NCBI RefSeq assembly: GCF_003667825.1
Contig: NZ_CP033043.1
Span: 4,906,501 to 4,970,500 of the forward strand
Length of the DNA stretch: 64,000 nucleotides
Source of the DNA: Metabacillus litoralis
Lineage (GTDB): Bacteria; Bacillota; Bacilli; Bacillales; Bacillaceae
Direction of reading: 5' to 3'
A program made the position numbers and the translations under genes. Under the pieces are notes generated by a model that saw nothing but the letters and a program-made list of their open reading frames with translations, was not told the DNA's origin and searched no databases. Positions 1 through 64,000 of the stretch are shown one piece after another. How positions within the stretch are numbered: position 1 is the stretch's first letter; every line of letters starts with the position of its first letter.

Positions 1-1622
1 CTGCAGCAAAGCTTTATTTTGATAAAGATGTTTCGGAATTGAGCCTTGAAGAAGGGGCGTTGCTCGCAGGAATTCCAAAAGCTCCCTCAACATACTCACC
101 GATTGCAAATCCAGAAAAAAGTAAGCAAAGGCGGAATGTTATTTTAAGTTTAATGGGAGATCAACACTACATCACATATGATGAAGTTGTTAGTACACAA
201 GGGAAAACAGTTAAGCTTAATGTGAATAAAAAACAAGAAAGTCCATGGCTTACTACTTACATTGATATGGTTTTTGATGAAGCAAGAGAAACGTATGCCA
301 TATCGAATGAAGAATTATTAAGAGGTGGATATACCATCAAAGTTCCACTACAACTTAGCTTGCAAAAATCTGCGTATGATTTATTTCAGAAAAAGGAATA
401 TTTTCCTGGAACAGATGATTTTGCACAAGGAGCTTTTATTTTACTTGATAACAAAACAGGTGGAGTGATAGCAGCAATAGGTGGCCGTGATTATGTACCA
501 AAAGGATTAAATCGACTTAATGCGAAACGACAGCCTGGATCAACCTTTAAACCAGTTGCTGTTTATGCCCCGTCAATAGAAACAAAATTATTTAAACCAT
601 ACTCGTTGCTAAAAGATGAGCAGTTAACATATGGTGATTATTCCCCTAAAAACTATGATAATCAGTATGCAGGAGAGGTATCTATGTTTGATGCCCTTAT
701 TTCATCAAAAAATGCTGCTGCTGTTTGGACGTTATCAGAATTAGGGATAAAAACTAGTAAAGAATACTTAAAGTCTCTCGGAATGGGAATTAAGGATGAT
801 GGTCTTGCAATTGCTCTTGGTGGACTGTCTGAAGGGGTAACACCTATTCAAATGGCGAATGCATATCGGACCTTTGCTACAAATGGAAGCTACAGTGAAC
901 ATCACTTTATACAAGAAATAAAAAATAGAGATGGCAAGGTGATAGCAGAGCATCATTCAAAAACGAAAGATGTGTTTTCACCTCAAACAGCTTGGGATAT
1001 GACACGTATGCTGCAGCATGTTGTTACAGAAGGAACAGCACAAAATGGTCATTTTAAAGGAGAGTTAGCAGGTAAAACGGGAACCACTTCATATCCTAAT
1101 GTCCCTGGAGCCTCGAAGGATGCCTGGTTTGTAGGATACACGGAAAATGTAGTTGGAGCTCTTTGGATTGGCTATGATCAAACAGATAAAGAACATTATT
1201 TAACACATGGAAGCTCTTATCCGACGAAGCTTTTTAAAGACATTCTAAATGATGCTAAATGGGATCAAGATGTAGCCTTTGCTATGCCTGAAGGTGTACA
1301 GGACCTAGAAAGCCCTATAAGAATAAAAGAGATCGACCAAGTTGAAGCGAGATATACGTTCAAACCGCTTGGGTTAATTACATTAACACTTGAATGGGAA
1401 CCTTTAAAAGACGAACGGGTGGAATACCGCATCTATGAGCATTCAGAAGGAAACTCAACAGAGTTAATAGGCACGGTGAAGGGAACTGGAGTCTATGAGA
1501 TTCCATTTGCTAATGTGTTTTCAGGTACCTCTTATTCTGTTGCTCCTTATAACACGCAAACGAATGAGGAAGGAATTCAAACGAAATCACGGAAACCTAC
1601 TTTATTTAGTTCAAATCATTGA
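1..1622 (+). CDS. pbpF: Class A penicillin-binding protein, 5' truncated
   Basis: Bifunctional peptidoglycan synthase acting outside the membrane. The frame is open from base 3 and the first residues seen belong to the end of the glycosyltransferase domain (ELSLEEGALLAGIPKAPS). The transpeptidase domain follows, with the catalytic SxxK as STFKP, the SxN motif as SKN and the KTG motif as GKTGTT. A C-terminal Fn3-like tail of roughly 90 residues follows. The start, N-terminal membrane anchor and most of the glycosyltransferase domain lie left of the window. hemE follows directly, as in B. subtilis pbpF-hemE, and this supports the symbol. The family is certain; the exact paralogue (PbpF versus another class A PBP) rests on position. 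Confidence 0.85.
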   Translation, partial: AAKLYFDKDVSELSLEEGALLAGIPKAPSTYSPIANPEKSKQRRNVILSLMGDQHYITYDEVVSTQGKTVKLNVNKKQESPWLTTYIDMVFDEARETYAISNEELLRGGYTIKVPLQLSLQKSAYDLFQKKEYFPGTDDFAQGAFILLDNKTGGVIAAIGGRDYVPKGLNRLNAKRQPGSTFKPVAVYAPSIETKLFKPYSLLKDEQLTYGDYSPKNYDNQYAGEVSMFDALISSKNAAAVWTLSELGIKTSKEYLKSLGMGIKDDGLAIALGGLSEGVTPIQMANAYRTFATNGSYSEHHFIQEIKNRDGKVIAEHHSKTKDVFSPQTAWDMTRMLQHVVTEGTAQNGHFKGELAGKTGTTSYPNVPGASKDAWFVGYTENVVGALWIGYDQTDKEHYLTHGSSYPTKLFKDILNDAKWDQDVAFAMPEGVQDLESPIRIKEIDQVEARYTFKPLGLITLTLEWEPLKDERVEYRIYEHSEGNSTELIGTVKGTGVYEIPFANVFSGTSYSVAPYNTQTNEEGIQTKSRKPTLFSSNH

Positions 1623-1657
1623 TTTGAAAGGAAAGCTAGGATGTTTTCGTCTTTTTT

Positions 1658-1686
1658 TTGACATTTGCATATCTAAGCTATACAAC
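1658..1686 (+). promoter_or_regulatory. Candidate sigma-A promoter for hemEH
   Basis: A perfect TTGACA (1658-1663) is followed after 17 bases by the weak hexamer TACAAC (1681-1686). An alternative -10 is TATACA at 1679 with a 15-base spacer. It lies between pbpF and hemE and would give a leader of about 120 bases. The -35 is convincing and the -10 is not. Confidence 0.3.
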
Positions 1687-1809
1687 AGGAAATGAAACCG
1701 TTATAGTTGAAAGGGCAGAGAGTTTAATATAGAATAAATATTACTTTATAATTAATATTATTTAATAAAGGGGTTAGCCCCTTCTACATAGAAAGGTGGA
1801 CTTTTTTGG

Positions 1810-2862
1810 ATGGCTGAAAAAAAGATCAATGATACGTTTTTAAAAGCGTGTCGTGGAGAAAAAACGGACTATGTTCCAGTTTGGTATATGAGGCAGGCAG
1901 GGAGATCACAACCTGAATACCGGGCAATTAAGGAAAAATACAGCCTGTTTGAGATTACGCATCAACCCGAACTTTGTGCATACGTAACGAGATTACCGGT
2001 AGAACAGTACGATGTTGATGCTGCCATTCTATATAAAGACATCATGACTCCACTTCCAGCTATAGGAGTAAATGTTGAAATTAAATCAGGAATTGGTCCT
2101 GTTATTGATGACCCGATCCGATCAATGAGAGATATCGAGAAATTGGGAGAAATAGACCCGGAAAGTGATGTTCCTTATGTATTGGATACAATCAAACTGC
2201 TTACTGAAGAGCAATTATCTGTTCCGCTTATTGGATTTACCGGAGCTCCTTTCACACTTGCTAGTTATATGATCGAAGGAGGCCCCTCACGAAATTACAA
2301 TAAAACAAAAGCATTTATGTACTCAGAGCCGCATGCATGGTTCGCATTGATGGATAAGCTGGCTGAAATGAGTATTACATATGTGAAAGCACAAATTCGC
2401 GCGGGTGCTAAAGCCATTCAAGTTTTTGATTCATGGGTAGGAGCTTTAAATGTTGCAGATTATCGTACATTTATTAAGCCTACGATGGAGAGAATTTTCA
2501 GTGAGCTTAAAGAAGAAAACGTACCTCTTATCATGTTCGGTGTTGGAGCTAGCCACCTAGCTAAAGAATGGCATGATCTGCCACTTGATGTAGTTGGCCT
2601 TGACTGGAGATTACCTGTTTCTGAGGCACGTTCCATGGGATTGACAAAAACGCTGCAAGGGAACCTTGATCCAGCAATCTTACTTTCTCCGTGGGAAGTG
2701 ATTGAAGAAAGAGCAAAAGCTATATTAGATCAGGGAATGCAGCAGGACGGATATATTTTCAATCTAGGACATGGTGTTTTTCCACAGGTAAATCCAGAGT
2801 CACTAAAAAAATTAACTTCTTTTGTGCATGATTATTCCAAAAAGGCAAAGGTAAGCAACTAA
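1810..2862 (+). CDS. hemE: Uroporphyrinogen decarboxylase
   Basis: Cytoplasmic haem-pathway enzyme that decarboxylates the four acetate side chains of uroporphyrinogen III to give coproporphyrinogen III. The 350-residue length is normal for the family. The signature MRQAGR lies near residues 27-32, an active-site Asp region reads [12 protein letters not shown], and [17 protein letters not shown] marks the substrate-binding barrel. The start is ATG 1810 behind AGGTGG at about 1794. hemH follows after 38 bases, so the two probably form an operon as in B. subtilis. There is nothing anomalous in the protein. Confidence 0.97.
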
Positions 2863-2900
2863 GGCAGAATAAAAGATAGTACTTTATTGAGGTGAAAAAT

Positions 2901-3836
2901 ATGAGTAAGAAAAAAATGGGATTACTAGTAATGGCGTATGGTACGCCTTATAAAGAGGAAGACATTGAGCGCTACTATACTCATATCCGTCATGGTCGTA
3001 AACCAGCTCCTGAGATGCTACAGGATTTAAAGGATCGTTATGAAGCAATCGGTGGAATTTCTCCATTAGCTAAAATTACATTAGAGCAAGCAGAAAAGCT
3101 TGAACAACATCTAAATAGCATACAAGATGAAATAGAATTTAAAATGTACCTTGGCTTAAAACATATCGAGCCATTCGTTGAGGACGCTGTAAAACAGATG
3201 CATGAGGATGGAATCACAGAAGCTGTGAGTATTGTATTAGCACCTCACTTCTCAACATTTAGTGTAAAGTCCTACAATGGACGAGCGAAGGAAGAGGCTG
3301 AAAAGCTTGGTGGATTAACCATTACATCAGTCGAAAGCTGGTATAAAGAGCCTAAATTTATCAGCTATTGGGCAGATCAACTCAAGGAAACATACAGCAG
3401 CATGACTGAAGAAGAAAGAAACTCTTCTGTTCTTGTCGTTTCTGCACACAGTCTTCCAGAAAAGATTATTGCAAATGGAGATCCATATCCACAGCAGCTT
3501 CAAGAAACAGCTGATTTAATTGCGGAAGCTGCTGGTATTAAGAAATATGTAACAGGCTGGCAAAGTGCTGGTAACACTCCAGAGCCTTGGTTAGGGCCAG
3601 ATGTTCAAGATCTTACTAGAGATTTATACGAAGAAGGCTACAGAACGTTTGTTTATGTACCAGTAGGGTTTGTAGCTGACCATCTCGAAGTTCTTTATGA
3701 TAATGACTATGAATGTAAGGTCATTACAGATGAACTCGGTGCAGGTTACTACCGCCCTGAAATGCCAAACGCAAAACCAGAATTTATCGACTGTTTATCA
3801 ACAGTTGTACTAAAGCATTTAAACGAATCAAACTAA
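2901..3836 (+). CDS. hemH: Coproporphyrin III ferrochelatase
   Basis: Soluble enzyme inserting Fe(II) into the porphyrin; in Firmicutes the substrate is coproporphyrin III (also called cpfC). With the ATG at 2901 the protein has 311 residues, and the catalytic His in SAHSLPEKI falls at residue 183, the number used for the B. subtilis enzyme. The conserved [14 protein letters not shown] block follows. The upstream in-frame GTG at 2892 overlaps the ribosome binding site AGGTG (2890-2894), so ATG 2901 is preferred. A terminator follows directly, and the hemY/cgoX oxidase that completes the B. subtilis hemEHY operon is absent here. Confidence 0.96.
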
Positions 3837-3848
3837 AGATTATTTTTT

Positions 3849-3885
3849 AAAGCAGTGAATTCAATTTGAGTTTACTGCTTTTTTG
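3849..3885 (+). terminator. Intrinsic terminator of hemEH
   Basis: AAGCAGT pairs with ACTGCTT across a 17-base loop and is followed by a run of T. It sits 13 bases after the hemH stop and closes the hem operon. Confidence 0.75.
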
Positions 3886-3971
3886 TTGGCTAACTCCTTA
3901 ATAATGGTAATAAAAAGAAAATAAAAGTAAACTATATATAAAGTGAAAAATGGACAAGGAAGGAATTTAAG

Positions 3972-5444
3972 ATGCAGAATGAAAAGCTTGAACAACTAAA
4001 AAATGAATGGCTTGTTGAAGTAACAATTGATGATATTCAAGAGAAGCTAAATAATCATGAAATAACATCAAGAGAATTAGTGCTGATGTACTTATCAAGA
4101 ATAGCGGAGATCGACCAAGCAGGTCCAAAAATAAATTCCATTATTGAAGTGAATCCCGAAGCATTACATATCGCCGACACATTAGATTATGAACGCAAAA
4201 CTAAAGGAAGTCGCGGACCATTACACGGAATTCCTGTTGTCATTAAAGATAATATCGATACAGCTGATAAAATGCATACAAGTGCAGGATCTCTTGTGCT
4301 GGCGGAATCTTATGCAAAAGAAGATGCAACACTTGTTAAACAGCTACGTGAAGCTGGGGCTATCATTCTGGGAAAAACCAATTTAACAGAATGGGCTAAT
4401 TTTATCGCTGAGGATATGCCAACAGGGTATAGCTCTAGAGGCGGCCAGGTATTAAATCCTTACGGAACGGACTTTATTGTAGGAGGATCAAGTGCAGGGT
4501 CAGGAGCGGCAATTGCTGCAAATCTAGCGGTAGTAGCAGTTGGAACAGAAACATCAGGCTCTATTTTAAGTCCTGCCAGTCAAAATTCACTTGTTGGGAT
4601 CAAGCCGACTGTTGGTCTTATTAGCAGAAAAGGAATTATTCCAATTTCACATACCCAAGATACAGCAGGTCCAATGGCGAGATCTGTTAAGGATGCTGCG
4701 ATATTGTTAAATGTACTAACAGGAAAAGACTCGCAAGACCCTATCACTTTAACGAATGATCTTGCCGATTTAGATTTCACCAACCATCTTATAAAAGAGG
4801 GGTTAAAGGGGAAGAAAATTGGGATTGCCCGAGAAACATATTTTGATGAGTTAAATGAATCACACTTAACAGTTATGAACAACGCGATTAATAAGTTGAA
4901 GGAGCTTGGTGCGGAAGTCGTTGATCCAATTACCATCCCATCAACAAATGAAGAATGGGATATAAATGTCCTTTTATATGAATTTAAAACCGATCTTAAT
5001 GCTTACCTAAAAACAATTGACTCTAGTATCGGAGTACGAACTCTAGCTGATGTGATTAAAGCAAATGAACAAATTGGTGAGAAGGCATTAAAGTTTGGTC
5101 AAAAACTATTCCTTGATGCAAATGCAACAAGTGGCAATCTAATTGAACCAGAATATCTAGAAAGCTTAGAAAAAGATGATACTTTATCCAAAACAAAGGG
5201 AATTGATCATGTCATGCAGGAGCAAGGATTAGATGCGATTGTTTTCCCGAACAACTTTGGGGCAATGATTCCAGCGAAGGCAGGATATCCATCCATTACT
5301 GTACCAGCTGGTTACACAAATGAAGGTGAACCTGTAGGAATTACCTTTACAGCCAAAGCGTATATGGAACCAACTTTATTGGAAATTGCTTATTCATATG
5401 AGCAAGCAACAAAACACCGAGTTGCTCCATTTCAAGCGAAATAA
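3972..5444 (+). CDS. Amidase-signature family hydrolase
   Basis: Member of the amidase signature family (GatA/fatty-acid-amide-hydrolase type), probably a cytosolic C-N hydrolase; the substrate is unknown. The Ser-cisSer-Lys triad is visible as K92 (VIKDNID), S173 in GGSSAGSG and S197 in GTETSGSI, the spacing expected for the family. The length is 490 residues. There is no signal peptide. ATG 3972 has a good AAGGAAGG site. It stands alone, without gatC or gatB neighbours, so it is not the glutamyl-tRNA amidotransferase subunit. It occupies the place where hemY would be expected. Confidence 0.88.
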   Translation: MQNEKLEQLKNEWLVEVTIDDIQEKLNNHEITSRELVLMYLSRIAEIDQAGPKINSIIEVNPEALHIADTLDYERKTKGSRGPLHGIPVVIKDNIDTADKMHTSAGSLVLAESYAKEDATLVKQLREAGAIILGKTNLTEWANFIAEDMPTGYSSRGGQVLNPYGTDFIVGGSSAGSGAAIAANLAVVAVGTETSGSILSPASQNSLVGIKPTVGLISRKGIIPISHTQDTAGPMARSVKDAAILLNVLTGKDSQDPITLTNDLADLDFTNHLIKEGLKGKKIGIARETYFDELNESHLTVMNNAINKLKELGAEVVDPITIPSTNEEWDINVLLYEFKTDLNAYLKTIDSSIGVRTLADVIKANEQIGEKALKFGQKLFLDANATSGNLIEPEYLESLEKDDTLSKTKGIDHVMQEQGLDAIVFPNNFGAMIPAKAGYPSITVPAGYTNEGEPVGITFTAKAYMEPTLLEIAYSYEQATKHRVAPFQAK

Positions 5445-5467
5445 TACTGGTCGGCTCATTCGTTCAG

Positions 5468-6103
5468 TTTCGGTTTCGGAGTACAAAATTAGAAATAACC
5501 GTACAATTCGAACGGTAATTTGCCTTTAAATGAAACAGATAATTTGATTAGCGAAAATGCTTGGAACATTGTGTCTCCAAGCATTTTTTACATTATCTTG
5601 CACTCTATAGTTGTGTTTTCACTAGATTTGAAAAATAAGCGTAAAAATTCCGTTTAAATTGGAAAATACCAACATTCCCCATAAAATAAGGGGAGTTTTT
5701 CCGCTTATATGAACCTAATCTTTAGATTTAGTTATATATATAGATATTAACCGGAATATTTCCGTTTATATCAGCTTTTTAAGCACCTACTATCTACCTT
5801 AAGCGGAATTTCTCCGCCTATCAATTCCTATACCTCCACGAAAAAATCAATATTGAAAAATCAGAGTCTAATATTTTCCCAACTTGAATATCCAAAACCT
5901 TACCATTTTTAGTGCATCAATCCCCAATTAATTTAGCAAACAAACTCGCATATTGACCTTAACTTTTGTCATCCTGTTGAAAGGATTGCGAATCGCATTA
6001 CATTTATGAAAAGCTTTGATAAGCAACAAACAATTAGCAGTCTAAATGATTTGCGAATTGGGCTGCTAATTTGTTTGTTAATTAAGTTTTTGTACTCGAA
6101 AAT
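5468..6103 (+). repeat. Long non-coding element with terminal inverted repeats, copy 1
   Basis: This intergenic stretch aligns along its whole length with 13792-14378, with substitutions and small indels. Its ends are inverted: TTTCGGAGTACAAAA near 5474-5488 matches the complement of TTTTGTACTCGAAA near 6088-6101. Inside are a terminator-like hairpin (GCTTGGA/TCCAAGC then T6, 5569-5592), four units resembling CGGAATATTTCCGCTTATA (about 5643, 5690, 5751, 5803), and a block rich in TTTGTTTGC-type inverted words. I find no credible gene in it. It looks like a MITE-like non-autonomous element or a conserved structured spacer. Between it and the next gene (6104-6232) there is one further GGAATTTTCC-type unit near 6133 and a strong ribosome binding site. 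Confidence 0.7.
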
Positions 6104-6232
6104 TCATTCGATCAGTTATATGTAGAGGTAAGTGGGAATTTTCCCCTATTTATGAAACTTAATGGTAGCTTATTCGTATTATTTATTTAAGGAGAGTACC
6201 TAGTGGAATAAAAGGAGAAAGGAGGAAGTAAG

Positions 6233-6853
6233 ATGGTTGATATCATTTTTATGATCATCTTTATTACTTGTATTGCTTACATCATTCAATACAGAATGAA
6301 TATTAAGAAAGCAGCTGAAATGTCAACGCAGGCTCTATTTCCTAGAACAGAGCGAGAGTTTAATAGTATCCTTATACCTGCTGAGTGGAAAGAAATGCAG
6401 CCTATATCAAAACATTCAAGGTCTTATCAATATGTAAAATGGGCCACATTAGCTGCACTTATTTTATTATTTATTTTACTAGTTGTTGTACTAACAACGG
6501 ATTGGTTAGAATCCTCTTTATTTAGTTCTGCTTATTTGTTTTTTATATTAATTAAATCTGTACAACACAAGGGATGTCTTTTTATCCTATCAAAAGGTGT
6601 TATCATAAATGGGAAGTTCTATCATCCAAGTCAAATTTCCTCTTATCAAACAGAAAAGATCATACGTTGGCATGAGCTTTATGGTTATAGTACGAGAGTT
6701 GATAATGGATATAAGCTAACATTATTCCGTAAGAAATCATGGTTGAGCCCATCAAGCTATGTGGTTGTTGAAAATGAGGAACATCTTAAAAAGATAACTT
6801 CCTTCTTAGATCAACATGGAATAGTGGGAAACCATAAAGAACAAACTACATAG
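6233..6853 (+). CDS. Membrane protein of unknown function
   Basis: I do not recognise this 206-residue protein. A hydrophobic segment spans residues 4-22, a linker of about 55 residues follows, and then a hydrophobic hairpin covers about 77-115. The last 90 residues look soluble and beta-rich (GVIINGKFYHPSQISSY...), reminiscent of the small PH-like domains found in Bacillus membrane proteins. That resemblance is only by eye. ATG 6233 is preceded by AAAGGAGG. It is separated from yhgD by a spacer holding that gene's operator, so it is probably its own transcription unit. Confidence 0.65.
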   Translation: MVDIIFMIIFITCIAYIIQYRMNIKKAAEMSTQALFPRTEREFNSILIPAEWKEMQPISKHSRSYQYVKWATLAALILLFILLVVVLTTDWLESSLFSSAYLFFILIKSVQHKGCLFILSKGVIINGKFYHPSQISSYQTEKIIRWHELYGYSTRVDNGYKLTLFRKKSWLSPSSYVVVENEEHLKKITSFLDQHGIVGNHKEQTT

Positions 6854-6899
6854 AACTTGTAAAAGAAATCTAAACATGATATATTACTTACACACTAAA

Positions 6900-6922
6900 T
6901 GACCAAATTATTCATTTGGTCA
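6900..6922. promoter_or_regulatory. Operator palindrome upstream of the TetR gene
   Basis: A 23-bp dyad starts TGACCAAAT and ends ATTTGGTCA, 24 bases before the regulator's ATG. The same 23-bp design recurs at 7543-7565 before yhgE, so this is most likely the binding site of the TetR protein itself (autorepression). Confidence 0.75.
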
Positions 6923-6945
6923 TTTTTGATGCAGGAGTGAATATA

Positions 6946-7518
6946 ATGAGCATAGATAGGAAGCAGCAAATAGTAGAGGCTGCCACAAAAGCATTCACGC
7001 AATTTGGCTATAAGGGAACAACAATGGATTTGGTATCAAAGCTAGCGAATGTTGGTAAAGGAACAATTTATACTTTTTATACAAATAAAGAAGAATTGTT
7101 TTCAGAAATTATTGATCGATTATTGGCAGATATGAGGACTGCTGCAGATGCGGCATTTGATACAAGCCATCCTTTTGTTGATCGTGTTCACTTAGCCTTA
7201 TATAGTATTCTTGAATTCAGAAAAACTCATCAATTAACAATAAAAATCTTTCAAGAGAGTCAAGAACTAGGCACACCAACCGTAAATGAAGGTGTTCATA
7301 AGGTAGAAGAAATGGTCTTACTTTATATAAAACAAAAAATGATTGATGCAATAGAAAACCAAGATATCAAAAAATGTGATCCTGAGCTTACTGCGTTTAT
7401 TATTTTAAAATTGTATGTTGCACTTATTTTTGATTGGGAAAAACATCATCAACCCCTAGGGAAAGAAAAGATTGCTGAAATCTTTGAGGGCTATTTACTT
7501 AAAGGATTGTCACTATGA
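6946..7518 (+). CDS. yhgD: TetR/AcrR-family repressor
   Basis: Cytoplasmic one-component regulator. An N-terminal helix-turn-helix (about residues 18-48, with KGTIYTFYTNKEEL) is followed by an all-helical ligand-binding domain. ATG 6946 with AGGAGTG in front gives 190 residues, essentially the B. subtilis YhgD length. An earlier in-frame TTG at 6916 lies inside the operator and is rejected. It precedes yhgE, and matching 23-bp palindromes before both genes indicate that it represses itself and yhgE. The inducing ligand is unknown. Confidence 0.88.
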   Translation: MSIDRKQQIVEAATKAFTQFGYKGTTMDLVSKLANVGKGTIYTFYTNKEELFSEIIDRLLADMRTAADAAFDTSHPFVDRVHLALYSILEFRKTHQLTIKIFQESQELGTPTVNEGVHKVEEMVLLYIKQKMIDAIENQDIKKCDPELTAFIILKLYVALIFDWEKHHQPLGKEKIAEIFEGYLLKGLSL

Positions 7519-7542
7519 TAATCCTCTCTTTTTGATAGAAAA

Positions 7543-7565
7543 TGACTAAATGAACATTTTGGTCA
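7543..7565. promoter_or_regulatory. Second TetR operator, upstream of yhgE
   Basis: The dyad begins TGACTAAAT and ends ATTTTGGTCA. It has the same length and near-identical arms to the site at 6900-6922. It lies 28 bases before the yhgE start, where it could block transcription of yhgE separately from yhgD. Confidence 0.72.
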
Positions 7566-7593
7566 AATAGTTATTGTTGGAGGAGATATAAAA

Positions 7594-9822
7594 GTGTCTT
7601 TAATAAAAGCAGAATGGAAAGCACTCTTAAAAAATAGAAAAGTATTGATCGCTGTTATTGGGGTATTGTTTATACCGTTAATGTACAGCGGTGGATATCT
7701 TAGCGCATTTTGGGATCCCTATGGACAGCTCGATCAATTACCTGTTGCAGTTGTTAATCAAGATGAAGGGGCAATATTTGAAGGTGAACCTTTAGATGTT
7801 GGGAGCGAGTTAATCGAAACACTTAAGGAAGACTCTACATTTAATTGGCATTACGTAGAAAAAGATGAAGCTGAAAAAGGTTTAAAAAATCATGATTATT
7901 ACATGATTATCGAAATTCCTAAAAACTTTTCAGAAAATGCTACAACATTATTAGATGATCGTCCGCAAAATCTTGAGTTATCTTTTAAAACAAATAAAGG
8001 ATATAACTTTATTTCAGGTCAAATAGGTGAGAGTGCCGTTGAGAAAATAAAAGAAGAGGTTTCTCATTCATTAACAAAAACATATGCAGAAGGGTTATTT
8101 GAAAATATCAAGCTTATGGCTGATGGGATCAGTGAGGCAAATGATGGTTCTCAAAAAATCAATGATGGTGTAAATGAACTGAAGGAAGGCTCAAGCACAC
8201 TAAATGATAACCTTAAGCAATTAGTTACCAAATCAATTACCTTTAAAGAGGGGCTTAATGAAGCTGAAAAAGGTACAGTGAAATTATCAGATGGTATGAG
8301 TGAAGTAGAAAATGGCTTAACTGCCATGCTTCAAGGGCAAAACGATCTTTACAATGGCTCTGTTGAAACGGAAAGTGGATCAACTCAACTGGTAGCAGGT
8401 TTAAAAAGCTCCTTGGAAGGAATTCAAGAACTTGTGAAATCCTTACCAGATCTAACAACTGGAACCCAACAATTAAACACATCAGCTCCTGAGTTGGCTA
8501 CAGGAACGGAGCAATTGGCAGAAGGAAGTCTCACAGCTAGTGAGGGAGCTGCTTATTTATCCGAAAATCTCGCTGGTGTAACCAACAAAGTGAATGAAAT
8601 GGTGACAAAGCTTGAAGGAGCATCTATACCTGAGGAGCAAAAGGCAGAATTAATGGCTTTAGCTGAAGCATTAAACAGTATTAATAAAGGGCAGCAAGAA
8701 CTTGCAACTAATTTAACTGAATTAACAGCAGGTGCTGAAAAATTACATGAAAAAGTAGTGGACTTACCGGAAAAAAGTACTCAGCTTTATGAAGGTACCG
8801 TTGCTGTTCAAGAGGCAATCGATCAGATTGGGACTGGACAAGAGAAACTTTATAGCGGTGCTCTTCAAGTTAGTGGTGGTCAATCACAAATAACGTCTGG
8901 CTTAGCTACTTTTGGCGAAAGAATCAATCAAATGAAAACAGGAGTGTCTAGGTTAACAAATGGTGGAGTGAAGCTTGAAAGTGGTATACATGAATTAGCG
9001 AATGGGGCGGTGGCCTTACAAGATGGATCTGTTCAACTTGCAGATGGTTCCACTAAAATAGACAATGGATTAACAGAGTTATCCGATGGTACAAACGAGC
9101 TCTCATCAAAACTAGAGGAGGCAACAGAAGATACAAAAGATGTTAAAGGAACAGAAGATCAATATGACATGATAGCTGAGCCAGTTCAACTGTCTAAAGA
9201 AGAAATAAATAAAGTATCAAATTATGGCACAGGACTTGCTCCATACTTTCTTTCCTTAGCATTATTTGTAGGAACACTTTTATTTACGGTTGTTTTTCCA
9301 TTACGGAAACCAGCTGGAGAACCAAGCTCTGGAATGACATGGTTTATTAGTAAATTTAGTATTTTATTCGTTGTTTCAATTTTCCAAGCAGTTTTAGCTG
9401 ATATACTCCTTTTATATGGATTGGGCCTGGAAGTAAAAAATATTGGTTTGTTTTTCTTGTTTAGTATTTTAACGAGTTTAACCTTTATGGCTATTGTGCA
9501 ATTTTTTGTAACAACAATGGCTGATCCAGGGCGGTTTATCGCAATCATTATATTAATTCTGCAGTTAACCACAAGTGCAGGAACCTTCCCGCTTGAATTA
9601 CTTCCTGATGTTTTTCAAGTGATTAATCATTGGTTACCGATGACATACTCAGTGGCAGGGTTAAGAGCGATTATTTCCACTGGAGATTTTACTGAAATGT
9701 GGAATCAAGCATATGTATTGATTGGCTTTTTTGCAATGTTTATTATCGGGACGATCATCTATTTTTCATTAAAGGTGAAAAAGTCCAGTGTGCAAGAAGA
9801 CGTAGGTCAAATAGAAGGATAA
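7594..9822 (+). CDS. yhgE: YhgE/Pip-family membrane protein
   Basis: Large integral membrane protein of 742 residues. One N-terminal membrane helix (about 18-38) is followed by a long extracytoplasmic region. From about residue 185 this is built of repeated (L)xxGxxxLxxG helical motifs (for example LADGSTKIDNGLTELSDG). The C-terminus has an ABC-2-type bundle of five or six helices (about 545-735). The family includes phage-infection receptors and ESX/type VII-associated proteins; its biochemical role is not settled. GTG 7594 has GGAGGAG upstream. It is paired with the TetR repressor and its operator. A strong terminator follows. Confidence 0.9.
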   Translation: MSLIKAEWKALLKNRKVLIAVIGVLFIPLMYSGGYLSAFWDPYGQLDQLPVAVVNQDEGAIFEGEPLDVGSELIETLKEDSTFNWHYVEKDEAEKGLKNHDYYMIIEIPKNFSENATTLLDDRPQNLELSFKTNKGYNFISGQIGESAVEKIKEEVSHSLTKTYAEGLFENIKLMADGISEANDGSQKINDGVNELKEGSSTLNDNLKQLVTKSITFKEGLNEAEKGTVKLSDGMSEVENGLTAMLQGQNDLYNGSVETESGSTQLVAGLKSSLEGIQELVKSLPDLTTGTQQLNTSAPELATGTEQLAEGSLTASEGAAYLSENLAGVTNKVNEMVTKLEGASIPEEQKAELMALAEALNSINKGQQELATNLTELTAGAEKLHEKVVDLPEKSTQLYEGTVAVQEAIDQIGTGQEKLYSGALQVSGGQSQITSGLATFGERINQMKTGVSRLTNGGVKLESGIHELANGAVALQDGSVQLADGSTKIDNGLTELSDGTNELSSKLEEATEDTKDVKGTEDQYDMIAEPVQLSKEEINKVSNYGTGLAPYFLSLALFVGTLLFTVVFPLRKPAGEPSSGMTWFISKFSILFVVSIFQAVLADILLLYGLGLEVKNIGLFFLFSILTSLTFMAIVQFFVTTMADPGRFIAIIILILQLTTSAGTFPLELLPDVFQVINHWLPMTYSVAGLRAIISTGDFTEMWNQAYVLIGFFAMFIIGTIIYFSLKVKKSSVQEDVGQIEG

Positions 9823-9823
9823 G

Positions 9824-9862
9824 AAAGGTCTGATCCGAGTTCGGGTCAGACCTTTTGTTTTG
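9824..9862 (+). terminator. Intrinsic terminator of yhgE
   Basis: AAAGGTCTGAtCCGA pairs with TCGGgTCAGACCTTT around a two-base loop, then TTTTGTTTT. It begins immediately after the stop codon. Confidence 0.85.
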
Positions 9863-9944
9863 CAGTAGGATTGACCTTATAAAAATGACAAAATAAAACA
9901 AATTTATATATTTTTTTCAGAAAATTCCCCCTTTTTACCTAATA

Positions 9945-9961
9945 TGTTATAAAATATAACA
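9945..9961. promoter_or_regulatory. TnrA/GlnR-type nitrogen-control box
   Basis: The 17 bases TGTTATAAAATATAACA match the TnrA/GlnR consensus TGTNA-N7-TNACA perfectly and form a full palindrome. The site ends 36 bases before the start of the ammonium-transporter/chemoreceptor gene. This is closer to the start codon than a typical TnrA activation site, so repression by GlnR or TnrA is at least as likely as activation. Confidence 0.6.
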
Positions 9962-9997
9962 TTATATGTAACTATTAATATCATTTGGAGGTAGGAA

Positions 9998-12283
9998 ATG
10001 GAGACGATCGAACTAAATATGAATGTTTTATGGATTGTTATTGCCACCTTTCTAGTCTTTTTTATGCAGGCTGGTTTCACTTTGCTTGAGGCTGGGGTAG
10101 TAAGAGCAAAAAATTCAATTAATGTAGCAATGAAAAATGTTATTGATTTACTCATTACAACAATTGTGTTTGCTCTGGTTGGTTTTGCCTTAATGTTTGG
10201 CAGTTCAGCTTCTGGGTGGATAGGGCTAGATGGATTTTTTTTACGAGGCCTTGGGGAAGATCCTTATAATTGGGCATTTTTATTATTTCAAATTGTTTTT
10301 GCCGGAACAGCTGCAACGATCGTTTCCGGTGCTATTGCTGAACGTGTGAAATTTGGAGCGTATATTATCGGAACGATCATGATAAGTGCAATCATTTATC
10401 CAATCTTTGGACATTGGGCTTGGGGAAGCTTATGGAATGGAGATAGTCAAGGATGGCTTGAGTCTCTAGGTTTTATAGATTTTGCTGGTTCCACTGTTGT
10501 TCATTCCATTGGGGGATGGGTTGCCTTGGCGGCTGCGATTATAGTAGGACCTCGAATTGGAAAATATACTTCTACAGGTGAAAGTAGAAAATTCACTATG
10601 TCGAATGCAGTTTTAGCTGTAACTGGTGTATTTATTTTATGGCTTGGTTGGTTTGGGTTTAATGCAGGATCTACTGGAGTAGCAGATGTAAGCATTGCAT
10701 TAATATCTTTAAACACTCATTTTGGTGCGGTAAGTGGTGGAACAGCTGCATTAATCATTAGTTGGATGCTTGATAAAAGACCGAGAGTAGAAGATATATT
10801 AAACGGAATTCTCGCAGGTCTTGTTTCTGTAACAGCAGGTGCTAATATATTAACTCCGGAGTTTGCTTTGATAAGCGGGGCAATTGGTGGAGTTCTAGTT
10901 ATTTTCTCTTTAAGATTAATAGACTCTGTCTTTAAGATTGATGATGCCATTGGAGCGATTGCTGTTCATGGTGTATGTGGAGCATGGGGAACGTTAGCTT
11001 TAGCTTTATTTGCACCACTTGAAAGTCTTGTGCGTGAAACTAGAATAGAACAAATTGGTGTTCAACTTTTAGGAATTGGAGCGGCTTTTGTCTGGGCTTT
11101 TGGGATGGGATTGATCATTTATGGAACTATGAAATTTACAATGAAAATAAGAGTAGAAAAAGAAGAGGAAGAAGCAGGCTTAAATGTTAGTGAGCATGGT
11201 GCTTCAATATCTGTATTAGACACAATTGTCGCGATGAATGAGATTGCTGCCGCAAAGGGTGATTTAACGAAAAAAATCCGATATGAGGCTGGGGAGGACA
11301 TGGCCGAGCTTAATGAAGCATTTAATACGGTGCTATCAACGTTAAATGATCTTGTGCATCAAGTAAAAACACAAACAGCTAATGTGCTTTCCACAACAGG
11401 CAATGTATTATCCCTAAGTGAGGATTCAAAACAGAGTGCCAGTCTTCAAATGACTGAAATAGAGGAAACTTATTCATACGTAACACAATCAGAAAAGTGG
11501 TTGGAGAAAGAAATAGAAGTCGAAAATCAAGTCATTGCTGAGATTCAGCAGGCATTCTCATCGATTGAACAAATTGGAAATCAATTAAATTGGATTCAAA
11601 AGGAAATATCGGACATATCAAGCTTTGTTCATAATGTAGGAGAGCTCAACGATGATGTTCATCAAAAGATGACATTGTTTAACGAGAATATCTCTAAGAT
11701 TACCAACTATGCAAATGAAAGTGGACAGATGATTGACATTATTACGGACGTTTCTGAACAAATAAACTTATTATCCCTCAACGCTAGCATTGAGGCAGCA
11801 AGAGCTGGGGAATCAGGACGAGGCTTTACAATAGTAGCGAATGAGATTAAAAAGCTTGCTCTAAAATCTAAAAGTTCTACTGAAGATATTCGAAAGATGA
11901 TTCAGCAAACAACACAAGAAACCACTGCCGGTTTTTCAGAGGTAATAGAGCTTTCTAAAAAAATAGACCTACTTAGCACGGAATTATCAAAAATGCCTAA
12001 ACGATTCAGTACAATTGATGAAAAAGTTTTTCAAGTAAGTCATTTTATGAACAGCTTTCTTGTTACGTTAGAACGAGTTAATCAAGATACCGTAACAATC
12101 CAAGGAAGAAGATATGAACAACAAGACAGCTTTAAGAAAATGACAGGCAGAATGGAGCAAGTCTATCAAAATATGAAAGCCAATCTAGATCTTACCTTTG
12201 ACATGGTAGAAAAAATAAAAAATATGAAAGAACAAAATGAAGAACTACAACACTCAGTCAGTCAATTTGTCACGGCTAAGTAA
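9998..12283 (+). CDS. Ammonium transporter fused to a methyl-accepting chemotaxis signalling domain
   Basis: A 761-residue fusion. Residues 1-385 form a complete Amt/Mep/Rh channel: D161 and the pore histidines H169 ([10 protein letters not shown]) and H324 ([11 protein letters not shown]) are present, as is the usual C-terminal switch (LNVSEHG, 395-401). About 403-455 resembles HAMP (GDLTKKI...MAELNEAFN). About 460-755 is a coiled-coil MCP cytoplasmic domain with the highly conserved tip around 585-622 ([19 protein letters not shown]...GRGF). The design implies an ammonium chemoreceptor or transceptor that signals to CheA/CheW. No glnK (PII) gene is adjacent. ATG 9998 is preceded by GGAGG, and a perfect TnrA/GlnR box lies upstream. 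Whether it still transports is not visible. Confidence 0.93.
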
Positions 12284-12306
12284 CTCTGTATCTATCTAAT
12301 TTAATC

Positions 12307-12346
12307 AACAAGAATAAGGTCAGTGGGCTTTATTCTTGTTTTTTGT
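12307..12346 (+). terminator. Intrinsic terminator of the amt-mcp gene
   Basis: AACAAGAATAA pairs with TTATTCTTGTT around a loop of about 12 bases and is followed by TTTTTG. It lies 24 bases past the stop codon. Confidence 0.75.
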
Positions 12347-12403
12347 TTTAGGGTTATTTTTCGTTAAGATTGTAGAATTAAAGTGATTTTATTAAAGCGA
12401 TAG

Positions 12404-12526
12404 TGAAATGGAGCGGAAGACACTTGACTCCTGTGGGAGCAGCGGGACAGGTGAGAACCGCAGGCAAAAGCCCAGGAGGCTCAGCGCACGCCCCACGGAA
12501 AGAAAGTGTCTGCAGCGCAATGGAAC
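12404..12526 (+). repeat. GC-rich intergenic repeat, copy A
   Basis: About 123 bp, much richer in GC than its surroundings, running from GAGCGGAAGACACTTGACTC to GTGTCTGCAGCGCAATGGAA. A reverse-complement copy lies at 32192-32317. The ends are imperfect inverted repeats (GAAGACACTT against AAGTGTCTGC), and the middle can fold. Repeats of this flavour are scattered in Bacillaceae genomes; no coding potential is seen. Confidence 0.8.
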
Positions 12527-12601
12527 AGCCTAATTCGATAGCCCCCTTTATAAAGTAACATCCTATTCTCTATGAAAATAGGAACAATTTTGAAAAAAAG
12601 A

Positions 12602-12650
12602 TTGAATTACAAAAGATATTTTCATATAATTATACCTGAAAACGTTTCCA
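12602..12650 (+). promoter_or_regulatory. Promoter and cre/LacI-type operator of the LacI gene
   Basis: TTGAAT (12602-12607), a 17-base spacer, then TATAAT (12625-12630) make a good sigma-A promoter. Right after it, TGAAAACGTTTCCA (12637-12650) fits the cre consensus with one mismatch and is centred on the expected transcription start. It could serve CcpA or the gene's own LacI-type product as a repressor site. Confidence 0.6.
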
Positions 12651-12697
12651 AAGGTCAAACAAGGTGGGCAACATAGAGCCTATGGGGAGGGAGAAAT

Positions 12698-13714
12698 TTG
12701 TCTACCATTGAAGATGTCGCGAAACTAGCGGGTTTATCTAGAACAACTGTATCTCGAGTCTTAAATGATCATCCGTATGTTTCTGATGAGAAAAAGAAGC
12801 TTGTACAGAAAGCAATGGAACAATTGGGGTATGTTCCTAATTCTGCAGCAAGAAGCTTAAGAAATCAAAAAACCGGGATTATTGCTGTTTTGATACCTAG
12901 AATATCAAATCCATTTTTTAGTCAATTGATTGAAATCTTAGAGATGGAAGCTTCTTCTAAAGGGTATCAATTAATTATTTGCCAGACACAATTTTCAAAA
13001 CAAAAAGAATGCCGTTATTTAAATCTCTTGAAAACCAAGCAGGTAGATGGGGTCATTATGACATCAGTTGAAAATGATTGGTCAGTTATTGACACTTATT
13101 TGAACTTCGGTCCGGTCATTCTTTGTAATGAAAATGTAGATTGTGCTCAAGTACCAAAGGTGTATATAAATCAGGCAGAAAGTGGCTACATGGTTGCAAA
13201 GTATCTGCTTGAAAGGGGTCATACACGTATTGCGTACTGTTCTAGTGGGATGAGTAAAAACGGAACACAGTCGAGACTGGAAGGATTTATGTCTGCTTTA
13301 CAAGAAGCAAATATACATGATTATGATCAGTACTTTTTTGAAAGGGTTTCCACAGTGGACGATGGTCAGCAAATTTTTCGAAAGCTTGAAAATATGAAGG
13401 CTGCACCAACTGCACTAATTGCTGGTGAAGATGCTGTGGCAGCGGGCGTTATCTCTGAGGCTAAGAAGTTAGGCTGGAATATTCCTGGAGATTTGACGGT
13501 TGTTGGATACGACAATATGGCAATGACAAAATTAATCGATCCAATGATTGCAACCGTCTTACAACCAGTAGAAATCATGGCTAAAAAATCAATTGAAGTC
13601 ATTTGTGAAAAAATACATAAAAAACAATTCCGTGTTTTTGAGAACCATGAATTCTCTTCAAAACTGGTATTTCGTGAATCTTTGAACAATAGAAATCTAG
13701 TTGCGACATCTTAA
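12698..13714 (+). CDS. LacI/GalR-family transcriptional regulator
   Basis: 338 residues with the N-terminal LacI helix-turn-helix (IEDVAKLAGLSRTTVSRVLN, residues 3-22), the hinge helix (NSAARSLRNQKTG) and a periplasmic-binding-protein-like effector domain. It starts at TTG 12698 with GGGGAGGGAG just upstream; no ATG is nearby. Its likely autoregulatory operator lies in the promoter. No sugar genes are adjacent, so the effector and regulon cannot be named. It resembles DegA/CcpA-type members in length, but I would not assign a symbol. Confidence 0.88.
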   Translation: MSTIEDVAKLAGLSRTTVSRVLNDHPYVSDEKKKLVQKAMEQLGYVPNSAARSLRNQKTGIIAVLIPRISNPFFSQLIEILEMEASSKGYQLIICQTQFSKQKECRYLNLLKTKQVDGVIMTSVENDWSVIDTYLNFGPVILCNENVDCAQVPKVYINQAESGYMVAKYLLERGHTRIAYCSSGMSKNGTQSRLEGFMSALQEANIHDYDQYFFERVSTVDDGQQIFRKLENMKAAPTALIAGEDAVAAGVISEAKKLGWNIPGDLTVVGYDNMAMTKLIDPMIATVLQPVEIMAKKSIEVICEKIHKKQFRVFENHEFSSKLVFRESLNNRNLVATS

Positions 13715-13747
13715 AGAAGAAGGAGATACTAATCTTCTTCTTTTTTA
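13714..13747 (+). terminator. Intrinsic terminator of the LacI gene
   Basis: AAGAAGAAG pairs with CTTCTTCTT around a short loop and is followed by TTTTTT, overlapping the stop codon. Confidence 0.75.
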
Positions 13748-13791
13748 TTTTAGTGAATGAAAAAGAAACTAGAGGTAAAGTTCCTAACGGG

Positions 13792-14378
13792 TTCGGTTTT
13801 GAAGTACAAAATTAGAAATATCCGTACTATTTGAACGGTCATTCTCGCTTAAATGAACAGATAATTTGATTAGCAAAAATGCTTGGAACATTTTACTGTC
13901 TCCAAGCATTTTTTGCACTCTATAGTTGTGTTAATTAAAAAATAAACGGAAAAATTCCTTTTAAATTGGGAAATACCAACATTTCCTACAAAATAAGGGG
14001 AGTTTTTCTGCTTATACGAACCTATTCTTTAGATTTAGTTAAAAATATGGAAGTTAACCGGAATATATCCGCTTATATCGGCTTCTTAAGCACCTACTAT
14101 ATACGTTAACCGGAATTTCTCCGCCTATCAGTTCTATACTAAATAACATCAGAGTCTTTTCTTTCTACACTATTTTCTAACTGGAATATCCAAAAACCTA
14201 CCACTTTCAGTCCATCAATCCCCAATTAATTTAGCAAACAAACTCATCCTGTTGAAAGGAATGAGAATTAGGGTGCTAAAATACCCTTACACTTATGAAG
14301 ATTCTTGATAAGCAACAAAAAATGCAGTCCAATTCAATTGCGAATTGGACTGCTAATTAAGTTTTGTACTCGAAAACC
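13792..14378 (+). repeat. Long non-coding element with terminal inverted repeats, copy 2
   Basis: Diverged copy of 5468-6103 in the same orientation. The ends GGTTTTGAAGTACAAAA (13795-13811) and TTTTGTACTCGAAAACC (14362-14378) are inverted repeats. It keeps the terminator-like hairpin (GCTTGGA/TCCAAGC, 13881-13910), the CGGAATWTNTCCGC-type units, and a near-perfect 12-bp-stem hairpin (GCAGTCCAATTC/GAATTGGACTGC, about 14324-14353). Copy 2 is about 50 bp shorter than copy 1. I see no coding region in it. The 90 bases after it, up to yhfH, hold nothing I recognise. Confidence 0.7.
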
Positions 14379-14467
14379 AAACTACTTAGTAAAGCTCCTA
14401 TTTTTGTTCTGTATCAGGTATCAAAACATAAAACTGTTATTGTACAGATTGGGCGCAAGTAAACGAC

Positions 14468-14602
14468 TTAGATTTCAGTAACATGCAAGCATTCATTGCA
14501 AGTGTTGCCATAGCATTCATGTTGCTCTTCAATTTCGTTTCCACACTCTTTACATTGTTTTTTAGGTAAGTTTCTGAAAAATTCAGTTATTTTCATTATC
14601 AT
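14468..14602 (-). CDS. yhfH: YhfH-family small zinc-ribbon protein
   Basis: A 44-residue protein (MIMKITEFFRNLPKKQCKEC..., ending HVTEI) with four or five cysteines in a CKECGNE...CYGNTCNEC pattern, suggesting a small metal ribbon. It matches the YhfH family by length, the N-terminal FFRNLPKK and the Cys spacing. GGAGGGG sits 7 bases before the ATG, and a promoter is visible further out. It is divergent from yhfI, as in B. subtilis yhfH-yhfI. Function unknown. Confidence 0.85.
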   Translation of the reverse strand: MIMKITEFFRNLPKKQCKECGNEIEEQHECYGNTCNECLHVTEI

Positions 14603-14640
14603 TTGGAATCCCCTCCGTTTGATTTTATTACACTTATTGT

Positions 14641-14668
14641 ATTATAACAGATTAAAAAGTGTCAACAA
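14641..14668 (-). promoter_or_regulatory. Promoter of yhfH
   Basis: On the minus strand a perfect TATAAT (14646-14641) lies 16 bases downstream of TTGTTG (14668-14663), about 40 bases before the yhfH start. Confidence 0.55.
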
Positions 14669-14832
14669 CTGTTTTGTAACAATTTTCGAGTAGAAAGGTA
14701 AAAGTTGTTGATTTGTAGGAGTTTTACCAACTAAAAATAGGTATTAGCCAATTTTTGGTATAAAGAATTTCAATTTTATGAATCCTAATATTGGTTTATA
14801 ATGGAAAGGTCTAAAAGGAGGGGGAATTAGAG

Positions 14833-15570
14833 ATGGAAGTAACCGTTATTGGCTTTTGGGGTGGCTTTCCAAAAGTAAATGAAGCAACATCAGGGTATTT
14901 AGTGGAATCAGATGGATTTAAACTACTAGTGGATTGTGGTAGTGCTGTGCTATCAAAACTACAAGAGTACTTAACGATTGATGAATTGGATGCCGTCATT
15001 TTATCCCACTATCATCACGATCATATAGCTGATGTTGGTCCCCTGCAATATGCTCGCTATGTTACAACGATCATTAATGGAAAAGGGAAGACGCTGCCAA
15101 TTTATGGTCATAAATTAGATAAGGGAGGCTTCCAGAAACTAACATATAAAGATGCAACAATAGGCATCGAGTATACATCAGAACAGGTGGTTTCTGTTGG
15201 CCCCTTTACCATCTCTTTTTTAGAAACATCTCATCCGGCACCATGCTTTGCAATGAAAATAACAGATCATAAATCAACTGTCATTTATACGGCTGATTCT
15301 AGCTATAAGCATGAGTTTATACCTTTTTCAAATAAAGCAGATCTCCTTATCGCTGAGTGCAGTCTTTATTCACATCAAGATGGTGCGAAGATGGGACATA
15401 TGAATAGTCGGGAAGTTGGAGAAATAGCTCAAAAGGCAGGAGTGAACCAACTGCTTATTACTCATTTGCCTCATTTTGGGGATCATAATGATTTAAAAAG
15501 AGATGCGGAGAATATCTTCTCAGGTAAAGTACTTCTTGCCAAGAGTGGTCTGAAGATTAATTGTTCGTAA
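14833..15570 (+). CDS. yhfI: MBL-fold metallo-hydrolase
   Basis: 245 residues with the metallo-beta-lactamase fold. The metal motif H59-x-H61-x-D63-H64 (LSHYHHDH) is intact, and further ligands are probable in ETSHPAP, TADSSY and ITHLPHFGDH. The layout resembles RNase Z-like enzymes, but the long substrate arm of true RNase Z is missing, so the substrate is unknown. It is the length of B. subtilis YhfI and sits beside yhfH as there. The ATG has AAGGAGGGGG upstream, and a TATAAT at 14797-14802 may be its -10 element. Confidence 0.9.
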   Translation: MEVTVIGFWGGFPKVNEATSGYLVESDGFKLLVDCGSAVLSKLQEYLTIDELDAVILSHYHHDHIADVGPLQYARYVTTIINGKGKTLPIYGHKLDKGGFQKLTYKDATIGIEYTSEQVVSVGPFTISFLETSHPAPCFAMKITDHKSTVIYTADSSYKHEFIPFSNKADLLIAECSLYSHQDGAKMGHMNSREVGEIAQKAGVNQLLITHLPHFGDHNDLKRDAENIFSGKVLLAKSGLKINCS

Positions 15571-15599
15571 AGGGTTACTACATACTAGTGACCCTTTAT
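15568..15599 (+). terminator. Hairpin after yhfI
   Basis: AAAGGGTTACTA pairs with TAGTGACCCTTT around a 5-base loop, overlapping the stop. The T-run after it is short. The next 280 bases (15600-15880) are AT-rich, with several TATAAT-like words but no gene I can support. Confidence 0.55.
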
Positions 15600-15880
15600 C
15601 TGTAAAAATATTTTGCCCTCAAAATTAATACAGTAATAAAATTAGGCTTAAGTTCATTTAAATCCTGTAATAACTTCAGAGAAGTTCCTATAAAACTATA
15701 AAATATAAGATGAAATCCATTCCATGTGATTGTATAATTTTTCTACTTTCAATATAATAAAGATAGAATATTTTAAAAGTTGGCGATATAAGTAATTTAT
15801 ACAGCCTATATGAAAAATCGAATATTCTATTGTAGCCGTTGTCTCATGGAAAGCAAGGGAGTATTTTCAAAAACATAAAA

Positions 15881-15898
15881 TGAATGGTTATTCATTCA
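15881..15898. promoter_or_regulatory. FadR-type operator before lcfB
   Basis: TGAATGGTTATTCATTCA matches the Bacillus FadR box (TGAATGAMTANTCATTCA) with one or two differences and is almost palindromic. It ends 19 bases before the lcfB start. B. subtilis lcfB is a known member of the FadR regulon, repressed until long-chain acyl-CoA accumulates. Confidence 0.8.
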
Positions 15899-15917
15899 TT
15901 TTTAAAGGGGTGGGAGA

Positions 15918-17474
15918 ATGAATTTATCTTTACGGTTTTCAGAAACTGTAAAAGAACATGGAACAAAGCCGGCATTTATTTTTGAAGGTAATGAAACTTC
16001 TTATTTGCAGTTAGAGGGAGCAATTAATCAATTTGCAAGCAGCTTAACAGACATGGGAATAAACAAAGGGGATCATGTCGCAGTTGTTTTAGGAAATTCA
16101 CCTTATTTTGTTATCTCTTTATACGGAGCTTTAAGAGCTGGAGCAACCGTTATTCCGATCAATCCTATCTACACACCTGATGAAATTGCTTATATTATTA
16201 ATAACGGAGATGTTAAGTCGGTCATTACGTTAGATTTGTTAATACCGTTATTTGAAAAAATGAATGAAAAGCTGCCTAAGCTTGAACACATTATTACGTG
16301 TGAAACACCACCTACTGATAGCAAAACAGATGTAGATGTAACGAAGCTATCTATTTACACAAAAATGAAAGGGTTTACAAAGATGCTTTCAACAGGTAGC
16401 CCGAGGTTTGTTGGTCCGGAGTTATCAGATGATGATGTTGCTGTTATTCTCTATACGTCTGGTACAACTGGTAAACCAAAGGGTGCGATGTTGACGCATA
16501 AAAACTTATATAGCAATGCAATTGATACGGCAAACTATTTAAAGATGACAAGTGATGATATTGTTGTGACAACATTGCCGATGTTTCATGTATTTTGCTT
16601 AACAGTTTCTTTAAATGCACCTTTAATGAATGGAGCCACATTACTTATTGTTCCGAGATTCAGTCCTGAAGTTATTTTTCAATTGGTTAAGAGCTATCAG
16701 GCAACAGTTTTTGCTGGAGTTCCAACTATGTATAACTTCTTACTTCAGTATGACAAAGCACTGCCTGATGATTTAAAGTCATTGCGCATTTGTATTTCAG
16801 GTGGGGCATCGATGCCTGTAGCATTATTAAAAGGATTTGAACAAAAATTCAAGGTTATTGTTTCAGAGGGCTATGGTTTATCCGAAGCATCTCCGGTTAC
16901 TTGTTTTAATCCACTTGACCGCCCAAGAAAGGCTGGTTCAATTGGGACAAATATTGTGAACGTTGAAAATAAGGTTGTAAATGAGCTTGGAGAGGAATTA
17001 CCACCAAATCATGTAGGAGAGCTTATCGTAAGAGGTCCTAATGTTATGAAGGGCTATTATAAAATGCCAGAAGAAACGGCACATACATTACGAGACGGCT
17101 GGCTTTATACAGGTGATTTGGCAAGACAGGATGAAGAAGGGTATTTCTATATTGTTGATCGAAAGAAAGATATGATTATTGTAGGTGGTTATAATGTATA
17201 TCCACGTGAAGTGGAGGAGGTACTTTATAATCATGAAGAAGTTGTAGAGGTTGCTGTTTTAGGCGTTCCTGACCCAAATTTTGGCGAAGCAGTCAAATGC
17301 TTTGTCGTCGTCAAGGATGACAAAATGACAGAGGATGACCTTTTGGAGTACTGTAAACAGCACCTTGCTAAGTACAAAGTACCTAGTTCAATTGAATTCT
17401 TAGAAGAGCTACCAAAGAATACTACTGGAAAAATATTAAGGAGAGCTCTTAAAGATCAAGTTTTACAAAAATAG
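15918..17474 (+). CDS. lcfB: Long-chain fatty-acid-CoA ligase
   Basis: ATP-dependent acyl-CoA synthetase of the ANL superfamily, 518 residues. The AMP-binding P-loop reads [16 protein letters not shown] (about 176-191). GYGLSEASP, the YTGDLA hinge motif and the catalytic Lys in [11 protein letters not shown] near the C-terminus are all present. It activates fatty acids for beta-oxidation. The position after yhfI (with lplJ and yhfK missing in between) and the FadR box support LcfB/YhfL. ATG 15918 follows GGGGTGGGAG. Confidence 0.92.
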
Positions 17475-17514
17475 TATTTTGCTAGAATGAAATGAATGGT
17501 ATTTTTTTCATGAA

Positions 17515-17551
17515 CAAAAACACAGATATCCTTATGATATCTGTGTTTTTT
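17515..17551 (+). terminator. Intrinsic terminator of lcfB
   Basis: AAAAACACAGATATC pairs perfectly with GATATCTGTGTTTTT around a 5-base loop, with a T-run. Confidence 0.85.
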
Positions 17552-17616
17552 CGCTTTAAAGTAAGGAAGTATAGGCTGAAATATAGAAAAAAACATTATT
17601 AAATTTTCGAAAAATA

Positions 17617-17644
17617 TTGAACTATTTGATTTCTCCTGTATAAT
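17617..17644 (+). promoter_or_regulatory. Promoter of the ABC importer operon
   Basis: TTGAAC and TATAAT are separated by 16 bases, 59 bases upstream of the binding-protein gene. No T-box or other leader RNA is seen in the short 5' region. Confidence 0.65.
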
Positions 17645-17702
17645 TTAATCAATAAAAGCATAAAAGCATAAAAGGGAACAATCATTAAAGGGGGACTTTT
17701 GT

Positions 17703-18719
17703 ATGAAAAAAGGTTGGAAAATTGGTACAGGTTTAATGCTTGCTAGCTTTCTAGCATTATCGGGTTGTGGAGGCAGTGAAGGAACGTCTGAAAGTAGCAG
17801 CGGAGACTCTGGTTCAGATGCTGGTAGCGGAGAAAAGACCTATACAATTGGTGTAAACCAAATCGTTGAGCATCCATCACTTGATGCAGCATTAGAAGGA
17901 TTTAAAGCAGCATTAAAAGAAAAAGGCTTGGAAGTTGAATATGATGTTCAAATTGCACAAGGAGATCAAAATAATAGCCAAACGATTGCTAATAACTTTG
18001 TTGGTGATGGAGTTGACTTAATTTTCGCTAACTCAACACCAAGCGCTCAGAGTGCTTTAAATGCAACAACAGATATTCCAATTATCTTTACTTCTGTAAC
18101 AGATCCAGTTGGAGGCGGCTTAGTAAAAAGCTTTGAAGAACCTGGTGCAAACATAACAGGAACAACCGATACTCATCCGGATGCAATTCCTAATACAGTG
18201 AAGTTTATTGATGAAAACATCGATGGAACTAAAGTTGGGATGATCTATAACTCTGGAGAACAGAACTCTGTTGCTCAAATTGATCTTGTTAAGAAAGCAA
18301 TGGAAGGAACAGATTTAGAGGTTGTTGAAGCATCTGTGTCAACATCAGCAGAAGTAAAACAAGCAGCAGAATCTTTAGTTGGTAAAGTTGATTCCTTATA
18401 CGTTATCACAGATAACACAGTAGTTTCTGCATTAGAAAGTGTAATTGGTGTTGCTAGTGATAATGACCTACCATTATTTGTTGGTGAATTAGATTCTGTA
18501 GAACGTGGTGGCTTCGCAGCTTATGGTTTTGATTACTATGATATTGGCTTTGAAGCTGGAGAAATGGCAGTTAGCATATTAAATGGTGAGAAAAAAGCAA
18601 GTGAAATTCCAGTACAATATCCACAAAAACTTAAACTACAAATCAACGCAAAATCAGCTGAGGATATGGGAATTGAAATAAAAGAAGAATGGAAAGAAGA
18701 AGCAGAAATTCTTGAATAA
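17703..18719 (+). CDS. ABC transporter substrate-binding lipoprotein
   Basis: 338 residues with a lipoprotein signal peptide (LALSGC, lipidated Cys22) and a Gly/Ser-rich linker. The mature domain resembles the ABC_sub_bind family (TrpX/VanX type), many of whose members handle aromatic amino acids. It would be anchored outside the membrane and deliver ligand to the permease encoded 12 bases downstream. The substrate cannot be deduced, and the lack of a T-box leaves a tryptophan role unsupported. ATG 17703 follows AAAGGGGG. Confidence 0.88.
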   Translation: MKKGWKIGTGLMLASFLALSGCGGSEGTSESSSGDSGSDAGSGEKTYTIGVNQIVEHPSLDAALEGFKAALKEKGLEVEYDVQIAQGDQNNSQTIANNFVGDGVDLIFANSTPSAQSALNATTDIPIIFTSVTDPVGGGLVKSFEEPGANITGTTDTHPDAIPNTVKFIDENIDGTKVGMIYNSGEQNSVAQIDLVKKAMEGTDLEVVEASVSTSAEVKQAAESLVGKVDSLYVITDNTVVSALESVIGVASDNDLPLFVGELDSVERGGFAAYGFDYYDIGFEAGEMAVSILNGEKKASEIPVQYPQKLKLQINAKSAEDMGIEIKEEWKEEAEILE

Positions 18720-18731
18720 AGGTGAGAAATT

Positions 18732-19727
18732 ATGTTTACAGCCCTATTTGGATCAGTAGAGTCAGGCTTAATTTATGCGATTATGGCTCTAGGAGTATAC
18801 CTATCATTTAGAATATTAGACTTCCCTGATTTAACAGTAGACGGCAGCTTTGTAACTGGCGCAGCAGTGAGTGCCGTATTAATTGTTAACGGTGTGAATC
18901 CTTTCATGGCCACATTAGTCGCATTGATTGTAGGCTTTCTGGCTGGCTGTATCACAGGGGTGCTGCATACTAAAGGGAATATTAACCCTCTGCTTTCGGG
19001 GATATTAATGATGATCGCCCTGTATTCTATTAATCTTAGAATTATGGGGAAATCAAATGTTCCGTTATTACAGGAAGAAACAGTTTTCACACAATTATTA
19101 GAAGGCTGGAACAAGCTTGGGATTGATGCTGGCCTTCAGAGTCTCTTTATTTCACTTGGCCTGGAAGGGTTTGTCCCGAAAACATGGTCAGTCGTTATTA
19201 CGATGTTAATCATGATTTTAGTAATTAAATATCTTTTAGACTATTTCTTGAAAACAGAGCTTGGTCTAGCGATTAGAGCTGTTGGTGATAATCAAAATAT
19301 GATAACAAGTTTTTCTGCAAATACAGATATGTTAAAAATTGTAGGACTTGGTTTATCAAATGCACTTGTTGCATTTTCTGGTGCATTTATAGCTCAATAC
19401 AACGGCTTTAGTGATGTTGGAATGGGTATCGGGATGATTATCATTGGTTTAGCATCTGTTATTATTGGTGAGGCATTAGTCGGTACAAAAACAATTGTGC
19501 GCGCAACGATAGCTGTTATTATCGGGGCAATTGTATATCGAATTATTGTTGCGATGGCACTTCGAGTAAACTTTTTCGAAACAGGAGATATGAAGCTGAT
19601 TACAGCATGTATTGTTATAGGAGCACTTGTTATTCCGCAAATCATTGATAAGCAAAAAGATAAACGGAAGAAAAGCTTACGAAGAAAGCGGGGTGCGAAC
19701 ATTGCTACAACTAAAGCAAATATATAA
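18732..19727 (+). CDS. ABC transporter permease
   Basis: 331 residues with about eight membrane helices, of the branched-chain-type permease family (BPD_transp_2) that pairs with ABC_sub_bind proteins. The conserved cytoplasmic coupling segment LGLAIRAVGDNQNM is present, and a basic C-terminal tail (KQKDKRKKSLRRKR) ends the protein. It begins 12 bases after the binding-protein gene and its 3' end overlaps the ATPase gene, so the three genes form one operon. Confidence 0.88.
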   Translation: MFTALFGSVESGLIYAIMALGVYLSFRILDFPDLTVDGSFVTGAAVSAVLIVNGVNPFMATLVALIVGFLAGCITGVLHTKGNINPLLSGILMMIALYSINLRIMGKSNVPLLQEETVFTQLLEGWNKLGIDAGLQSLFISLGLEGFVPKTWSVVITMLIMILVIKYLLDYFLKTELGLAIRAVGDNQNMITSFSANTDMLKIVGLGLSNALVAFSGAFIAQYNGFSDVGMGIGMIIIGLASVIIGEALVGTKTIVRATIAVIIGAIVYRIIVAMALRVNFFETGDMKLITACIVIGALVIPQIIDKQKDKRKKSLRRKRGANIATTKANI

Positions 19728-20496
19728 AGTTTTCAATGAAGGATCCCTTGATGAGAAAATCGCCTTAAACCACTTATCATTGTCTTTAGAAGAAGGAGAC
19801 TTTGTTACCGTTATTGGAAGTAATGGTGCAGGAAAGTCTACGCTGTTAAATGTTATTGCTGGAAGAATCACTCCAGATGATGGTGATGTTCAAATTAAGG
19901 ACCAATCCATGCTTGATGTAAGAGAGTACAAACGCTCACGATACATTGGGCGGGTTTTCCAAGATCCGATGGCAGGAACGGCGCCAACTTTAACGATTGA
20001 AGAAAACCTAGCAATTGCTTATTCCAGAGTTCATAAACGAAGCCTGAAGCCTGGTGTAACAGCGAAACGACGTGTGTTTTTCAAAGAGCAGCTTGAAATG
20101 TTAGGTCTTGGTCTTGAAAATCGTTTGTCTGCTAAAGTTGGATTACTTTCTGGTGGAGAACGACAGGCTTTATCTCTATTAATGGCCACATTTACAAAGC
20201 CTGATATTCTGTTGCTTGATGAGCATACGGCTGCACTTGACCCTTCAAGAGCAGAGTTGATTACGAACTTAACGAAGAAGCTTGTTGAAAAGGGGAATTT
20301 AACGACGTTAATGATTACCCATAATATGCAGCAGGCGGTAGATCTCGGAAATCGACTGATCATGATGGATAAGGGGCAAATTGTTTTTCAGGCTGAGGGA
20401 GACCAAAAACAGGGATTAACGGTAAATTCATTATTAGAAGAGTTCTCAAAAATTAAGTCAGATAGCTCATTATCTGATAAAGCACTACTTATTTAA
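19702..20496 (+). CDS. ABC transporter ATPase
   Basis: Cytoplasmic nucleotide-binding subunit: Walker A GSNGAGKST, signature LSGGERQALSL, Walker B DILLLDEHTAALD and the His switch MITHNMQQ. TTG 19702 (MLQLKQIYKV) is placed 8 bases after GGGG and fits the family's usual N-terminus. GTG 19693 three codons upstream is an alternative. The 26-base overlap with the permease suggests translational coupling. The operon's terminator, just downstream, has been split by an insertion sequence. Confidence 0.9.
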   Translation: MLQLKQIYKVFNEGSLDEKIALNHLSLSLEEGDFVTVIGSNGAGKSTLLNVIAGRITPDDGDVQIKDQSMLDVREYKRSRYIGRVFQDPMAGTAPTLTIEENLAIAYSRVHKRSLKPGVTAKRRVFFKEQLEMLGLGLENRLSAKVGLLSGGERQALSLLMATFTKPDILLLDEHTAALDPSRAELITNLTKKLVEKGNLTTLMITHNMQQAVDLGNRLIMMDKGQIVFQAEGDQKQGLTVNSLLEEFSKIKSDSSLSDKALLI

Positions 20497-20571
20497 GGAT
20501 GAGCTAGTAATAGAAAAGGTACATGTTCCAGTGTAAAATGTACCCTTTGTAAAGGACAGTTTAAAAAAAGC

Positions 20572-21432
20572 CTAGGCTGCGTTAAGAAGATGATCTCTGT
20601 ATTGAACAGGGGTCATCTTTTTTAAATTCCATTGATATCTATAGTAATTGTAGTAATTCATATATTGCTTAATTTCTCTTCTTAATTCATCTAGAGTTGT
20701 ACACTCTTTAATTGATGCTTCATCTTTAAGATGACCAAAGAAAGATTCTTGAGGGGCGTTATCCCAACAATTTCCTCGTCTTGACATAGATTGGTGTAAT
20801 CCTAATTTCTTTACTGCCTTCTGAAAGTCAGGATGTGTATAATGGACTCCTTGATCTGAATGGATTAGTGCATCTTTTGCTTTCTTGAAATTTCTATTTG
20901 TCTTTAACTTTTTGAGAGTATCTGTAGCTAAATTTAAGGTCATTCGATCTGATACATGGTAGGCTAGGATTTCACCAGTTGAACCATCCTTAATTGCTGA
21001 TAAATAAGCCCTCATTCCTTTTCCAAAATGAAGATAAGTGATATCAGTTAAGAGTACTTTCCAAGGTATTCCTTGTTTAAAATGTCTATTTAAAAGGTTT
21101 GGTACAACCCGATGCTCCTGTGTGGCTTTCATCATTCTTCTATAAGGATTTGCTTTTCGAATGGGGCAAATTATACTGTATTTTTTCATGATTCGTCGGA
21201 TACGTTTCAAATTGTAGACAACATTAAATTGACCCGCCAATGTCATTTTGATTTGACGTGCCCCTTTCTTGCGATTTTTAAAATTGAAAGCTTTTAAGAT
21301 AATTTCCTTTACTACTTCATCTTTTTTATCATTTTGTATTCTTCGTTCCTGTGATTTCTCAGTGAAATAATTATAATAACCACTTCTTGAGACGCCAGCT
21401 AGCTCACAAAGATAGCTCACCATATTTTTCAA
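20572..21432 (-). CDS. IS150-type OrfB, DDE transposase catalytic part
   Basis: Integrase-core (rve) protein with the D-D-E triad recognisable in LLTDITYLHFG, IHSDQGVHY and NCWDNAPQESFFGHLKDE. The recognisable HTH_21-type N-terminus (SYLCELAGVSRSGYYNYF) follows the first TTG at 21432. The same frame is open further upstream (KYLLIRSVIEKYQ) through the A AAA AAG site, so the real product is most likely an OrfAB fusion made by -1 frameshifting, and this frame probably has no start of its own. Confidence 0.93.
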   Translation of the reverse strand: MKNMVSYLCELAGVSRSGYYNYFTEKSQERRIQNDKKDEVVKEIILKAFNFKNRKKGARQIKMTLAGQFNVVYNLKRIRRIMKKYSIICPIRKANPYRRMMKATQEHRVVPNLLNRHFKQGIPWKVLLTDITYLHFGKGMRAYLSAIKDGSTGEILAYHVSDRMTLNLATDTLKKLKTNRNFKKAKDALIHSDQGVHYTHPDFQKAVKKLGLHQSMSRRGNCWDNAPQESFFGHLKDEASIKECTTLDELRREIKQYMNYYNYYRYQWNLKKMTPVQYRDHLLNAA

Positions 21433-21488
21433 TTGATATTTTTCAATTACTGAACGAATTAAAAGATACTTTTGAAAGGGAGGAAGGA

Positions 21489-21902
21489 TTATTTCTTCAT
21501 CCCCCTTTCCGCGAATCGTATCTTTTTTAAAAGTTCGTTTTCAGCCTTTAGCAAGTTGATTTGTGCTTCTAAGCGAGCATTTTTCTCCTCTAAAGAAAGT
21601 TCTTTTTCTCTAGGACGCCCGGAGTTATCAGCTCTGGTATCACGTAAACCGTCTATCCCACTCTCATCAAAAGCATCTTTCCATCTTCTTCTCGCTGACC
21701 TGATCCGTTGTTTTCCTAACACATTTATATCAAAACCATATTCTTCAAATATCTCTCTAGCAAACTTTCCTTTTTCTTTCTCCGAAATGAAGATATGTTT
21801 AAATTCATCAGTATAAGTGATTCCTTTAGAGCTAACAGATTTAACATATTTATTAGTAGATAACTGCATAATCTCTTTTTCTGTAAAAGTCTTTTTACTC
21901 AT
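21489..21902 (-). CDS. IS150-type OrfA, helix-turn-helix protein
   Basis: 137 residues from ATG 21902 (MSKKTFTEKE). There is a helix-turn-helix region around KFAREIFEEYGFDINVLGKQRIRSARRRW and a C-terminal leucine zipper (LEEKNARLEAQINLLKAENELLKK), the usual IS3-family OrfA plan. It supplies DNA binding and dimerisation. The zipper ends at the frameshift signal leading into OrfB. Confidence 0.9.
   Translation of the reverse strand: MSKKTFTEKEIMQLSTNKYVKSVSSKGITYTDEFKHIFISEKEKGKFAREIFEEYGFDINVLGKQRIRSARRRWKDAFDESGIDGLRDTRADNSGRPREKELSLEEKNARLEAQINLLKAENELLKKIRFAERGMKK
21522..21528 (-). other. Programmed -1 frameshift site in IS copy 1
   Basis: On the minus strand the heptamer A AAA AAG is in phase with orfA (TTA AAA AAG). 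A -1 slip leads directly into the orfB frame, which stays open from there. Confidence 0.8.
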
Positions 21903-22042
21903 AAAAATATTTCTCCAGTCCCTGTTGTAATTTTCTCTAGATGTTTTTTTATTATACAAAAAAGTACCCTATAGGTAGACTTTTTTTATGTGTCTACTCT
22001 ATAGGGTACATTTTAGTGCGGAGCATGTACCTTTTTCTATTA

Positions 22043-22786
22043 CTAGAATATACTTATTTCTTTAACACGAAACAAGGCTTCTTCATCTGCAATTATTAGT
22101 GCTTTAGGATGATTGTTTAAAATGGAAGCAGGAAACTCTTCTGTAATTTCACCACTTAGTAGTTTCACCATCGCATCTTGTTTTGATTTTCCAGAAGCTA
22201 ATAATAAAATTTCCTTACTTTGATAAATTGTCTGAATACCCATTGTAATGGCTTGGGTTGGGACTTCATCTAGACTATGAAAGAAGCGGGCATTCGCTTT
22301 TCTTGTGGACTGGGCAAGATCAACAACATGTGTTTTTGAATGAAAGGAGGTGCCAGGCTCATTGAAGCCGATGTGCCCATTTGCTCCTATACCCAGAATC
22401 TGTAGATCAATTCCTCCAGCTTCGATAATCAAGCTTTCATACTTTCTACATTCAGCTTCATTGTCATCATTCAAACCTGAAGGAATATGAGTATTTTCGT
22501 TTAGAATATTTAAATGTTGAAATAAGTTTTCATTCATATAGTGATGATAACTGTTAGAATCTTCTTTTGAAAGTCCAATATACTCATCTAAATTAAATGT
22601 TTTTACTTGCTTATATGATGTGTGATTTTGTTGATGATCTTCAATTAGTTTGTTATAGACACCTTTAGGAGTTCCGCCTGTTGCTAAACCTAGATTCAAG
22701 TTTAGATTATTTTTAACCCTATTAATAATATATTCAGCAGCTTTTAAACTCATTTCATCATAATTTTTTACTTCAATGATTTTCAA
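22043..22786 (-). CDS. nagB: Glucosamine-6-phosphate deaminase
   Basis: Converts glucosamine-6-phosphate to fructose-6-phosphate and ammonia in the cytosol. 247 residues with the family motifs NLDEYIGL, LGIGANGHIGFNEPG and the SKxKxA-like end region. It starts at TTG 22786 behind AAGGAGATGA, a textbook ribosome binding site. nagA lies 61 bases upstream in the same direction, so they form an operon. The 3' end faces the split terminator and IS copy 1. Confidence 0.95.
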   Translation of the reverse strand: MKIIEVKNYDEMSLKAAEYIINRVKNNLNLNLGLATGGTPKGVYNKLIEDHQQNHTSYKQVKTFNLDEYIGLSKEDSNSYHHYMNENLFQHLNILNENTHIPSGLNDDNEAECRKYESLIIEAGGIDLQILGIGANGHIGFNEPGTSFHSKTHVVDLAQSTRKANARFFHSLDEVPTQAITMGIQTIYQSKEILLLASGKSKQDAMVKLLSGEITEEFPASILNNHPKALIIADEEALFRVKEISIF

Positions 22787-22847
22787 GTGATGTCATCTCC
22801 TTAACAGAACAAGCATAAAATAGATCTTGCAATAGCTGCTTTCAAAA

Positions 22848-24062
22848 CTACTCCTCTACTATTTTATGACCATGTTCTTGATTTGTATAAGCGATTTTCC
22901 CATTACAAATAGTCATAAAAATGTTCATCTCTTCATCAAGTATGACAAGATCTGCATCTTTTCCGATTGATATGCTACCCTTACGATCAAACACATTTAA
23001 TTGTTTTGCTGGATTTTCCGAAGCCATCTTAATAGCACTTTTAATGGAACAACCAGTAAAGCGCTGGATGTTTTTAAATGCATCAATCATTTTAAGGACA
23101 CTACCAGCCAAAGTGTTTTTTTCTAGTAGGGCTTTCCCTTCCTTCACAGTAACCATTTGTCCACCTAAATCATATTTTCCGTCAACAAGCCATTTTGCTC
23201 TCATAGCGTCAGAGATTAAGATTAATCTCTCATCTGTTATTTGATCATAGGCTAGTTTCACAACTTCAGGACAAACATGAATACCGTCGGCAATCAGCTC
23301 TACCTTTAGTTCATTTTTTAGAAATGCTGCTCCAACAATTCCAGGGTCACGATGGTGCAAGCCTGTCATTTGGTTGAATAAGTGTGTAACATGTGAAAGA
23401 CCATTTTCAATTGCAACCAATACCTGCTTATATGTTGCTTGAGAATGAGCAATGGAAGAAATAATTCCTTGATCTTTTAAATATTGTAGAAATTCGGTCC
23501 CCCCTGGAAGCTCTGGGGCAAGGGTAACTAGCTTAATATTGTTATTAGCTATTGATTGCCATGTTTTAAAGAGTTCCAAGTCAGGGGTTAAAATGTGTTG
23601 AATTGGTTGTGCGCCAGCTTTATCTTTATGAATAAAGGGACCTTCTAAATGAATCCCTAATACCTCTGAATTACCTTCTGATTGTAAGGAGTGAATATAC
23701 TCACTTCCATTTACTAGACATTTTTCTATCACTTTTATATCTTCTGTTATTGTGGTTGCTAAGAAACTTGTTGTCCCTTCCATTGGAAGAGTAGAAGCCA
23801 TCACATCCAATGCCTCTTTTGTTGCATCCATAGTATCTGCCCCATTTGCACCATGGATATGAAGGTCGATCATGCCAGGTATAACAGTAAAAGTATCTGG
23901 TATCTTGATGATTTTGTAATCAGAGTGATTTGTTGTGAAATGAGACAAACTAATATCACTAACTTTTCCCTCATCTATCTTTAGAAAGCCACTCTTAATG
24001 ACTTGGTTTTCAGAGTAAATCGTTCCATTCTGAATGATCAGCTTATTTGAAAATGAGCTCAT
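22848..24062 (-). CDS. nagA: N-acetylglucosamine-6-phosphate deacetylase
   Basis: Metal-dependent amidohydrolase that removes acetate from GlcNAc-6-P. With ATG 24062 (MSSFSNKLII), 8-9 bases after AAAGGAG, it has 404 residues. Metal and catalytic motifs are IDLHIHGANG, HLEGPF, IAHSQA, THLFNQM and LISDAM. The frame is open further upstream to 24272, but that extension would cover the regulatory region and has no ribosome site. First gene of nagA-nagB; divergent from nagP. Confidence 0.95.
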   Translation of the reverse strand: MSSFSNKLIIQNGTIYSENQVIKSGFLKIDEGKVSDISLSHFTTNHSDYKIIKIPDTFTVIPGMIDLHIHGANGADTMDATKEALDVMASTLPMEGTTSFLATTITEDIKVIEKCLVNGSEYIHSLQSEGNSEVLGIHLEGPFIHKDKAGAQPIQHILTPDLELFKTWQSIANNNIKLVTLAPELPGGTEFLQYLKDQGIISSIAHSQATYKQVLVAIENGLSHVTHLFNQMTGLHHRDPGIVGAAFLKNELKVELIADGIHVCPEVVKLAYDQITDERLILISDAMRAKWLVDGKYDLGGQMVTVKEGKALLEKNTLAGSVLKMIDAFKNIQRFTGCSIKSAIKMASENPAKQLNVFDRKGSISIGKDADLVILDEEMNIFMTICNGKIAYTNQEHGHKIVEE

Positions 24063-24120
24063 TTTAAATGTACTCCTTTTATAAGAATTCATATTTAAAG
24101 CATAGCATCTCAATATATAG

Positions 24121-24133
24121 TTGTCTATACCGG
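24121..24133. promoter_or_regulatory. NagR (dre-type) box on the nagA side
   Basis: TTGTCTATACCGG contains GTCTATACC (24123-24131), the exact complement of GGTATAGAC at 24201-24209. This fits the GGTNTAGACC-like sites bound by NagR/YvoA-type GntR regulators. It lies about 60 bases upstream of the nagA start. Confidence 0.65.
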
Positions 24134-24168
24134 TTGAAAAAACCATGTATGAAAATATAACAGGAATT

Positions 24169-24210
24169 ATGACAAACTGTCGATTTTGATTTATAAAATT
24201 GGTATAGACA
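24169..24210 (+). promoter_or_regulatory. nagP promoter with NagR (dre-type) box
   Basis: ATGACA (24169-24174), a 17-base spacer and TATAAA (24192-24197) form a plausible promoter. The box ATTGGTATAGAC (24198-24209) begins right after the -10 element, where a bound NagR would block initiation. A cre-like AAAAACGCTTCCA at about 24241-24253 may add CcpA control, with two mismatches to consensus. Confidence 0.55.
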
Positions 24211-24328
24211 TCTATATCTAATGGTGATAAGATATTTGTGTAAAAACGCTTCCAAGTAACAAGAAACAACATATTGTAATGCCATTTTATATTTATTGTT
24301 ATTCAACTTTGGATAAGGGGGAAGTCAT

Positions 24329-25774
24329 ATGATGAAATACTTACAAAATATTGGCCGCTCTTTAATGCTTCCAGTAGCAGTATTACCAGCCGCTGCAATT
24401 TTAATGGGCATAGGATATTGGATTGATCCATCTGGCTGGGGAGCAGGTAATCCAATTGCGGCATTCTTAATTAAAGCTGGATCTTCTATTATCGACAACA
24501 TGTCCATTCTTTTTGCAGTTGGTGTGGCTTTAGGAATGTCTAAAACCAAAGATGGTTCCGCAGCACTTAGTGGCTTAGTTGCATTTCTTGTTGTAACAAC
24601 CCTATTATCAACTAACTCCGTTGCTTTGCTGCAAGGTGTAGATCCAGAAGGAGTTAACCCGGCATTTGCTAAGATTGAAAACCAGTTTGTCGGAATCCTT
24701 TCAGGTATTGTTGCTTCTATGATGTACAACCGCTTTAGTGAGGTGCAATTACCTGCAGCTTTAGCCTTCTTTAGTGGTAAGCGTCTAGTACCAATTATGA
24801 CAGCTGTTTCTATGCTAGTTGTCTCAGTTGTTTTATTCTTTGCATGGCCAGTTATTTTTACAGGATTAGTTTCATTCGGAACTGCTATTAGTAAATTAGA
24901 GTTTATAGGCGCTGGTTTATATGGATTTTTTAACCGATTACTCATTCCAACTGGTTTACATCATGCATTAAACTCAGTATTTTGGTTTGACGTTGCAGGA
25001 ATTAATGATATCGGTAATTTCTGGGCAGGTACTGGTACGAAGGGTATTACTGGAATGTACCAAGCTGGTTTCTTCCCGATTATGATGTTCGGTTTACCAG
25101 CAGCAGCTTTAGCGATGTATCATACAGCTAAGACAAAAAGAAAGAAACAAGCAGCATCTTTAATGTTAGCAGCAGGCTTTGCGTCATTCTTTACTGGTGT
25201 AACAGAACCACTTGAATTTTCATTCATGTTTTTAGCACCTGCACTATATGTTGTTCATGCAGCATTAACAGGTATATCTTTAGCCATTGCTTCATTATTT
25301 CACTGGACAGCAGGCTTTGGGTTTAGTGCAGGATTAGTCGACTTCATCTTAAGTTCAAGATTACCGTTAGCTAATCAGCCGTATATGTTGTTAATTCAAG
25401 GGTTAGTTTTTGCGATGATCTATTATGTATTGTTCCGTTTCTTAATAACTAAATTCAACCTAGCTACTCCAGGTAGAGAAGCTGATACAGATGCAAATGT
25501 ACAAGAAGAGGGCACGGACTCAGCTGATAATAAGTTCGCTATTATGGCGAAGAAGATATATGAAGGTTTAGGTGGAGATGAAAATGTTACATCTGTAGAT
25601 AACTGTGTGACTAGATTGAGGGTTGAAGTAAAAGATATGAATGCCGTTGATCAAGAAAAAATTAAATCAACAAACATTCCAGGGATAAATATTGTTGGTC
25701 CACAAAGCATACAAGTCATCATAGGGACACAAGTTCAATTTGTGGCTGATGAAATTGAAAAAATTAGAAAATAA
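24329..25774 (+). CDS. nagP: PTS N-acetylglucosamine transporter, EIICB
   Basis: Phosphotransferase permease of 481 residues. Residues 1-375 are the EIIC channel of the glucose/GlcNAc superfamily, with GLHH (209-212) and GVTEPLEF (290-297). The EIIB domain (about 400-481) carries phospho-Cys426 in DNCVTRLRV. No EIIA domain is present, so a separate EIIA must supply phosphate. It imports GlcNAc as GlcNAc-6-P, feeding nagA and nagB next to it. ATG 24329 has AAGGGGGA upstream; ATG 24332 is an equal alternative. Confidence 0.93.
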   Translation: MMKYLQNIGRSLMLPVAVLPAAAILMGIGYWIDPSGWGAGNPIAAFLIKAGSSIIDNMSILFAVGVALGMSKTKDGSAALSGLVAFLVVTTLLSTNSVALLQGVDPEGVNPAFAKIENQFVGILSGIVASMMYNRFSEVQLPAALAFFSGKRLVPIMTAVSMLVVSVVLFFAWPVIFTGLVSFGTAISKLEFIGAGLYGFFNRLLIPTGLHHALNSVFWFDVAGINDIGNFWAGTGTKGITGMYQAGFFPIMMFGLPAAALAMYHTAKTKRKKQAASLMLAAGFASFFTGVTEPLEFSFMFLAPALYVVHAALTGISLAIASLFHWTAGFGFSAGLVDFILSSRLPLANQPYMLLIQGLVFAMIYYVLFRFLITKFNLATPGREADTDANVQEEGTDSADNKFAIMAKKIYEGLGGDENVTSVDNCVTRLRVEVKDMNAVDQEKIKSTNIPGINIVGPQSIQVIIGTQVQFVADEIEKIRK

Positions 25775-25782
25775 AAAGAAGA

Positions 25783-25821
25783 AGACTACCTGATCGCTGA
25801 AACAGGTAGTTTTCTATTTTG
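25783..25821 (+). terminator. Intrinsic terminator of nagP
   Basis: GACTACCTG pairs with CAGGTAGTT around a 10-base loop, followed by TTTCTATTTT. Confidence 0.75.
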
Positions 25822-25860
25822 TACGATCAGAAAGCATAAAATTTTATGGATGGTATATAT

Positions 25861-25935
25861 AGGGAAAGCTAAGGCTTTCACCATTAGGGCTTGGCGACAA
25901 GCCATGCCTTTCCAAACGTATGTCGGTCATACGAT
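25861..25935 (+). other. Cluster of three hairpins upstream of nagR
   Basis: Three short stem-loops follow one another: GAAAGC(taag)GCTTTC at 25864-25879, GGCTTG(gcga)CAAGCC at 25888-25903, and CGTATG(tcggt)CATACG at 25917-25933. GGAAAG at 25863 could instead pair with CTTTCC at 25908. The region is richer in GC than its surroundings. It may be a structured leader RNA of nagR or the remnant of an IS200/IS605-type end. I do not recognise a known riboswitch. Confidence 0.45.
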
Positions 25936-26014
25936 GAATTTCTTTAAATAATTGTAAAAACCTAGCATTATTTAATATAATGAATAAGTAGTGATATCGA
26001 AAGGAGATCTTTAT

Positions 26015-26740
26015 GTGATTGACAAACATTCTCCTCTTCCTTTGTATTATCAGTTAGAAGAGCAAATTAAAAAATCAATAATTTCTGAAGAGCTACAGCC
26101 TGGTGATGTATTGCCGTCAGAGAGAGAACTCTCAGAAAACTATCAAATAAGTCGAATGACGGTTCGACAAGCCATAACGAATTTAGTTAATAAGGGATAT
26201 CTTTATAGAGAAAAAGGGAAGGGAACTTTTGTATCGAGTCAAAAGTTTGAACAAAATTTACAAGGACTCACAAGTTTTACAGAAGATATGAAGGCTCGAA
26301 ACCTAGTTCCAGGGAGTAAGCTGTTACACTTCGAGATCTCCCCTGCTATAGAAGAAATAAAAGAGTGGCTTTCCCTTGAAGAAGAAGAACTTATTTATAA
26401 AATAAAAAGATTACGTTTAGCAAATGATGAACCGATTGCAGTTGAAACTAGTTATCTTCCAGTAAAGTTAATTCCGGGGCTAACACCAGATATTTTGGGA
26501 AATTCCTTATACAAGTATATTGAGGATGATCTACAGCTGAGTATTGGTCATGCAGCTCAAACGGTTGAAGCCGCTATTGTTAGAGATGAAGATATAAAAC
26601 ATTTGAATGTTAACAAAAATGTTCCTGTGTTGCTCATCCAACGAGAAACTTATTTAGAAGATGGTACACCACTTGAGATTGTTAAGTCTTCCTATCGTGC
26701 GGACCGATATAAATTTAAGATTAATATAGAACGAAAATAA
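26015..26740 (+). CDS. nagR: GntR/HutC-family GlcNAc repressor
   Basis: 241 residues. A GntR winged helix (about 10-72, PSERELSENYQISRMTVRQAI) is followed by a UTRA ligand domain. This matches the B. subtilis NagR/YvoA plan, whose ligands are glucosamine-6-P and GlcNAc-6-P. GTG 26015 lies 6 bases after AAGGAGAT; an upstream in-frame GTG at 25991 has no ribosome site. It lies next to nagP and near nagBA, whose control region has dre-like boxes, so it presumably represses them. The stop codon lies within the left arm of the terminator split by IS copy 2. Confidence 0.92.
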   Translation: MIDKHSPLPLYYQLEEQIKKSIISEELQPGDVLPSERELSENYQISRMTVRQAITNLVNKGYLYREKGKGTFVSSQKFEQNLQGLTSFTEDMKARNLVPGSKLLHFEISPAIEEIKEWLSLEEEELIYKIKRLRLANDEPIAVETSYLPVKLIPGLTPDILGNSLYKYIEDDLQLSIGHAAQTVEAAIVRDEDIKHLNVNKNVPVLLIQRETYLEDGTPLEIVKSSYRADRYKFKINIERK

Positions 26741-26797
26741 ATAAGCTTTACCTGCAAATTAAAATGTACCCTTTGTAAAGGACAGTTTAAAAAAAGC

Positions 26798-27658
26798 CTA
26801 GGCTGCGTTAAGAAGATGATCTCTGTATTGAACAGGGGTCATCTTTTTTAAATTCCATTGATATCTATAGTAATTGTAGTAATTCATATATTGCTTAATT
26901 TCTCTTCTTAATTCATCTAGAGTTGTACACTCTTTAATTGATGCTTCATCTTTAAGATGACCAAAGAAAGATTCTTGAGGGGCGTTATCCCAACAATTTC
27001 CTCGTCTTGACATAGATTGGTGTAATCCTAATTTCTTTACTGCCTTCTGAAAGTCAGGATGTGTATAATGGACTCCTTGATCTGAATGGATTAGTGCATC
27101 TTTTGCTTTCTTGAAATTTCTATTTGTCTTTAACTTTTTGAGAGTATCTGTAGCTAAATTTAAGGTCATTCGATCTGATACATGGTAGGCTAGGATTTCA
27201 CCAGTTGAACCATCCTTAATTGCTGATAAATAAGCCCTCATTCCTTTTCCAAAATGAAGATAAGTGATATCAGTTAAGAGTACTTTCCAAGGTATTCCTT
27301 GTTTAAAATGTCTATTTAAAAGGTTTGGTACAACCCGATGCTCCTGTGTGGCTTTCATCATTCTTCTATAAGGATTTGCTTTTCGAATGGGGCAAATTAT
27401 ACTGTATTTTTTCATGATTCGTCGGATACGTTTCAAATTGTAGACAACATTAAATTGACCCGCCAATGTCATTTTGATTTGACGTGCCCCTTTCTTGCGA
27501 TTTTTAAAATTGAAAGCTTTTAAGATAATTTCCTTTACTACTTCATCTTTTTTATCATTTTGTATTCTTCGTTCCTGTGATTTCTCAGTGAAATAATTAT
27601 AATAACCACTTCTTGAGACGCCAGCTAGCTCACAAAGATAGCTCACCATATTTTTCAA
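26798..27658 (-). CDS. IS150-type OrfB, second copy
   Basis: Its 286 residues are identical to those of the copy at 20572-21432. It has the D-D-E integrase core (TDITYLHFG, HSDQGVHY, QESFFGHLKDE) and is probably made as an OrfAB fusion through the A6G site at 27748-27754. The first candidate start in frame is TTG 27658, but the frame is open upstream of it. Both copies look intact and able to transpose. Confidence 0.93.
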   Translation of the reverse strand: MKNMVSYLCELAGVSRSGYYNYFTEKSQERRIQNDKKDEVVKEIILKAFNFKNRKKGARQIKMTLAGQFNVVYNLKRIRRIMKKYSIICPIRKANPYRRMMKATQEHRVVPNLLNRHFKQGIPWKVLLTDITYLHFGKGMRAYLSAIKDGSTGEILAYHVSDRMTLNLATDTLKKLKTNRNFKKAKDALIHSDQGVHYTHPDFQKAVKKLGLHQSMSRRGNCWDNAPQESFFGHLKDEASIKECTTLDELRREIKQYMNYYNYYRYQWNLKKMTPVQYRDHLLNAA

Positions 27659-27714
27659 TTGATATTTTTCAATTACTGAACGAATTAAAAGATACTTTTG
27701 AAAGGGAGGAAGGA

Positions 27715-28128
27715 TTATTTCTTCATCCCCCTTTCCGCGAATCGTATCTTTTTTAAAAGTTCGTTTTCAGCCTTTAGCAAGTTGATTTGTGCTTCTAAGC
27801 GAGCATTTTTCTCCTCTAAAGAAAGTTCTTTTTCTCTAGGACGCCCGGAGTTATCAGCTCTGGTATCACGTAAACCGTCTATCCCACTCTCATCAAAAGC
27901 ATCTTTCCATCTTCTTCTCGCTGACCTGATCCGTTGTTTTCCTAACACATTTATATCAAAACCATATTCTTCAAATATCTCTCTAGCAAACTTTCCTTTT
28001 TCTTTCTCCGAAATGAAGATATGTTTAAATTCATCAGTATAAGTGATTCCTTTAGAGCTAACAGATTTAACATATTTATTAGTAGATAACTGCATAATCT
28101 CTTTTTCTGTAAAAGTCTTTTTACTCAT
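27715..28128 (-). CDS. IS150-type OrfA, second copy
   Basis: 137 residues from ATG 28128, identical to OrfA of copy 1, with a helix-turn-helix region followed by a leucine zipper. No inactivating changes are seen. Confidence 0.9.
   Translation of the reverse strand: MSKKTFTEKEIMQLSTNKYVKSVSSKGITYTDEFKHIFISEKEKGKFAREIFEEYGFDINVLGKQRIRSARRRWKDAFDESGIDGLRDTRADNSGRPREKELSLEEKNARLEAQINLLKAENELLKKIRFAERGMKK
27748..27754 (-). other. Programmed -1 frameshift site in IS copy 2
   Basis: A AAA AAG heptamer on the minus strand, in the same phase and position within the element as in copy 1. Confidence 0.8.
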
Positions 28129-28255
28129 AAAAATATTTCTCCAGTCCCTGTTGTAATTTTCTCTAGATGTTTTTTTATTATACAAAAAAGTACCCTATAG
28201 GTAGACTTTTTTTATGTGTCTACTCTATAGGGTACATTTTAAATGTAGGTAAAGC

Positions 28256-29005
28256 TTATTTATTTTCAATTTGGGTTAATAATGGGATTCTTCCACGGTA
28301 TTTATGAATTAGCTGTTGATTATGAAAATCTGCTCCTTCAATATTTCCGCTCCGAAAAATTGGAGGTTCAAAATCATTATTTATCATAATCTTTATGGCC
28401 TCAGCAAAAATCCCATTTAGCATAGATGCTCCAACAACAGTAGAGGTAGGTCCGAATGGAACACCGAAATTTCCATATGTAATGGTTGCATCACCTGTAT
28501 TCGCATGATTATTTAAAGCAAAATCAACAACTTGTGATAGATACTTTCCAGTTCTATGTCTAGAAGGTTGAGAATGAATATATTGAAATGAACTAATTCC
28601 AACAACATCTGCACCTTTATCTTTAGCATGAAGGGCAACGTCAATAGGTACTGGATTAAGTCCTGAAGTTGAAATTACTATTACAAGGTCATGAGGTTGT
28701 ATATCCTGATGCTTTAAAAACTCTTCTGCATAGTGGTTTTGTCTTTCAAGTTGAGAAGATCTTACAGCATCTTCGTGAAGCATTAAAGATTCGATGAATA
28801 TGGGTTTTATAGGTGCTAGTCCACCTGCTCGATAAAACACTTCCTCTGTTAGGATATGAGAGTGTCCACATCCAAATAATTGGATAATACCATTACTCAT
28901 TATTGTTTCAGCCACTTTTGCTGCAACCTTCTCCATTCCTTCTTGTTCGCTTTCCATGACTAAACTCAATTTTTCTTGTATTTTTTCAAAATAGGCATCA
29001 AGCAA
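28256..29005 (-). CDS. SIS-domain sugar-phosphate-binding protein (UPF0309 type)
   Basis: 249 residues with a single SIS fold: IIQLFGCGHSHILTEE and DLVIVISTSGLNPVPIDVA hold the Ser/Thr-rich phosphosugar loops. It resembles the UPF0309 family, whose reaction is unknown; the aldose-ketose isomerase or etherase chemistry of other SIS proteins is possible. It starts at TTG 29005 after AAAGGTGGG. It sits beside the nag cluster and points toward nagR, which suggests an amino-sugar role, for example MurNAc or GlcNAc phosphate handling. That is inference from position. Confidence 0.85.
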   Translation of the reverse strand: MLDAYFEKIQEKLSLVMESEQEGMEKVAAKVAETIMSNGIIQLFGCGHSHILTEEVFYRAGGLAPIKPIFIESLMLHEDAVRSSQLERQNHYAEEFLKHQDIQPHDLVIVISTSGLNPVPIDVALHAKDKGADVVGISSFQYIHSQPSRHRTGKYLSQVVDFALNNHANTGDATITYGNFGVPFGPTSTVVGASMLNGIFAEAIKIMINNDFEPPIFRSGNIEGADFHNQQLIHKYRGRIPLLTQIENK

Positions 29006-29096
29006 GTTATCCCACCTTTAAGAAATAAAAGTTACTTTTAATGTACCTTATGGTGTGAAGAAATGGAAGGAGATAACGTGAGAAAAGATAAAAGTA

Positions 29097-29136
29097 TTGT
29101 ATGTTAAAAAGTACGATTGTATAATATATTATACAA
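29097..29136 (+). promoter_or_regulatory. Promoter and palindromic operator of the XRE gene
   Basis: TTGTAT (29097-29102), 17 bases, then TATAAT (29120-29125). The -10 lies inside the perfect 20-bp palindrome TTGTATAATATATTATACAA (29117-29136). This is a natural site for autoregulation by the XRE protein encoded 22 bases downstream. Confidence 0.65.
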
Positions 29137-29158
29137 TAACAAAAAATGGGAGAAATAT

Positions 29159-29710
29159 ATGAATTCAATTCAAACTCAAATTGCGGAGAATCTAAAAAAT
29201 ATACGTAAGCTTAGAGGGTATAGTTATGATCAGCTTGCTCAATTAACTGGTGTAAGCAAGGGGATGCTTTCACAAATCGAAAAAGGAGAATCAAGTCCAA
29301 CGGTAAACACTCTTTGGAAGATTGCAAACGGTCTTCAAGTGTCATTTTCTTCATTAGTGGAGGAGAAAGAACCTACTGTTACAGTTGTGAGACTACACGA
29401 AAAAACAGCAGTAACAGAAAATGACGAACAATTACAAGTATATCCTTATTTTCCATTTGATTCATCTAAAAAGTTTGAGGTGTATTTTCTTGAATTAATG
29501 CCAGGTTGTGTTCATGAATCAGAAAGACATCATGGAAGTGTTGAGGAATATATTTTAGTTTGTGATGGAGAAGCAACAATCTCCATTCAAGATGTTAAAT
29601 ATGTTCTGAAAAAAGGGGATTCTATGCGTTTTCAGGCAAGTCAGTCCCATACGTATGCAAATCTTACGGATCAAAAAACGAGTTTTTATCTACTAATGTA
29701 TTATTCATAA
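29159..29710 (+). CDS. XRE-family regulator with cupin domain
   Basis: 183 residues. An HTH_3 domain (about 6-60, with YDQLAQLTGVSKGMLSQIEKG) is followed by a C-terminal cupin (ESERHHGSVEEYILVCDGEA...). ATG 29159 follows GGGAGA; an upstream in-frame TTG at 29117 is inside the operator and unlikely. It is followed after 32 bases by azlC-azlD, a common pairing, so it probably controls branched-chain amino-acid export and itself through the palindrome upstream. Confidence 0.88.
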   Translation: MNSIQTQIAENLKNIRKLRGYSYDQLAQLTGVSKGMLSQIEKGESSPTVNTLWKIANGLQVSFSSLVEEKEPTVTVVRLHEKTAVTENDEQLQVYPYFPFDSSKKFEVYFLELMPGCVHESERHHGSVEEYILVCDGEATISIQDVKYVLKKGDSMRFQASQSHTYANLTDQKTSFYLLMYYS

Positions 29711-29742
29711 ATCATGATGAGCAATAAAAAGGAGGTATTATT

Positions 29743-30468
29743 ATGTCTACAACCACTTTAGCGAAAAAGCAATCTGATTTTCTTCAAGGAACACAAGGTG
29801 GGATTAGCATTGCGATTGGGTATTTACCTGTTGCTTTAACATTTGGCTTACTATCAAAATCTACTGGACTCTCACTTTCTGAGACAGTGTTAATGAGTTT
29901 AATTGTGTTTGCCGGTGCTTCACAATATATATGTTTAAGTTTACTAGCTGTTGGTACGGGAATTATCGAAATTATTTTCACAACATTCATCGTTAATATT
30001 CGCCATTTTTTAATGTCTGCTTCACTAAGTGAGAAGGTTGAAAATGACTCATTGTGGAAAAAGGCTCTGTATTCCTTTGGATTAACGGATGAAACGTTTA
30101 CGGTGGCATCAACGAGGGATGGTAACGTCAATGCAGGATATTTATTTGGACTTATGCTTATTTCTTATGCAAGTTGGGTTATTAACTCAGGAATAGGATA
30201 TGTTATTGGGGCAAGCTTGCCGACAACTGTTCAAGAAAGCATGGGTATTGCGTTGTATGCCATGTTTATTGGGTTATTAATCCCATCACTTAAGAAGCAT
30301 CGAAAAGTGATGTATTTGGCAGTGGTTGCTGCGATTTTGAATTCACTTTGTTATGCATCTCAAATGATTTCAACAGGCTGGGCAATTGTTTTATCAACCT
30401 TGCTTTCAGCAATAATCGTGGAATTTTTCTATTCTAAACAAACAAATGAGGTGGAACAACGTGGATAA
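29743..30468 (+). CDS. azlC: AzlC, branched-chain amino-acid exporter large subunit
   Basis: 241-residue integral membrane protein with about seven helices and the AzlC motifs GYLPVALTFGLL, FAGASQYI and NIRHFLMSASL. Together with AzlD it forms an exporter of branched-chain amino acids or their analogues. ATG 29743 follows AAAGGAGG. Its last codons overlap the azlD start, indicating translational coupling. Confidence 0.92.
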   Translation: MSTTTLAKKQSDFLQGTQGGISIAIGYLPVALTFGLLSKSTGLSLSETVLMSLIVFAGASQYICLSLLAVGTGIIEIIFTTFIVNIRHFLMSASLSEKVENDSLWKKALYSFGLTDETFTVASTRDGNVNAGYLFGLMLISYASWVINSGIGYVIGASLPTTVQESMGIALYAMFIGLLIPSLKKHRKVMYLAVVAAILNSLCYASQMISTGWAIVLSTLLSAIIVEFFYSKQTNEVEQRG

Positions 30469-30769
30469 AACAATTTTATTGATGATTATTGGGATGGGAT
30501 TAGTTACATATTTACCAAGAATGATTCCTTTAGTTGCATTAGGTCAGTTAAAATTGCCGGTATTTGTCCAAAATGTATTAAAGAATGTACCATATGCAAC
30601 ATTAGGTGCTTTAATTGTTCCAGGAATTTTTCTGATTAGTGATGATATCGTTTTCGGATTAGTAGGTGCGGCTGCAGCAACTCTAATAGCTTTTACTGGC
30701 GCAAATGTAATTGTTGTTGTTATGGGATCAATTGGTACCCTTGTTTTATATAGCATGTTTTTTTCGTAG
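30461..30769 (+). CDS. azlD: AzlD, exporter small subunit
   Basis: 102-residue membrane protein with about four helices (TYLPRMIPLVAL...). GTG 30461 lies 6 bases after GAGGTGG and overlaps the azlC stop by 8 bases; an in-frame ATG at 30446 lies before the ribosome site. Partner of AzlC. A weak hairpin (AGGGAA/TTCCCT then TTTT, about 30776-30804) may terminate the operon. Confidence 0.9.
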   Translation: MDKTILLMIIGMGLVTYLPRMIPLVALGQLKLPVFVQNVLKNVPYATLGALIVPGIFLISDDIVFGLVGAAAATLIAFTGANVIVVVMGSIGTLVLYSMFFS

Positions 30770-30872
30770 GTTGAGAGGGAACAAAGACTTAAAAGCCTTC
30801 CCTTTTCAGTTCTAATGAAACGAGCTAAACACTAAACTAGAAATAAGAGCTTGTTCAAGGGGGAATGTGCGG

Positions 30873-32132
30873 ATGAGGAAATGGTTAACGCGATCAATTT
30901 TACTTTATTTTGTATATGGATTAGCAGTGTACTGGTATTTATTTATCTTTTCCGGATCAAGCGTACCGGCCCCTTATGAGGGAACATCAGCTGATCCTGC
31001 AACCTTTATGACAGGGAGAGAATTGGTCTTGTCACAGGAATATTCGACCATTCGAAACTTCTTGTATTTTGTAACGATTCCGTTTGAATGGTTTTTATTA
31101 TTTGTGTTCATGATAACAGGTTTTTCTCGTAAAATGCAGGACTGGTCAAATGCGACCTCGAAAATTTTCAGCTTTCAATCAGCTATATACTTTTTTTGGT
31201 TATCATTATTTATTAGTATTCTTTCCTTTCCTGTAGACATGATTGGTTATCAATTATCAAAAATGTATCATATTACAACGCAATCCTTTTCAGCTTGGAT
31301 GAAGGATCAGCTCATTGATTTTTGGGTTAATTACTTGCTGATGACAGTTATCATCATTGTTCTTTACTGGCTTATCAAACGTTTTGAAAAAAGATGGTGG
31401 CTTTACGCATGGTTTTTATCGATTCCTTTCTCGTTATTTCTTATGTTTTTTCAACCGGTAGTTATTGATCCACTTTATAATGATTTCTATCCGTTACAAA
31501 ACAAAGAACTAGAGGAAAAGATATTAGAGTTGGCTGATCAAGCTAATATTCCTGCTGAGCATGTATATGAAGTAAATATGTCAGAAAAAACAAATGCACT
31601 GAATGCGTATGTAACAGGAATTGGGTCTAACTCCAGAATTGTATTATGGGATACTACGTTAACTCGTTTAAGTGAAGAAGAAATCTTGTTTATTATGGCT
31701 CATGAAATGGGTCATTACGTGATGAATCATATTTATGTAGGTATTGCAGGTTATTTATTATTAAGCTTAGTTGGCTTATTTTTAATTGATAAGTTAATGA
31801 GATTGTTTATTAAGCGCAACGGTAAGTTTTTAAAGATCAGGTCAATGAAAGAGTTACCTTCCTTTCCGTTATTTTTATTGCTTTTAGGCGTGCTAACCTT
31901 TGCTTCAAGTCCACTTTCAAATACGGTAGCAAGGTATCAGGAAAAGTCAGCAGATATGTATGCGATTGAGATGACAGGTAACCATGAGGCTGCTATACAA
32001 TCTTTCCAAGAGTTATCTAGGGCAGGGCTAAGTCAAGTTAATCCTCCAACATTGGTTAAGATTTTCCGGTATACGCATCCTACGATGTTGGAAAGAATTC
32101 TATATTTAGAAGAACATAAAAAAACAGAATGA
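30873..32132 (+). CDS. yhfN: M48-family membrane metalloprotease
   Basis: Ste24/CAAX-prenyl-protease-like protein with several membrane helices and the zinc motif HEMGH (in IMAHEMGHYVMNH), plus the downstream third-ligand region EKSADMYAIEM. With ATG 30873, 9 bases after AAGGGGG, it has 419 residues, close to B. subtilis YhfN, which lies in the same chromosomal neighbourhood. Substrates are unknown; a membrane-protein quality-control role is usual for the family. Confidence 0.88.
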   Translation: MRKWLTRSILLYFVYGLAVYWYLFIFSGSSVPAPYEGTSADPATFMTGRELVLSQEYSTIRNFLYFVTIPFEWFLLFVFMITGFSRKMQDWSNATSKIFSFQSAIYFFWLSLFISILSFPVDMIGYQLSKMYHITTQSFSAWMKDQLIDFWVNYLLMTVIIIVLYWLIKRFEKRWWLYAWFLSIPFSLFLMFFQPVVIDPLYNDFYPLQNKELEEKILELADQANIPAEHVYEVNMSEKTNALNAYVTGIGSNSRIVLWDTTLTRLSEEEILFIMAHEMGHYVMNHIYVGIAGYLLLSLVGLFLIDKLMRLFIKRNGKFLKIRSMKELPSFPLFLLLLGVLTFASSPLSNTVARYQEKSADMYAIEMTGNHEAAIQSFQELSRAGLSQVNPPTLVKIFRYTHPTMLERILYLEEHKKTE

Positions 32133-32191
32133 AGATGAATCTGTTTTATAACAAGACTATTTTTATATAGTTTAATCACAAGAATGGGCTC

Positions 32192-32317
32192 GTTCCATTG
32201 CGCTCCAGACACTTGCTTTCCGCGGGGTGGACGCTGAGCCTCCTCGGCTTGCAGCCTGCGGGGTCTCAGCTGTCCCACTCCTCCCGCAGGAGTCAAGTGT
32301 CTTCCGCTCCATTGCAC
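32192..32317 (-). repeat. GC-rich intergenic repeat, copy B
   Basis: Reverse complement of 12404-12526: it begins GTTCCATTGCGCTCCAGACA and ends TCAAGTGTCTTCCGCTCCAT. It stands out as GC-rich in an AT-rich spacer and has inverted ends. The short open frames across it are not convincing genes. Confidence 0.8.
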
Positions 32318-32364
32318 TATGGTTATAAAAATTCGAGAGTAATAACTCTTAATAAAACATATTT

Positions 32365-32404
32365 AAAAAGGGATTTGGTGTAGAAAACATCAAATCCCTT
32401 TTTC
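32365..32404 (+). terminator. Intrinsic terminator in the yhfN-aceB spacer
   Basis: AAAAAGGGATTTG pairs perfectly with CAAATCCCTTTTT around a 13-base loop. It isolates aceBA from upstream transcription. Confidence 0.8.
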
Positions 32405-32494
32405 GTAGTTATATCAAGTGTGAATACGATTCCTAGACTTGTCAAAAACTTTTTTGAATTTTTTTCAAGAAAATTGTTCCATTTTTAATTAATC

Positions 32495-32536
32495 TGTTAT
32501 ATATTAGTTTTAGTTACAGAAAACTGTATTATAACA
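32495..32536. promoter_or_regulatory. Extended dyad upstream of aceB
   Basis: TGTTATA (32495-32501) pairs with TATAACA (32530-32536), and inside them AGTTTT pairs with AAAACT, giving a 42-bp interrupted dyad ending 26 bases before the aceB start. It could be an operator or leader hairpin. TTGTTC at about 32474 with TATATA near 32498 is a possible promoter. Confidence 0.4.
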
Positions 32537-32562
32537 ATTTAATGAGGGGTGTTTTTTCAAAA

Positions 32563-34152
32563 ATGGCAACACAAATGACTGGTTGTAAAATTGTTGGAAA
32601 CATGAGCCCAGAATTTCAGCAAGTATTAACACCTGAGGCGTTGAGGTTTGTTGAAAAGCTTGAACGAAATTTTGGAGATCGAAGACGAGAGCTGTTACAA
32701 CGAAGAGAGGATAGACAAAGAGAAATTGATAATGGTAAACTGCCAGGTTTCTTAGAGGAAACAGAGCATATTCGTAACGGAGATTGGACGGTAGCTCCAA
32801 TTCCACAGGATCTTCAAGATCGACGAGTAGAAATAACAGGACCTGTTGATCGAAAGATGGTCATTAACGCTTTGAATTCAGGTGCAAAAGTATTTATGGC
32901 CGATTTTGAGGATGCAACATCACCAAGCTGGGAAAATGTGATGAACGGCCAAATCAATCTCAAAGATGCTGTCCGCCGAACAATCTCCTTTGAAAATGAA
33001 GGCGGTAAGACCTATCAGTTGAATGAGGAAACAGCAACTTTAAAAGTAAGACCAAGAGGATGGCATCTTGAGGAAAAACATATAGAGCTTGATGGTAAAA
33101 GAATGTCTGCTAGCTTAGTAGATTTTGGGTTATTCTGTTTTCATAATGCAAAGGAGTTAATTGAACGCGGAAGTGGCCCTTATTTTTATTTACCTAAAAT
33201 GGAAAGTCATCTTGAAGCAAGATTATGGAATGATGTATTTTGTTTTGCACAAGATGAATTAAATATTTCACGCGGAACCATTAAAGCAACTGTATTAATC
33301 GAAACAATCATGGCAGCCTTTGAAATGGATGAAATTCTTTATGAGCTGAAGGAGCACTCAGCGGGATTAAATTGTGGCAGATGGGATTATATTTTTAGTT
33401 ATCTTAAGAAGCTTAGAAATTGTAGGTCTGTTATTCTACCAGATCGTGCGCAAGTAACAATGACTGTTCACTTTATGAGATCATACTCTTTGCTCGCTAT
33501 CCAAACTTGTCATAAGCGCAATGCCCATGCAATGGGAGGAATGGCGGCACAAATTCCAGTGAAAAACAATCCAGTAGCCAATGAGCGAGCGTTTGAGAAG
33601 GTTCGTGCAGATAAAGAAAGAGAAGCAACATACGGCCATGATGGTACATGGGTTGCCCATCCTGCACTTGTTCAAGTGGCGAAGGATGTTTTTGATAAAC
33701 ATATGAAAACACCTAATCAGATTCACCGTAAACGAGAAGATGTAAACGTAACCGCAGAAGATTTGTTAGAGGTTCCGGATGGAATCATTACAGAAGAAGG
33801 GGTAAGAACAAATATTGATGTTGGGATCCGTTATATCGCTTCATGGCTTAGCGGAAGGGGCGCTGCGCCAATTCATAATTTAATGGAAGATGCAGCAACA
33901 GCAGAGATATCAAGAGCTCAAGTATGGCAATGGATTCGCCATCCACGTGGAATTCTTGAAGATGGTCGTAAATTAACATTCGAGCTTTATGATTTATTAA
34001 GAGATGAAGAGGTTCAAAAGATAAGAGAATCAGTGGGGGAAATAGCTTTTCAGAAAGGGCATTTTGAAGAAGGTGTTTTGGTTTTCGATGAACTGGTAAA
34101 ACGCGATGAGTTTATTGATTTCTTAACGATACCGAGCTATGAAAAGCTTTAA
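32563..34152 (+). CDS. aceB: Malate synthase A
   Basis: Condenses glyoxylate with acetyl-CoA to malate, the second step of the glyoxylate shunt. 529 residues with the beta-barrel motifs [46 protein letters not shown] and [15 protein letters not shown] 32563 is chosen because the upstream in-frame ATG 32542 is part of the ribosome binding sequence TGAGGGGTG. aceA follows after 64 bases, forming aceBA. B. subtilis 168 lacks this pair; other Bacillus species have it. Confidence 0.95.
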
Positions 34153-34216
34153 ACAGAATGTATTAAGGACAACAAAGGGGAAGTAAGAAAAAATTTTTAT
34201 AAATGGGGGAATAAAA

Positions 34217-35500
34217 ATGAACGGTCAAACAAGAGTAGAAGCATTACAAGAAAGCTGGGAGTTAGATAAACGTTGGGAAGGCATTACACGTCCTTACAGC
34301 GCGGAAGAGGTTATTCGTTTAAGGGGTTCAATTGATATCGAGCATACACTGGCAAGACGAGGGGCAGAAAAACTTTGGAATTACCTTCACAATGAGGACT
34401 ACATTCATGCACTTGGTGCACTTACAGGAAATCAAGCTGTACAGCAAGTAAAAGCTGGCTTAAAAGCAATTTACTTAAGTGGTTGGCAGGTAGCAGCAGA
34501 TGCGAATCTTTCAGGGAATATGTATCCAGATCAAAGCTTATATCCTGCAAACAGTGTTCCACATGTTGTAAAGCGTATCAATCAAGCCTTGCAACGTGCT
34601 GATCAAATACAGCATCTTGAAGGAGAAGGGAATATTGACTGGTTTGCACCGATCGTTGCGGATGCTGAGGCTGGCTTTGGCGGTCAATTAAATGTTTTTG
34701 AATTAATGAAATCAATGATTGAATCAGGTGCTGCAGGGGTTCATTTTGAAGATCAATTATCTTCGGAGAAAAAGTGTGGTCATTTAGGTGGAAAGGTATT
34801 ATTACCAACTCAGACTGCTGTAAAAAATCTTATTTCAGCTCGCTTAGCAGCTGATGTTATGGGAACACCAACGATTATTATTGCTCGAACAGATGCAGAC
34901 GCAGCAGATCTTATTACAAGTGATGTTGATCCTGCTGATCATGAGTTTATTACAGGTGAGCGCACAGTAGAAGGATTTTTCCGTACTCGTTCCGGAATTG
35001 ATCAGGCAATTAGTCGAGGACTTTCATATGCACCATATGCAGATTTAATCTGGTGTGAAACATCTGAGCCTAATTTAGAGCAGGCACAAAAATTTGCTGA
35101 TGCTATTCATGAGAAGTTTCCTGGAAAACTATTAGCTTACAACTGTTCACCTTCATTTAACTGGAAGAAAAAGCTTGATGATGAGACAATTGCAAACTTC
35201 CAAAAAGAAATTGCTAAAATGGGTTATAAATTCCAATTTGTTACACTTGCTGGTTTCCATGCTCTAAATCATAGCATGTTTGAGTTAGCACGAGGCTATC
35301 GTGATCGTGGCATGGCTGCTTATTCTGAGCTTCAACAAAATGAATTTTCTAGTGAAGTACATGGATATACAGCTACTAGACATCAGCGAGAGGTTGGAAC
35401 AGGTTATTTTGATGAAGTAGCTCAAACGATTTCTGGTGGAACGTCTTCAACAACAGCGTTGAAGGGATCAACAGAAGCGGAGCAGTTTACAAAAGCATAA
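34217..35500 (+). CDS. aceA: Isocitrate lyase
   Basis: Splits isocitrate into glyoxylate and succinate. 427 residues. The catalytic loop [11 protein letters not shown] holds Cys187, and the N-terminal [19 protein letters not shown] and the metal-binding [10 protein letters not shown] are typical. It is the second gene of aceBA, ATG 34217 after GGGGGA. Allows net carbon gain from acetate or fatty acids, consistent with lcfB and a thiolase nearby. Confidence 0.96.
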
Positions 35501-35501
35501 T

Positions 35502-35546
35502 AAAAGGAGAACGGCCAAGGACTACATCCTTGACCGTTCTTTTATA
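35502..35546 (+). terminator. Intrinsic terminator of aceBA
   Basis: AGAACGGCCAAGGA pairs with TCCTTGACCGTTCT around a short loop and is followed by TTTATATT. Confidence 0.8.
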
Positions 35547-35589
35547 TTACATTGGATAATCACAGAAATAAAGACTGCACATGGCAGCC

Positions 35590-35823
35590 TTATCCTAGCT
35601 TACGCAATCCTTTGTATTCTTTTGATAGTTTCATAAATACTGTCTTGTTCTTTGTGTCAAGTGCATCATTGATACGTTCTTCTAGCAATTCTTTTTTCCT
35701 GTTAAACAACGCTTCATCCAAAATCATTTGAATATACATGTCTAATACAGGTTGCTCGGATGGAACGTTTTTCGTGTTACGGGACTTCATGATTTCAGTG
35801 TACGACGACTTTTTATTTTTCAT
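35590..35823 (-). CDS. yhzC: IDEAL-domain protein
   Basis: 77 residues, almost entirely an IDEAL domain (MYIQMILDEALFNRKKELLE...). B. subtilis YhzC lies next to comK in the same way, hence the symbol. ATG 35823 follows AGGGGTGATC. IDEAL domains are short helical protein-interaction modules; no enzymatic role is expected. Transcribed away from comK. Confidence 0.85.
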   Translation of the reverse strand: MKNKKSSYTEIMKSRNTKNVPSEQPVLDMYIQMILDEALFNRKKELLEERINDALDTKNKTVFMKLSKEYKGLRKLG

Positions 35824-35886
35824 GAAAGATCACCCCTGATGCCTTTTTTATATTGTATGGAATTTTTAGGAGAAAATCAACCAAAT

Positions 35887-35912
35887 TGTTAAAATTTTTA
35901 AAAAATTTAACA
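35887..35912. promoter_or_regulatory. AT-rich palindrome between yhzC and the small gene before comK
   Basis: A 26-bp near-perfect palindrome starting TGTTAAAATTTTT and ending AAAATTTAACA (two mismatches), in the divergent intergenic region. It could bind a regulator or be a bent AT tract. It does not fit the AAAA-N5-TTTT ComK box. Confidence 0.4.
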
Positions 35913-35976
35913 GGAATATTTTTGGAATGTATGAAAATCTTACAATAGGAAAAGATATTCCAAAGGATGTGATGTC

Positions 35977-36102
35977 ATGTATAAGGAAGAAGAAACAGAA
36001 TTATCACCAACAGCTTTAAATCCACTGGTTGGAATTGAAATGGAAGATAGAGATCGTTTGAGAAGCCCATTTGAGGATTCAGCAGCTCAGAATAATGAAT
36101 GA
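35977..36102 (+). CDS. Small acidic protein, unknown
   Basis: A 41-residue frame (MYKEEETELSPTALNPLVGI..., ending AAQNNE) with a clear ribosome site AAAGGATGTGATG before ATG 35977 and a perfect terminator directly after the stop. It is acidic and soluble, with no motif that I recognise. The tight gene-like packaging between yhzC and comK argues that it is real. Confidence 0.6.
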   Translation: MYKEEETELSPTALNPLVGIEMEDRDRLRSPFEDSAAQNNE

Positions 36103-36137
36103 CTTCTTTACAAATATGTAAAAGAAGTCATTTTTTT
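36096..36137 (+). terminator. Intrinsic terminator of the small gene
   Basis: AATGACTTCTTT pairs with AAAGAAGTCATT and runs into TTTTTT; it overlaps the stop codon. Confidence 0.8.
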
Positions 36138-36232
36138 ATGGAGTTTTTGTAAATTTATAGAATTTTTAAAAAAGACATGCTAGATTATTTATGGGATATT
36201 TTACCTAATAATTTAGTAAGAGGTGCAAAACG

Positions 36233-36805
36233 GTGATTGATACGAACAAAATGGTAGTGGAAGATTATCTTATTAACCGATTTACTATGGCCATTCTCCC
36301 TGGTGAAAATAGGTACATCACTGAGGTACTAGAGCTTGAGCAAGATCTTACTGTTGGAAAACGCCCAATGGATGTTATTGACCAAAGTTGCAGATATTTT
36401 GGGAGCAGTTATAATGGCAGGAAGGAAGGGACTAAAGACTTAATGGGTGTTACACATAAACCACCAATTGTAATTGACCCGGCAAACTCAATTTACTTCT
36501 TCCCAACAACATCCTCCACACGGCCACATTGTGCATGGCTTTCACATAGTTTTGTGAAAGAATATGTAGGAACGAATGAAGACAATACTTGCATTACATT
36601 TACAAATGGTAAAGTAATAACGTTACCAATGTCAGTAGGGTCCTTTGAAAATCAACTTTTCCGCACAGCACAGTTAAGAACGATTATTTCTTCAAGAATT
36701 GAACAGGAACAAAGAAAAATAAATATGCTTCTTTTTCCGAAAGGTGAGAAGGAAGTTAGTTCATTTTATGAACAAATGATAAGAGAAATGAATCGATTTC
36801 AATAA
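36233..36805 (+). CDS. comK: Competence transcription factor ComK
   Basis: 190 residues homologous to B. subtilis ComK (192): CRYFGSSYNGRKEGT, HKPPIVIDP, FFPTTSSTRPHCAWLSHSF and SFENQLFRTAQLRT are the conserved blocks. ComK activates DNA-uptake and recombination genes (addAB among them in B. subtilis) by binding pairs of AAAA-N5-TTTT boxes. GTG 36233 follows AGGTG. I cannot see a convincing K-box pair in the 130-base upstream gap. A conserved core suggests a functional regulator. Confidence 0.92.
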   Translation: MIDTNKMVVEDYLINRFTMAILPGENRYITEVLELEQDLTVGKRPMDVIDQSCRYFGSSYNGRKEGTKDLMGVTHKPPIVIDPANSIYFFPTTSSTRPHCAWLSHSFVKEYVGTNEDNTCITFTNGKVITLPMSVGSFENQLFRTAQLRTIISSRIEQEQRKINMLLFPKGEKEVSSFYEQMIREMNRFQ

Positions 36806-36837
36806 TTAACTTCATTGTGAATAAGATAGAACGAGAC

Positions 36838-36868
36838 GAAGCTATCCGATTTGTGGGTAGCTTTTTCA
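36838..36868 (+). terminator. Intrinsic terminator of comK
   Basis: GAAGCTATCC pairs with GGGTAGCTTT around a 7-base loop, followed by TTTTC. Confidence 0.75.
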
Positions 36869-36965
36869 GGGTCTACCTAACACATAAGGATTAACTAATA
36901 ATGCAACATTTAGGCATGTTTATTCGTATTACTGCTAAGACAGTTTGATTACAAAGGAGAATATG

Positions 36966-37151
36966 ATGTCATTTAAAAAGAGAAGAGAGAAACATTTAAG
37001 AAAACGAAGAGCCAAAAGAAAGCATGATACTTATTCCATATTCGATTTCTTTGCGGATGTTGTCTTTTATTTTCCTGAACTTATTTTTCTACCGTTCCGA
37101 ATAGTATGGTATGGAATAAGAGTCATTTTTAGATTTTTTGATTGGACCTAG
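36966..37151 (+). CDS. Small basic membrane-associated protein, unknown
   Basis: 61 residues. The first 22 are strikingly basic (SFKKRREKHLRKRRAKRKH), and the rest is hydrophobic or amphipathic and rich in Phe and Tyr (FFADVVFYFPELIFLPFRIVWY). ATG 36966 lies 6 bases after AAAGGAG; ATG 36963 is also possible. It may lie at the inner membrane surface with a positive cytoplasmic N-terminus. I do not recognise the family. Confidence 0.65.
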   Translation: MSFKKRREKHLRKRRAKRKHDTYSIFDFFADVVFYFPELIFLPFRIVWYGIRVIFRFFDWT

Positions 37152-37188
37152 TTGAACTTATTTTTCTTTATTAAGTGAGCACTAATAT

Positions 37189-37575
37189 TTATGTTTGTGT
37201 ACTTTTTCCAAAATTTGTCTTTTCTGGTTTAAATAAATATAATTCCATAATTTCAGATACTTTGTTTCGAATTCTAGGATTAAAATAATTGTGTTTTTCT
37301 TCATATCCGTTGTAAATAAAGGAATAAAGAGTGAATGCTTCGTCTCGTTCAACCTGATGAACTTTAATGTTTCGTTTTTGAAGCTCTCGCTTAACGTCAG
37401 CCAAATCCTTTTGTGCGAGTTTTAACGACTCTTCAACAATAGATAAATATGGACGATGTAATTTAAATGGACTTTGTTGAATAACTGCTAAATCTCTATT
37501 AAAAATTGAAACAGCCATCGGTAAATAAATTGCTTGTTCGATCATGTCTCGAACGTCACTTGGTATTCTTGTCAC
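37189..37575 (-). CDS. yhjD: YhjD-family protein
   Basis: 128 residues, helical, matching B. subtilis YhjD in sequence character (QQSPFKLHRPYLSIVEESLKLAQKDL) and position between comK and yhjE. GTG 37575 follows AGGGGG. No membrane segment or catalytic motif is seen; function unknown. Confidence 0.8.
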   Translation of the reverse strand: MTRIPSDVRDMIEQAIYLPMAVSIFNRDLAVIQQSPFKLHRPYLSIVEESLKLAQKDLADVKRELQKRNIKVHQVERDEAFTLYSFIYNGYEEKHNYFNPRIRNKVSEIMELYLFKPEKTNFGKSTQT

Positions 37576-37733
37576 AGAAATGCCCCCTATCGATACAGAA
37601 CATTTGTTCGTATTTAATTATAATCGAATCCTAATAAATTCGCAAGTATGACAAACTTAGTAAGTACCTGTATCTTTTAAGTTTTAACATAAGTGTGTAC
37701 AATAGATACAAAGGATTTTACAAGGAGTATAAG

Positions 37734-38351
37734 ATGAACTTTGAGACGTTGCAGGACATTTTTACATTAGAATATTTAATGGAACTATTTGAGACCTATC
37801 GTTCATTTGGTCCATTTTTCGCTATATTATTACCAATGTTAGAAGCCTTTTTTCCATTTTTACCACTAGTTATCTTTATTGTTGCCAATGTAAATTCATT
37901 TGGACTATGGATGGGATTTTTTTTATCTTGGATTGGGGCTTGTTTAGGTGCTATTATTGTATTCGTTATAATGAGGAAACTTGGCGAATGGAGAGTTTTT
38001 AAGAGCCTGAAAGAAAAAAAGGGAATTAAAAAGCTGTTAACCTGGATTGAACGAAGAGGATTTAGCCCGCTTTTTCTAATTCTTTGTTTTCCGTTTACTC
38101 CGTCGGCAGCGATTAATGTTGTTGCAGGTTTGTCCAGAATTAGTTACTGGCAGTTTATATTAGCAGTTCTGTCGGGGAAACTAGTTATGATTTTCTTGGT
38201 AAGTTTTATTGGGCAGGATCTGCACGCTCTTATAACAAAGCCAATTCGATCTGTTATAGCAGGGGTTGTAATCTTTTTACTATGGTTTATTGGAAAAAGA
38301 GTCGAAAAAAGACTGAATACTACCATAACGGTTGAGAAAAAAGAACACTAA
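37734..38351 (+). CDS. yhjE: TVP38/TMEM64 (DedA-like, VTT-domain) membrane protein
   Basis: 205 residues with about five membrane helices and the VTT-domain signatures LPMLEAFFPFLPLVIFIVAN and FPFTPSAAINVVAGLSRIS. Relatives act in membrane lipid scrambling or envelope homeostasis; the role here is unknown. ATG 37734 lies 8 bases after AAGGAG, while an earlier in-frame GTG (37695) has no ribosome site. It is co-directional with sipV, 15 bases away, as in B. subtilis yhjE-sipV. Confidence 0.88.
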   Translation: MNFETLQDIFTLEYLMELFETYRSFGPFFAILLPMLEAFFPFLPLVIFIVANVNSFGLWMGFFLSWIGACLGAIIVFVIMRKLGEWRVFKSLKEKKGIKKLLTWIERRGFSPLFLILCFPFTPSAAINVVAGLSRISYWQFILAVLSGKLVMIFLVSFIGQDLHALITKPIRSVIAGVVIFLLWFIGKRVEKRLNTTITVEKKEH

Positions 38352-38366
38352 CCTTTAGGAGGTTAT

Positions 38367-38870
38367 ATGAAAAAGCGTAAAATTGCTTTTACGGCAGTAG
38401 GAGTATGTTTAACAGCTATTATTGTGAAAAATTTGATTTTTGTTGAATATAAGGTAGAGGGAGTTTCCATGCAGCCAACATATGAGGAAGGAAGATTGCT
38501 TTCTATTAACAAGTTAAGCTTATATTTTTCCTCGTTAAAGAGATTTGATGTGGTCGTATTCCAACTCCCAAATAGTGACGACATTTATGTGAAAAGAGTG
38601 ATTGGTCTTCCGGGTGATGAACTTCATTATAAGGATGATCAGCTTTATGTAAATGGAAAGGCTGTAAATGAACCTTTTCTTTCTCCTGAAGATCTAGATG
38701 TTACGAAGCAGACAGGAAACTTTACGCTCGAGGATATTATAGATAAAGGAACAATACCAAAAGGTTATATATTTGTTATAGGTGACAACCGTATCCAAAG
38801 CCGGGACAGTCGTCATTTTGGTTTAGTGAAAATGGATGATGTCATAGGAATTGTAGGTAATGAAGAATAA
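38367..38870 (+). CDS. sipV: Signal peptidase I
   Basis: 167-residue type I signal peptidase with one N-terminal membrane helix, nucleophile Ser34 (EGVSMQPTYE), general-base Lys76 (IYVKRVIGLPGDE) and box E GDNRIQSRDSRHFG. It removes signal peptides outside the membrane. The size and yhjE neighbour match SipV. ATG 38367 follows AGGAGG. A perfect terminator comes directly after the stop. Confidence 0.92.
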   Translation: MKKRKIAFTAVGVCLTAIIVKNLIFVEYKVEGVSMQPTYEEGRLLSINKLSLYFSSLKRFDVVVFQLPNSDDIYVKRVIGLPGDELHYKDDQLYVNGKAVNEPFLSPEDLDVTKQTGNFTLEDIIDKGTIPKGYIFVIGDNRIQSRDSRHFGLVKMDDVIGIVGNEE

Positions 38871-38914
38871 TGCTAACTCAACTTGTTTATAACTTGTGGA
38901 GTTAGCATTTTTTT
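38871..38914 (+). terminator. Intrinsic terminator of sipV
   Basis: AATGCTAACTC pairs with GAGTTAGCATT around a loop of about 17 bases, then a long T-run. Confidence 0.85.
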
Positions 38915-38937
38915 GTTGATAAAGGGAGGGCGTGTGC

Positions 38938-39331
38938 TGTTGTTCATTAGGTGGATGAATGACAAAAGTGGCGGTGTAGAAGAGAGAGTGGTGTCGTTCA
39001 TAGGGGCGATGAACGACAAAAGTGTTGAGGTAAGAGAGAGTGGTGTCGTTCATAGGGGCGATGAACGACAAAAGTGTTGAGGTAAGAGAGAGTGGTGTCG
39101 TTCATAGGGGTGATGAACGACAAAAGTGTTGAGGTAAGAGCGAGTGGTGTCGTTCATAGGGGTGATGAACGACAAAAGTGTTGGTGGAAGAGCGAGTGGT
39201 GTCGTTCATAGGGGAGATGAACGACAAAAGTGTTGGAGAGGAGAGAGAGTGGTGTCGTTCATAGGGGTGATGAACGACAAAAGTGTTGAGGTAAGAGAGA
39301 GTGGTGTCGTTCATAAGGTGGATGAACGACA
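38938..39331. repeat. Tandem palindromic array 1, 52-bp period
   Basis: Eight units. Each has a left arm TGTCGTTCAT, a 7-nt loop (mostly AGGGGYG), a right arm ATGAACGACA and a 25-bp purine-rich linker. The left arms start at 38938 (degenerate), 38992, 39044, 39096, 39148, 39200, 39253 and 39305. A 52-bp period is not a multiple of three, so coding is unlikely. From 39332 to the next gene I see only a possible TATAAT at 39499. Confidence 0.95.
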
Positions 39332-39553
39332 AACCCTAGATAGAATCAGTCACAGATGGTCTTCAAAAGCCCGGATGATGAAGCCCAGCCCAATAGAATC
39401 CCCACAAACGTTCTTCAGAACCCCCAATCAATCAAAATATAAAAAATCAAACATACACAAAGAAGAAAAAATTCCCTAATATTTCTATTAAACTATATTA
39501 TAATGAAAGTAATGAGCAATGGCTCAGAAACATGAATTAAGGGGGATGGAGAA

Positions 39554-40726
39554 ATGCGAGAGGTTGTGATTACTGCAGCAGTGCGAACACCTATTGGTTC
39601 TTTTGGAGGCGCTTTCAAAGACCTTTCACCTACACAATTAGCTGTACCTGTTCTAGACGAGGTTGTAAAAAGAAGTAAGCTTCAAAAGCAAGATGTGGAA
39701 GAAGTGATTTTAGGACATTGTATTCAAAGGACAGATGAGCCTAATACAGCGAGGACAGCGGCTCTATTAGCTGAATTTCCTGATACAACAACAGGTTATA
39801 CAATCCAGCGACAGTGTGCATCAGGGTTACAGGCTATTTTATCTGCAGCTATGCAAATTCAAACAGGACATTCAAATATTGTGATAGCAGGCGGAGTGGA
39901 GGTAATGAGCTCAAGTCCATACTTACTTAAGCAGCATCGATGGGGATCACGTCTTCAGCATGGCCAGGTAACAGACAGTGTGTGGGAAATATTAGAGGAT
40001 CCAATTCACCATATAATGATGGGGGAAACAGCTGAAAATGTGGCAGAGGAATATGGTATCACAAGAAAAGAGCAGGATGAACTTGCATTATCAAGTCATA
40101 ATCGTGCTTTAGCGGCAATTGAAGGTGGGAAGTTTGCACAAGAAATCTTGCCGATAAGTGTGAAAACGCGTAAAGGGGAAAATGTTGTTTCTCAAGATGA
40201 AGGACCACGACAGGTTTCAAGTGATAAACTCACGGCTTTAGCACCGATTTTTAGAGAGAATGGAACAGTAACAGCCGGGAATGCTTCTTCCTTGAATGAT
40301 GGGGCGGCTGCACTTGTTTTAATGTCAAGAGAAGAAGCGGAAAAAAGAGGATTGCCGATTTTAGCGAAAATATCACACTATACTGTTGCTGGGGTAGATC
40401 CAAAAGTAATGGGAATCGGTCCTGTTCCAGCTATTCAAAAGGGATTAGCATCATTAAATTGGTCTGTTCAAGATCTAGATGTTGTTGAAATAAATGAGGC
40501 CTTTGCTGCTCAATATCTTGCTGTTGAGAAACAGCTGGAGCTGGATAGAGAAAAAGTAAATGTTAATGGAAGTGGAATTAGCTTAGGACATCCAATTGGC
40601 TGTACAGGTTCTCGTATTGTGGTTAGTCTTTTGCATGAAATGCAACGAAGAGAGGCGCAAAAAGGTCTTGCTGCATTATGTGTAGGTGGTGGCATAGGGG
40701 TAGCCTTGTTTATTGAAAGAGACTAA
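39554..40726 (+). CDS. Acetyl-CoA C-acetyltransferase (thiolase)
   Basis: 390-residue thiolase of the biosynthetic/degradative acetoacetyl-CoA type. It has nucleophilic Cys in QRQCASGLQA, the NEAFA His-binding loop and the C-terminal GHPIGCTGSR and GGGIGVAL. It condenses or cleaves acetyl-CoA units. B. subtilis YhfS is a thiolase from this general region, and orthology is possible but not shown. ATG 39554 follows GGGGGATGGAG. It stands alone, convergent with an MFS gene. Confidence 0.9.
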   Translation: MREVVITAAVRTPIGSFGGAFKDLSPTQLAVPVLDEVVKRSKLQKQDVEEVILGHCIQRTDEPNTARTAALLAEFPDTTTGYTIQRQCASGLQAILSAAMQIQTGHSNIVIAGGVEVMSSSPYLLKQHRWGSRLQHGQVTDSVWEILEDPIHHIMMGETAENVAEEYGITRKEQDELALSSHNRALAAIEGGKFAQEILPISVKTRKGENVVSQDEGPRQVSSDKLTALAPIFRENGTVTAGNASSLNDGAAALVLMSREEAEKRGLPILAKISHYTVAGVDPKVMGIGPVPAIQKGLASLNWSVQDLDVVEINEAFAAQYLAVEKQLELDREKVNVNGSGISLGHPIGCTGSRIVVSLLHEMQRREAQKGLAALCVGGGIGVALFIERD

Positions 40727-40734
40727 GAAATAGC

Positions 40735-40767
40735 AAGAGGCTGAGATTCTCAGTCTCTAATTTTGTT
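40735..40767. terminator. Bidirectional terminator, thiolase and MFS
   Basis: AGAGGCTGAGA pairs with TCTCAGTCTCT with almost no loop, flanked by AT-rich tracts. It overlaps the stop codon of the convergent MFS gene. Confidence 0.65.
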
Positions 40768-41889
40768 TTGAGTCAATCTGTTATAGCTTAGTAGAAAAGT
40801 GAATGCAACTCCAAACAAAACAATAAATAATAGAAGTACATACTGAAAAGATAAAAGGTTTGCTACGAGTGGACCTATACTAGCACCTGTTAATAATGTA
40901 AATGAATACAAAGAAATGGCTGTTGCTCGCTTATCCCCGGCCGATTCACCGATAAATGTAATGAGTGATGGAATAAAAATAGCGACAGCAGAGACAAAGA
41001 ATAAGGATAAGATGGTGATTAGTATGAGCTGTTTTGTTAATAACATGAGTGCGAGGGAAGAGATGATCATCGCTATGCAAGTAAGCAAGATGTTAATGAG
41101 TGAATATTTTTTTATCCAAAAGCTGCTGAATAAGGAAAGAGGCGTACCAATTAAGGCGATACATCTACTGTAAAAAAGTTCTTTTTCTAGTTCAACATAG
41201 TATTGAGCAAATTCTTCATAAATAGAAACAAATGACATCAAAGTAATAAAGGTTATGCTAAGTCCTAAAATGATTGGGGTTTGAATTAGTCTACCTGTTG
41301 TGAAGGTGTCGGCAGGTTTCCTTTTCTTTTGAACGGACACATTAGGAAGAAGATAGAAGGCACATAGAGACAAACATAAATAACTTACCCCGAAGAAATA
41401 AAAAACAGCCCGCCAATCTAGCACATTCACCGTTAGCGAACTAATCAGTTGTCCGATAATACCAGCCATTAAAAACCCTGTATTAATGATCGCAATAATG
41501 AATGTTCTCCTGTTTACTGTAAACGCATCAAAGCAATAGGCATAGGCAACAGGGGCAAAGCTTCCTAACACAAATCCTTGAAGTCCTCTAGAAAGGTAAA
41601 AACTTGTGAGTGAAGTGGAAAAGGTGATTATCAGCGTTAAGCAAAAGGAGGCAACCATGCCGAAAAACAATACATTTCTTTTTGAAAGTGAAGCTGATAT
41701 TGGACCAAAGCATAGTAGTCCTGTTGCGTAACAAAACGTAAAGATTGTACTTGAAAAAACGGCTTCACCATATGTAATCGACAGCCCTTCTGCAAGTTCG
41801 GTATAAATCGGGATAAGTAAATAAATATTACTAGCCACACAAACAGCCGCAAACCAGAAAAACAGTTCCACGATACGATCCTTCATCAT
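40750..41889 (-). CDS. MFS transporter
   Basis: 379 residues with twelve predicted membrane helices, in the class of arabinose-efflux-like permeases (DHA type), with a typical loop 2-3 motif (GPISASLSKRN). The substrate is unknown. ATG 41889 (MMKDRIVELFF) has GGAGGT upstream; the frame extends 20 codons further, but without a ribosome site. No regulator is adjacent. Confidence 0.85.
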   Translation of the reverse strand: MMKDRIVELFFWFAAVCVASNIYLLIPIYTELAEGLSITYGEAVFSSTIFTFCYATGLLCFGPISASLSKRNVLFFGMVASFCLTLIITFSTSLTSFYLSRGLQGFVLGSFAPVAYAYCFDAFTVNRRTFIIAIINTGFLMAGIIGQLISSLTVNVLDWRAVFYFFGVSYLCLSLCAFYLLPNVSVQKKRKPADTFTTGRLIQTPIILGLSITFITLMSFVSIYEEFAQYYVELEKELFYSRCIALIGTPLSLFSSFWIKKYSLINILLTCIAMIISSLALMLLTKQLILITILSLFFVSAVAIFIPSLITFIGESAGDKRATAISLYSFTLLTGASIGPLVANLLSFQYVLLLFIVLFGVAFTFLLSYNRLTQNKIRD

Positions 41890-42030
41890 CAGATACCTCC
41901 TAATGATAACGTATGTTTCAAGAGTAATAGAGGTGTATTCCTTATACAAAAGTTGGTAGAGATGAAAAATGGAATTTGCCTGTAAAGTAAAGTAAAATAG
42001 TAAGAGATAGCTAGATCGAAAATTAATACT

Positions 42031-42072
42031 AAAAAACTACCACGCTACTTTAGTTGTGGTAGTTGTTTTTTC
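42031..42072 (+). terminator. Hairpin with T-run in the addB leader
   Basis: AACTACCAC (42035-42043) pairs with GTGGTAGTT (42056-42064), followed by GTTTTTT. It lies 60 bases upstream of addB and is not next to any plus-strand gene end. It may attenuate addB transcription, or work on the opposite strand, where it also has a T-run. Confidence 0.5.
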
Positions 42073-42132
42073 ATATAAGAACAAAGAAAATGACCGTTTA
42101 ATAACACTCTAAAACGTAAGTGGGGAATAAAC

Positions 42133-45100
42133 ATGAGTATTCAATTTATCTTGGGGCGCTCTGGAACCGGGAAAACAGAGACGATGTTAAATGAAATAAG
42201 AGACAGGCTCTTTCAAGAACCAATTGGCCGTCCGATTATTTATCTCGTACCAGACCAAATGACGTTTGGGGCAGAATATGAGTTAATACGTACACCAAAT
42301 TTAGGTGGGATGATACGTGCACAAACATTTAGCTTTAGCCGTTTAGCTTGGAGAGTTTTACAGGAAACAGGGGGAATGACTCGTCATCATTTATCTGGTA
42401 CTGGAATTCAAATGCTTCTCCGGAAACTCGTTGAGGAGTATAAACAAGATTTTAAAGTATTTGCCAAAGCAAGTGATAAAAATGGCTTTATTGAACAGCT
42501 AGAAGTTATGTTAACAGAGTTTAAACGATATTGCTTATCACCTCAAGAGTTGGAAGAGTTTGTAGCAAATGCTCAAACCGAGCATGATCGTAAATCATTA
42601 ACCGATAAACTTCATGACATGGCCATTCTTTATAAACAACTGGAAATTCAATTAAGCCATAAATACGTAGATTCTGAGGATTATTTGAAGCTATTAGCTG
42701 AAAAGGTAGAAAACTCAAGTTATTTACAATCTGCTGATATTTATATTGATGGCTTTCATAGCTTTACGCCACAAGAATATGAAGTGGTTGCTGCCTTAAT
42801 GAAGCATGCACAAAATGTAAAGATTGCTCTTACTGCAGATAAAGCATATAAAGAATTCCTGCCTCATGAATTGCACTTATTTCAAATGACGGGAAAAACG
42901 TACAATACCATTCTCGAGCTGGCTACTGAGGCAGGTAAGCAAGTGGACGAGCCAATAGTTCTTAAAGAACAGCATCGCTATGCTGGAAGTCAGTCGTTAC
43001 AACATTTAGAAGCATTTTATGATATAAGACCAACAACTGTTTTTGATCAAGATCCTGATGTTACGATTTTTCAGGCTACCAATCGCCGCTCTGAGGTTGA
43101 AGGAATTGCAAGGGAAATTCAATCACTTATTAGAAATGGTCATTATCGTTATCGTGATCTTGCTCTACTTATACGAAATTCCAATGATTATCGAGATGTG
43201 ATTGAACAGGTATTCCGTGATTATGAAGTACCGTTTTTTATTGATCAAAAGCGTTCCATGCTCAATCATCCTTTAGTGGAGTTAATTCGTTCTACAATCG
43301 AAATTATCAATGGATTTTGGCGTTATGAAGCAGTATTTCGTGCTGTGAAAACAGAGCTGCTGTTTCCGATTAAAAAAGACAAATATGCTATGCGCGAAGA
43401 TATGGACTTGTTAGAAAACTATGTTCTTTCTTATGGCATTCAGGGATCGAAGTGGACAAATGGGGATCGTTTTCGTTACCGCCGTTTCTATTCACTTGAT
43501 GATGAATTTGTTGTCACAGATGACGAAAAAGAAATGGAGGACAAGCTAAATCAGTTACGAGAGCTTATTGTTCAACCAATTCAAACTTTGCATAAAAGGT
43601 TAAAGCGAAGTCAAAATGGTCAAGAGATGGCAGAAGCTTTGTTTCTTTATTTAGAAGAATTGCACATTCCTGAAAAGCTTGAAGGACTTCGGATTGCAGC
43701 AGAAGAAAAAGGGTTGTTATTAGAAGCGAGAGAGCATGATCAGGTTTGGCAGGCAGTCATAAACTTATTAGACGAGTTCGTTGAAATGATGGCGGAAGAA
43801 CCTGTGTCTTTAAAGCTTTTCTCAGAGATGCTTGAAACAGGTTTGGAGTCAATGAAATTCTCGTTAGTGCCACCAGCAATTGACCAGGTGCTAATTGCAG
43901 ATCTTGAAAAATCCAGGTTTTTCAACGTGAAGTGCTCATTTATTGTTGGAGTAAATGATGGGGTTATTCCTGCTCGACCAAAGGAAGAAGGCATTTTAAC
44001 AGAGGATGATCGAGAGGCTCTTCATTATCAGGGGGTCAATCTTGCACCAACCGCAAGACAGCAGCTGCTTGATGAAAACTTTATCATTTATATGGCATTA
44101 TCAAGTTCATCTGAAAAATTATATCTCTCCTATGCGATGGCGGATGAAGAAGGAAAGGCATTGTTGCCTTCTGTCATTATTAAGCGAATGGAAGAAATGT
44201 TTCCAACAATAAAGCAGCAGCGCTTATTGAATGAGCCGGAGCAGCTTTCACCAAAAGAGCAATTATCGTTTATCGTAAACCATCATGTAACACTTTCTTA
44301 TGTTACATCTCAATTGCAATCGTGGAAAAGAGGATATCCGATTCACTCATTATGGTGGGATGCTTATAACTACTTTGTCTCATCTGATAATCAACAACTC
44401 ACTCAGAAGGTGTTAAGCAGTTTAACGTATGAAAATAGACCAGAACAGCTAGAAACATCTGTTAGTCGTGAACTATATGGTGAACATATTCAAGGAAGTG
44501 TGTCGCGAATGGAGAAATTCAACAGCTGCCCATTCTCTCATTTTGCTTCACATGGTTTAAAGCTAAGAGAAAGACAGTTTTTCAAGCTTGAGGCACCTGA
44601 TATAGGGCAAATGTTCCACTCTGCCTTGAAACTGATTTCTGATCGCTTACATCATTTAAAATTGGATTGGAAAGAGTTAACGAAGGATCAATGTGAGCGA
44701 CTTTCTAATGATGCGGTTGAGCAGCTTGCACCAAGATTACAAAAAGAAATCTTATTAAGCTCAAATCGTTATCATTATATCAAGCGAAAGCTACAGAAAA
44801 TTCTTGCCCGTGCTTCATCTATTCTTAGTGAACACGCAAAGGCGAGTGGCTTTGCACCAGTTGGCCTAGAGCTTGGTTTTGGTAAAGGTGGAGAACTACC
44901 ACCCATTCGTTTTACATTGCCAAATGGCTGTACGATGGAGGTTGCGGGAAGAATTGATAGAGTTGATAAAGCAACAGGTTCAAATGGTGTACTGTTAAGA
45001 ATTGTTGATTATAAATCAAGTGAAAAAAATGTCCAGCTTTCTGAGGTCTATTATGGTTTAGCGCTTCAAATGCTAACCTATTTAGATGTTATTATTTCGA

Positions 45101-45624
45101 ACTCAAAGCTGTGGTTAGGAATTGAAGCTACTCCTGCCGGGGTATTATATTTCCATGTTCATGATCCAATGATTCAGGCTTCTTCTCTTTTACCGGAAGA
45201 AAAGCTTGATGATGAAATTTTTAAGAAGTTTAAAATGAAAGGACTTTTACTCGGTGATGAGGAAGCAGTGAAATTGATGGATCAGTCTCTTACGGAAGGA
45301 ACCAGTTCAAATATCATTGCTGCCGGCTTGAAAAAGGATGGAGGATTTCGCTCCACATCCTCTATAGCGAGTGAAGCTGAATTCGAGTTATTGCGTCAAC
45401 ACGTGCGATCCACTTTCAAGAAGATTGGAACGAATATTACAGATGGAATAATCGATATTAGCCCTTACAAGCTTAAGGATAAAATGCCTTGTACGTATTG
45501 TGAATATAAATCTGTATGTCAATTTGATGAATCGTTAGAGGAAAATAACTACCGTATCTTAAAAAGTGAAAAAAATGATGAAGTATTAAAACGAATGAGA
45601 GAGGAGGCTGGAGTTGATGAGTGA
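42133..45624 (+). CDS. addB: AddB, ATP-dependent helicase-nuclease subunit B
   Basis: 1163 residues. AddB is the Chi-recognising partner of AddA in the double-strand-break resection complex, the Gram-positive equivalent of RecBCD. The N-terminal Walker A reads GRSGTGKTE. The C-terminal RecB-type nuclease reads GRIDRVDK...LRIVDYKSS, and the [4Fe-4S] cysteines are visible as NSCPFSH and a C-terminal CTYCEYKSVC. ATG 42133 follows AAGTGGGG. It overlaps addA by 8 bases and begins the addBA-sbcDC operon. Confidence 0.97.
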   Translation: MSIQFILGRSGTGKTETMLNEIRDRLFQEPIGRPIIYLVPDQMTFGAEYELIRTPNLGGMIRAQTFSFSRLAWRVLQETGGMTRHHLSGTGIQMLLRKLVEEYKQDFKVFAKASDKNGFIEQLEVMLTEFKRYCLSPQELEEFVANAQTEHDRKSLTDKLHDMAILYKQLEIQLSHKYVDSEDYLKLLAEKVENSSYLQSADIYIDGFHSFTPQEYEVVAALMKHAQNVKIALTADKAYKEFLPHELHLFQMTGKTYNTILELATEAGKQVDEPIVLKEQHRYAGSQSLQHLEAFYDIRPTTVFDQDPDVTIFQATNRRSEVEGIAREIQSLIRNGHYRYRDLALLIRNSNDYRDVIEQVFRDYEVPFFIDQKRSMLNHPLVELIRSTIEIINGFWRYEAVFRAVKTELLFPIKKDKYAMREDMDLLENYVLSYGIQGSKWTNGDRFRYRRFYSLDDEFVVTDDEKEMEDKLNQLRELIVQPIQTLHKRLKRSQNGQEMAEALFLYLEELHIPEKLEGLRIAAEEKGLLLEAREHDQVWQAVINLLDEFVEMMAEEPVSLKLFSEMLETGLESMKFSLVPPAIDQVLIADLEKSRFFNVKCSFIVGVNDGVIPARPKEEGILTEDDREALHYQGVNLAPTARQQLLDENFIIYMALSSSSEKLYLSYAMADEEGKALLPSVIIKRMEEMFPTIKQQRLLNEPEQLSPKEQLSFIVNHHVTLSYVTSQLQSWKRGYPIHSLWWDAYNYFVSSDNQQLTQKVLSSLTYENRPEQLETSVSRELYGEHIQGSVSRMEKFNSCPFSHFASHGLKLRERQFFKLEAPDIGQMFHSALKLISDRLHHLKLDWKELTKDQCERLSNDAVEQLAPRLQKEILLSSNRYHYIKRKLQKILARASSILSEHAKASGFAPVGLELGFGKGGELPPIRFTLPNGCTMEVAGRIDRVDKATGSNGVLLRIVDYKSSEKNVQLSEVYYGLALQMLTYLDVIISNSKLWLGIEATPAGVLYFHVHDPMIQASSLLPEEKLDDEIFKKFKMKGLLLGDEEAVKLMDQSLTEGTSSNIIAAGLKKDGGFRSTSSIASEAEFELLRQHVRSTFKKIGTNITDGIIDISPYKLKDKMPCTYCEYKSVCQFDESLEENNYRILKSEKNDEVLKRMREEAGVDE

Positions 45625-48600
45625 AATCATAGCTAAGCCTGAGAACAGCCAATGGACGGATGATCAATGGAAGGCAATTGCTGCAAGTGGACAAGACATA
45701 TTAGTAGCCGCTGCTGCCGGATCGGGAAAAACAGCCGTTTTAGTTGAACGAATCATTCGTAAAATTCTTTCAAAAGAAAATCCTGTTGATGTTGATTCTT
45801 TATTAGTTGTTACGTTTACAAATGCTTCTGCAGCTGAGATGAGGCACCGTATTGGTGAGGCACTTGAAAAAGCACTAAAGGAAAATCCATCTTCACTACA
45901 CTTACGCAGACAGCTTACATTACTCAATAAAGCATCAATTTCAACTCTACACTCGTTCTGTTTACAGGTTGTCCGAAAGTATTATTACTTGATTAATATT
46001 GATCCTAGCTTCCGTATTGCTGATTCAACAGAAGGTCAGCTTTTAATTGATGAAGTTCTTGATGAATTATTTGAAGAGGAATACAGTCAGGAAGATAACG
46101 AAGAATTTTTTGATTTAGTTGATCGTTATACATCTGACCGAAGTGATCTTGAGCTTCAATCTTTAATTCGAGAGCTGTACTTTTTTTCAAGATCACATCC
46201 AATGCCAAGTGTTTGGCTGAATCAGCTTGCTGCCATGTATGACCTAGACGATGACTTTGATATGAATTCGTTACCGTTTATGAACTACCTAATGCAGGAT
46301 ATTGAGATGCAGTTATCAGGTGCTCGGGAGCAGCTTCTTCAAGCAATGGAGCTTACGAAAAAACCAGCCGGACCTGCTCCACGTGCGGAAAACCTTGACG
46401 ATGACTTAAAGCTGCTGTCAGATATACTGGCGCATAAGCATTCTTGGGATGAAATGGGTGAACAACTAAAAAAGTTTAAAATGTCACGTGCTAAGATCGT
46501 CAAGGGTGATCAATATGATAAGAGTTTAACAGATCAAGTGACAGCTTTGCGTAATGCGGTTAAAAAGCAAATCGAGCAATTACGTGATGAATTGTTTTCT
46601 CGTTCCCTTCAGCATTATAGGCAGGATTTTGTTCATTTAAAGCCTGTTGTCAAAAAGCTTGTTGATCTTGTTCAGCAGTTTGCCCATCGTTATGAAGGCA
46701 TGAAAAAAGAAAAAGGAATCGTCGATTTTGCTGATCTAGAGCATTATTGTTTACAAATTCTGCAAACAGATGAAAATAAACCAAGTGAAGCGTCTCTTTA
46801 TTATAAACAGCAGTTTGTAGAGGTTCTTGTTGATGAGTATCAAGATACGAATCTCGTTCAAGAATCGATTTTAAAGCTTGTGACAAAAGACGAAGAAGCA
46901 ACAGGAAATCTCTTCATGGTAGGAGATGTAAAGCAATCCATATACCGCTTCCGTCTTGCAGAGCCTTTTCTATTTTTAAGCAAATATAAACGATTTACAC
47001 AATCTGCTGAGCAAACAGGAATGCGCATTGATTTATCGAAAAACTTCCGAAGCCGCTCAGAAGTGCTAGATGGAACGAACTATTTATTTAAACAAATTAT
47101 GGGCGAAACAGTTGGAGAAATTGTGTACGATAATGACGCAGAATTAAAGCTTGGTGCCACGTATCCAGAAAATGATCTGATGAAAACGGAGCTTTTACTC
47201 ATTGAACGTGGTAGTGGAGACGAACAAGAAAAAGATGGTGACACAGAAACCGAGGGCGTTTTTGATGAACAAGAGCTAGAAACTGTTCAGCTTGAAGCGA
47301 GATTAATGGCTCGTAAGATTAAGACATTAATAGACGAACAATTTCCTGTATACGATCGTGGAATTGGTGGAACGCGTCCTGTTACGTATCGAGATGTTGT
47401 CATTCTTCTGCGCTCTATGCCATGGGCGCCACAAATAATGGAAGAATTTAAGCAAGCTGGAATTCCGGTTTATGCGAATTTATCAGATGGCTATTTTGAA
47501 GCAACTGAAGTAGCGATCATGCTATCCCTTCTGAAGATCATTGACAATCCATATCAAGATATCCCGTTAGCTGCAGCACTTCGTTCACCAGTCGTTGGTT
47601 TATCGGAAAATGAATTGGCCATTATTCGTACATTCGATCATAAAGGAATGTTTTATGATGCAGTTAAAGCCTTTTTGGCTTCTAACGATGCAAGGTATGA
47701 AAAGCTTTATGAAAAGTTACATCCTTTTATTGATCTTTTGCAGGGCTGGAGAGACATAGCGAGACAAGGATCAGTTTCCGATTTAATATGGCAGCTTTAC
47801 CGTGATACAAAGTTTTTTGATTTTGTTGGCGGAATGCCTGGTGGAAAACAACGACAAGCAAATCTTCGTGCTCTATATGATCGCGCCCGTCAATATGAAG
47901 CAACGTCATTTAGAGGGCTATTCCGCTTTTTACGTTTTATTGAACGTATGCAGGACCGCGGCGATGATTTAGGGGCAGCACGTGCGCTTGGAGAGCAAGA
48001 GGATGTCGTAAGGCTTATGACAATTCACAGCAGTAAAGGGTTAGAGTTTCCAATCGTGTTTGTTGCAGGGCTTTCCAAGCAATTTAATATGATGGATTTA
48101 AATAAAAAGTATTTGCTAGATAAAGAGCTTGGATTTGGGACAAAGCTTATTAACCCTAAACTTCGAGTAAGCTACCCAACACTGCCTTATATTGCTCTGA
48201 AGAAAAAAATGAGAATGGAACTTCTTGCTGAGGAAATGCGAGTGCTTTATGTTGCGCTTACTCGTGCAAAAGAAAAGCTGTATTTAGTAGGAACATTAAA
48301 GGACCCGGATAAAACGATAACGAACTGGAGAAATCACATAGCACATCAAGATTGGCTATTACCTGATTTTGAACGGGCTAAAGCGAAAAGTTACCTTGAT
48401 TGGGTTGGCCCTGCGTTAATTCGCCATAAAGATTGTGTTGTGTTAGGTGATGGACAAATTTGTTTAACAGAAGAAATATCAAGTCACCCATCGCGATGGA
48501 CAATTCAACAAGTAAAAGGAGAAGAGCTTGTTGAAGCATTCAAGGATGATCAAGAACGAAATGATGAATTGCTTAGTTCTATTCAAAAAGGTGAAGCTGT

Positions 48601-49345
48601 GATGCTTGAAAGTGAGCAGAAGCAAGTAGTCATAGATCAGCTTTCTTGGTCGTACCCATTCCAGCAAGCAACAAAAAGTCGCTCTAAGCAATCTGTGACA
48701 GAGATGAAAAGACAACGGGAGATTACAGATGAGTATAGTGATCAGCAGCTCATTAAGAAACAAGCCTCTCAATCATTGTTATATAATCGACCAAGCTTTA
48801 TGCAAAGCAAGTCAATATCACCGGCTGAGAGAGGAACAGCCATGCATGCTGTCATGCAGCACATTCCTTTAACTGAAAAAGTAACAAAAGCTGAAATTGA
48901 AAAGAAAGTGGAAGAGCTTGTTACAAAGGAAATTCTTACAGAAGATTTGGCTAAAGTGATCAATATCGGGCAAATTGTTGCCTTTTTCTCTTCAGATATC
49001 GGCCTAAGATTGCAAAATGCACACAATGTTTATCGAGAAATTCCATTTAGTTATGCGTTAGAGGCAAATACTCTTTATGAAAATGTGAAGGATGAACCGA
49101 TTTTAGTTCAAGGAGTAATCGACTGTTTATTTGAAGATGAACATGGTACTGTTTTGTTAGATTACAAAACTGATACGATACAAGGTAGAATAACAGCAGA
49201 AAAAGATGAGCTTGAAAACATATTAAGTGATCGCTATCGAGTTCAAATTGATTTGTATACAAAAGCAATCGAAGATATTATCCACCGTCCTTTACAAGAA
49301 AAATATTTATTTTTCTTCGACGGAGGACATCTCATAAAAATGTAA
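45617..49345 (+). CDS. addA: AddA, ATP-dependent helicase-nuclease subunit A
   Basis: 1242-residue UvrD-like helicase with Walker A AAAGSGKTA, Walker B VDEYQDTN, helicase motif VI YVALTRAKEKL and a C-terminal RecB-family nuclease (GVIDCLFEDEHGTVLLDYKTD). It unwinds and degrades DNA ends with AddB for recombination and competence. ATG 45617 is 9 bases after AGGAGG inside the addB end, and a TTG just before is less likely. The length agrees with B. subtilis AddA (1232). Confidence 0.97.
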   Translation: MSEIIAKPENSQWTDDQWKAIAASGQDILVAAAAGSGKTAVLVERIIRKILSKENPVDVDSLLVVTFTNASAAEMRHRIGEALEKALKENPSSLHLRRQLTLLNKASISTLHSFCLQVVRKYYYLINIDPSFRIADSTEGQLLIDEVLDELFEEEYSQEDNEEFFDLVDRYTSDRSDLELQSLIRELYFFSRSHPMPSVWLNQLAAMYDLDDDFDMNSLPFMNYLMQDIEMQLSGAREQLLQAMELTKKPAGPAPRAENLDDDLKLLSDILAHKHSWDEMGEQLKKFKMSRAKIVKGDQYDKSLTDQVTALRNAVKKQIEQLRDELFSRSLQHYRQDFVHLKPVVKKLVDLVQQFAHRYEGMKKEKGIVDFADLEHYCLQILQTDENKPSEASLYYKQQFVEVLVDEYQDTNLVQESILKLVTKDEEATGNLFMVGDVKQSIYRFRLAEPFLFLSKYKRFTQSAEQTGMRIDLSKNFRSRSEVLDGTNYLFKQIMGETVGEIVYDNDAELKLGATYPENDLMKTELLLIERGSGDEQEKDGDTETEGVFDEQELETVQLEARLMARKIKTLIDEQFPVYDRGIGGTRPVTYRDVVILLRSMPWAPQIMEEFKQAGIPVYANLSDGYFEATEVAIMLSLLKIIDNPYQDIPLAAALRSPVVGLSENELAIIRTFDHKGMFYDAVKAFLASNDARYEKLYEKLHPFIDLLQGWRDIARQGSVSDLIWQLYRDTKFFDFVGGMPGGKQRQANLRALYDRARQYEATSFRGLFRFLRFIERMQDRGDDLGAARALGEQEDVVRLMTIHSSKGLEFPIVFVAGLSKQFNMMDLNKKYLLDKELGFGTKLINPKLRVSYPTLPYIALKKKMRMELLAEEMRVLYVALTRAKEKLYLVGTLKDPDKTITNWRNHIAHQDWLLPDFERAKAKSYLDWVGPALIRHKDCVVLGDGQICLTEEISSHPSRWTIQQVKGEELVEAFKDDQERNDELLSSIQKGEAVMLESEQKQVVIDQLSWSYPFQQATKSRSKQSVTEMKRQREITDEYSDQQLIKKQASQSLLYNRPSFMQSKSISPAERGTAMHAVMQHIPLTEKVTKAEIEKKVEELVTKEILTEDLAKVINIGQIVAFFSSDIGLRLQNAHNVYREIPFSYALEANTLYENVKDEPILVQGVIDCLFEDEHGTVLLDYKTDTIQGRITAEKDELENILSDRYRVQIDLYTKAIEDIIHRPLQEKYLFFFDGGHLIKM

Positions 49346-49422
49346 AAAGATGCAATCGGTGAATATCCATCGATTGCATTCTATTGTCCATGTGTAAGTG
49401 GCTAAGAAAGGATGATGAAAAG

Positions 49423-50604
49423 ATGCGTATTTTGCATACGGCAGATTGGCACCTTGGACGAGCTCTAGAAGGTCGTAGTCGATTAGCTGAACAGGCTGAT
49501 TTTATTGATGAGCTTGTACGAATTGTAGAAGAAGAAAAAGTAGACGCCATATTAATGGCTGGTGATGCATTTGATACGGTCAACCCACCGGCTGCAGCGG
49601 AGCAACTGTTTTATGAAGGCCTTTCTAGATTATCAGATCATGGTAAACGTCCAATCGTTGTGATTGCAGGAAATCATGACAACCCTGACCGCTTATCTGC
49701 AGCATCACCTTTAGCTGGGAACCATTCCATTCATTTAATTGGTTATCCAACAACTGAATTGATTAAATTAGATATCCCGAGTGCAGGAGAGCAAATGCTG
49801 GTTGCTGCACTTGCATATCCTTCAGAAGCAAGACTTGAACAAGTATTATCACAGGAGCATGATGAAGTGCTGCTTCGTAATAAGTATGATGAACGTATAC
49901 GTGATCTTTTTTCGATGATGAGTAAACAATTTCAAAAGGACACAGTGAATATTGCGATGAGTCATATTCATGTTGCTGGAGGAAGCTCAACAGATTCGGA
50001 ACGTCCAATTGAAGTTGGTGGAGCTTATACCGTTGCAGCGACAAGTATGCCTGAGGCTGCTCAGTATGTTGCATTAGGTCATTTACACCGCCCACAAAAC
50101 ATTAAGCGTGCGAGCACATTAACCAGGTACTCAGGCTCACCGCTTGCGTATAGCTTTTCAGAAATCGGTTATGCAAAATCGGTCACGATTTTAGATGCTG
50201 AACCAAATCAGCCTGTTGTGATGAAGGAGATACCATTATCATCTGGCAAGCCTTTGGTGAAATGGAAAGCAACAGAGGGGATTAGTCAGGTTCATAGCTG
50301 GCTTGATGAAGGAAAAGACCATAATGCATGGATAGATTTAGAAATTCATTTAACTAGTACTCTCTCAATTGAGGAAATCCACCGCCTTCGTAAATGGCAT
50401 CCAGGCTTCATTCATATCCGACCTGTGTTTCAAGCTGAGCTGGAGGTTGCAGCAACAAGACAATCAAACCTCCCAATTGACCAATTGTTTTCGCAGTTTT
50501 ACGAAAAACAAACAGGGGGAGCAAAACCGGAGGAGGAGCTTGTTCGCTTATTTTTAGAACTCGTTCAGCAGGATGAAGAGCAAGAGGAGGGTGATGAAGC
50601 ATGA
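49423..50604 (+). CDS. sbcD: SbcD, exonuclease subunit
   Basis: Mre11-like nuclease of 393 residues. Metallophosphoesterase motifs DWHLGR, GDAFDT, GNHDNPDR, SHIHVAGG and LGHLHRPQ are all present. With SbcC it cleaves hairpins and protein-blocked ends. ATG 49423 (MRILHTADWHLG) fits the family N-terminus and has AAAGGA upstream; a longer in-frame start at 49384 is not needed. A hairpin (TGCAATCG/CGATTGCA, 49355-49379) lies between addA and sbcD, with a weak T-run. Confidence 0.95.
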   Translation: MRILHTADWHLGRALEGRSRLAEQADFIDELVRIVEEEKVDAILMAGDAFDTVNPPAAAEQLFYEGLSRLSDHGKRPIVVIAGNHDNPDRLSAASPLAGNHSIHLIGYPTTELIKLDIPSAGEQMLVAALAYPSEARLEQVLSQEHDEVLLRNKYDERIRDLFSMMSKQFQKDTVNIAMSHIHVAGGSSTDSERPIEVGGAYTVAATSMPEAAQYVALGHLHRPQNIKRASTLTRYSGSPLAYSFSEIGYAKSVTILDAEPNQPVVMKEIPLSSGKPLVKWKATEGISQVHSWLDEGKDHNAWIDLEIHLTSTLSIEEIHRLRKWHPGFIHIRPVFQAELEVAATRQSNLPIDQLFSQFYEKQTGGAKPEEELVRLFLELVQQDEEQEEGDEA

Positions 50605-53600
50605 AGCCTATTACTTTAACTGTTTCTGGATTGCATAGTTTCAGAGAAAAACAGACGATTAACTTTGATGCCCTTTGTGATGGGGGGATCTTTGGAATCT
50701 TTGGGCCAACTGGAAGCGGAAAGTCATCGATTCTGGATGCTATGACTCTTGCTTTATATGGAAAAGTAGAACGTGCGATGAACAACACACATGGAATTTT
50801 AAATCATGCTGAGGATCAACTCTCTGTTTCGTTTACCTTTGAACTTGAAAATGCCTCTTCAAAGAAAAGATATGTTGTGGAACGGGTGTTTAAACGAACA
50901 GATGATATTAGGGTAAAAACAGCAATTTGCCGTTTAATTGAGGAAGGAGAAGAGCATGTTGTCTTAGCGGATAAAGCAGTTGATGTGAACGACGAGATCT
51001 ATGGATTATTAGGTCTGACAATTGATGACTTTACCCGTGCTGTTGTTCTTCCACAAGGAAAATTTGCAGAATTTCTTTCTTTAAAAGGTGCAGAAAGAAG
51101 ACAAATGCTACAACGTTTATTTCACTTAGAGCAATACGGTGATCAGCTCCTAAAGAAGCTCAAGCGACGTTTAGCAACTGCAAGAATTACCCGTAATGAA
51201 TTAGAAGCAGAGAAAACGGGTTTAGGCGATGCATCAAGTGAGGCTGTTAAAGAGGCGAAAAAGCAAGTAAAAGAAGCAGAAGTTTTACTTGAAAAGCGTC
51301 AAAAAGAGCTTGAAAGTGTAACAAAGGACTATGAACAAAAACAAGCAACTTGGCAATTACAACAGCAAAGGCTAGAACTAGAAAAGGAAAAAGCGGCAGT
51401 CCAAAAAGATGAAGAACAGATTCAATCTTTACAACAACAGTTGAAAACGGCTGAGGAAGCAGAAGCCTTAAGACCGTATGCAGAAGCTTTACAAGCTCGT
51501 AAACAAGAAAAAATTCAGGCAGAAGGTAATCTTGAGGCTGCGAAGAAAAATGTAGAGAGAATGAAGCTGCAATATGAAGCTAGCAGCCGAGCATACGAGG
51601 CAATTCGAAAGGAAAAATCTGAACAAGAACCAGCTTTAGTAGCAAAGCGAGAAAAGCTATTACAATTGCAAAAGGTTGAAGAAGAGCTTAAACAAGATCA
51701 AACAATCCTTCACGAGCTTCAACAGAAAAAAGAAGAGCTACAAAAGCAGCAGGAGCACCATCAGTCACTATTAACAAAAGCACATCAATTAGTTGAAAAA
51801 GCAGCAGTAAAGCAGCAAACTTTACAAGAAGAGCAGAAAACAAAAACCGTTTCTGCTAAAGAAAGAGATCAGGTTCGTGCCGCTTTAGAAGCAAAACAAC
51901 TTGTTCAACAAAGTAAACAGCAGTTCGAAGAAACGCATGAATTGCTAGAGAAAAAAACAAACGCATTAAATAATGAAAAGAAAAAATACGATTCTCTCAT
52001 AGATCAATTATCCGTAAATAAAAAACATCTTGAAAATAAATTTAACGAACTAACCTCTCTATATTTTCTTATTTCGGAAAGGGAAACGGAATATAAGCAC
52101 TTTCTTTCTATCGCTAAACACAACTTAGAAGAAAAAATAGCAGAAGAGGAAAAGGCAAAAAACCAGAAGTTGGCTTTAAGGCTCGTCAAGGAGCTGAAAG
52201 AGGGAGCACCTTGTCCTGTTTGTGGTTCATGTAGCCACCCGAGCCCTGTACATGCTGATTTCGATCATGATGAAGAAATCGAAAAGCAATTACATGTGAT
52301 GAAGCAACAGTTTGAACAGCTTCAGTCATTAAGTCAGGAGCCACATTCACTTAAAATAAAAGCAGAGGGTTTATCCGAGCAGCTTACTGCTGATTTCTTA
52401 TTTTTACAAGATAAAAAGCTACTAGAAGAAGTTCAAGTAGAGCAACTGATTGCACCAAATACGAATATGTCATTAGAACAAGGTTTTCAAACGTTTCAAT
52501 TATCGTTTAAAAATCTAAATCAAGATTTTATACAATTACGTCAATCTCTTGAAAAGAACGTGAAACAGCTACGTGATTTGCAGCAGGAGGAAGTAAGAAG
52601 TAAAGATGGTATTTCTTCTGCAAATAATGATGTTCAGGAATGGACAGATAAACTCAATGAATACAAGGAAAAGTTACAGAAAAGCTTAACCTATTACTCT
52701 GAGACATTCACACAAATTCCAATTGAGAATGTTGAGAAGTTACAAAAAGAAATCTCAGAAAAAGATGAAGCACTCGAGCAGTTAAATGAACGAATTCAAA
52801 AGAGTTTTTCTTTCATAGAAGAACAGGAAGAAATCGTGAAAAAACAGGAAGAATTCAATCGTCACATAAAAGAACAACAGATTGAGCTTCAAGCCTCATT
52901 AAAGAGTCGTGATTTTTCAATAAAAGAAAAACAAGAAAAGCTAAAAGAAGTTGGGTTGGAGAAGCCAATTTCTACTGTAATCGCGGAAACAAATGCGACG
53001 ATTAAACAATTAGCTGAAAAAGAAAATGAGCTGTATCAAGGTTGGCAAAAAGAATCTAACATGCTTCATCAATTGCAAAGTGAGCTTGCTGCACATGAAA
53101 GATCATATGAGCAAGCAAAGCACCAAGTTCAAGAATCGGAACAAAAATGGTCACAAGTAAAAGAAAATACATCGTTTAAAACCATTGAAGAAACACTAGC
53201 ATCTCTACTAGGTGCAGAAAAAAGGCAACAACTAAAGTCTGAAATTGAAGCTTTCTTGGATAAAATGAAGCAGCTTAACACAGACTTAAATCGAATTGAA
53301 GAAAAACTGGGGAATCAGCAGGTTTCTCAAGAAGAATGGGATACTATTCAACAAATCAAAGTGGAGATGAAGCAGCAGGTTGAGGATGCTGTTGCCAGCA
53401 AGGGGGCAGCTACAAATGGCCTGCAAGTGCTTTTAGAGAAGCACGAGCGCTTCGTAGTCATAGAAAACCAACAAAAAGAACTTGATGATCTGTTGGGAAA
53501 ACTGGAAAAACTTCAATCTGTTTTTAAAGGAAACAGCTTTGTTGAATATGTTGCAGAGGAGCAGCTGCAGCAAGTAAGCCGTGATGCATCTGACAGGCTT

Positions 53601-54002
53601 TCAATGTTAACTCGTGGTCGCTATGCGATTGAGGTTGATTCACAAGGTGGATTTATTATGAGAGATGATGCAAACGGTGGAGTAAGAAGACCTGTTTCCA
53701 CCTTATCAGGAGGGGAAACGTTCTTAACCTCACTTGCACTTGCCTTATCGCTATCAACACAAATTCAACTTCGTGGTGAATACCCGCTTCAATTTTTCTT
53801 CTTAGATGAAGGGTTCGGAACGTTAGACATTGAGCTACTCGATACAGTCATAACGGCTCTAGAAAAATTGCAATCACAAAATTTATCAGTCGGTGTTATT
53901 AGTCACGTGCAGGAGCTGAGAGCAAGATTGCCACGGAAACTAATTGTGGAGCCAGCTGAACCTTCTGGTAAAGGAACGTCTGTTTACTTAGAATCACTTT
54001 AA
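50601..54002 (+). CDS. sbcC: SbcC, Rad50-like ATPase subunit
   Basis: 1133 residues. The N-terminal Walker A (GPTGSGKSSILDAM) and C-terminal ABC signature and Walker B (STLSGGETFLTSLAL, FFLDEGFGTLD) flank two very long coiled coils. Between them is the zinc hook CPVCGS near residue 540. It forms the SbcCD clamp-nuclease. The ATGA overlap with sbcD signals translational coupling. Palindromic DNA is the classic SbcCD substrate, which is notable because this genome carries palindromic arrays nearby. Confidence 0.96.
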   Translation: MKPITLTVSGLHSFREKQTINFDALCDGGIFGIFGPTGSGKSSILDAMTLALYGKVERAMNNTHGILNHAEDQLSVSFTFELENASSKKRYVVERVFKRTDDIRVKTAICRLIEEGEEHVVLADKAVDVNDEIYGLLGLTIDDFTRAVVLPQGKFAEFLSLKGAERRQMLQRLFHLEQYGDQLLKKLKRRLATARITRNELEAEKTGLGDASSEAVKEAKKQVKEAEVLLEKRQKELESVTKDYEQKQATWQLQQQRLELEKEKAAVQKDEEQIQSLQQQLKTAEEAEALRPYAEALQARKQEKIQAEGNLEAAKKNVERMKLQYEASSRAYEAIRKEKSEQEPALVAKREKLLQLQKVEEELKQDQTILHELQQKKEELQKQQEHHQSLLTKAHQLVEKAAVKQQTLQEEQKTKTVSAKERDQVRAALEAKQLVQQSKQQFEETHELLEKKTNALNNEKKKYDSLIDQLSVNKKHLENKFNELTSLYFLISERETEYKHFLSIAKHNLEEKIAEEEKAKNQKLALRLVKELKEGAPCPVCGSCSHPSPVHADFDHDEEIEKQLHVMKQQFEQLQSLSQEPHSLKIKAEGLSEQLTADFLFLQDKKLLEEVQVEQLIAPNTNMSLEQGFQTFQLSFKNLNQDFIQLRQSLEKNVKQLRDLQQEEVRSKDGISSANNDVQEWTDKLNEYKEKLQKSLTYYSETFTQIPIENVEKLQKEISEKDEALEQLNERIQKSFSFIEEQEEIVKKQEEFNRHIKEQQIELQASLKSRDFSIKEKQEKLKEVGLEKPISTVIAETNATIKQLAEKENELYQGWQKESNMLHQLQSELAAHERSYEQAKHQVQESEQKWSQVKENTSFKTIEETLASLLGAEKRQQLKSEIEAFLDKMKQLNTDLNRIEEKLGNQQVSQEEWDTIQQIKVEMKQQVEDAVASKGAATNGLQVLLEKHERFVVIENQQKELDDLLGKLEKLQSVFKGNSFVEYVAEEQLQQVSRDASDRLSMLTRGRYAIEVDSQGGFIMRDDANGGVRRPVSTLSGGETFLTSLALALSLSTQIQLRGEYPLQFFFLDEGFGTLDIELLDTVITALEKLQSQNLSVGVISHVQELRARLPRKLIVEPAEPSGKGTSVYLESL

Positions 54003-54101
54003 TAGTTTGGTTGTGAAGTGTTGAATATGTCTCCTTTAGCTTATGAACACATAAGAAATCAACATTCCACAGAACCAATTTGATGATAAAGGGATGTCGC
54101 G

Positions 54102-54410
54102 ATGGGAAAGAAAAAAGAAATTGGGACATGTGAATTGTGTGAAAGAGAAGAAGTTGAAACAACCATTCATCACCTAACACCTAAGGAAATGGGTGGGACC
54201 TTCTTGCCTACAGCAAAGCTCTGTGTGGCTTGTCACAAGCAAATTCATGCATTATATACAAACGAAGAATTAGCTGCAAGGCTTTCAACTATTGAAGACC
54301 TACAACAAGATGAGAAAATCAAAAGCTTTATTAAATGGATTAAAAAGCAACCTTCTAGTAAGTTAGTTCAAACGAGAAAATCCAATGAACGAAAGCAGAA
54401 GGGGCGTTAG
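54102..54410 (+). CDS. yisB: HNH-type protein
   Basis: 102 residues with CELC, TTIHHLTPKEMGG and CVACHKQIHALY, the zinc Cys pairs and the HH...H core of an HNH endonuclease fold. The length and place after sbcC match B. subtilis YisB. Activity is unproven; YisB-type proteins may nick DNA or be inert. ATG 54102 follows GGGATG. A terminator closes the unit. Confidence 0.85.
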   Translation: MGKKKEIGTCELCEREEVETTIHHLTPKEMGGTFLPTAKLCVACHKQIHALYTNEELAARLSTIEDLQQDEKIKSFIKWIKKQPSSKLVQTRKSNERKQKGR

Positions 54411-54447
54411 AAAAGGAAGACTGTCGATGATATCGGCAGTCTTTTGT
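54411..54447 (+). terminator. Intrinsic terminator of yisB
   Basis: AAAGGAAGACTGTCGAT pairs with ATCGGCAGTCTTTT around a tiny loop, with a T-run. Confidence 0.75.
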
Positions 54448-54562
54448 TTATAAGAACTTATAATAAATTGTAACAATTTGGATACAGATTTTGGGGATTT
54501 TTCCATTTATAATTGTAATTGAAAATAATTTGTAATCGCTTACAGAAAAGGCGGTGAAACCT

Positions 54563-55042
54563 TTGAACAAAACAGCACTATTTTTTATTGTATATGCTTT
54601 ACTGATGGTTGGACTAATATTTATGGCAGTAAATATGCCGAAATCAACTATTTCTCCAATAACTGAAAGTCTTATCTCAACAACAGAGGGAGAAAATAGC
54701 CTTGAGAAATTTAAGCAAGAGTTTAATGAAAAGAAGTCGGAAAGTACAGAATCATCAAAAGTTGAATATCCAGCCTACTATTGGATTGCTATTTTTATAG
54801 CTTCTATAATTGATTTTGTTATAGTGATGCTCTGGGTGAACCATGAAAATAAAAAGCGGGAGCAAGGAGAAAATGATAATAATCGAACATCCATTATGAA
54901 GTCTAAATGGTTTTGGTGGGTTGTTGGCTTGGGTGTTGTTAAGCAGAAAAACGACCGACTAAGGTTTGATTGGAAGGTTTGTATTCTTTATCTTGCGTTA
55001 TTAACAGGATTGAAATTATATCTTATGGAAAGTACAGAATAA
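54563..55042 (+). CDS. Membrane protein of unknown function
   Basis: 159 residues from TTG 54563, 6 bases after AAAGGCGGTGA; a GTG at 54554 falls inside that ribosome site. There are three membrane helices (about 3-25, 72-92, 139-156), a charged Ser/Glu-rich external segment between the first two, and a Trp-rich motif (KWFWWVVGLGVV). I do not recognise the family. It lies convergent with gerPF and shares its terminator. Confidence 0.7.
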   Translation: MNKTALFFIVYALLMVGLIFMAVNMPKSTISPITESLISTTEGENSLEKFKQEFNEKKSESTESSKVEYPAYYWIAIFIASIIDFVIVMLWVNHENKKREQGENDNNRTSIMKSKWFWWVVGLGVVKQKNDRLRFDWKVCILYLALLTGLKLYLMESTE

Positions 55043-55045
55043 TGA

Positions 55046-55082
55046 AAAGGCGGAAAAAGTGATTTCATTTTTCCGCCTTATT
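55046..55082. terminator. Bidirectional terminator, membrane protein and gerP operon
   Basis: AAGGCGGAAAAA pairs with TTTTTCCGCCTT around a 10-base loop, with suitable tracts on both sides. Confidence 0.8.
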
Positions 55083-55083
55083 A

Positions 55084-55302
55084 TTAATTATTCGCCACCA
55101 TGTTTTGATCTGTTACATCAGGATCAATTAAATTGGTACCACTTATTCCATTATTAATAATGTGGAAATCTCCTGTGCTTCCTCCGCCAGAGCCTGAGGC
55201 ACTCTTTGACTGGCTTTTTGGGGCAAGATAAAACGTATCCCCAAAGTTAACGACTCCGCCGCCTACTTCATTAATCTTAATTGGACCGACAATAGCTGGC
55301 AT
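55084..55302 (-). CDS. gerPF: Spore germination protein GerPF
   Basis: 72 residues from ATG 55302 (MPAIVGPIKINEVGGGVVNF), with a Ser/Gly-rich middle. GerPF and GerPA are small homologues made late in the mother cell that help nutrients cross the spore coat. AAAGGATG lies 8 bases upstream of the ATG. Last gene of the gerP operon. Confidence 0.93.
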   Translation of the reverse strand: MPAIVGPIKINEVGGGVVNFGDTFYLAPKSQSKSASGSGGGSTGDFHIINNGISGTNLIDPDVTDQNMVANN

Positions 55303-55405
55303 ATAAAACATCCTTTTTATAGTTTCCTAGTACTTTAGTTTATGCACCTGAATACTGAGGTGTTAATCGTTTATCAAAGTTAGTGAGTAGGAGTTATCGG
55401 GCATG

Positions 55406-55771
55406 TTAATCCTTTAATTGGCGAATATGCTTTGTGCGGGACACTGCCCGAATATCCCTTGTAGAGCCAATCTGAAATACTGCCGAACTCGACAGGGCTG
55501 TAACATCCACATGTTGAACGGATATTACGGGCTTTTCATGAAAAAAGTTTGAAATAACAGGTTCATAAAAAACTGGCTGAGGGATTTCTTCCTCAAAGAT
55601 TGGATAAGCTGTTAAATCTCCTTCTGATCCGAAAAAACGTTCTTCCTCCCGCTGAACAGCAAGTGCCTTTACACTAGGTGTTATTTGAACAGAATCACCG
55701 ATGTGAAAAACAGAGCTGATCCCGATTGAGTTAACATAGGTACTTCCTACCTTAGAAATACGGCTAATCAT
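55406..55771 (-). CDS. gerPE: Spore germination protein GerPE
   Basis: 121 residues (MISRISKVGSTYVNSIGISS...), the GerPE family: two halves each with an xxSSxxFxIGDS/T-like strand pattern also seen in GerPB and GerPD. ATG 55771 overlaps the gerPD stop as ATGA, so the two are translationally coupled. A 103-base gap separates it from gerPF. Confidence 0.92.
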   Translation of the reverse strand: MISRISKVGSTYVNSIGISSVFHIGDSVQITPSVKALAVQREEERFFGSEGDLTAYPIFEEEIPQPVFYEPVISNFFHEKPVISVQHVDVTALSSSAVFQIGSTRDIRAVSRTKHIRQLKD

Positions 55772-55944
55772 TTTGGCGCCAACGGCACTAATGGACCAAT
55801 AATAAGAGATTCAGGTGGCGTATCAAAGACAGAAGAAAGAGCAATGGTTTGTGTATCACCGATTAAAAAAACAGATGAGCTAGATACCCCAACAACTTTA
55901 ATAGCTCCCACCTGGATATCTTTATTTACTACTGTAAAATTCAT
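55768..55944 (-). CDS. gerPD: Spore germination protein GerPD
   Basis: 58 residues (MNFTVVNKDIQVGAIKVVGV..., ending GPLVPLAPK). The ATG at 55944 has AAAGGAG upstream, and the stop overlaps the gerPE start by ATGA. The SSSVFLIGDTQTIAL strand resembles GerPB and GerPE. The position between gerPC and gerPE confirms the identity despite its small size. Confidence 0.92.
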   Translation of the reverse strand: MNFTVVNKDIQVGAIKVVGVSSSSVFLIGDTQTIALSSVFDTPPESLIIGPLVPLAPK

Positions 55945-55958
55945 CGTTCTTCACTCCT

Positions 55959-56561
55959 TTATGGAGAATCTTTTGGCAAATGTTGTAGGAAATGCATAAT
56001 GGAATTCTCAACATCCTTCTTCACCAATTCAAAAATTTCCTGTTTTTTATTAAGTAATGAATCTTGTTCAGTAAGAGGCTGAGCATTAATGTAGTATTGA
56101 ATTCTGCTATCAATTTGTTTCCTAATGTCTTCAATAATATGTCTGCGATGAGGGTCATCGAGAGTTAATTCATATTGTTTTTCTGCTTGCTGTATATAAT
56201 GAATACAGTCTTGATTTAGAAAATGGTTAATATCTTGGCTGCATTGCTTCATTAGTTGATCTCGAAGCTGCTGTTGAACACCATTTACGTTCATTCCTTT
56301 TTGTTGAACCTCAAAGTTATCTATCTGCTCAGGGTCGGTCGGATTGAGACCAATATTAAGGGTCCCATCTAACTGTTCAACCTTTAGTTGATCAAATTTA
56401 TACTCAATTCTTTCAATATTTGTGTAAGGTTGTTTTTTTAAGTAGTCCACGTCGGTCCGTAAATCATTTGCTAGTTTAGTAAGTTGTTGGATTTTTTTAT
56501 CCTGCTGCTGAACATAGTGATGAAGCTGTTGGAGGTATTTAGTCATCTCATGATAGTACAA
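55959..56561 (-). CDS. gerPC: Spore germination protein GerPC
   Basis: 200 residues. An N-terminal coiled coil (HHYVQQQDKKIQQLTKLAND) is followed by a mixed domain with the conserved TLNIGLNP. It starts at TTG 56561 behind AGGTGGGTG; an ATG five codons in lacks a ribosome site. Coat-associated and needed for normal spore permeability to germinants, according to B. subtilis work. Confidence 0.92.
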   Translation of the reverse strand: MYYHEMTKYLQQLHHYVQQQDKKIQQLTKLANDLRTDVDYLKKQPYTNIERIEYKFDQLKVEQLDGTLNIGLNPTDPEQIDNFEVQQKGMNVNGVQQQLRDQLMKQCSQDINHFLNQDCIHYIQQAEKQYELTLDDPHRRHIIEDIRKQIDSRIQYYINAQPLTEQDSLLNKKQEIFELVKKDVENSIMHFLQHLPKDSP

Positions 56562-56647
56562 AGCTATTCACCCACCTTTTGGTTCGCTCAAAAGTTGTTA
56601 CTAATAATCTATGCAATAAAATAAAATGGGTGATAGCCTACTTAAAA

Positions 56648-56887
56648 TTAAGTTGTTGCTGTTGGAGAAGAAAGAGGAACAAGAGGTCCCTCAGAAGCCT
56701 CTGCTGCAACACCTGTAGGAGTCTCGGTCAAAATTTGAGGTGCTTCTTGAAAAAATCCACCAGTATTATAAAGATTTGATAGGGGCTTTATCATTCCAGC
56801 ACTCCCGATTTGCAGAACAGAAGAATTGTTTACAGAGCCCACCCGCAGGTAATTTATGCAGATGGTTTGGTTGATATAGAAATTCAC
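56648..56887 (-). CDS. gerPB: Spore germination protein GerPB
   Basis: 79 residues starting NFYINQTICINYLRVGSVNN, closely matching B. subtilis GerPB, with VLQIGSAGMIKPLSNLYNTGG. GTG 56887, with AAAGGGGGATG further upstream. Second gene of the operon. Confidence 0.93.
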   Translation of the reverse strand: MNFYINQTICINYLRVGSVNNSSVLQIGSAGMIKPLSNLYNTGGFFQEAPQILTETPTGVAAEASEGPLVPLSSPTATT

Positions 56888-56970
56888 CTTTCACATCCCC
56901 CTTTTGTAAGTTCATAAAAAGAAAAAAGGCAGGAGTACAGTGAGTGGATAGAACACCCCTACCTCCCAAT

Positions 56971-57192
56971 TTATAAGTTTCCTGCCATTGGCTGGTCAAC
57001 AACATCATTATCATACGTATTGGTAACAGAATTTTGATTGTAAATGTTAAGACCATCACCTGTGTTAAAGGAACCGGCACCAGCAAATGTTTTAACCTCG
57101 CTGTAAGGAGAAATAGTAATAACATCTCCAACATGAACAATGCTGCTTGTTCCTACACTATTTACTTTAAAGGCACCTACAATAGCTGGCAT
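56971..57192 (-). CDS. gerPA: Spore germination protein GerPA
   Basis: 73 residues from ATG 57192 ([20 protein letters not shown]), homologous to GerPF. AAAGGATG precedes the ATG. First gene of gerPABCDEF. The frame is open further upstream to 57252, but that would run across the promoter and is rejected. Confidence 0.93.
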
Positions 57193-57247
57193 AGTCAAAC
57201 ATCCTTTGTTAGTGTTATAAAACAAAGCACGACAATTGGCTTTTCTA

Positions 57248-57277
57248 TACATTATGTTAGAAATGCGAAAAAGTGTG
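57248..57277 (-). promoter_or_regulatory. Sigma-K-type promoter of the gerP operon
   Basis: On the minus strand CACA (57277-57274) lies 17 bases before CATAATGTA (57256-57248), which matches the sigma-K -10 consensus CATANNNTA. The operon is sigma-K controlled in B. subtilis, so this fits late mother-cell expression. Confidence 0.7.
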
Positions 57278-57362
57278 ATAAACGCGGAAAAACAAAGCTA
57301 GGATTTAAAGTAGTATTGAGGTAAGCGATAAGTAGAGTAAGTGAGGAGATCTATTGTTATAT

Positions 57363-57545
57363 TTATAAGTATTCTTTCACTTGTTTATCATCTTTAATTA
57401 GGTGTTTATTATACCCGAGGATTTCTTGTAATAAAAGCATATCAAGCTCTTGGCTGCATTGAATCGTTTGGTCAGAATTAATCCCATATTTTTTGGCTGT
57501 TTTAATCAAGTGCTTTCTTTTTAGTTCAATTTCATTCGTGAACAT
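57363..57545 (-). CDS. yisI: Spo0E-family aspartyl-phosphate phosphatase
   Basis: 60 residues from ATG 57545 (MFTNEIELKRKHL), a two-helix protein with the family motif SQELD. Spo0E/YisI-type proteins dephosphorylate Spo0A-P and delay sporulation. Adjacent to gerPA, as in B. subtilis gerPA-yisI. ATG 57557 four codons upstream is an alternative, but its spacing to AGG is too short. Confidence 0.85.
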   Translation of the reverse strand: MFTNEIELKRKHLIKTAKKYGINSDQTIQCSQELDMLLLQEILGYNKHLIKDDKQVKEYL

Positions 57546-57772
57546 ATTTTTCTCCATCCTAGATTTAAGATTTTGTCGATCAAAATGTAACCAAGTGTCG
57601 TTTAGGACAAGCTTATTATACAACGGATTATCTTATAAAACTTAGATTCGCTAAAATAACAAAAAAGAATACAAAATTCTACAAGAAACAACAGACTTCC
57701 TTCTGAATTTTGTTTCTTTTAATAGAAGGTTGTACAATAAAAGTAGTATTATGCTGAAAGGAAGGGAACATT

Positions 57773-58540
57773 ATGATTGATGCCCATCTCCATCTTGATC
57801 AATATGATTTAAATAAGCTGGAATTTCATATTGATATGTGGCAAAGCCATGGGATTGAAGGCGTTGTAGCGGTTGCTACAAATTTACAATCAAGCTATAA
57901 AACATTAGAGATAAAGCTTAAGTACCCTACATTTGTACGTGCTGCGATTGGCCATCATCCAGAAGCCCCTCCATCAACTAGTAAAGACCTAGCTGAACTT
58001 CTGAACTTAATAAAAAAGGAGAAAAACCACTTGTCAGGTATTGGTGAGATTGGTCTTCCAACCTATCAAAAGGGGTCTTTATATGAAGTGTATGGTCAAG
58101 AACCATTTTGCGAACAATTAGAAGCGTGTTTAGAAATAGCAAAATCAGTAGATCTTCCTGTTGCTTTACATGCTGTTCATAACGAGTCAGAGAGGGTGCT
58201 TTTACTATTGAAAAAGCATAAAATAAAGCAGGCACATTTTCATTGGTTAAAAGCCTCGAATAAAATTGTTCAAGATATAATCTCCTGTGGGTATTATATT
58301 TCTGTTACACCAGAGGTTTGCTATCGGGAACGGGACCAGCGTCTTGTCAAAATGATCCCAATTGATCAATTATTAATTGAAACGGATGGACCTTGGAAGC
58401 ATGGTGACCTCTTTCAGCACCAAGACACAACTCCTCTCTTTTTAAAGGATATCGTGGACTCCTTATCGAATATACTTTCAATATCAACTGTAAACATAAA
58501 TGAAATACTATTGGCAAATACTAAAAGGCTTTATAAGTGA
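57773..58540 (+). CDS. TatD-family metal-dependent hydrolase
   Basis: 255 residues with the TIM-barrel metal motifs DAHLHLD, GIGEIGL, LHAVHN, HFHWLKAS and IETDGPW. TatD proteins are DNases or general phosphoesterases; the exact substrate is unknown. ATG 57773 follows GAAAGGAAGGG. It occurs just before yisK; I do not know it from this place in B. subtilis, so no symbol is given. Confidence 0.85.
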   Translation: MIDAHLHLDQYDLNKLEFHIDMWQSHGIEGVVAVATNLQSSYKTLEIKLKYPTFVRAAIGHHPEAPPSTSKDLAELLNLIKKEKNHLSGIGEIGLPTYQKGSLYEVYGQEPFCEQLEACLEIAKSVDLPVALHAVHNESERVLLLLKKHKIKQAHFHWLKASNKIVQDIISCGYYISVTPEVCYRERDQRLVKMIPIDQLLIETDGPWKHGDLFQHQDTTPLFLKDIVDSLSNILSISTVNINEILLANTKRLYK

Positions 58541-58563
58541 TTCTATAGTAGTGGAGGATTTTT

Positions 58564-59466
58564 ATGAAATTTGTTTTAGCTACAATACATAGCGAACCAT
58601 TTATTGGATTATTACATGGAGAAAAAATTATTGATTTAAACAAAGCGGAACAGGAAATATTTGAAATTACTTCATTCCCAAGATCACTATTGGAATGTGT
58701 AACTTTAGGAGAAAAGTTTGTTCAAGACGTAATCCAAATTGTTGATAAAATAAAGAATGCTGATGGACATGAAGGGTATGTATATTCATTTTCGGATGTT
58801 AAAATACAAGCACCTATTCCAAGACCAACAAAAAATATATTTTGTGTAGGAAAGAACTATCGAGAACACGCAATTGAAATGGGAAGTGAAGAGGACATAC
58901 CAAAGCATCTTATGATGTTTTCAAAAGCTCCAACATCTGTAATTGGTCATGAAGATGAAATTGATCCTCATCTACATATTACAAGTGAGCTCGATTATGA
59001 AGGTGAGCTTGCGGTGGTCATTGGTAAAAAAGGAAAACAAATCAAAGAAGAAGAAGCAATGAATTATGTGTTTGGCTATACAATTTTAAACGACATTACT
59101 GCTCGAAATCTTCAATCACAGCACAAACAATTTTTAATTGGCAAAAGTTTAGACACCTCTTGTCCAATGGGGCCTTATTTAGTTCATAAGTCAGCTATAA
59201 AAGATCCTTATGACTTAAGCATTAAAACAAAAGTGAATAATGAAGTGAGACAAGATGGACATACAAAAGATATGATTTTTACAATCGAGAATATTATCTC
59301 AACTCTTTCTCAAGGAACAACACTTGAGCCAGGGGATATCATTGCAACAGGAACCCCAGCTGGTGTTGGAAAAGGATTTACCCCTCCGAAGTTTCTGAAG
59401 CCAGGAGATGTAGTTGAAATTGAAGTTGAAGATATTGGGATCTTGAGAAATAAAATCATGGGATAA
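58564..59466 (+). CDS. yisK: Fumarylacetoacetate-hydrolase-family protein YisK
   Basis: 300 residues. The N-terminal 80 residues precede an FAH domain with FCVGKNYREHA, the metal-binding ELDYEGELAVVIG (E-x-E) with D in NDITARNLQ, and GTPAGVG. B. subtilis YisK (301) has been linked to oxaloacetate decarboxylation and to the cell-shape protein Mbl. ATG 58564 follows GTGGAGG. A short hairpin (GGAGCC/GGCTTC then T6, about 59476-59502) ends the unit. Confidence 0.88.
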   Translation: MKFVLATIHSEPFIGLLHGEKIIDLNKAEQEIFEITSFPRSLLECVTLGEKFVQDVIQIVDKIKNADGHEGYVYSFSDVKIQAPIPRPTKNIFCVGKNYREHAIEMGSEEDIPKHLMMFSKAPTSVIGHEDEIDPHLHITSELDYEGELAVVIGKKGKQIKEEEAMNYVFGYTILNDITARNLQSQHKQFLIGKSLDTSCPMGPYLVHKSAIKDPYDLSIKTKVNNEVRQDGHTKDMIFTIENIISTLSQGTTLEPGDIIATGTPAGVGKGFTPPKFLKPGDVVEIEVEDIGILRNKIMG

Positions 59467-59632
59467 TACATGGAAAGGGAGCCGATCATAAGGCTTCTTT
59501 TTTAGTAGATTTTTATGAACAACAGCGTTTTCAAAAAAAAGACACAAGATAATGAATGTTTACAGCTCTTTCTTTAATATTCGTCTTAAATCATGCTAAA
59601 ATAAGGTTGTCTTTAACTAAGGAGGAAAAATG

Positions 59633-59992
59633 ATGACACATGCACACATTACTACATGGGTTGTAGCGATTATTCTTTTCTTTGTTGCACATTCTTTATT
59701 TAAGTCTGGAAAAGAAAAGCCATCAAAAATTGTTCATATGGTTTTACGCTTGTTTTACATTTTAATTGTGATTACAGGTGTTATTCTTGTTACTGGTGTG
59801 TATCAGTTAGATGGGGAATACATAGCTAAAATTGTTTTAGGAATCTGGACGATCGGTGCAATGGAGATGGTTCTGGTTAGATTGAAAAAGGGAAAACCAA
59901 CAAGAGTTTTCTGGATTCAATTTGTAATTGTTCTACTTTTAACAATTGTATTAGGAATGCGTCTACCTTTAGGAATTTGGAGTTTTTCTTAA
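59633..59992 (+). CDS. yisL: YisL-family membrane protein
   Basis: 119 residues with four membrane helices (DUF1516 type), the same size as B. subtilis YisL (118) and in the same place after yisK. ATG 59633 lies 7 bases after GGAGG; ATG 59630 is possible but tight. Function unknown. Confidence 0.88.
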   Translation: MTHAHITTWVVAIILFFVAHSLFKSGKEKPSKIVHMVLRLFYILIVITGVILVTGVYQLDGEYIAKIVLGIWTIGAMEMVLVRLKKGKPTRVFWIQFVIVLLLTIVLGMRLPLGIWSFS

Positions 59993-60011
59993 AGAGTAGC
60001 GGGATAGAAGG

Positions 60012-60058
60012 CTGTAGATAGACTCGACTGACCATCGAGCTGTCTGCAGTTTTTTTTG
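60012..60058 (+). terminator. Intrinsic terminator of yisL
   Basis: CTGTAGATAGACTCGA folds onto TCGAGCTGTCTGCAG around a 7-base loop, then T8. The tandem array begins 12 bases later. Confidence 0.8.
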
Positions 60059-60069
60059 TTTGGTAAGAG

Positions 60070-60742
60070 ATGAAGACCAATACAAGGGCAGGAGTACAAA
60101 GACATGGTCTTCATGCAAGAGGTGAAGACCAAAGCAAGGGGGAAATTTAGAAGAAATGGTCTTCATACAAGAGATGAAGACCAATGCAAGTGCGAAAATC
60201 AGAAGAAATGGTCTTCATACAGGAGATGAAGACCAATGCAAGTGCGAAAATCAGAAGAAATGGTCTTCATGCAAGAGATGAAGACTAATGCAAGGGCGAA
60301 ATTTAGAAGAAATGGTCTTCATGCAAGAGATGAAGACTAATGCAAGGGGGAAAATCAGAAGAAATGGTCTTCATGCAAGAGATGAAGACTAATGCAAGTG
60401 CGAAAATCAGAAGAAATGGTCTTCGTACAAGAGATGAAGACCAATGCAAGGTCAAAAATCAGAAGAAATGGTCTTCATACAGGAGATGAATGAAGACCAA
60501 AGCAAGGTCAAAATTTAGAAGAAATGGTCTTCATACAAGAGATGAAGACCAATGCAAGTGCAAAAATCAGAAGAAATGGTCTTCATACAGGAGATGAAGA
60601 ACAAAGCAAGGTCAAAATTTAGAAGAAATAGTCTTCATACAGGAGATGAAGACCATTGCAAGTGCAAAAATCAGAAGAAATGGTCTTCATACAAGAGATG
60701 AAGACCAATGCAAGGTCAAAAATCAGAAGAAGTGGTCTTCAT
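60070..60742. repeat. Tandem palindromic array 2, 52-bp period
   Basis: About 13 units. Each has a left arm TGGTCTTCAT, a 7-nt loop (mostly RYAAGAG or ACAGGAG), a right arm ATGAAGACCA and a 25-bp linker such as ATGCAAGTGCGAAAATCAGA plus five bases. Left arms start at 60105, 60157, 60209, 60261, 60313, 60365, 60417, 60469, 60525 (after a 4-bp insertion), 60577, 60629, 60681 and 60733. The stretch from 59993 to 60788 holds only the yisL terminator and this array. Confidence 0.95.
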
Positions 60743-60788
60743 TGCTGCTGCAAAAGGAGCCTACTCCAACAAAAGTGACCAACTTCAT

Positions 60789-61349
60789 CTAAAACTTACT
60801 ACAAACAAGTCGTCTTTCACCCAAACTTGTTGTTATTTCAAACCGATCTCCTGAATGGATGCCTCTTTCAAAGTGGTGTTGAATGGCGCAGATGGAATCT
60901 TCATTATCAAATTGAAAGAAAGAAACACCTTTTTTATTGACGCGATTTTCCATAAATAATAATTGATTATACGAATAAATACAGTCGTAAGGCGAAAAGC
61001 CAAGAGAGTTTAATTGTTTGATCAATCTGACAAATGTTTCATCTTGAAGTTCCTTTAACATTTCATCTAAAGCTAAAGGTAATTTTTTTCTTATCCGCAC
61101 TGTATCACCATGATTTAATGATAGCGTTCCCATGTCAGTCTTGATCTTACCTAAGCCTATCCATCTCCCCTTTGTCCACCCGGATGGATTTAAAATTTCT
61201 AGATGAGAATTTTGAATCTCATCTAATAAATGAAGCTCATCACTCATATCATCATAAATGACATACTGATCATTTGTAATTTCGATCAGTCCAGTTAAAT
61301 ACGAACGTTTTTGATTTAATAGTAAGTCTGTTCGTTTAATTGGAAACAT
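60789..61349 (-). CDS. yisN: YisN-family protein (DUF2777)
   Basis: 186 residues from ATG 61349 (MFPIKRTDLLLNQKRSYLTG), 8 bases after GGAGG. It looks cytosolic, with a beta-rich N-terminal half and helical second half, and has no catalytic motif I recognise. Divergent from asnO, as in B. subtilis yisN-asnO, which supports the symbol. The frame stays open upstream to 61445 without a ribosome site. Confidence 0.82.
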   Translation of the reverse strand: MFPIKRTDLLLNQKRSYLTGLIEITNDQYVIYDDMSDELHLLDEIQNSHLEILNPSGWTKGRWIGLGKIKTDMGTLSLNHGDTVRIRKKLPLALDEMLKELQDETFVRLIKQLNSLGFSPYDCIYSYNQLLFMENRVNKKGVSFFQFDNEDSICAIQHHFERGIHSGDRFEITTSLGERRLVCSKF

Positions 61350-61388
61350 ACATTTTACCTCCAAATCGTTGTTACACTTGTTGTTTTG

Positions 61389-61412
61389 AAAAACGTTGAT
61401 ATCATCGTTTTT
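61389..61412. promoter_or_regulatory. Palindrome between yisN and asnO
   Basis: AAAAACG and CGTTTTT flank GATATC in a 24-bp near-perfect palindrome, 39 bases upstream of yisN and 148 upstream of asnO. A TTGACA starts at its right edge (61411-61416). It could be an operator for one or both divergent genes. Confidence 0.45.
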
Positions 61413-61560
61413 GACAAAAATGAGGAAGTTTATGCATTTCTGCATTTTGCTTGGGACAATTCAACATTTGAAAAAGTGGGCATACAATGTCTACACCTAT
61501 TAAGGTCACAGACGTTGGTGTGTATGAGATCATAATATAGATGAGGGAGATGAAGCTTTC

Positions 61561-63411
61561 ATGTGCGGAATAACAGGTTGGGTAAATTTTAAAGGAAATA
61601 TACGCACTGAGCAAGAAACGGTTAAGAAAATGGCAGAAACATTAGCAAAAAGAGGGCCAGATGACACGAACATTTGGGGAGAAGATCATGTACAATTTGG
61701 TCATAAACGACTAGTTGTCGTTGACCCTGCCGGTGGTATTCAACCAATGACGCGGACAAAAGAAGGAAACTCTTATACGATTTGCTATAACGGTGAGCTT
61801 TACAATACTGAGGATATTAGAAAAGAACTTCTTTCAAGAGGATACACATTTAAAGGGCATTCTGATACAGAGGTTTTGCTTCAATCCTATATTGAATGGG
61901 AAGAAGAATGTGTACATCGTTTAAACGGAATATTTGCTTTTGCGGTTTGGGATTCAAAGAAAGAAAAATTATTTATCGGTAGAGATCGCTTAGGAGTAAA
62001 ACCTTTATTTTATAAAGAAGAGAACGGATCTATCTTATTTGCGTCAGAGCTGAAAGCAATTCTAGCTCATCCTTCTGTTTCGGCTAAACTTGATAAATCA
62101 GGTCTTTCTGAAATATTTGGTGTTGGACCTTCTAGAACTCCTGGTGTTGGAGTTTTTAAAGGAATTGATGAGCTGCGTCCAGCTCATGCCTTAGTTTATA
62201 CAAAAAATGGCTTAAAGAAGTGGCGTTATTGGGATGTAGAAAGCAAACCACATGAAGATTCTGTTGAAGAAACAGCTGATAAGGTAAGATTTTTATTCAC
62301 AGATGCTGTAAAACGTCAATTAGTATCAGATGTGCCATTATGTACGTTCCTTTCTGGCGGAGTTGACTCAAGTGCGATTACAGCTGTTGCTGCAGAACAT
62401 TATAAAAAAGAAGGAAAAGGGCAACTTCATACTTATTCTATCGATTATGAAGATAATGAAAAATTCTTTAAAGCCAATGAGTTTCAACCAAACTCAGATG
62501 GTCCGTGGATAAAGAAAATGAGTGAGGCATTTAATACCAATCATCATCGCTGCGTAATTTCCCAACAGGAATTAGTCGATCATCTAATTGAAGCAACTTC
62601 TGTTCGTGACTTGCCTGGTATGGCAGATGTGGATTCATCCTTATTGTGGTTCTGTCGCGAAATTAAAAAAGACTTTGTTGTTGGATTGTCAGGTGAATGT
62701 GCAGATGAAATTTTTGGAGGGTATCCTTGGTTCCATCGCCCTGAGGATTTAGCAAATTCAGCATTTCCATGGATGCGTTCAACAGATGAGCGAGTGTCGT
62801 TATTAAAGCCTGAGTGGCAAGATAAATTAAATCTTAATGAATATGTTCAAGCTCGCTATCAAGAAACAGTTAACGAAACACCGCTGCTTGAAGGTGAATC
62901 AGAGGTTGAAGCGCAAAGACGTCAACTATTCTACTTAAATATGCATTGGTTCATGACAAATCTCTTAGATCGAAAAGATCGCATGAGTATGGGCGCCAGC
63001 TTAGAGGTTCGTGTTCCGTTTGCTGATCATCGTCTTGTTGAATATGTATGGAACATTCCTTGGGAAGTAAAAATGCATGGCGATCGCGAAAAAGGAATTT
63101 TACGAAAAGCGTTAGAGGGACTTCTTCCTAATGAGGTTCTTTACCGCAAGAAAAGTCCTTACCCGAAAACACATAATCCAGAGTATACAAGATTAGTAAC
63201 AAACTGGTTGAAATCTTTAGTAAGCCAAAAAGATTCGATTTTACATGAGTTGTTAAATAAGCAAAAGCTTAATGATATTATCGAAACAGAGGGCAAAGCA
63301 TTCCAGGTTCCTTGGTTCGGTCAATTAATGTCAGGTCCACAGCTCCTTGCTCATTTAGCACAAATTCATGTTTGGTTTGATAGCTATTCAATCGATATTG
63401 ATGAAAGATAG
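61561..63411 (+). CDS. asnO: Asparagine synthetase, glutamine-hydrolysing
   Basis: 616 residues. The class II glutamine amidotransferase domain begins with catalytic Cys2 (MCGITGW). The synthetase domain carries the PP-loop SGGVDSS and GASLEVRVPFADH. It makes asparagine from aspartate, glutamine and ATP. The length and yisN neighbour match B. subtilis AsnO (614), which is expressed in sporulation. A CATAATATA at 61531-61539, just before the gene, resembles the -10 of sporulation sigma factors. ATG 61561 follows GAGGGAGATG. Confidence 0.94.
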   Translation: MCGITGWVNFKGNIRTEQETVKKMAETLAKRGPDDTNIWGEDHVQFGHKRLVVVDPAGGIQPMTRTKEGNSYTICYNGELYNTEDIRKELLSRGYTFKGHSDTEVLLQSYIEWEEECVHRLNGIFAFAVWDSKKEKLFIGRDRLGVKPLFYKEENGSILFASELKAILAHPSVSAKLDKSGLSEIFGVGPSRTPGVGVFKGIDELRPAHALVYTKNGLKKWRYWDVESKPHEDSVEETADKVRFLFTDAVKRQLVSDVPLCTFLSGGVDSSAITAVAAEHYKKEGKGQLHTYSIDYEDNEKFFKANEFQPNSDGPWIKKMSEAFNTNHHRCVISQQELVDHLIEATSVRDLPGMADVDSSLLWFCREIKKDFVVGLSGECADEIFGGYPWFHRPEDLANSAFPWMRSTDERVSLLKPEWQDKLNLNEYVQARYQETVNETPLLEGESEVEAQRRQLFYLNMHWFMTNLLDRKDRMSMGASLEVRVPFADHRLVEYVWNIPWEVKMHGDREKGILRKALEGLLPNEVLYRKKSPYPKTHNPEYTRLVTNWLKSLVSQKDSILHELLNKQKLNDIIETEGKAFQVPWFGQLMSGPQLLAHLAQIHVWFDSYSIDIDER

Positions 63412-63418
63412 AAGTGTT

Positions 63419-63455
63419 AGAGGAACTGTCCGGTAGGGGCAGTTCCTTTTTATTT
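63419..63455 (+). terminator. Intrinsic terminator of asnO
   Basis: AGGAACTG pairs with CAGTTCCT around an 11-base loop, followed by TTTTATTTA. Confidence 0.8.
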
Positions 63456-63617
63456 ACTTTAAAATGGCAGAGCATTTTATTCTGAGTTTCATATTTTAGT
63501 TATACATTGTTGAAAAAGGGAGCTCTCCTAAGCATTTACTTATTTTTTAGCTAGTTTAGTAGGAAGATACTGTATATAATGAAAAAATACAATGATGAAC
63601 AGACGAGGTAGAAGTCA

Positions 63618-64000
63618 ATGAACCAGGAATTGGTCATGTACATCCTGATTAGTGTTTTGGGTGGCTCAATAAGTATTTTTTTATGTGGTTATGGTTTAGT
63701 GAAAATAAAAGATGCTCCAGGTGGCAGATATTATGTTTTGGCAACATTTATGTGCGCTGTATTTGCGTTTGGCTATGCATTTGAGCTCGCGAGTACTACT
63801 TTGGAGCAAATGAAGATTTGGTTAAGAGTGGAATATTTGGCTTTGCCGTTTATTCCAGTATTTATTTTGCTTATGTGTTTTGACTATGTAGGAAAGAAGC
63901 TTAAGCAATGGGCTTACATTCTTTTATTTGGCATTCCGATTTTGACGATTACAATGCATTACACAAATGAATTTCATCATATTTATTACACATCTATGGA
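63618..64000 (+). CDS. 7TM sensor protein, N-terminal part, 3' truncated
   Basis: The frame from ATG 63618 (after GAGGTAG) is open to the window edge, 127 codons. It encodes at least four membrane helices (MNQELVMYILISVLGGSISI...; AFGYAFELASTTLEQMKIW; LPFIPVFILLMCFDYVG). This looks like the N-terminal 7TM region found in front of histidine kinases and diguanylate cyclases. The output domain is outside the window, so the type of sensor cannot be decided. TATAAT at 63575-63580 is a possible -10. Confidence 0.7.
   Translation, partial: MNQELVMYILISVLGGSISIFLCGYGLVKIKDAPGGRYYVLATFMCAVFAFGYAFELASTTLEQMKIWLRVEYLALPFIPVFILLMCFDYVGKKLKQWAYILLFGIPILTITMHYTNEFHHIYYTSM

What the first reader, a model, noticed from the sequence alone, without database searches (positions are those of the whole stretch)
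38938..60742. Two tandem arrays of different sequence share one exact architecture
Array 1 (38938-39331) and array 2 (60070-60742) both have a 10-bp arm, a 7-nt loop, a 10-bp arm and a 25-bp purine-rich linker, period 52 bp. The arms differ (TGTCGTTCAT versus TGGTCTTCAT, 7 of 10 positions shared), as do loops and linkers, yet the spacing is the same. Each starts right after the terminator of a plus-strand gene. The same geometry with different sequence points to a common generating mechanism or a shared structural function, for example a protein that binds hairpins at about five helical turns (52 bp is near 5 x 10.5). I know of no named repeat class with this layout.
Basis: seen in the sequence. 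Interest (0 to 1): 0.75.

Follow-up and report, generated by a model that had tools for sequence, protein, structure and literature searches.

The report
Nuclease genes with matching repeat arrays
The two 52-bp repeat arrays belong to a large, apparently undescribed family of helically phased DNA arrays in spore-forming bacteria, where each kind of array sits beside its own gene for a nuclease-like protein of unknown role and is also scattered through the genome, so that protein probably recognises and spreads them.

Summary
The window lies in a (probably Metabacillus) genome with at least 25 such arrays; two TTCAT-N7-ATGAA cores 52 bp apart occur 176 times, the reversed control 0 times. Arrays of this layout occur in 23 of 150 relatives. 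They are tied to one gene: a ~302-aa NERD-domain (PF08378) nuclease-like protein. In 30 of 30 fetched loci of this subfamily a 52-bp-period array lies beside the gene, mostly 3'; in 12 of the 13 more distant members the array sequence is unrelated, the period the same. Of 30 other NERD genes 1 has a nearby repeat. A sister NERD group has mostly 20.6-bp-phased repeats (20 of 24). Between close relatives the protein's C-terminal domain changed together with the array class, and genome-wide counts follow (135/21/9 against 43/64/67). Across 23 pairs the outer arm tracks the C-terminal domain, the inner arm the nuclease domain. Best explanation: NERD proteins recognise the 10-7-10 site; cutting and repair amplify and disperse arrays, in logic like RAYT-REPIN but with unrelated parts. 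The gene-array link is shown; binding, cutting and spreading are inferred.

The parts
38938..39331 (+). Array 1: 8 dyads of class CGAC (TGTCGTTCAT-N7-ATGAACGACA; the first one variant), 25-bp purine-rich linkers, period 52
   Evidence: same site in relatives G002 and G007 carries CGAC plus GACC units
60070..60742 (+). Array 2: class GACC (TGGTCTTCAT-N7-ATGAAGACCA), 10 exact cores plus degenerate ones, period 52; begins with a right arm, ends with a left arm
   Evidence: present in G002 and G007 with 8 and 9 exact cores
38367..38870 (+). Gene 5' of array 1, signal-peptidase-like (name by eye, not from a family search); its hits' 3' side also holds 52-bp arrays with altered arms in G001, G012 and G004
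59630..59992 (+). Gene 5' of array 2 (120 aa), present in 21 of 21 genus genomes
60789..61445 (-). DUF2777 gene converging on array 2
39554..40726 (+). Thiolase-like gene 3' of array 1 (name by eye)

Best explanation
The arrays are the DNA half of a two-component system. The other half is a NERD-domain (PF08378) nuclease-like protein of ~302 aa; in this genome its gene lies outside the window, at G000:C1:2931310-2932215. SHOWN: every examined member of this NERD subfamily has a 52-bp-period array beside its gene; array sequence differs with the paralogue while the period does not; the same array class is dispersed elsewhere in the genome; where the protein's C-terminal domain changed between close relatives, the neighbouring and the genome-wide array class changed with it. 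INFERRED: a NERD dimer reads the 10-7-10 site, the nuclease domain contacting the inner five bases beside the 7-bp spacer and the cysteine-rich C-terminal domain the outer five; 52 bp puts successive sites on one helical face, five turns apart; cutting in or near the spacer, with recombinational repair from other units or arrays, expands, homogenises and spreads arrays, mainly into neutral DNA behind gene ends.
For: 30 of 30 fetched subfamily loci have a 52-bp or multiple-of-52 array beside the gene; the 30 best-scoring other NERD genes of the class: 1 of 30; random 3.9-kb tiles 16, 6 and 7 of 102. Co-occurrence over 150 genomes at E<1e-100: both 16, gene only 2 (G004, G125, which do have degenerate arrays beside the gene), array only 7, neither 125, Fisher p 2.5e-14, phylogeny not corrected. 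In genus g6 (44 of the 150) only G073 has arrays and only it has a strong match. Class switch: CGAC 135/21/9 and GACC 43/64/67 in G000/G002/G007, matching the class beside the gene, with 87-97% identity per 30-residue window in residues ~60-195 but 50-73% beyond ~195. Partial Mantel: outer arm with C-terminal domain 0.30 (p 0.0095), inner arm with nuclease domain 0.49 (p <0.0005). G000's second member of the subfamily has its own dispersed 52-bp family. Conserved D77, E90, K92 and C220, C223, C237, C240. Gene plus array sits as a unit in a gap that is empty in relatives.
Against: No binding, cutting, transcription or movement was observed. Arrays without a detected subfamily gene: G005, G016, G020 (89% complete), G126; broken gene in G006 and G019. 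G129 has 16 GACC palindromes without that class beside its gene. Only 16 of 31 units have a best dyad better than shuffles at p<=0.05, 4 of 13 among units of unrelated sequence. No clean target duplication or insertion junction was found. No NERD-302 on plasmids or phages. Mantel tests do not remove shared ancestry fully; 8 of 30 loci were dropped from them.
Confidence: 0.55

Rival explanations
1. Chromosome-organising or boundary sites: the NERD protein binds arrays cooperatively at gene ends without cutting, and the host selects number and place of arrays.
For: Arrays lie outside ORFs (0 of 81 inside) and are over-represented between convergent genes, 34 of 81 against 70 of 450; fixed 52-bp phase with A/T at three linker places.
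Against: Patchy occurrence, 0 to 299 matches inside one genus; array sites differ between species and arrays change class and number between close strains; conserved nuclease residues.
Confidence: 0.15
2. Addiction or restriction-like system: the NERD protein is a harmful nuclease that its array, as DNA decoy or as RNA, holds in check or uses as self mark; dispersed arrays are spares.
For: Nuclease-type gene with a tandem array directly beside it, reminiscent of type III toxin-antitoxin loci (recalled); weak PglW and MAD6 similarities of the NERD domain.
Against: The array is mostly 3' of the gene, type III antitoxin arrays are 5' (recalled); tens of arrays lie without the gene; hairpin pairing is not kept; no assignment to a defence family.
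Confidence: 0.15
3. Ordinary satellite DNA made by replication slippage, with the NERD link accidental.
For: Copy-number change and homogenisation between relatives look like slippage or unequal exchange.
Against: 30 of 30 linkage against 1 of 30 for other NERD genes; class-specific co-change; one period across unrelated sequences.
Confidence: 0.03

Closest known systems
REP/REPIN elements with RAYT transposases (PMC3116915: abstract and outline seen; PMC3733652, PMC2817692: listing and start of abstract only)
   Same: Dispersed extragenic palindromes, over 100 copies, proximal to a specific DNA-processing gene that is thought to spread them.
   Different: Here long tandem arrays of fixed 52-bp period; the linked gene is a NERD protein, not a Y1 tyrosine transposase; sequence classes co-vary with the protein while spacing stays.
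MIRU/VNTR-type intergenic tandem repeats (recalled)
   Same: Intergenic, tandem, unit number varies between close strains.
   Different: Shared dyad architecture and a partner gene.
Type III toxin-antitoxin loci (recalled)
   Same: A nuclease gene beside a tandem array.
   Different: Array mostly 3', dispersed without the gene, other protein family.
CRISPR arrays (recalled)
   Same: 27-bp dyad repeats separated by 25 bp.
   Different: Linkers are near-identical within an array; no other gene is shared by the 21 NERD loci.
NERD domain proteins (PF08378; SmdA, PMC9040797, passages read)
   Same: The partner protein is a NERD protein, 63.9 bits against a cut-off of 22.1.
   Different: No link to repeats is described in what I saw; that paper states that the importance of the NERD domain had not been studied in any bacterial protein.

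Membership tests
NERD (PF08378) | Score above Pfam gathering threshold | tested here: met
   63.9 and 53.1 bits, cut-off 22.1
NERD (PF08378) | Nuclease-type acidic and lysine residues | tested here: met
   D77 and K92 invariant, E90 at least 90% in 48 sequences; that these are catalytic is recalled, not tested
REP/REPIN-RAYT | Dispersed extragenic palindromes, over 100 copies | tested here: met
   135 CGAC and 43 GACC palindromes in G000; 0 of 81 arrays inside ORFs
REP/REPIN-RAYT | GTAG or CGTC tag beside the palindrome | tested here: not met
   No such fixed tetramer in 102 array consensuses
REP/REPIN-RAYT | Linked Y1 tyrosine transposase | tested here: not met
   The only gene shared by all 21 loci is NERD; no genome-wide RAYT search was made
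CRISPR | Unique spacers between repeats | tested here: not met
   Within-array linker identity about 84-96% per column
CRISPR | Adjacent cas genes | tested here: not met
   No shared gene but NERD at 21 loci; no cas family search was made
Type III toxin-antitoxin | Array 5' of the toxin gene, transcribed RNA antitoxin | tested here: not met
   Array mostly 3'; transcription not testable here
Known RNA family | Rfam match at gathering score | tested here: not met
   0 matches in the window
Known defence system protein | PADLOC or NCBIfam assignment | tested here: not met
   Only weak hits of the NERD domain: PglW 16 bits, MAD6 19.1 bits with cut-off 460

The most novel reading that the evidence does not exclude
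A whole clade of NERD nucleases builds and spreads its own DNA: each protein cuts at a site it reads with two modules (nuclease domain for the inner half-site, C-terminal domain for the outer), and repair turns the site into tandem arrays whose period, five turns for one group and two turns for its sister, is set by the protein and not by the sequence. Most tandem repeats of such genomes would then be made this way, a new kind of homing satellite with its own maker.
Probability: 0.45. Interest if true: 0.95.

Novelty: categorically new. Interest (0 to 1): 0.88.

Why it matters
It would give a testable role to a widespread protein domain of unknown function and an origin to many intergenic tandem repeats of Bacillales. 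A recognition code in which array sequence changes with one protein domain while spacing stays constant would be a natural set of DNA-binding nucleases with readable specificity. It would be a second route, besides RAYT-REPIN, by which bacteria acquire genome-wide repeats. Arrays that vary in unit number between close strains could also serve as typing markers.

Tried and rejected
Coding repeat: 52 is not a multiple of 3 and 0 of 81 arrays lie inside an ORF. RNA family: none. Phage origin: only 3 viral contigs with one two-unit match each, arms unlike the family; NERD-302 absent from the plasmid and phage collections. Tyrosine-recombinase core site (arms around a variable 7-bp overlap): considered from the anatomy, not tested, dropped when flank clustering pointed to NERD. 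A 45-bp element with a 7-bp target duplication: array ends keep no common phase. Hairpin under selection: arms often asymmetric, changes mostly one-sided. Literal repeat letters in papers: useless. Tying the 103-bp array of the 400-kb stretch to a NERD-330 array: no BLAST support. Plasmid search with the first part of the AddB gene, made only to place the genome: no help. Sequence search for a solved relative: none by single sequence, nothing significant by profile (best E 0.26). From the Mantel test (23 pairs: L256 plus 22 of the 30 loci) I dropped L264 and L269 (no clear unit), L265 and L284 (broken frame), and L266, L276, L278 and L282 (frame not parsed by my script).
Full report
OBSERVATION. 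Both arrays exist as described, with period 52, 10-bp arms, 7-nt spacer and ~25-bp linker; a few spacing slips occur (53, 54, 56 bp). The whole genome (G000, 5,230,624 bp, one contig) has 176 matches to two TTCAT-N7-ATGAA cores 52 bp apart and none to the reversed pattern., whose listings are capped, together show at least 25 array loci. In a 400-kb stretch chosen for co-linearity with relatives, the gaps of exactly 7 and exactly 35 bp stand out (44 and 42 cases) and no other spacing does; G007 (18 and 13) and G002 (27 and 22) show the same.

SPREAD. Of 150 relatives 23 have the two-unit pattern, in 11 of 62 genera, with 0 to 299 matches inside the genus. A scan of named genomes for ten consecutive units gave 93 stretches; the 80 whose titles I saw are from Bacillus, Neobacillus, Heyndrickxia (coagulans 36D1 among them), Lysinibacillus, Metabacillus, Ureibacillus, Peribacillus, Scopulibacillus, Sutcliffiella, Fredinandcohnia, Mesobacillus, Oceanobacillus, Aquibacillus, Pallidibacillus and Cytobacillus, with 80 cores in C. 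massiliigabonensis. The window's genus is probably Metabacillus: the contig of same-genus genome G014 has exactly the length (5,602,542) of the Metabacillus sediminilitoris contig that holds homologue P0059.

ANATOMY. In 102 array consensuses the outer-arm G at -12 and C at +12, which were not part of the search, are each 88% conserved; spacer and linker are weakly conserved except for A/T at three linker places about 11 bp apart. Within arrays the outer arms are 93-96% identical per column, the spacer 80-91%. Arms are often asymmetric, and in 113 arrays with 1391 units arm changes are one-sided in 333 cases, double and complementary in 45, double and not complementary in 23. Of 81 arrays with both neighbours called, 0 lie inside an ORF, 34 between convergent genes (background 70 of 450) and 9 between divergent ones (background 107 of 450); gene calls were crude and arrays lacking a neighbour in the fetched piece were dropped.

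EVOLUTION AT ONE PLACE. Over 400 kb, G000, G007 and G002 (mostly 91-98% nt identity) have 8, 3 and 5 TTCAT arrays. One array lies between a stop codon and a terminator-like hairpin in G000 and G002 and is absent in G007; another is two dyads in the two relatives and about nine in G000. At the site of window array 1, G000 has 8 dyads of class CGAC, G002 two CGAC and then mostly GACC units, G007 both. Among the other 18 genus genomes, loci of that gene hold no exact core, but in G001, G012 and G004 the 3' side of the gene carries 52-bp repeats with altered arms. I saw no clean insertion junction or target duplication.

THE PARTNER GENE. Clustering of ORFs around about 100 arrays showed NERD proteins beside arrays in 8 loci (L033, L038, L063, L066, L115, L116 and G000 within about 220 bp, L083 at about 1.1 kb). 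A protein search over 150 relatives gave 30 loci, the best match of each of 30 genomes. All 30 have an array of period 51-53 or a multiple beside the gene, mostly on its 3' side. In the first 17 (54-100% identity) the core is of the TTCAT type, in places degenerate; of the other 13, 12 have units unrelated in sequence. Examples are TGTCCCGATT-7-TATCGAGACA, TGTCTTCGAG-7-CTCGATGACA and TGTCCACGAG-7-CTATTGGACA. A 7-nt spacer is among the best-scoring dyads in 20 of 31 units, but only 16 of 31 best dyads beat shuffles at p<=0.05, and 4 of 13 among units of unrelated sequence. In 44 genomes the match was below 1e-50, so not all members were examined. A second NERD copy in G098 (59% identity) has a 52-bp array with yet other arms.

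CO-OCCURRENCE. At E<1e-100 the counts over 150 genomes are both 16, gene only 2, array only 7, neither 125. The two gene-only genomes, G004 and G125, have degenerate arrays beside the gene. Of the seven array-only genomes, G006 and G019 have a broken gene and G111 a more distant one (48%) with a TTCAT array beside it; G005, G016, G020 and G126 remain unexplained. In genus g6, 44 of the 150 genomes, only G073 has arrays and only it has a strong match.

CONTROLS. The 30 best-scoring PF08378 genes of 299 class genomes have a nearby tandem repeat in 1 of 30. Loci of the two genes beside the window arrays have one in 9 of 51, all at the sites described above, so this is not an independent control. 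Tiles of 3.9 kb in G000, G007 and G002 have 52-multiple arrays in 16, 6 and 7 of 102, and repeats of 20.6 bp or two or three times that in 0 of 306. NERD proteins of ~325 aa (20 picked by reading-frame length, and 4 of G000) have tandem repeats within 250 bp in 20 of 24, 17 of them 5' of the gene; periods are mostly 20-21, 40-42, 63 or 101-103, with two off this scale (114, 236). In the tree the 52-bp group is one clade (100/100) and, with 22 of the 24 ~325-aa proteins, forms a repeat-linked clade (99/97); the other two, without repeats, fall with the remaining NERDs. One ~325-aa protein groups next to the 52-bp clade, two members of the large clade lack nearby repeats, and the bootstrap had not settled.

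SPECIFICITY. G000 has three members of the subfamily. The second (45% identity) has its own 52-bp family, 101 BLAST pieces at about 22 further places; the third (42%) has a 154-bp family with, by eye, two further arrays in the 400-kb stretch. All 14 arrays of that stretch have periods 52, its multiples, 154 or 103; in G007 and G002 1 of 6 and 1 of 10 do not fit any family. The single 103-bp array of G000 could not be tied to a gene. The array beside the gene is CGAC class in G000 and GACC class in G007 and G002. Genome-wide exact palindromes follow: CGAC 135, 21, 9 and GACC 43, 64, 67 in G000, G002, G007. In the 17 other genomes searched CGAC occurs only in G003 (1) and in G129 (27), one of whose arms beside the gene is CGAC; GACC occurs in G018 (22) and G014 (14), one of whose arms is GACC, but also in G129 (16), G126 (3) and G089 (2). 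The G000 and G007 proteins are 79% identical: 77-87% per 30-residue window before residue 60, 87-97% to about 195, 50-73% beyond; G002 and G007 are 95% identical. Over 23 protein-array pairs the outer five bases correlate with the C-terminal domain given the nuclease domain (0.30, p 0.0095), the inner five with the nuclease domain given the C-terminal domain (0.49, p<0.0005), with automatically chosen arms; without G007 and G002 the values are 0.28 (p 0.029) and 0.46 (p 0.0005).

THE MODULE. At 21 NERD loci no other gene is shared by all; the next cluster is ABC-type proteins in 10. Neighbours differ except in the close trio and partly between G003, G006 and G018. In the trio, gene plus array fills the gap between a znuA-like and a cydA-like gene (names by eye). 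Of nine other genus genomes printed, seven (G001, G003, G004, G005, G006, G012, G019) have the same two genes with the gap empty, and two (G015, G020) another upstream gene. No plasmid or phage record matched.

MECHANISM. Shown: linkage, co-change, dispersal, constant period. Inferred: recognition of half-sites by two modules of a dimer, and break-and-repair amplification. D77, E90, K92 and four cysteines (C220, C223, C237, C240) are conserved in 48 homologues; that these are catalytic and zinc residues is family knowledge. Fewer exact units where the gene is broken or missing (G019 1, G005 9, G006 37) than in G003 (67, intact gene) fit decay after loss, but n is small and G020 (38) and G126 (49) speak against it.

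LITERATURE. Searches for NERD with tandem repeats found nothing, nor did searches for 52-bp repeats in Bacillus or palindromic tandem repeats in Heyndrickxia coagulans. [quoted passage not shown] PMC10910872 names it once, in a legend. The library holds open-licence papers only. The 2004 paper that named NERD is recalled, not seen.

Noticed in passing
L250-L253 and L369-L388 (NERD ~325 aa loci in G000 and class genomes): A second NERD group has mostly 20.6-bp-phased tandem repeats (20-21, 40-42, 63, 101-103 bp) within 250 bp of the gene in 20 of 24 loci, mostly 5'.
   Followed up: partly
L254; G000:C1 about 4523230-4524031, 4564942-4565607, 4575542-4576106: 154-bp-period arrays (15 turns), the first one 3' of G000's third subfamily member; units look related by eye.
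   Followed up: partly
G000:C1 about 4639072-4640011: 103-bp-period array without an identified partner gene.
   Followed up: partly
window 20572-22786 and 26798-29005: Two near-identical sets of ORFs (286, 114, 156 and ~248 aa) with the same short repeat at 21422 and 27648: a duplicated or mobile segment.
   Followed up: no
G007:C1 about 3020900-3029300: Where G000 and G002 have the array at 4548599, G007 lacks it and carries about 8 kb of other sequence in that interval.
   Followed up: no
L025 (viral contig IMGVR_UViG_3300025459_000003) 699-1827: 17 TTCAT-N7-ATGAA cores, only one pair of them 52 bp apart; possibly another kind of repeat.
   Followed up: no
L259 623-864: 36-bp repeats inside the znuA-like gene upstream of the NERD module.
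   Followed up: no
G126 and G020: 49 and 38 array matches but no subfamily NERD gene found.
   Followed up: no
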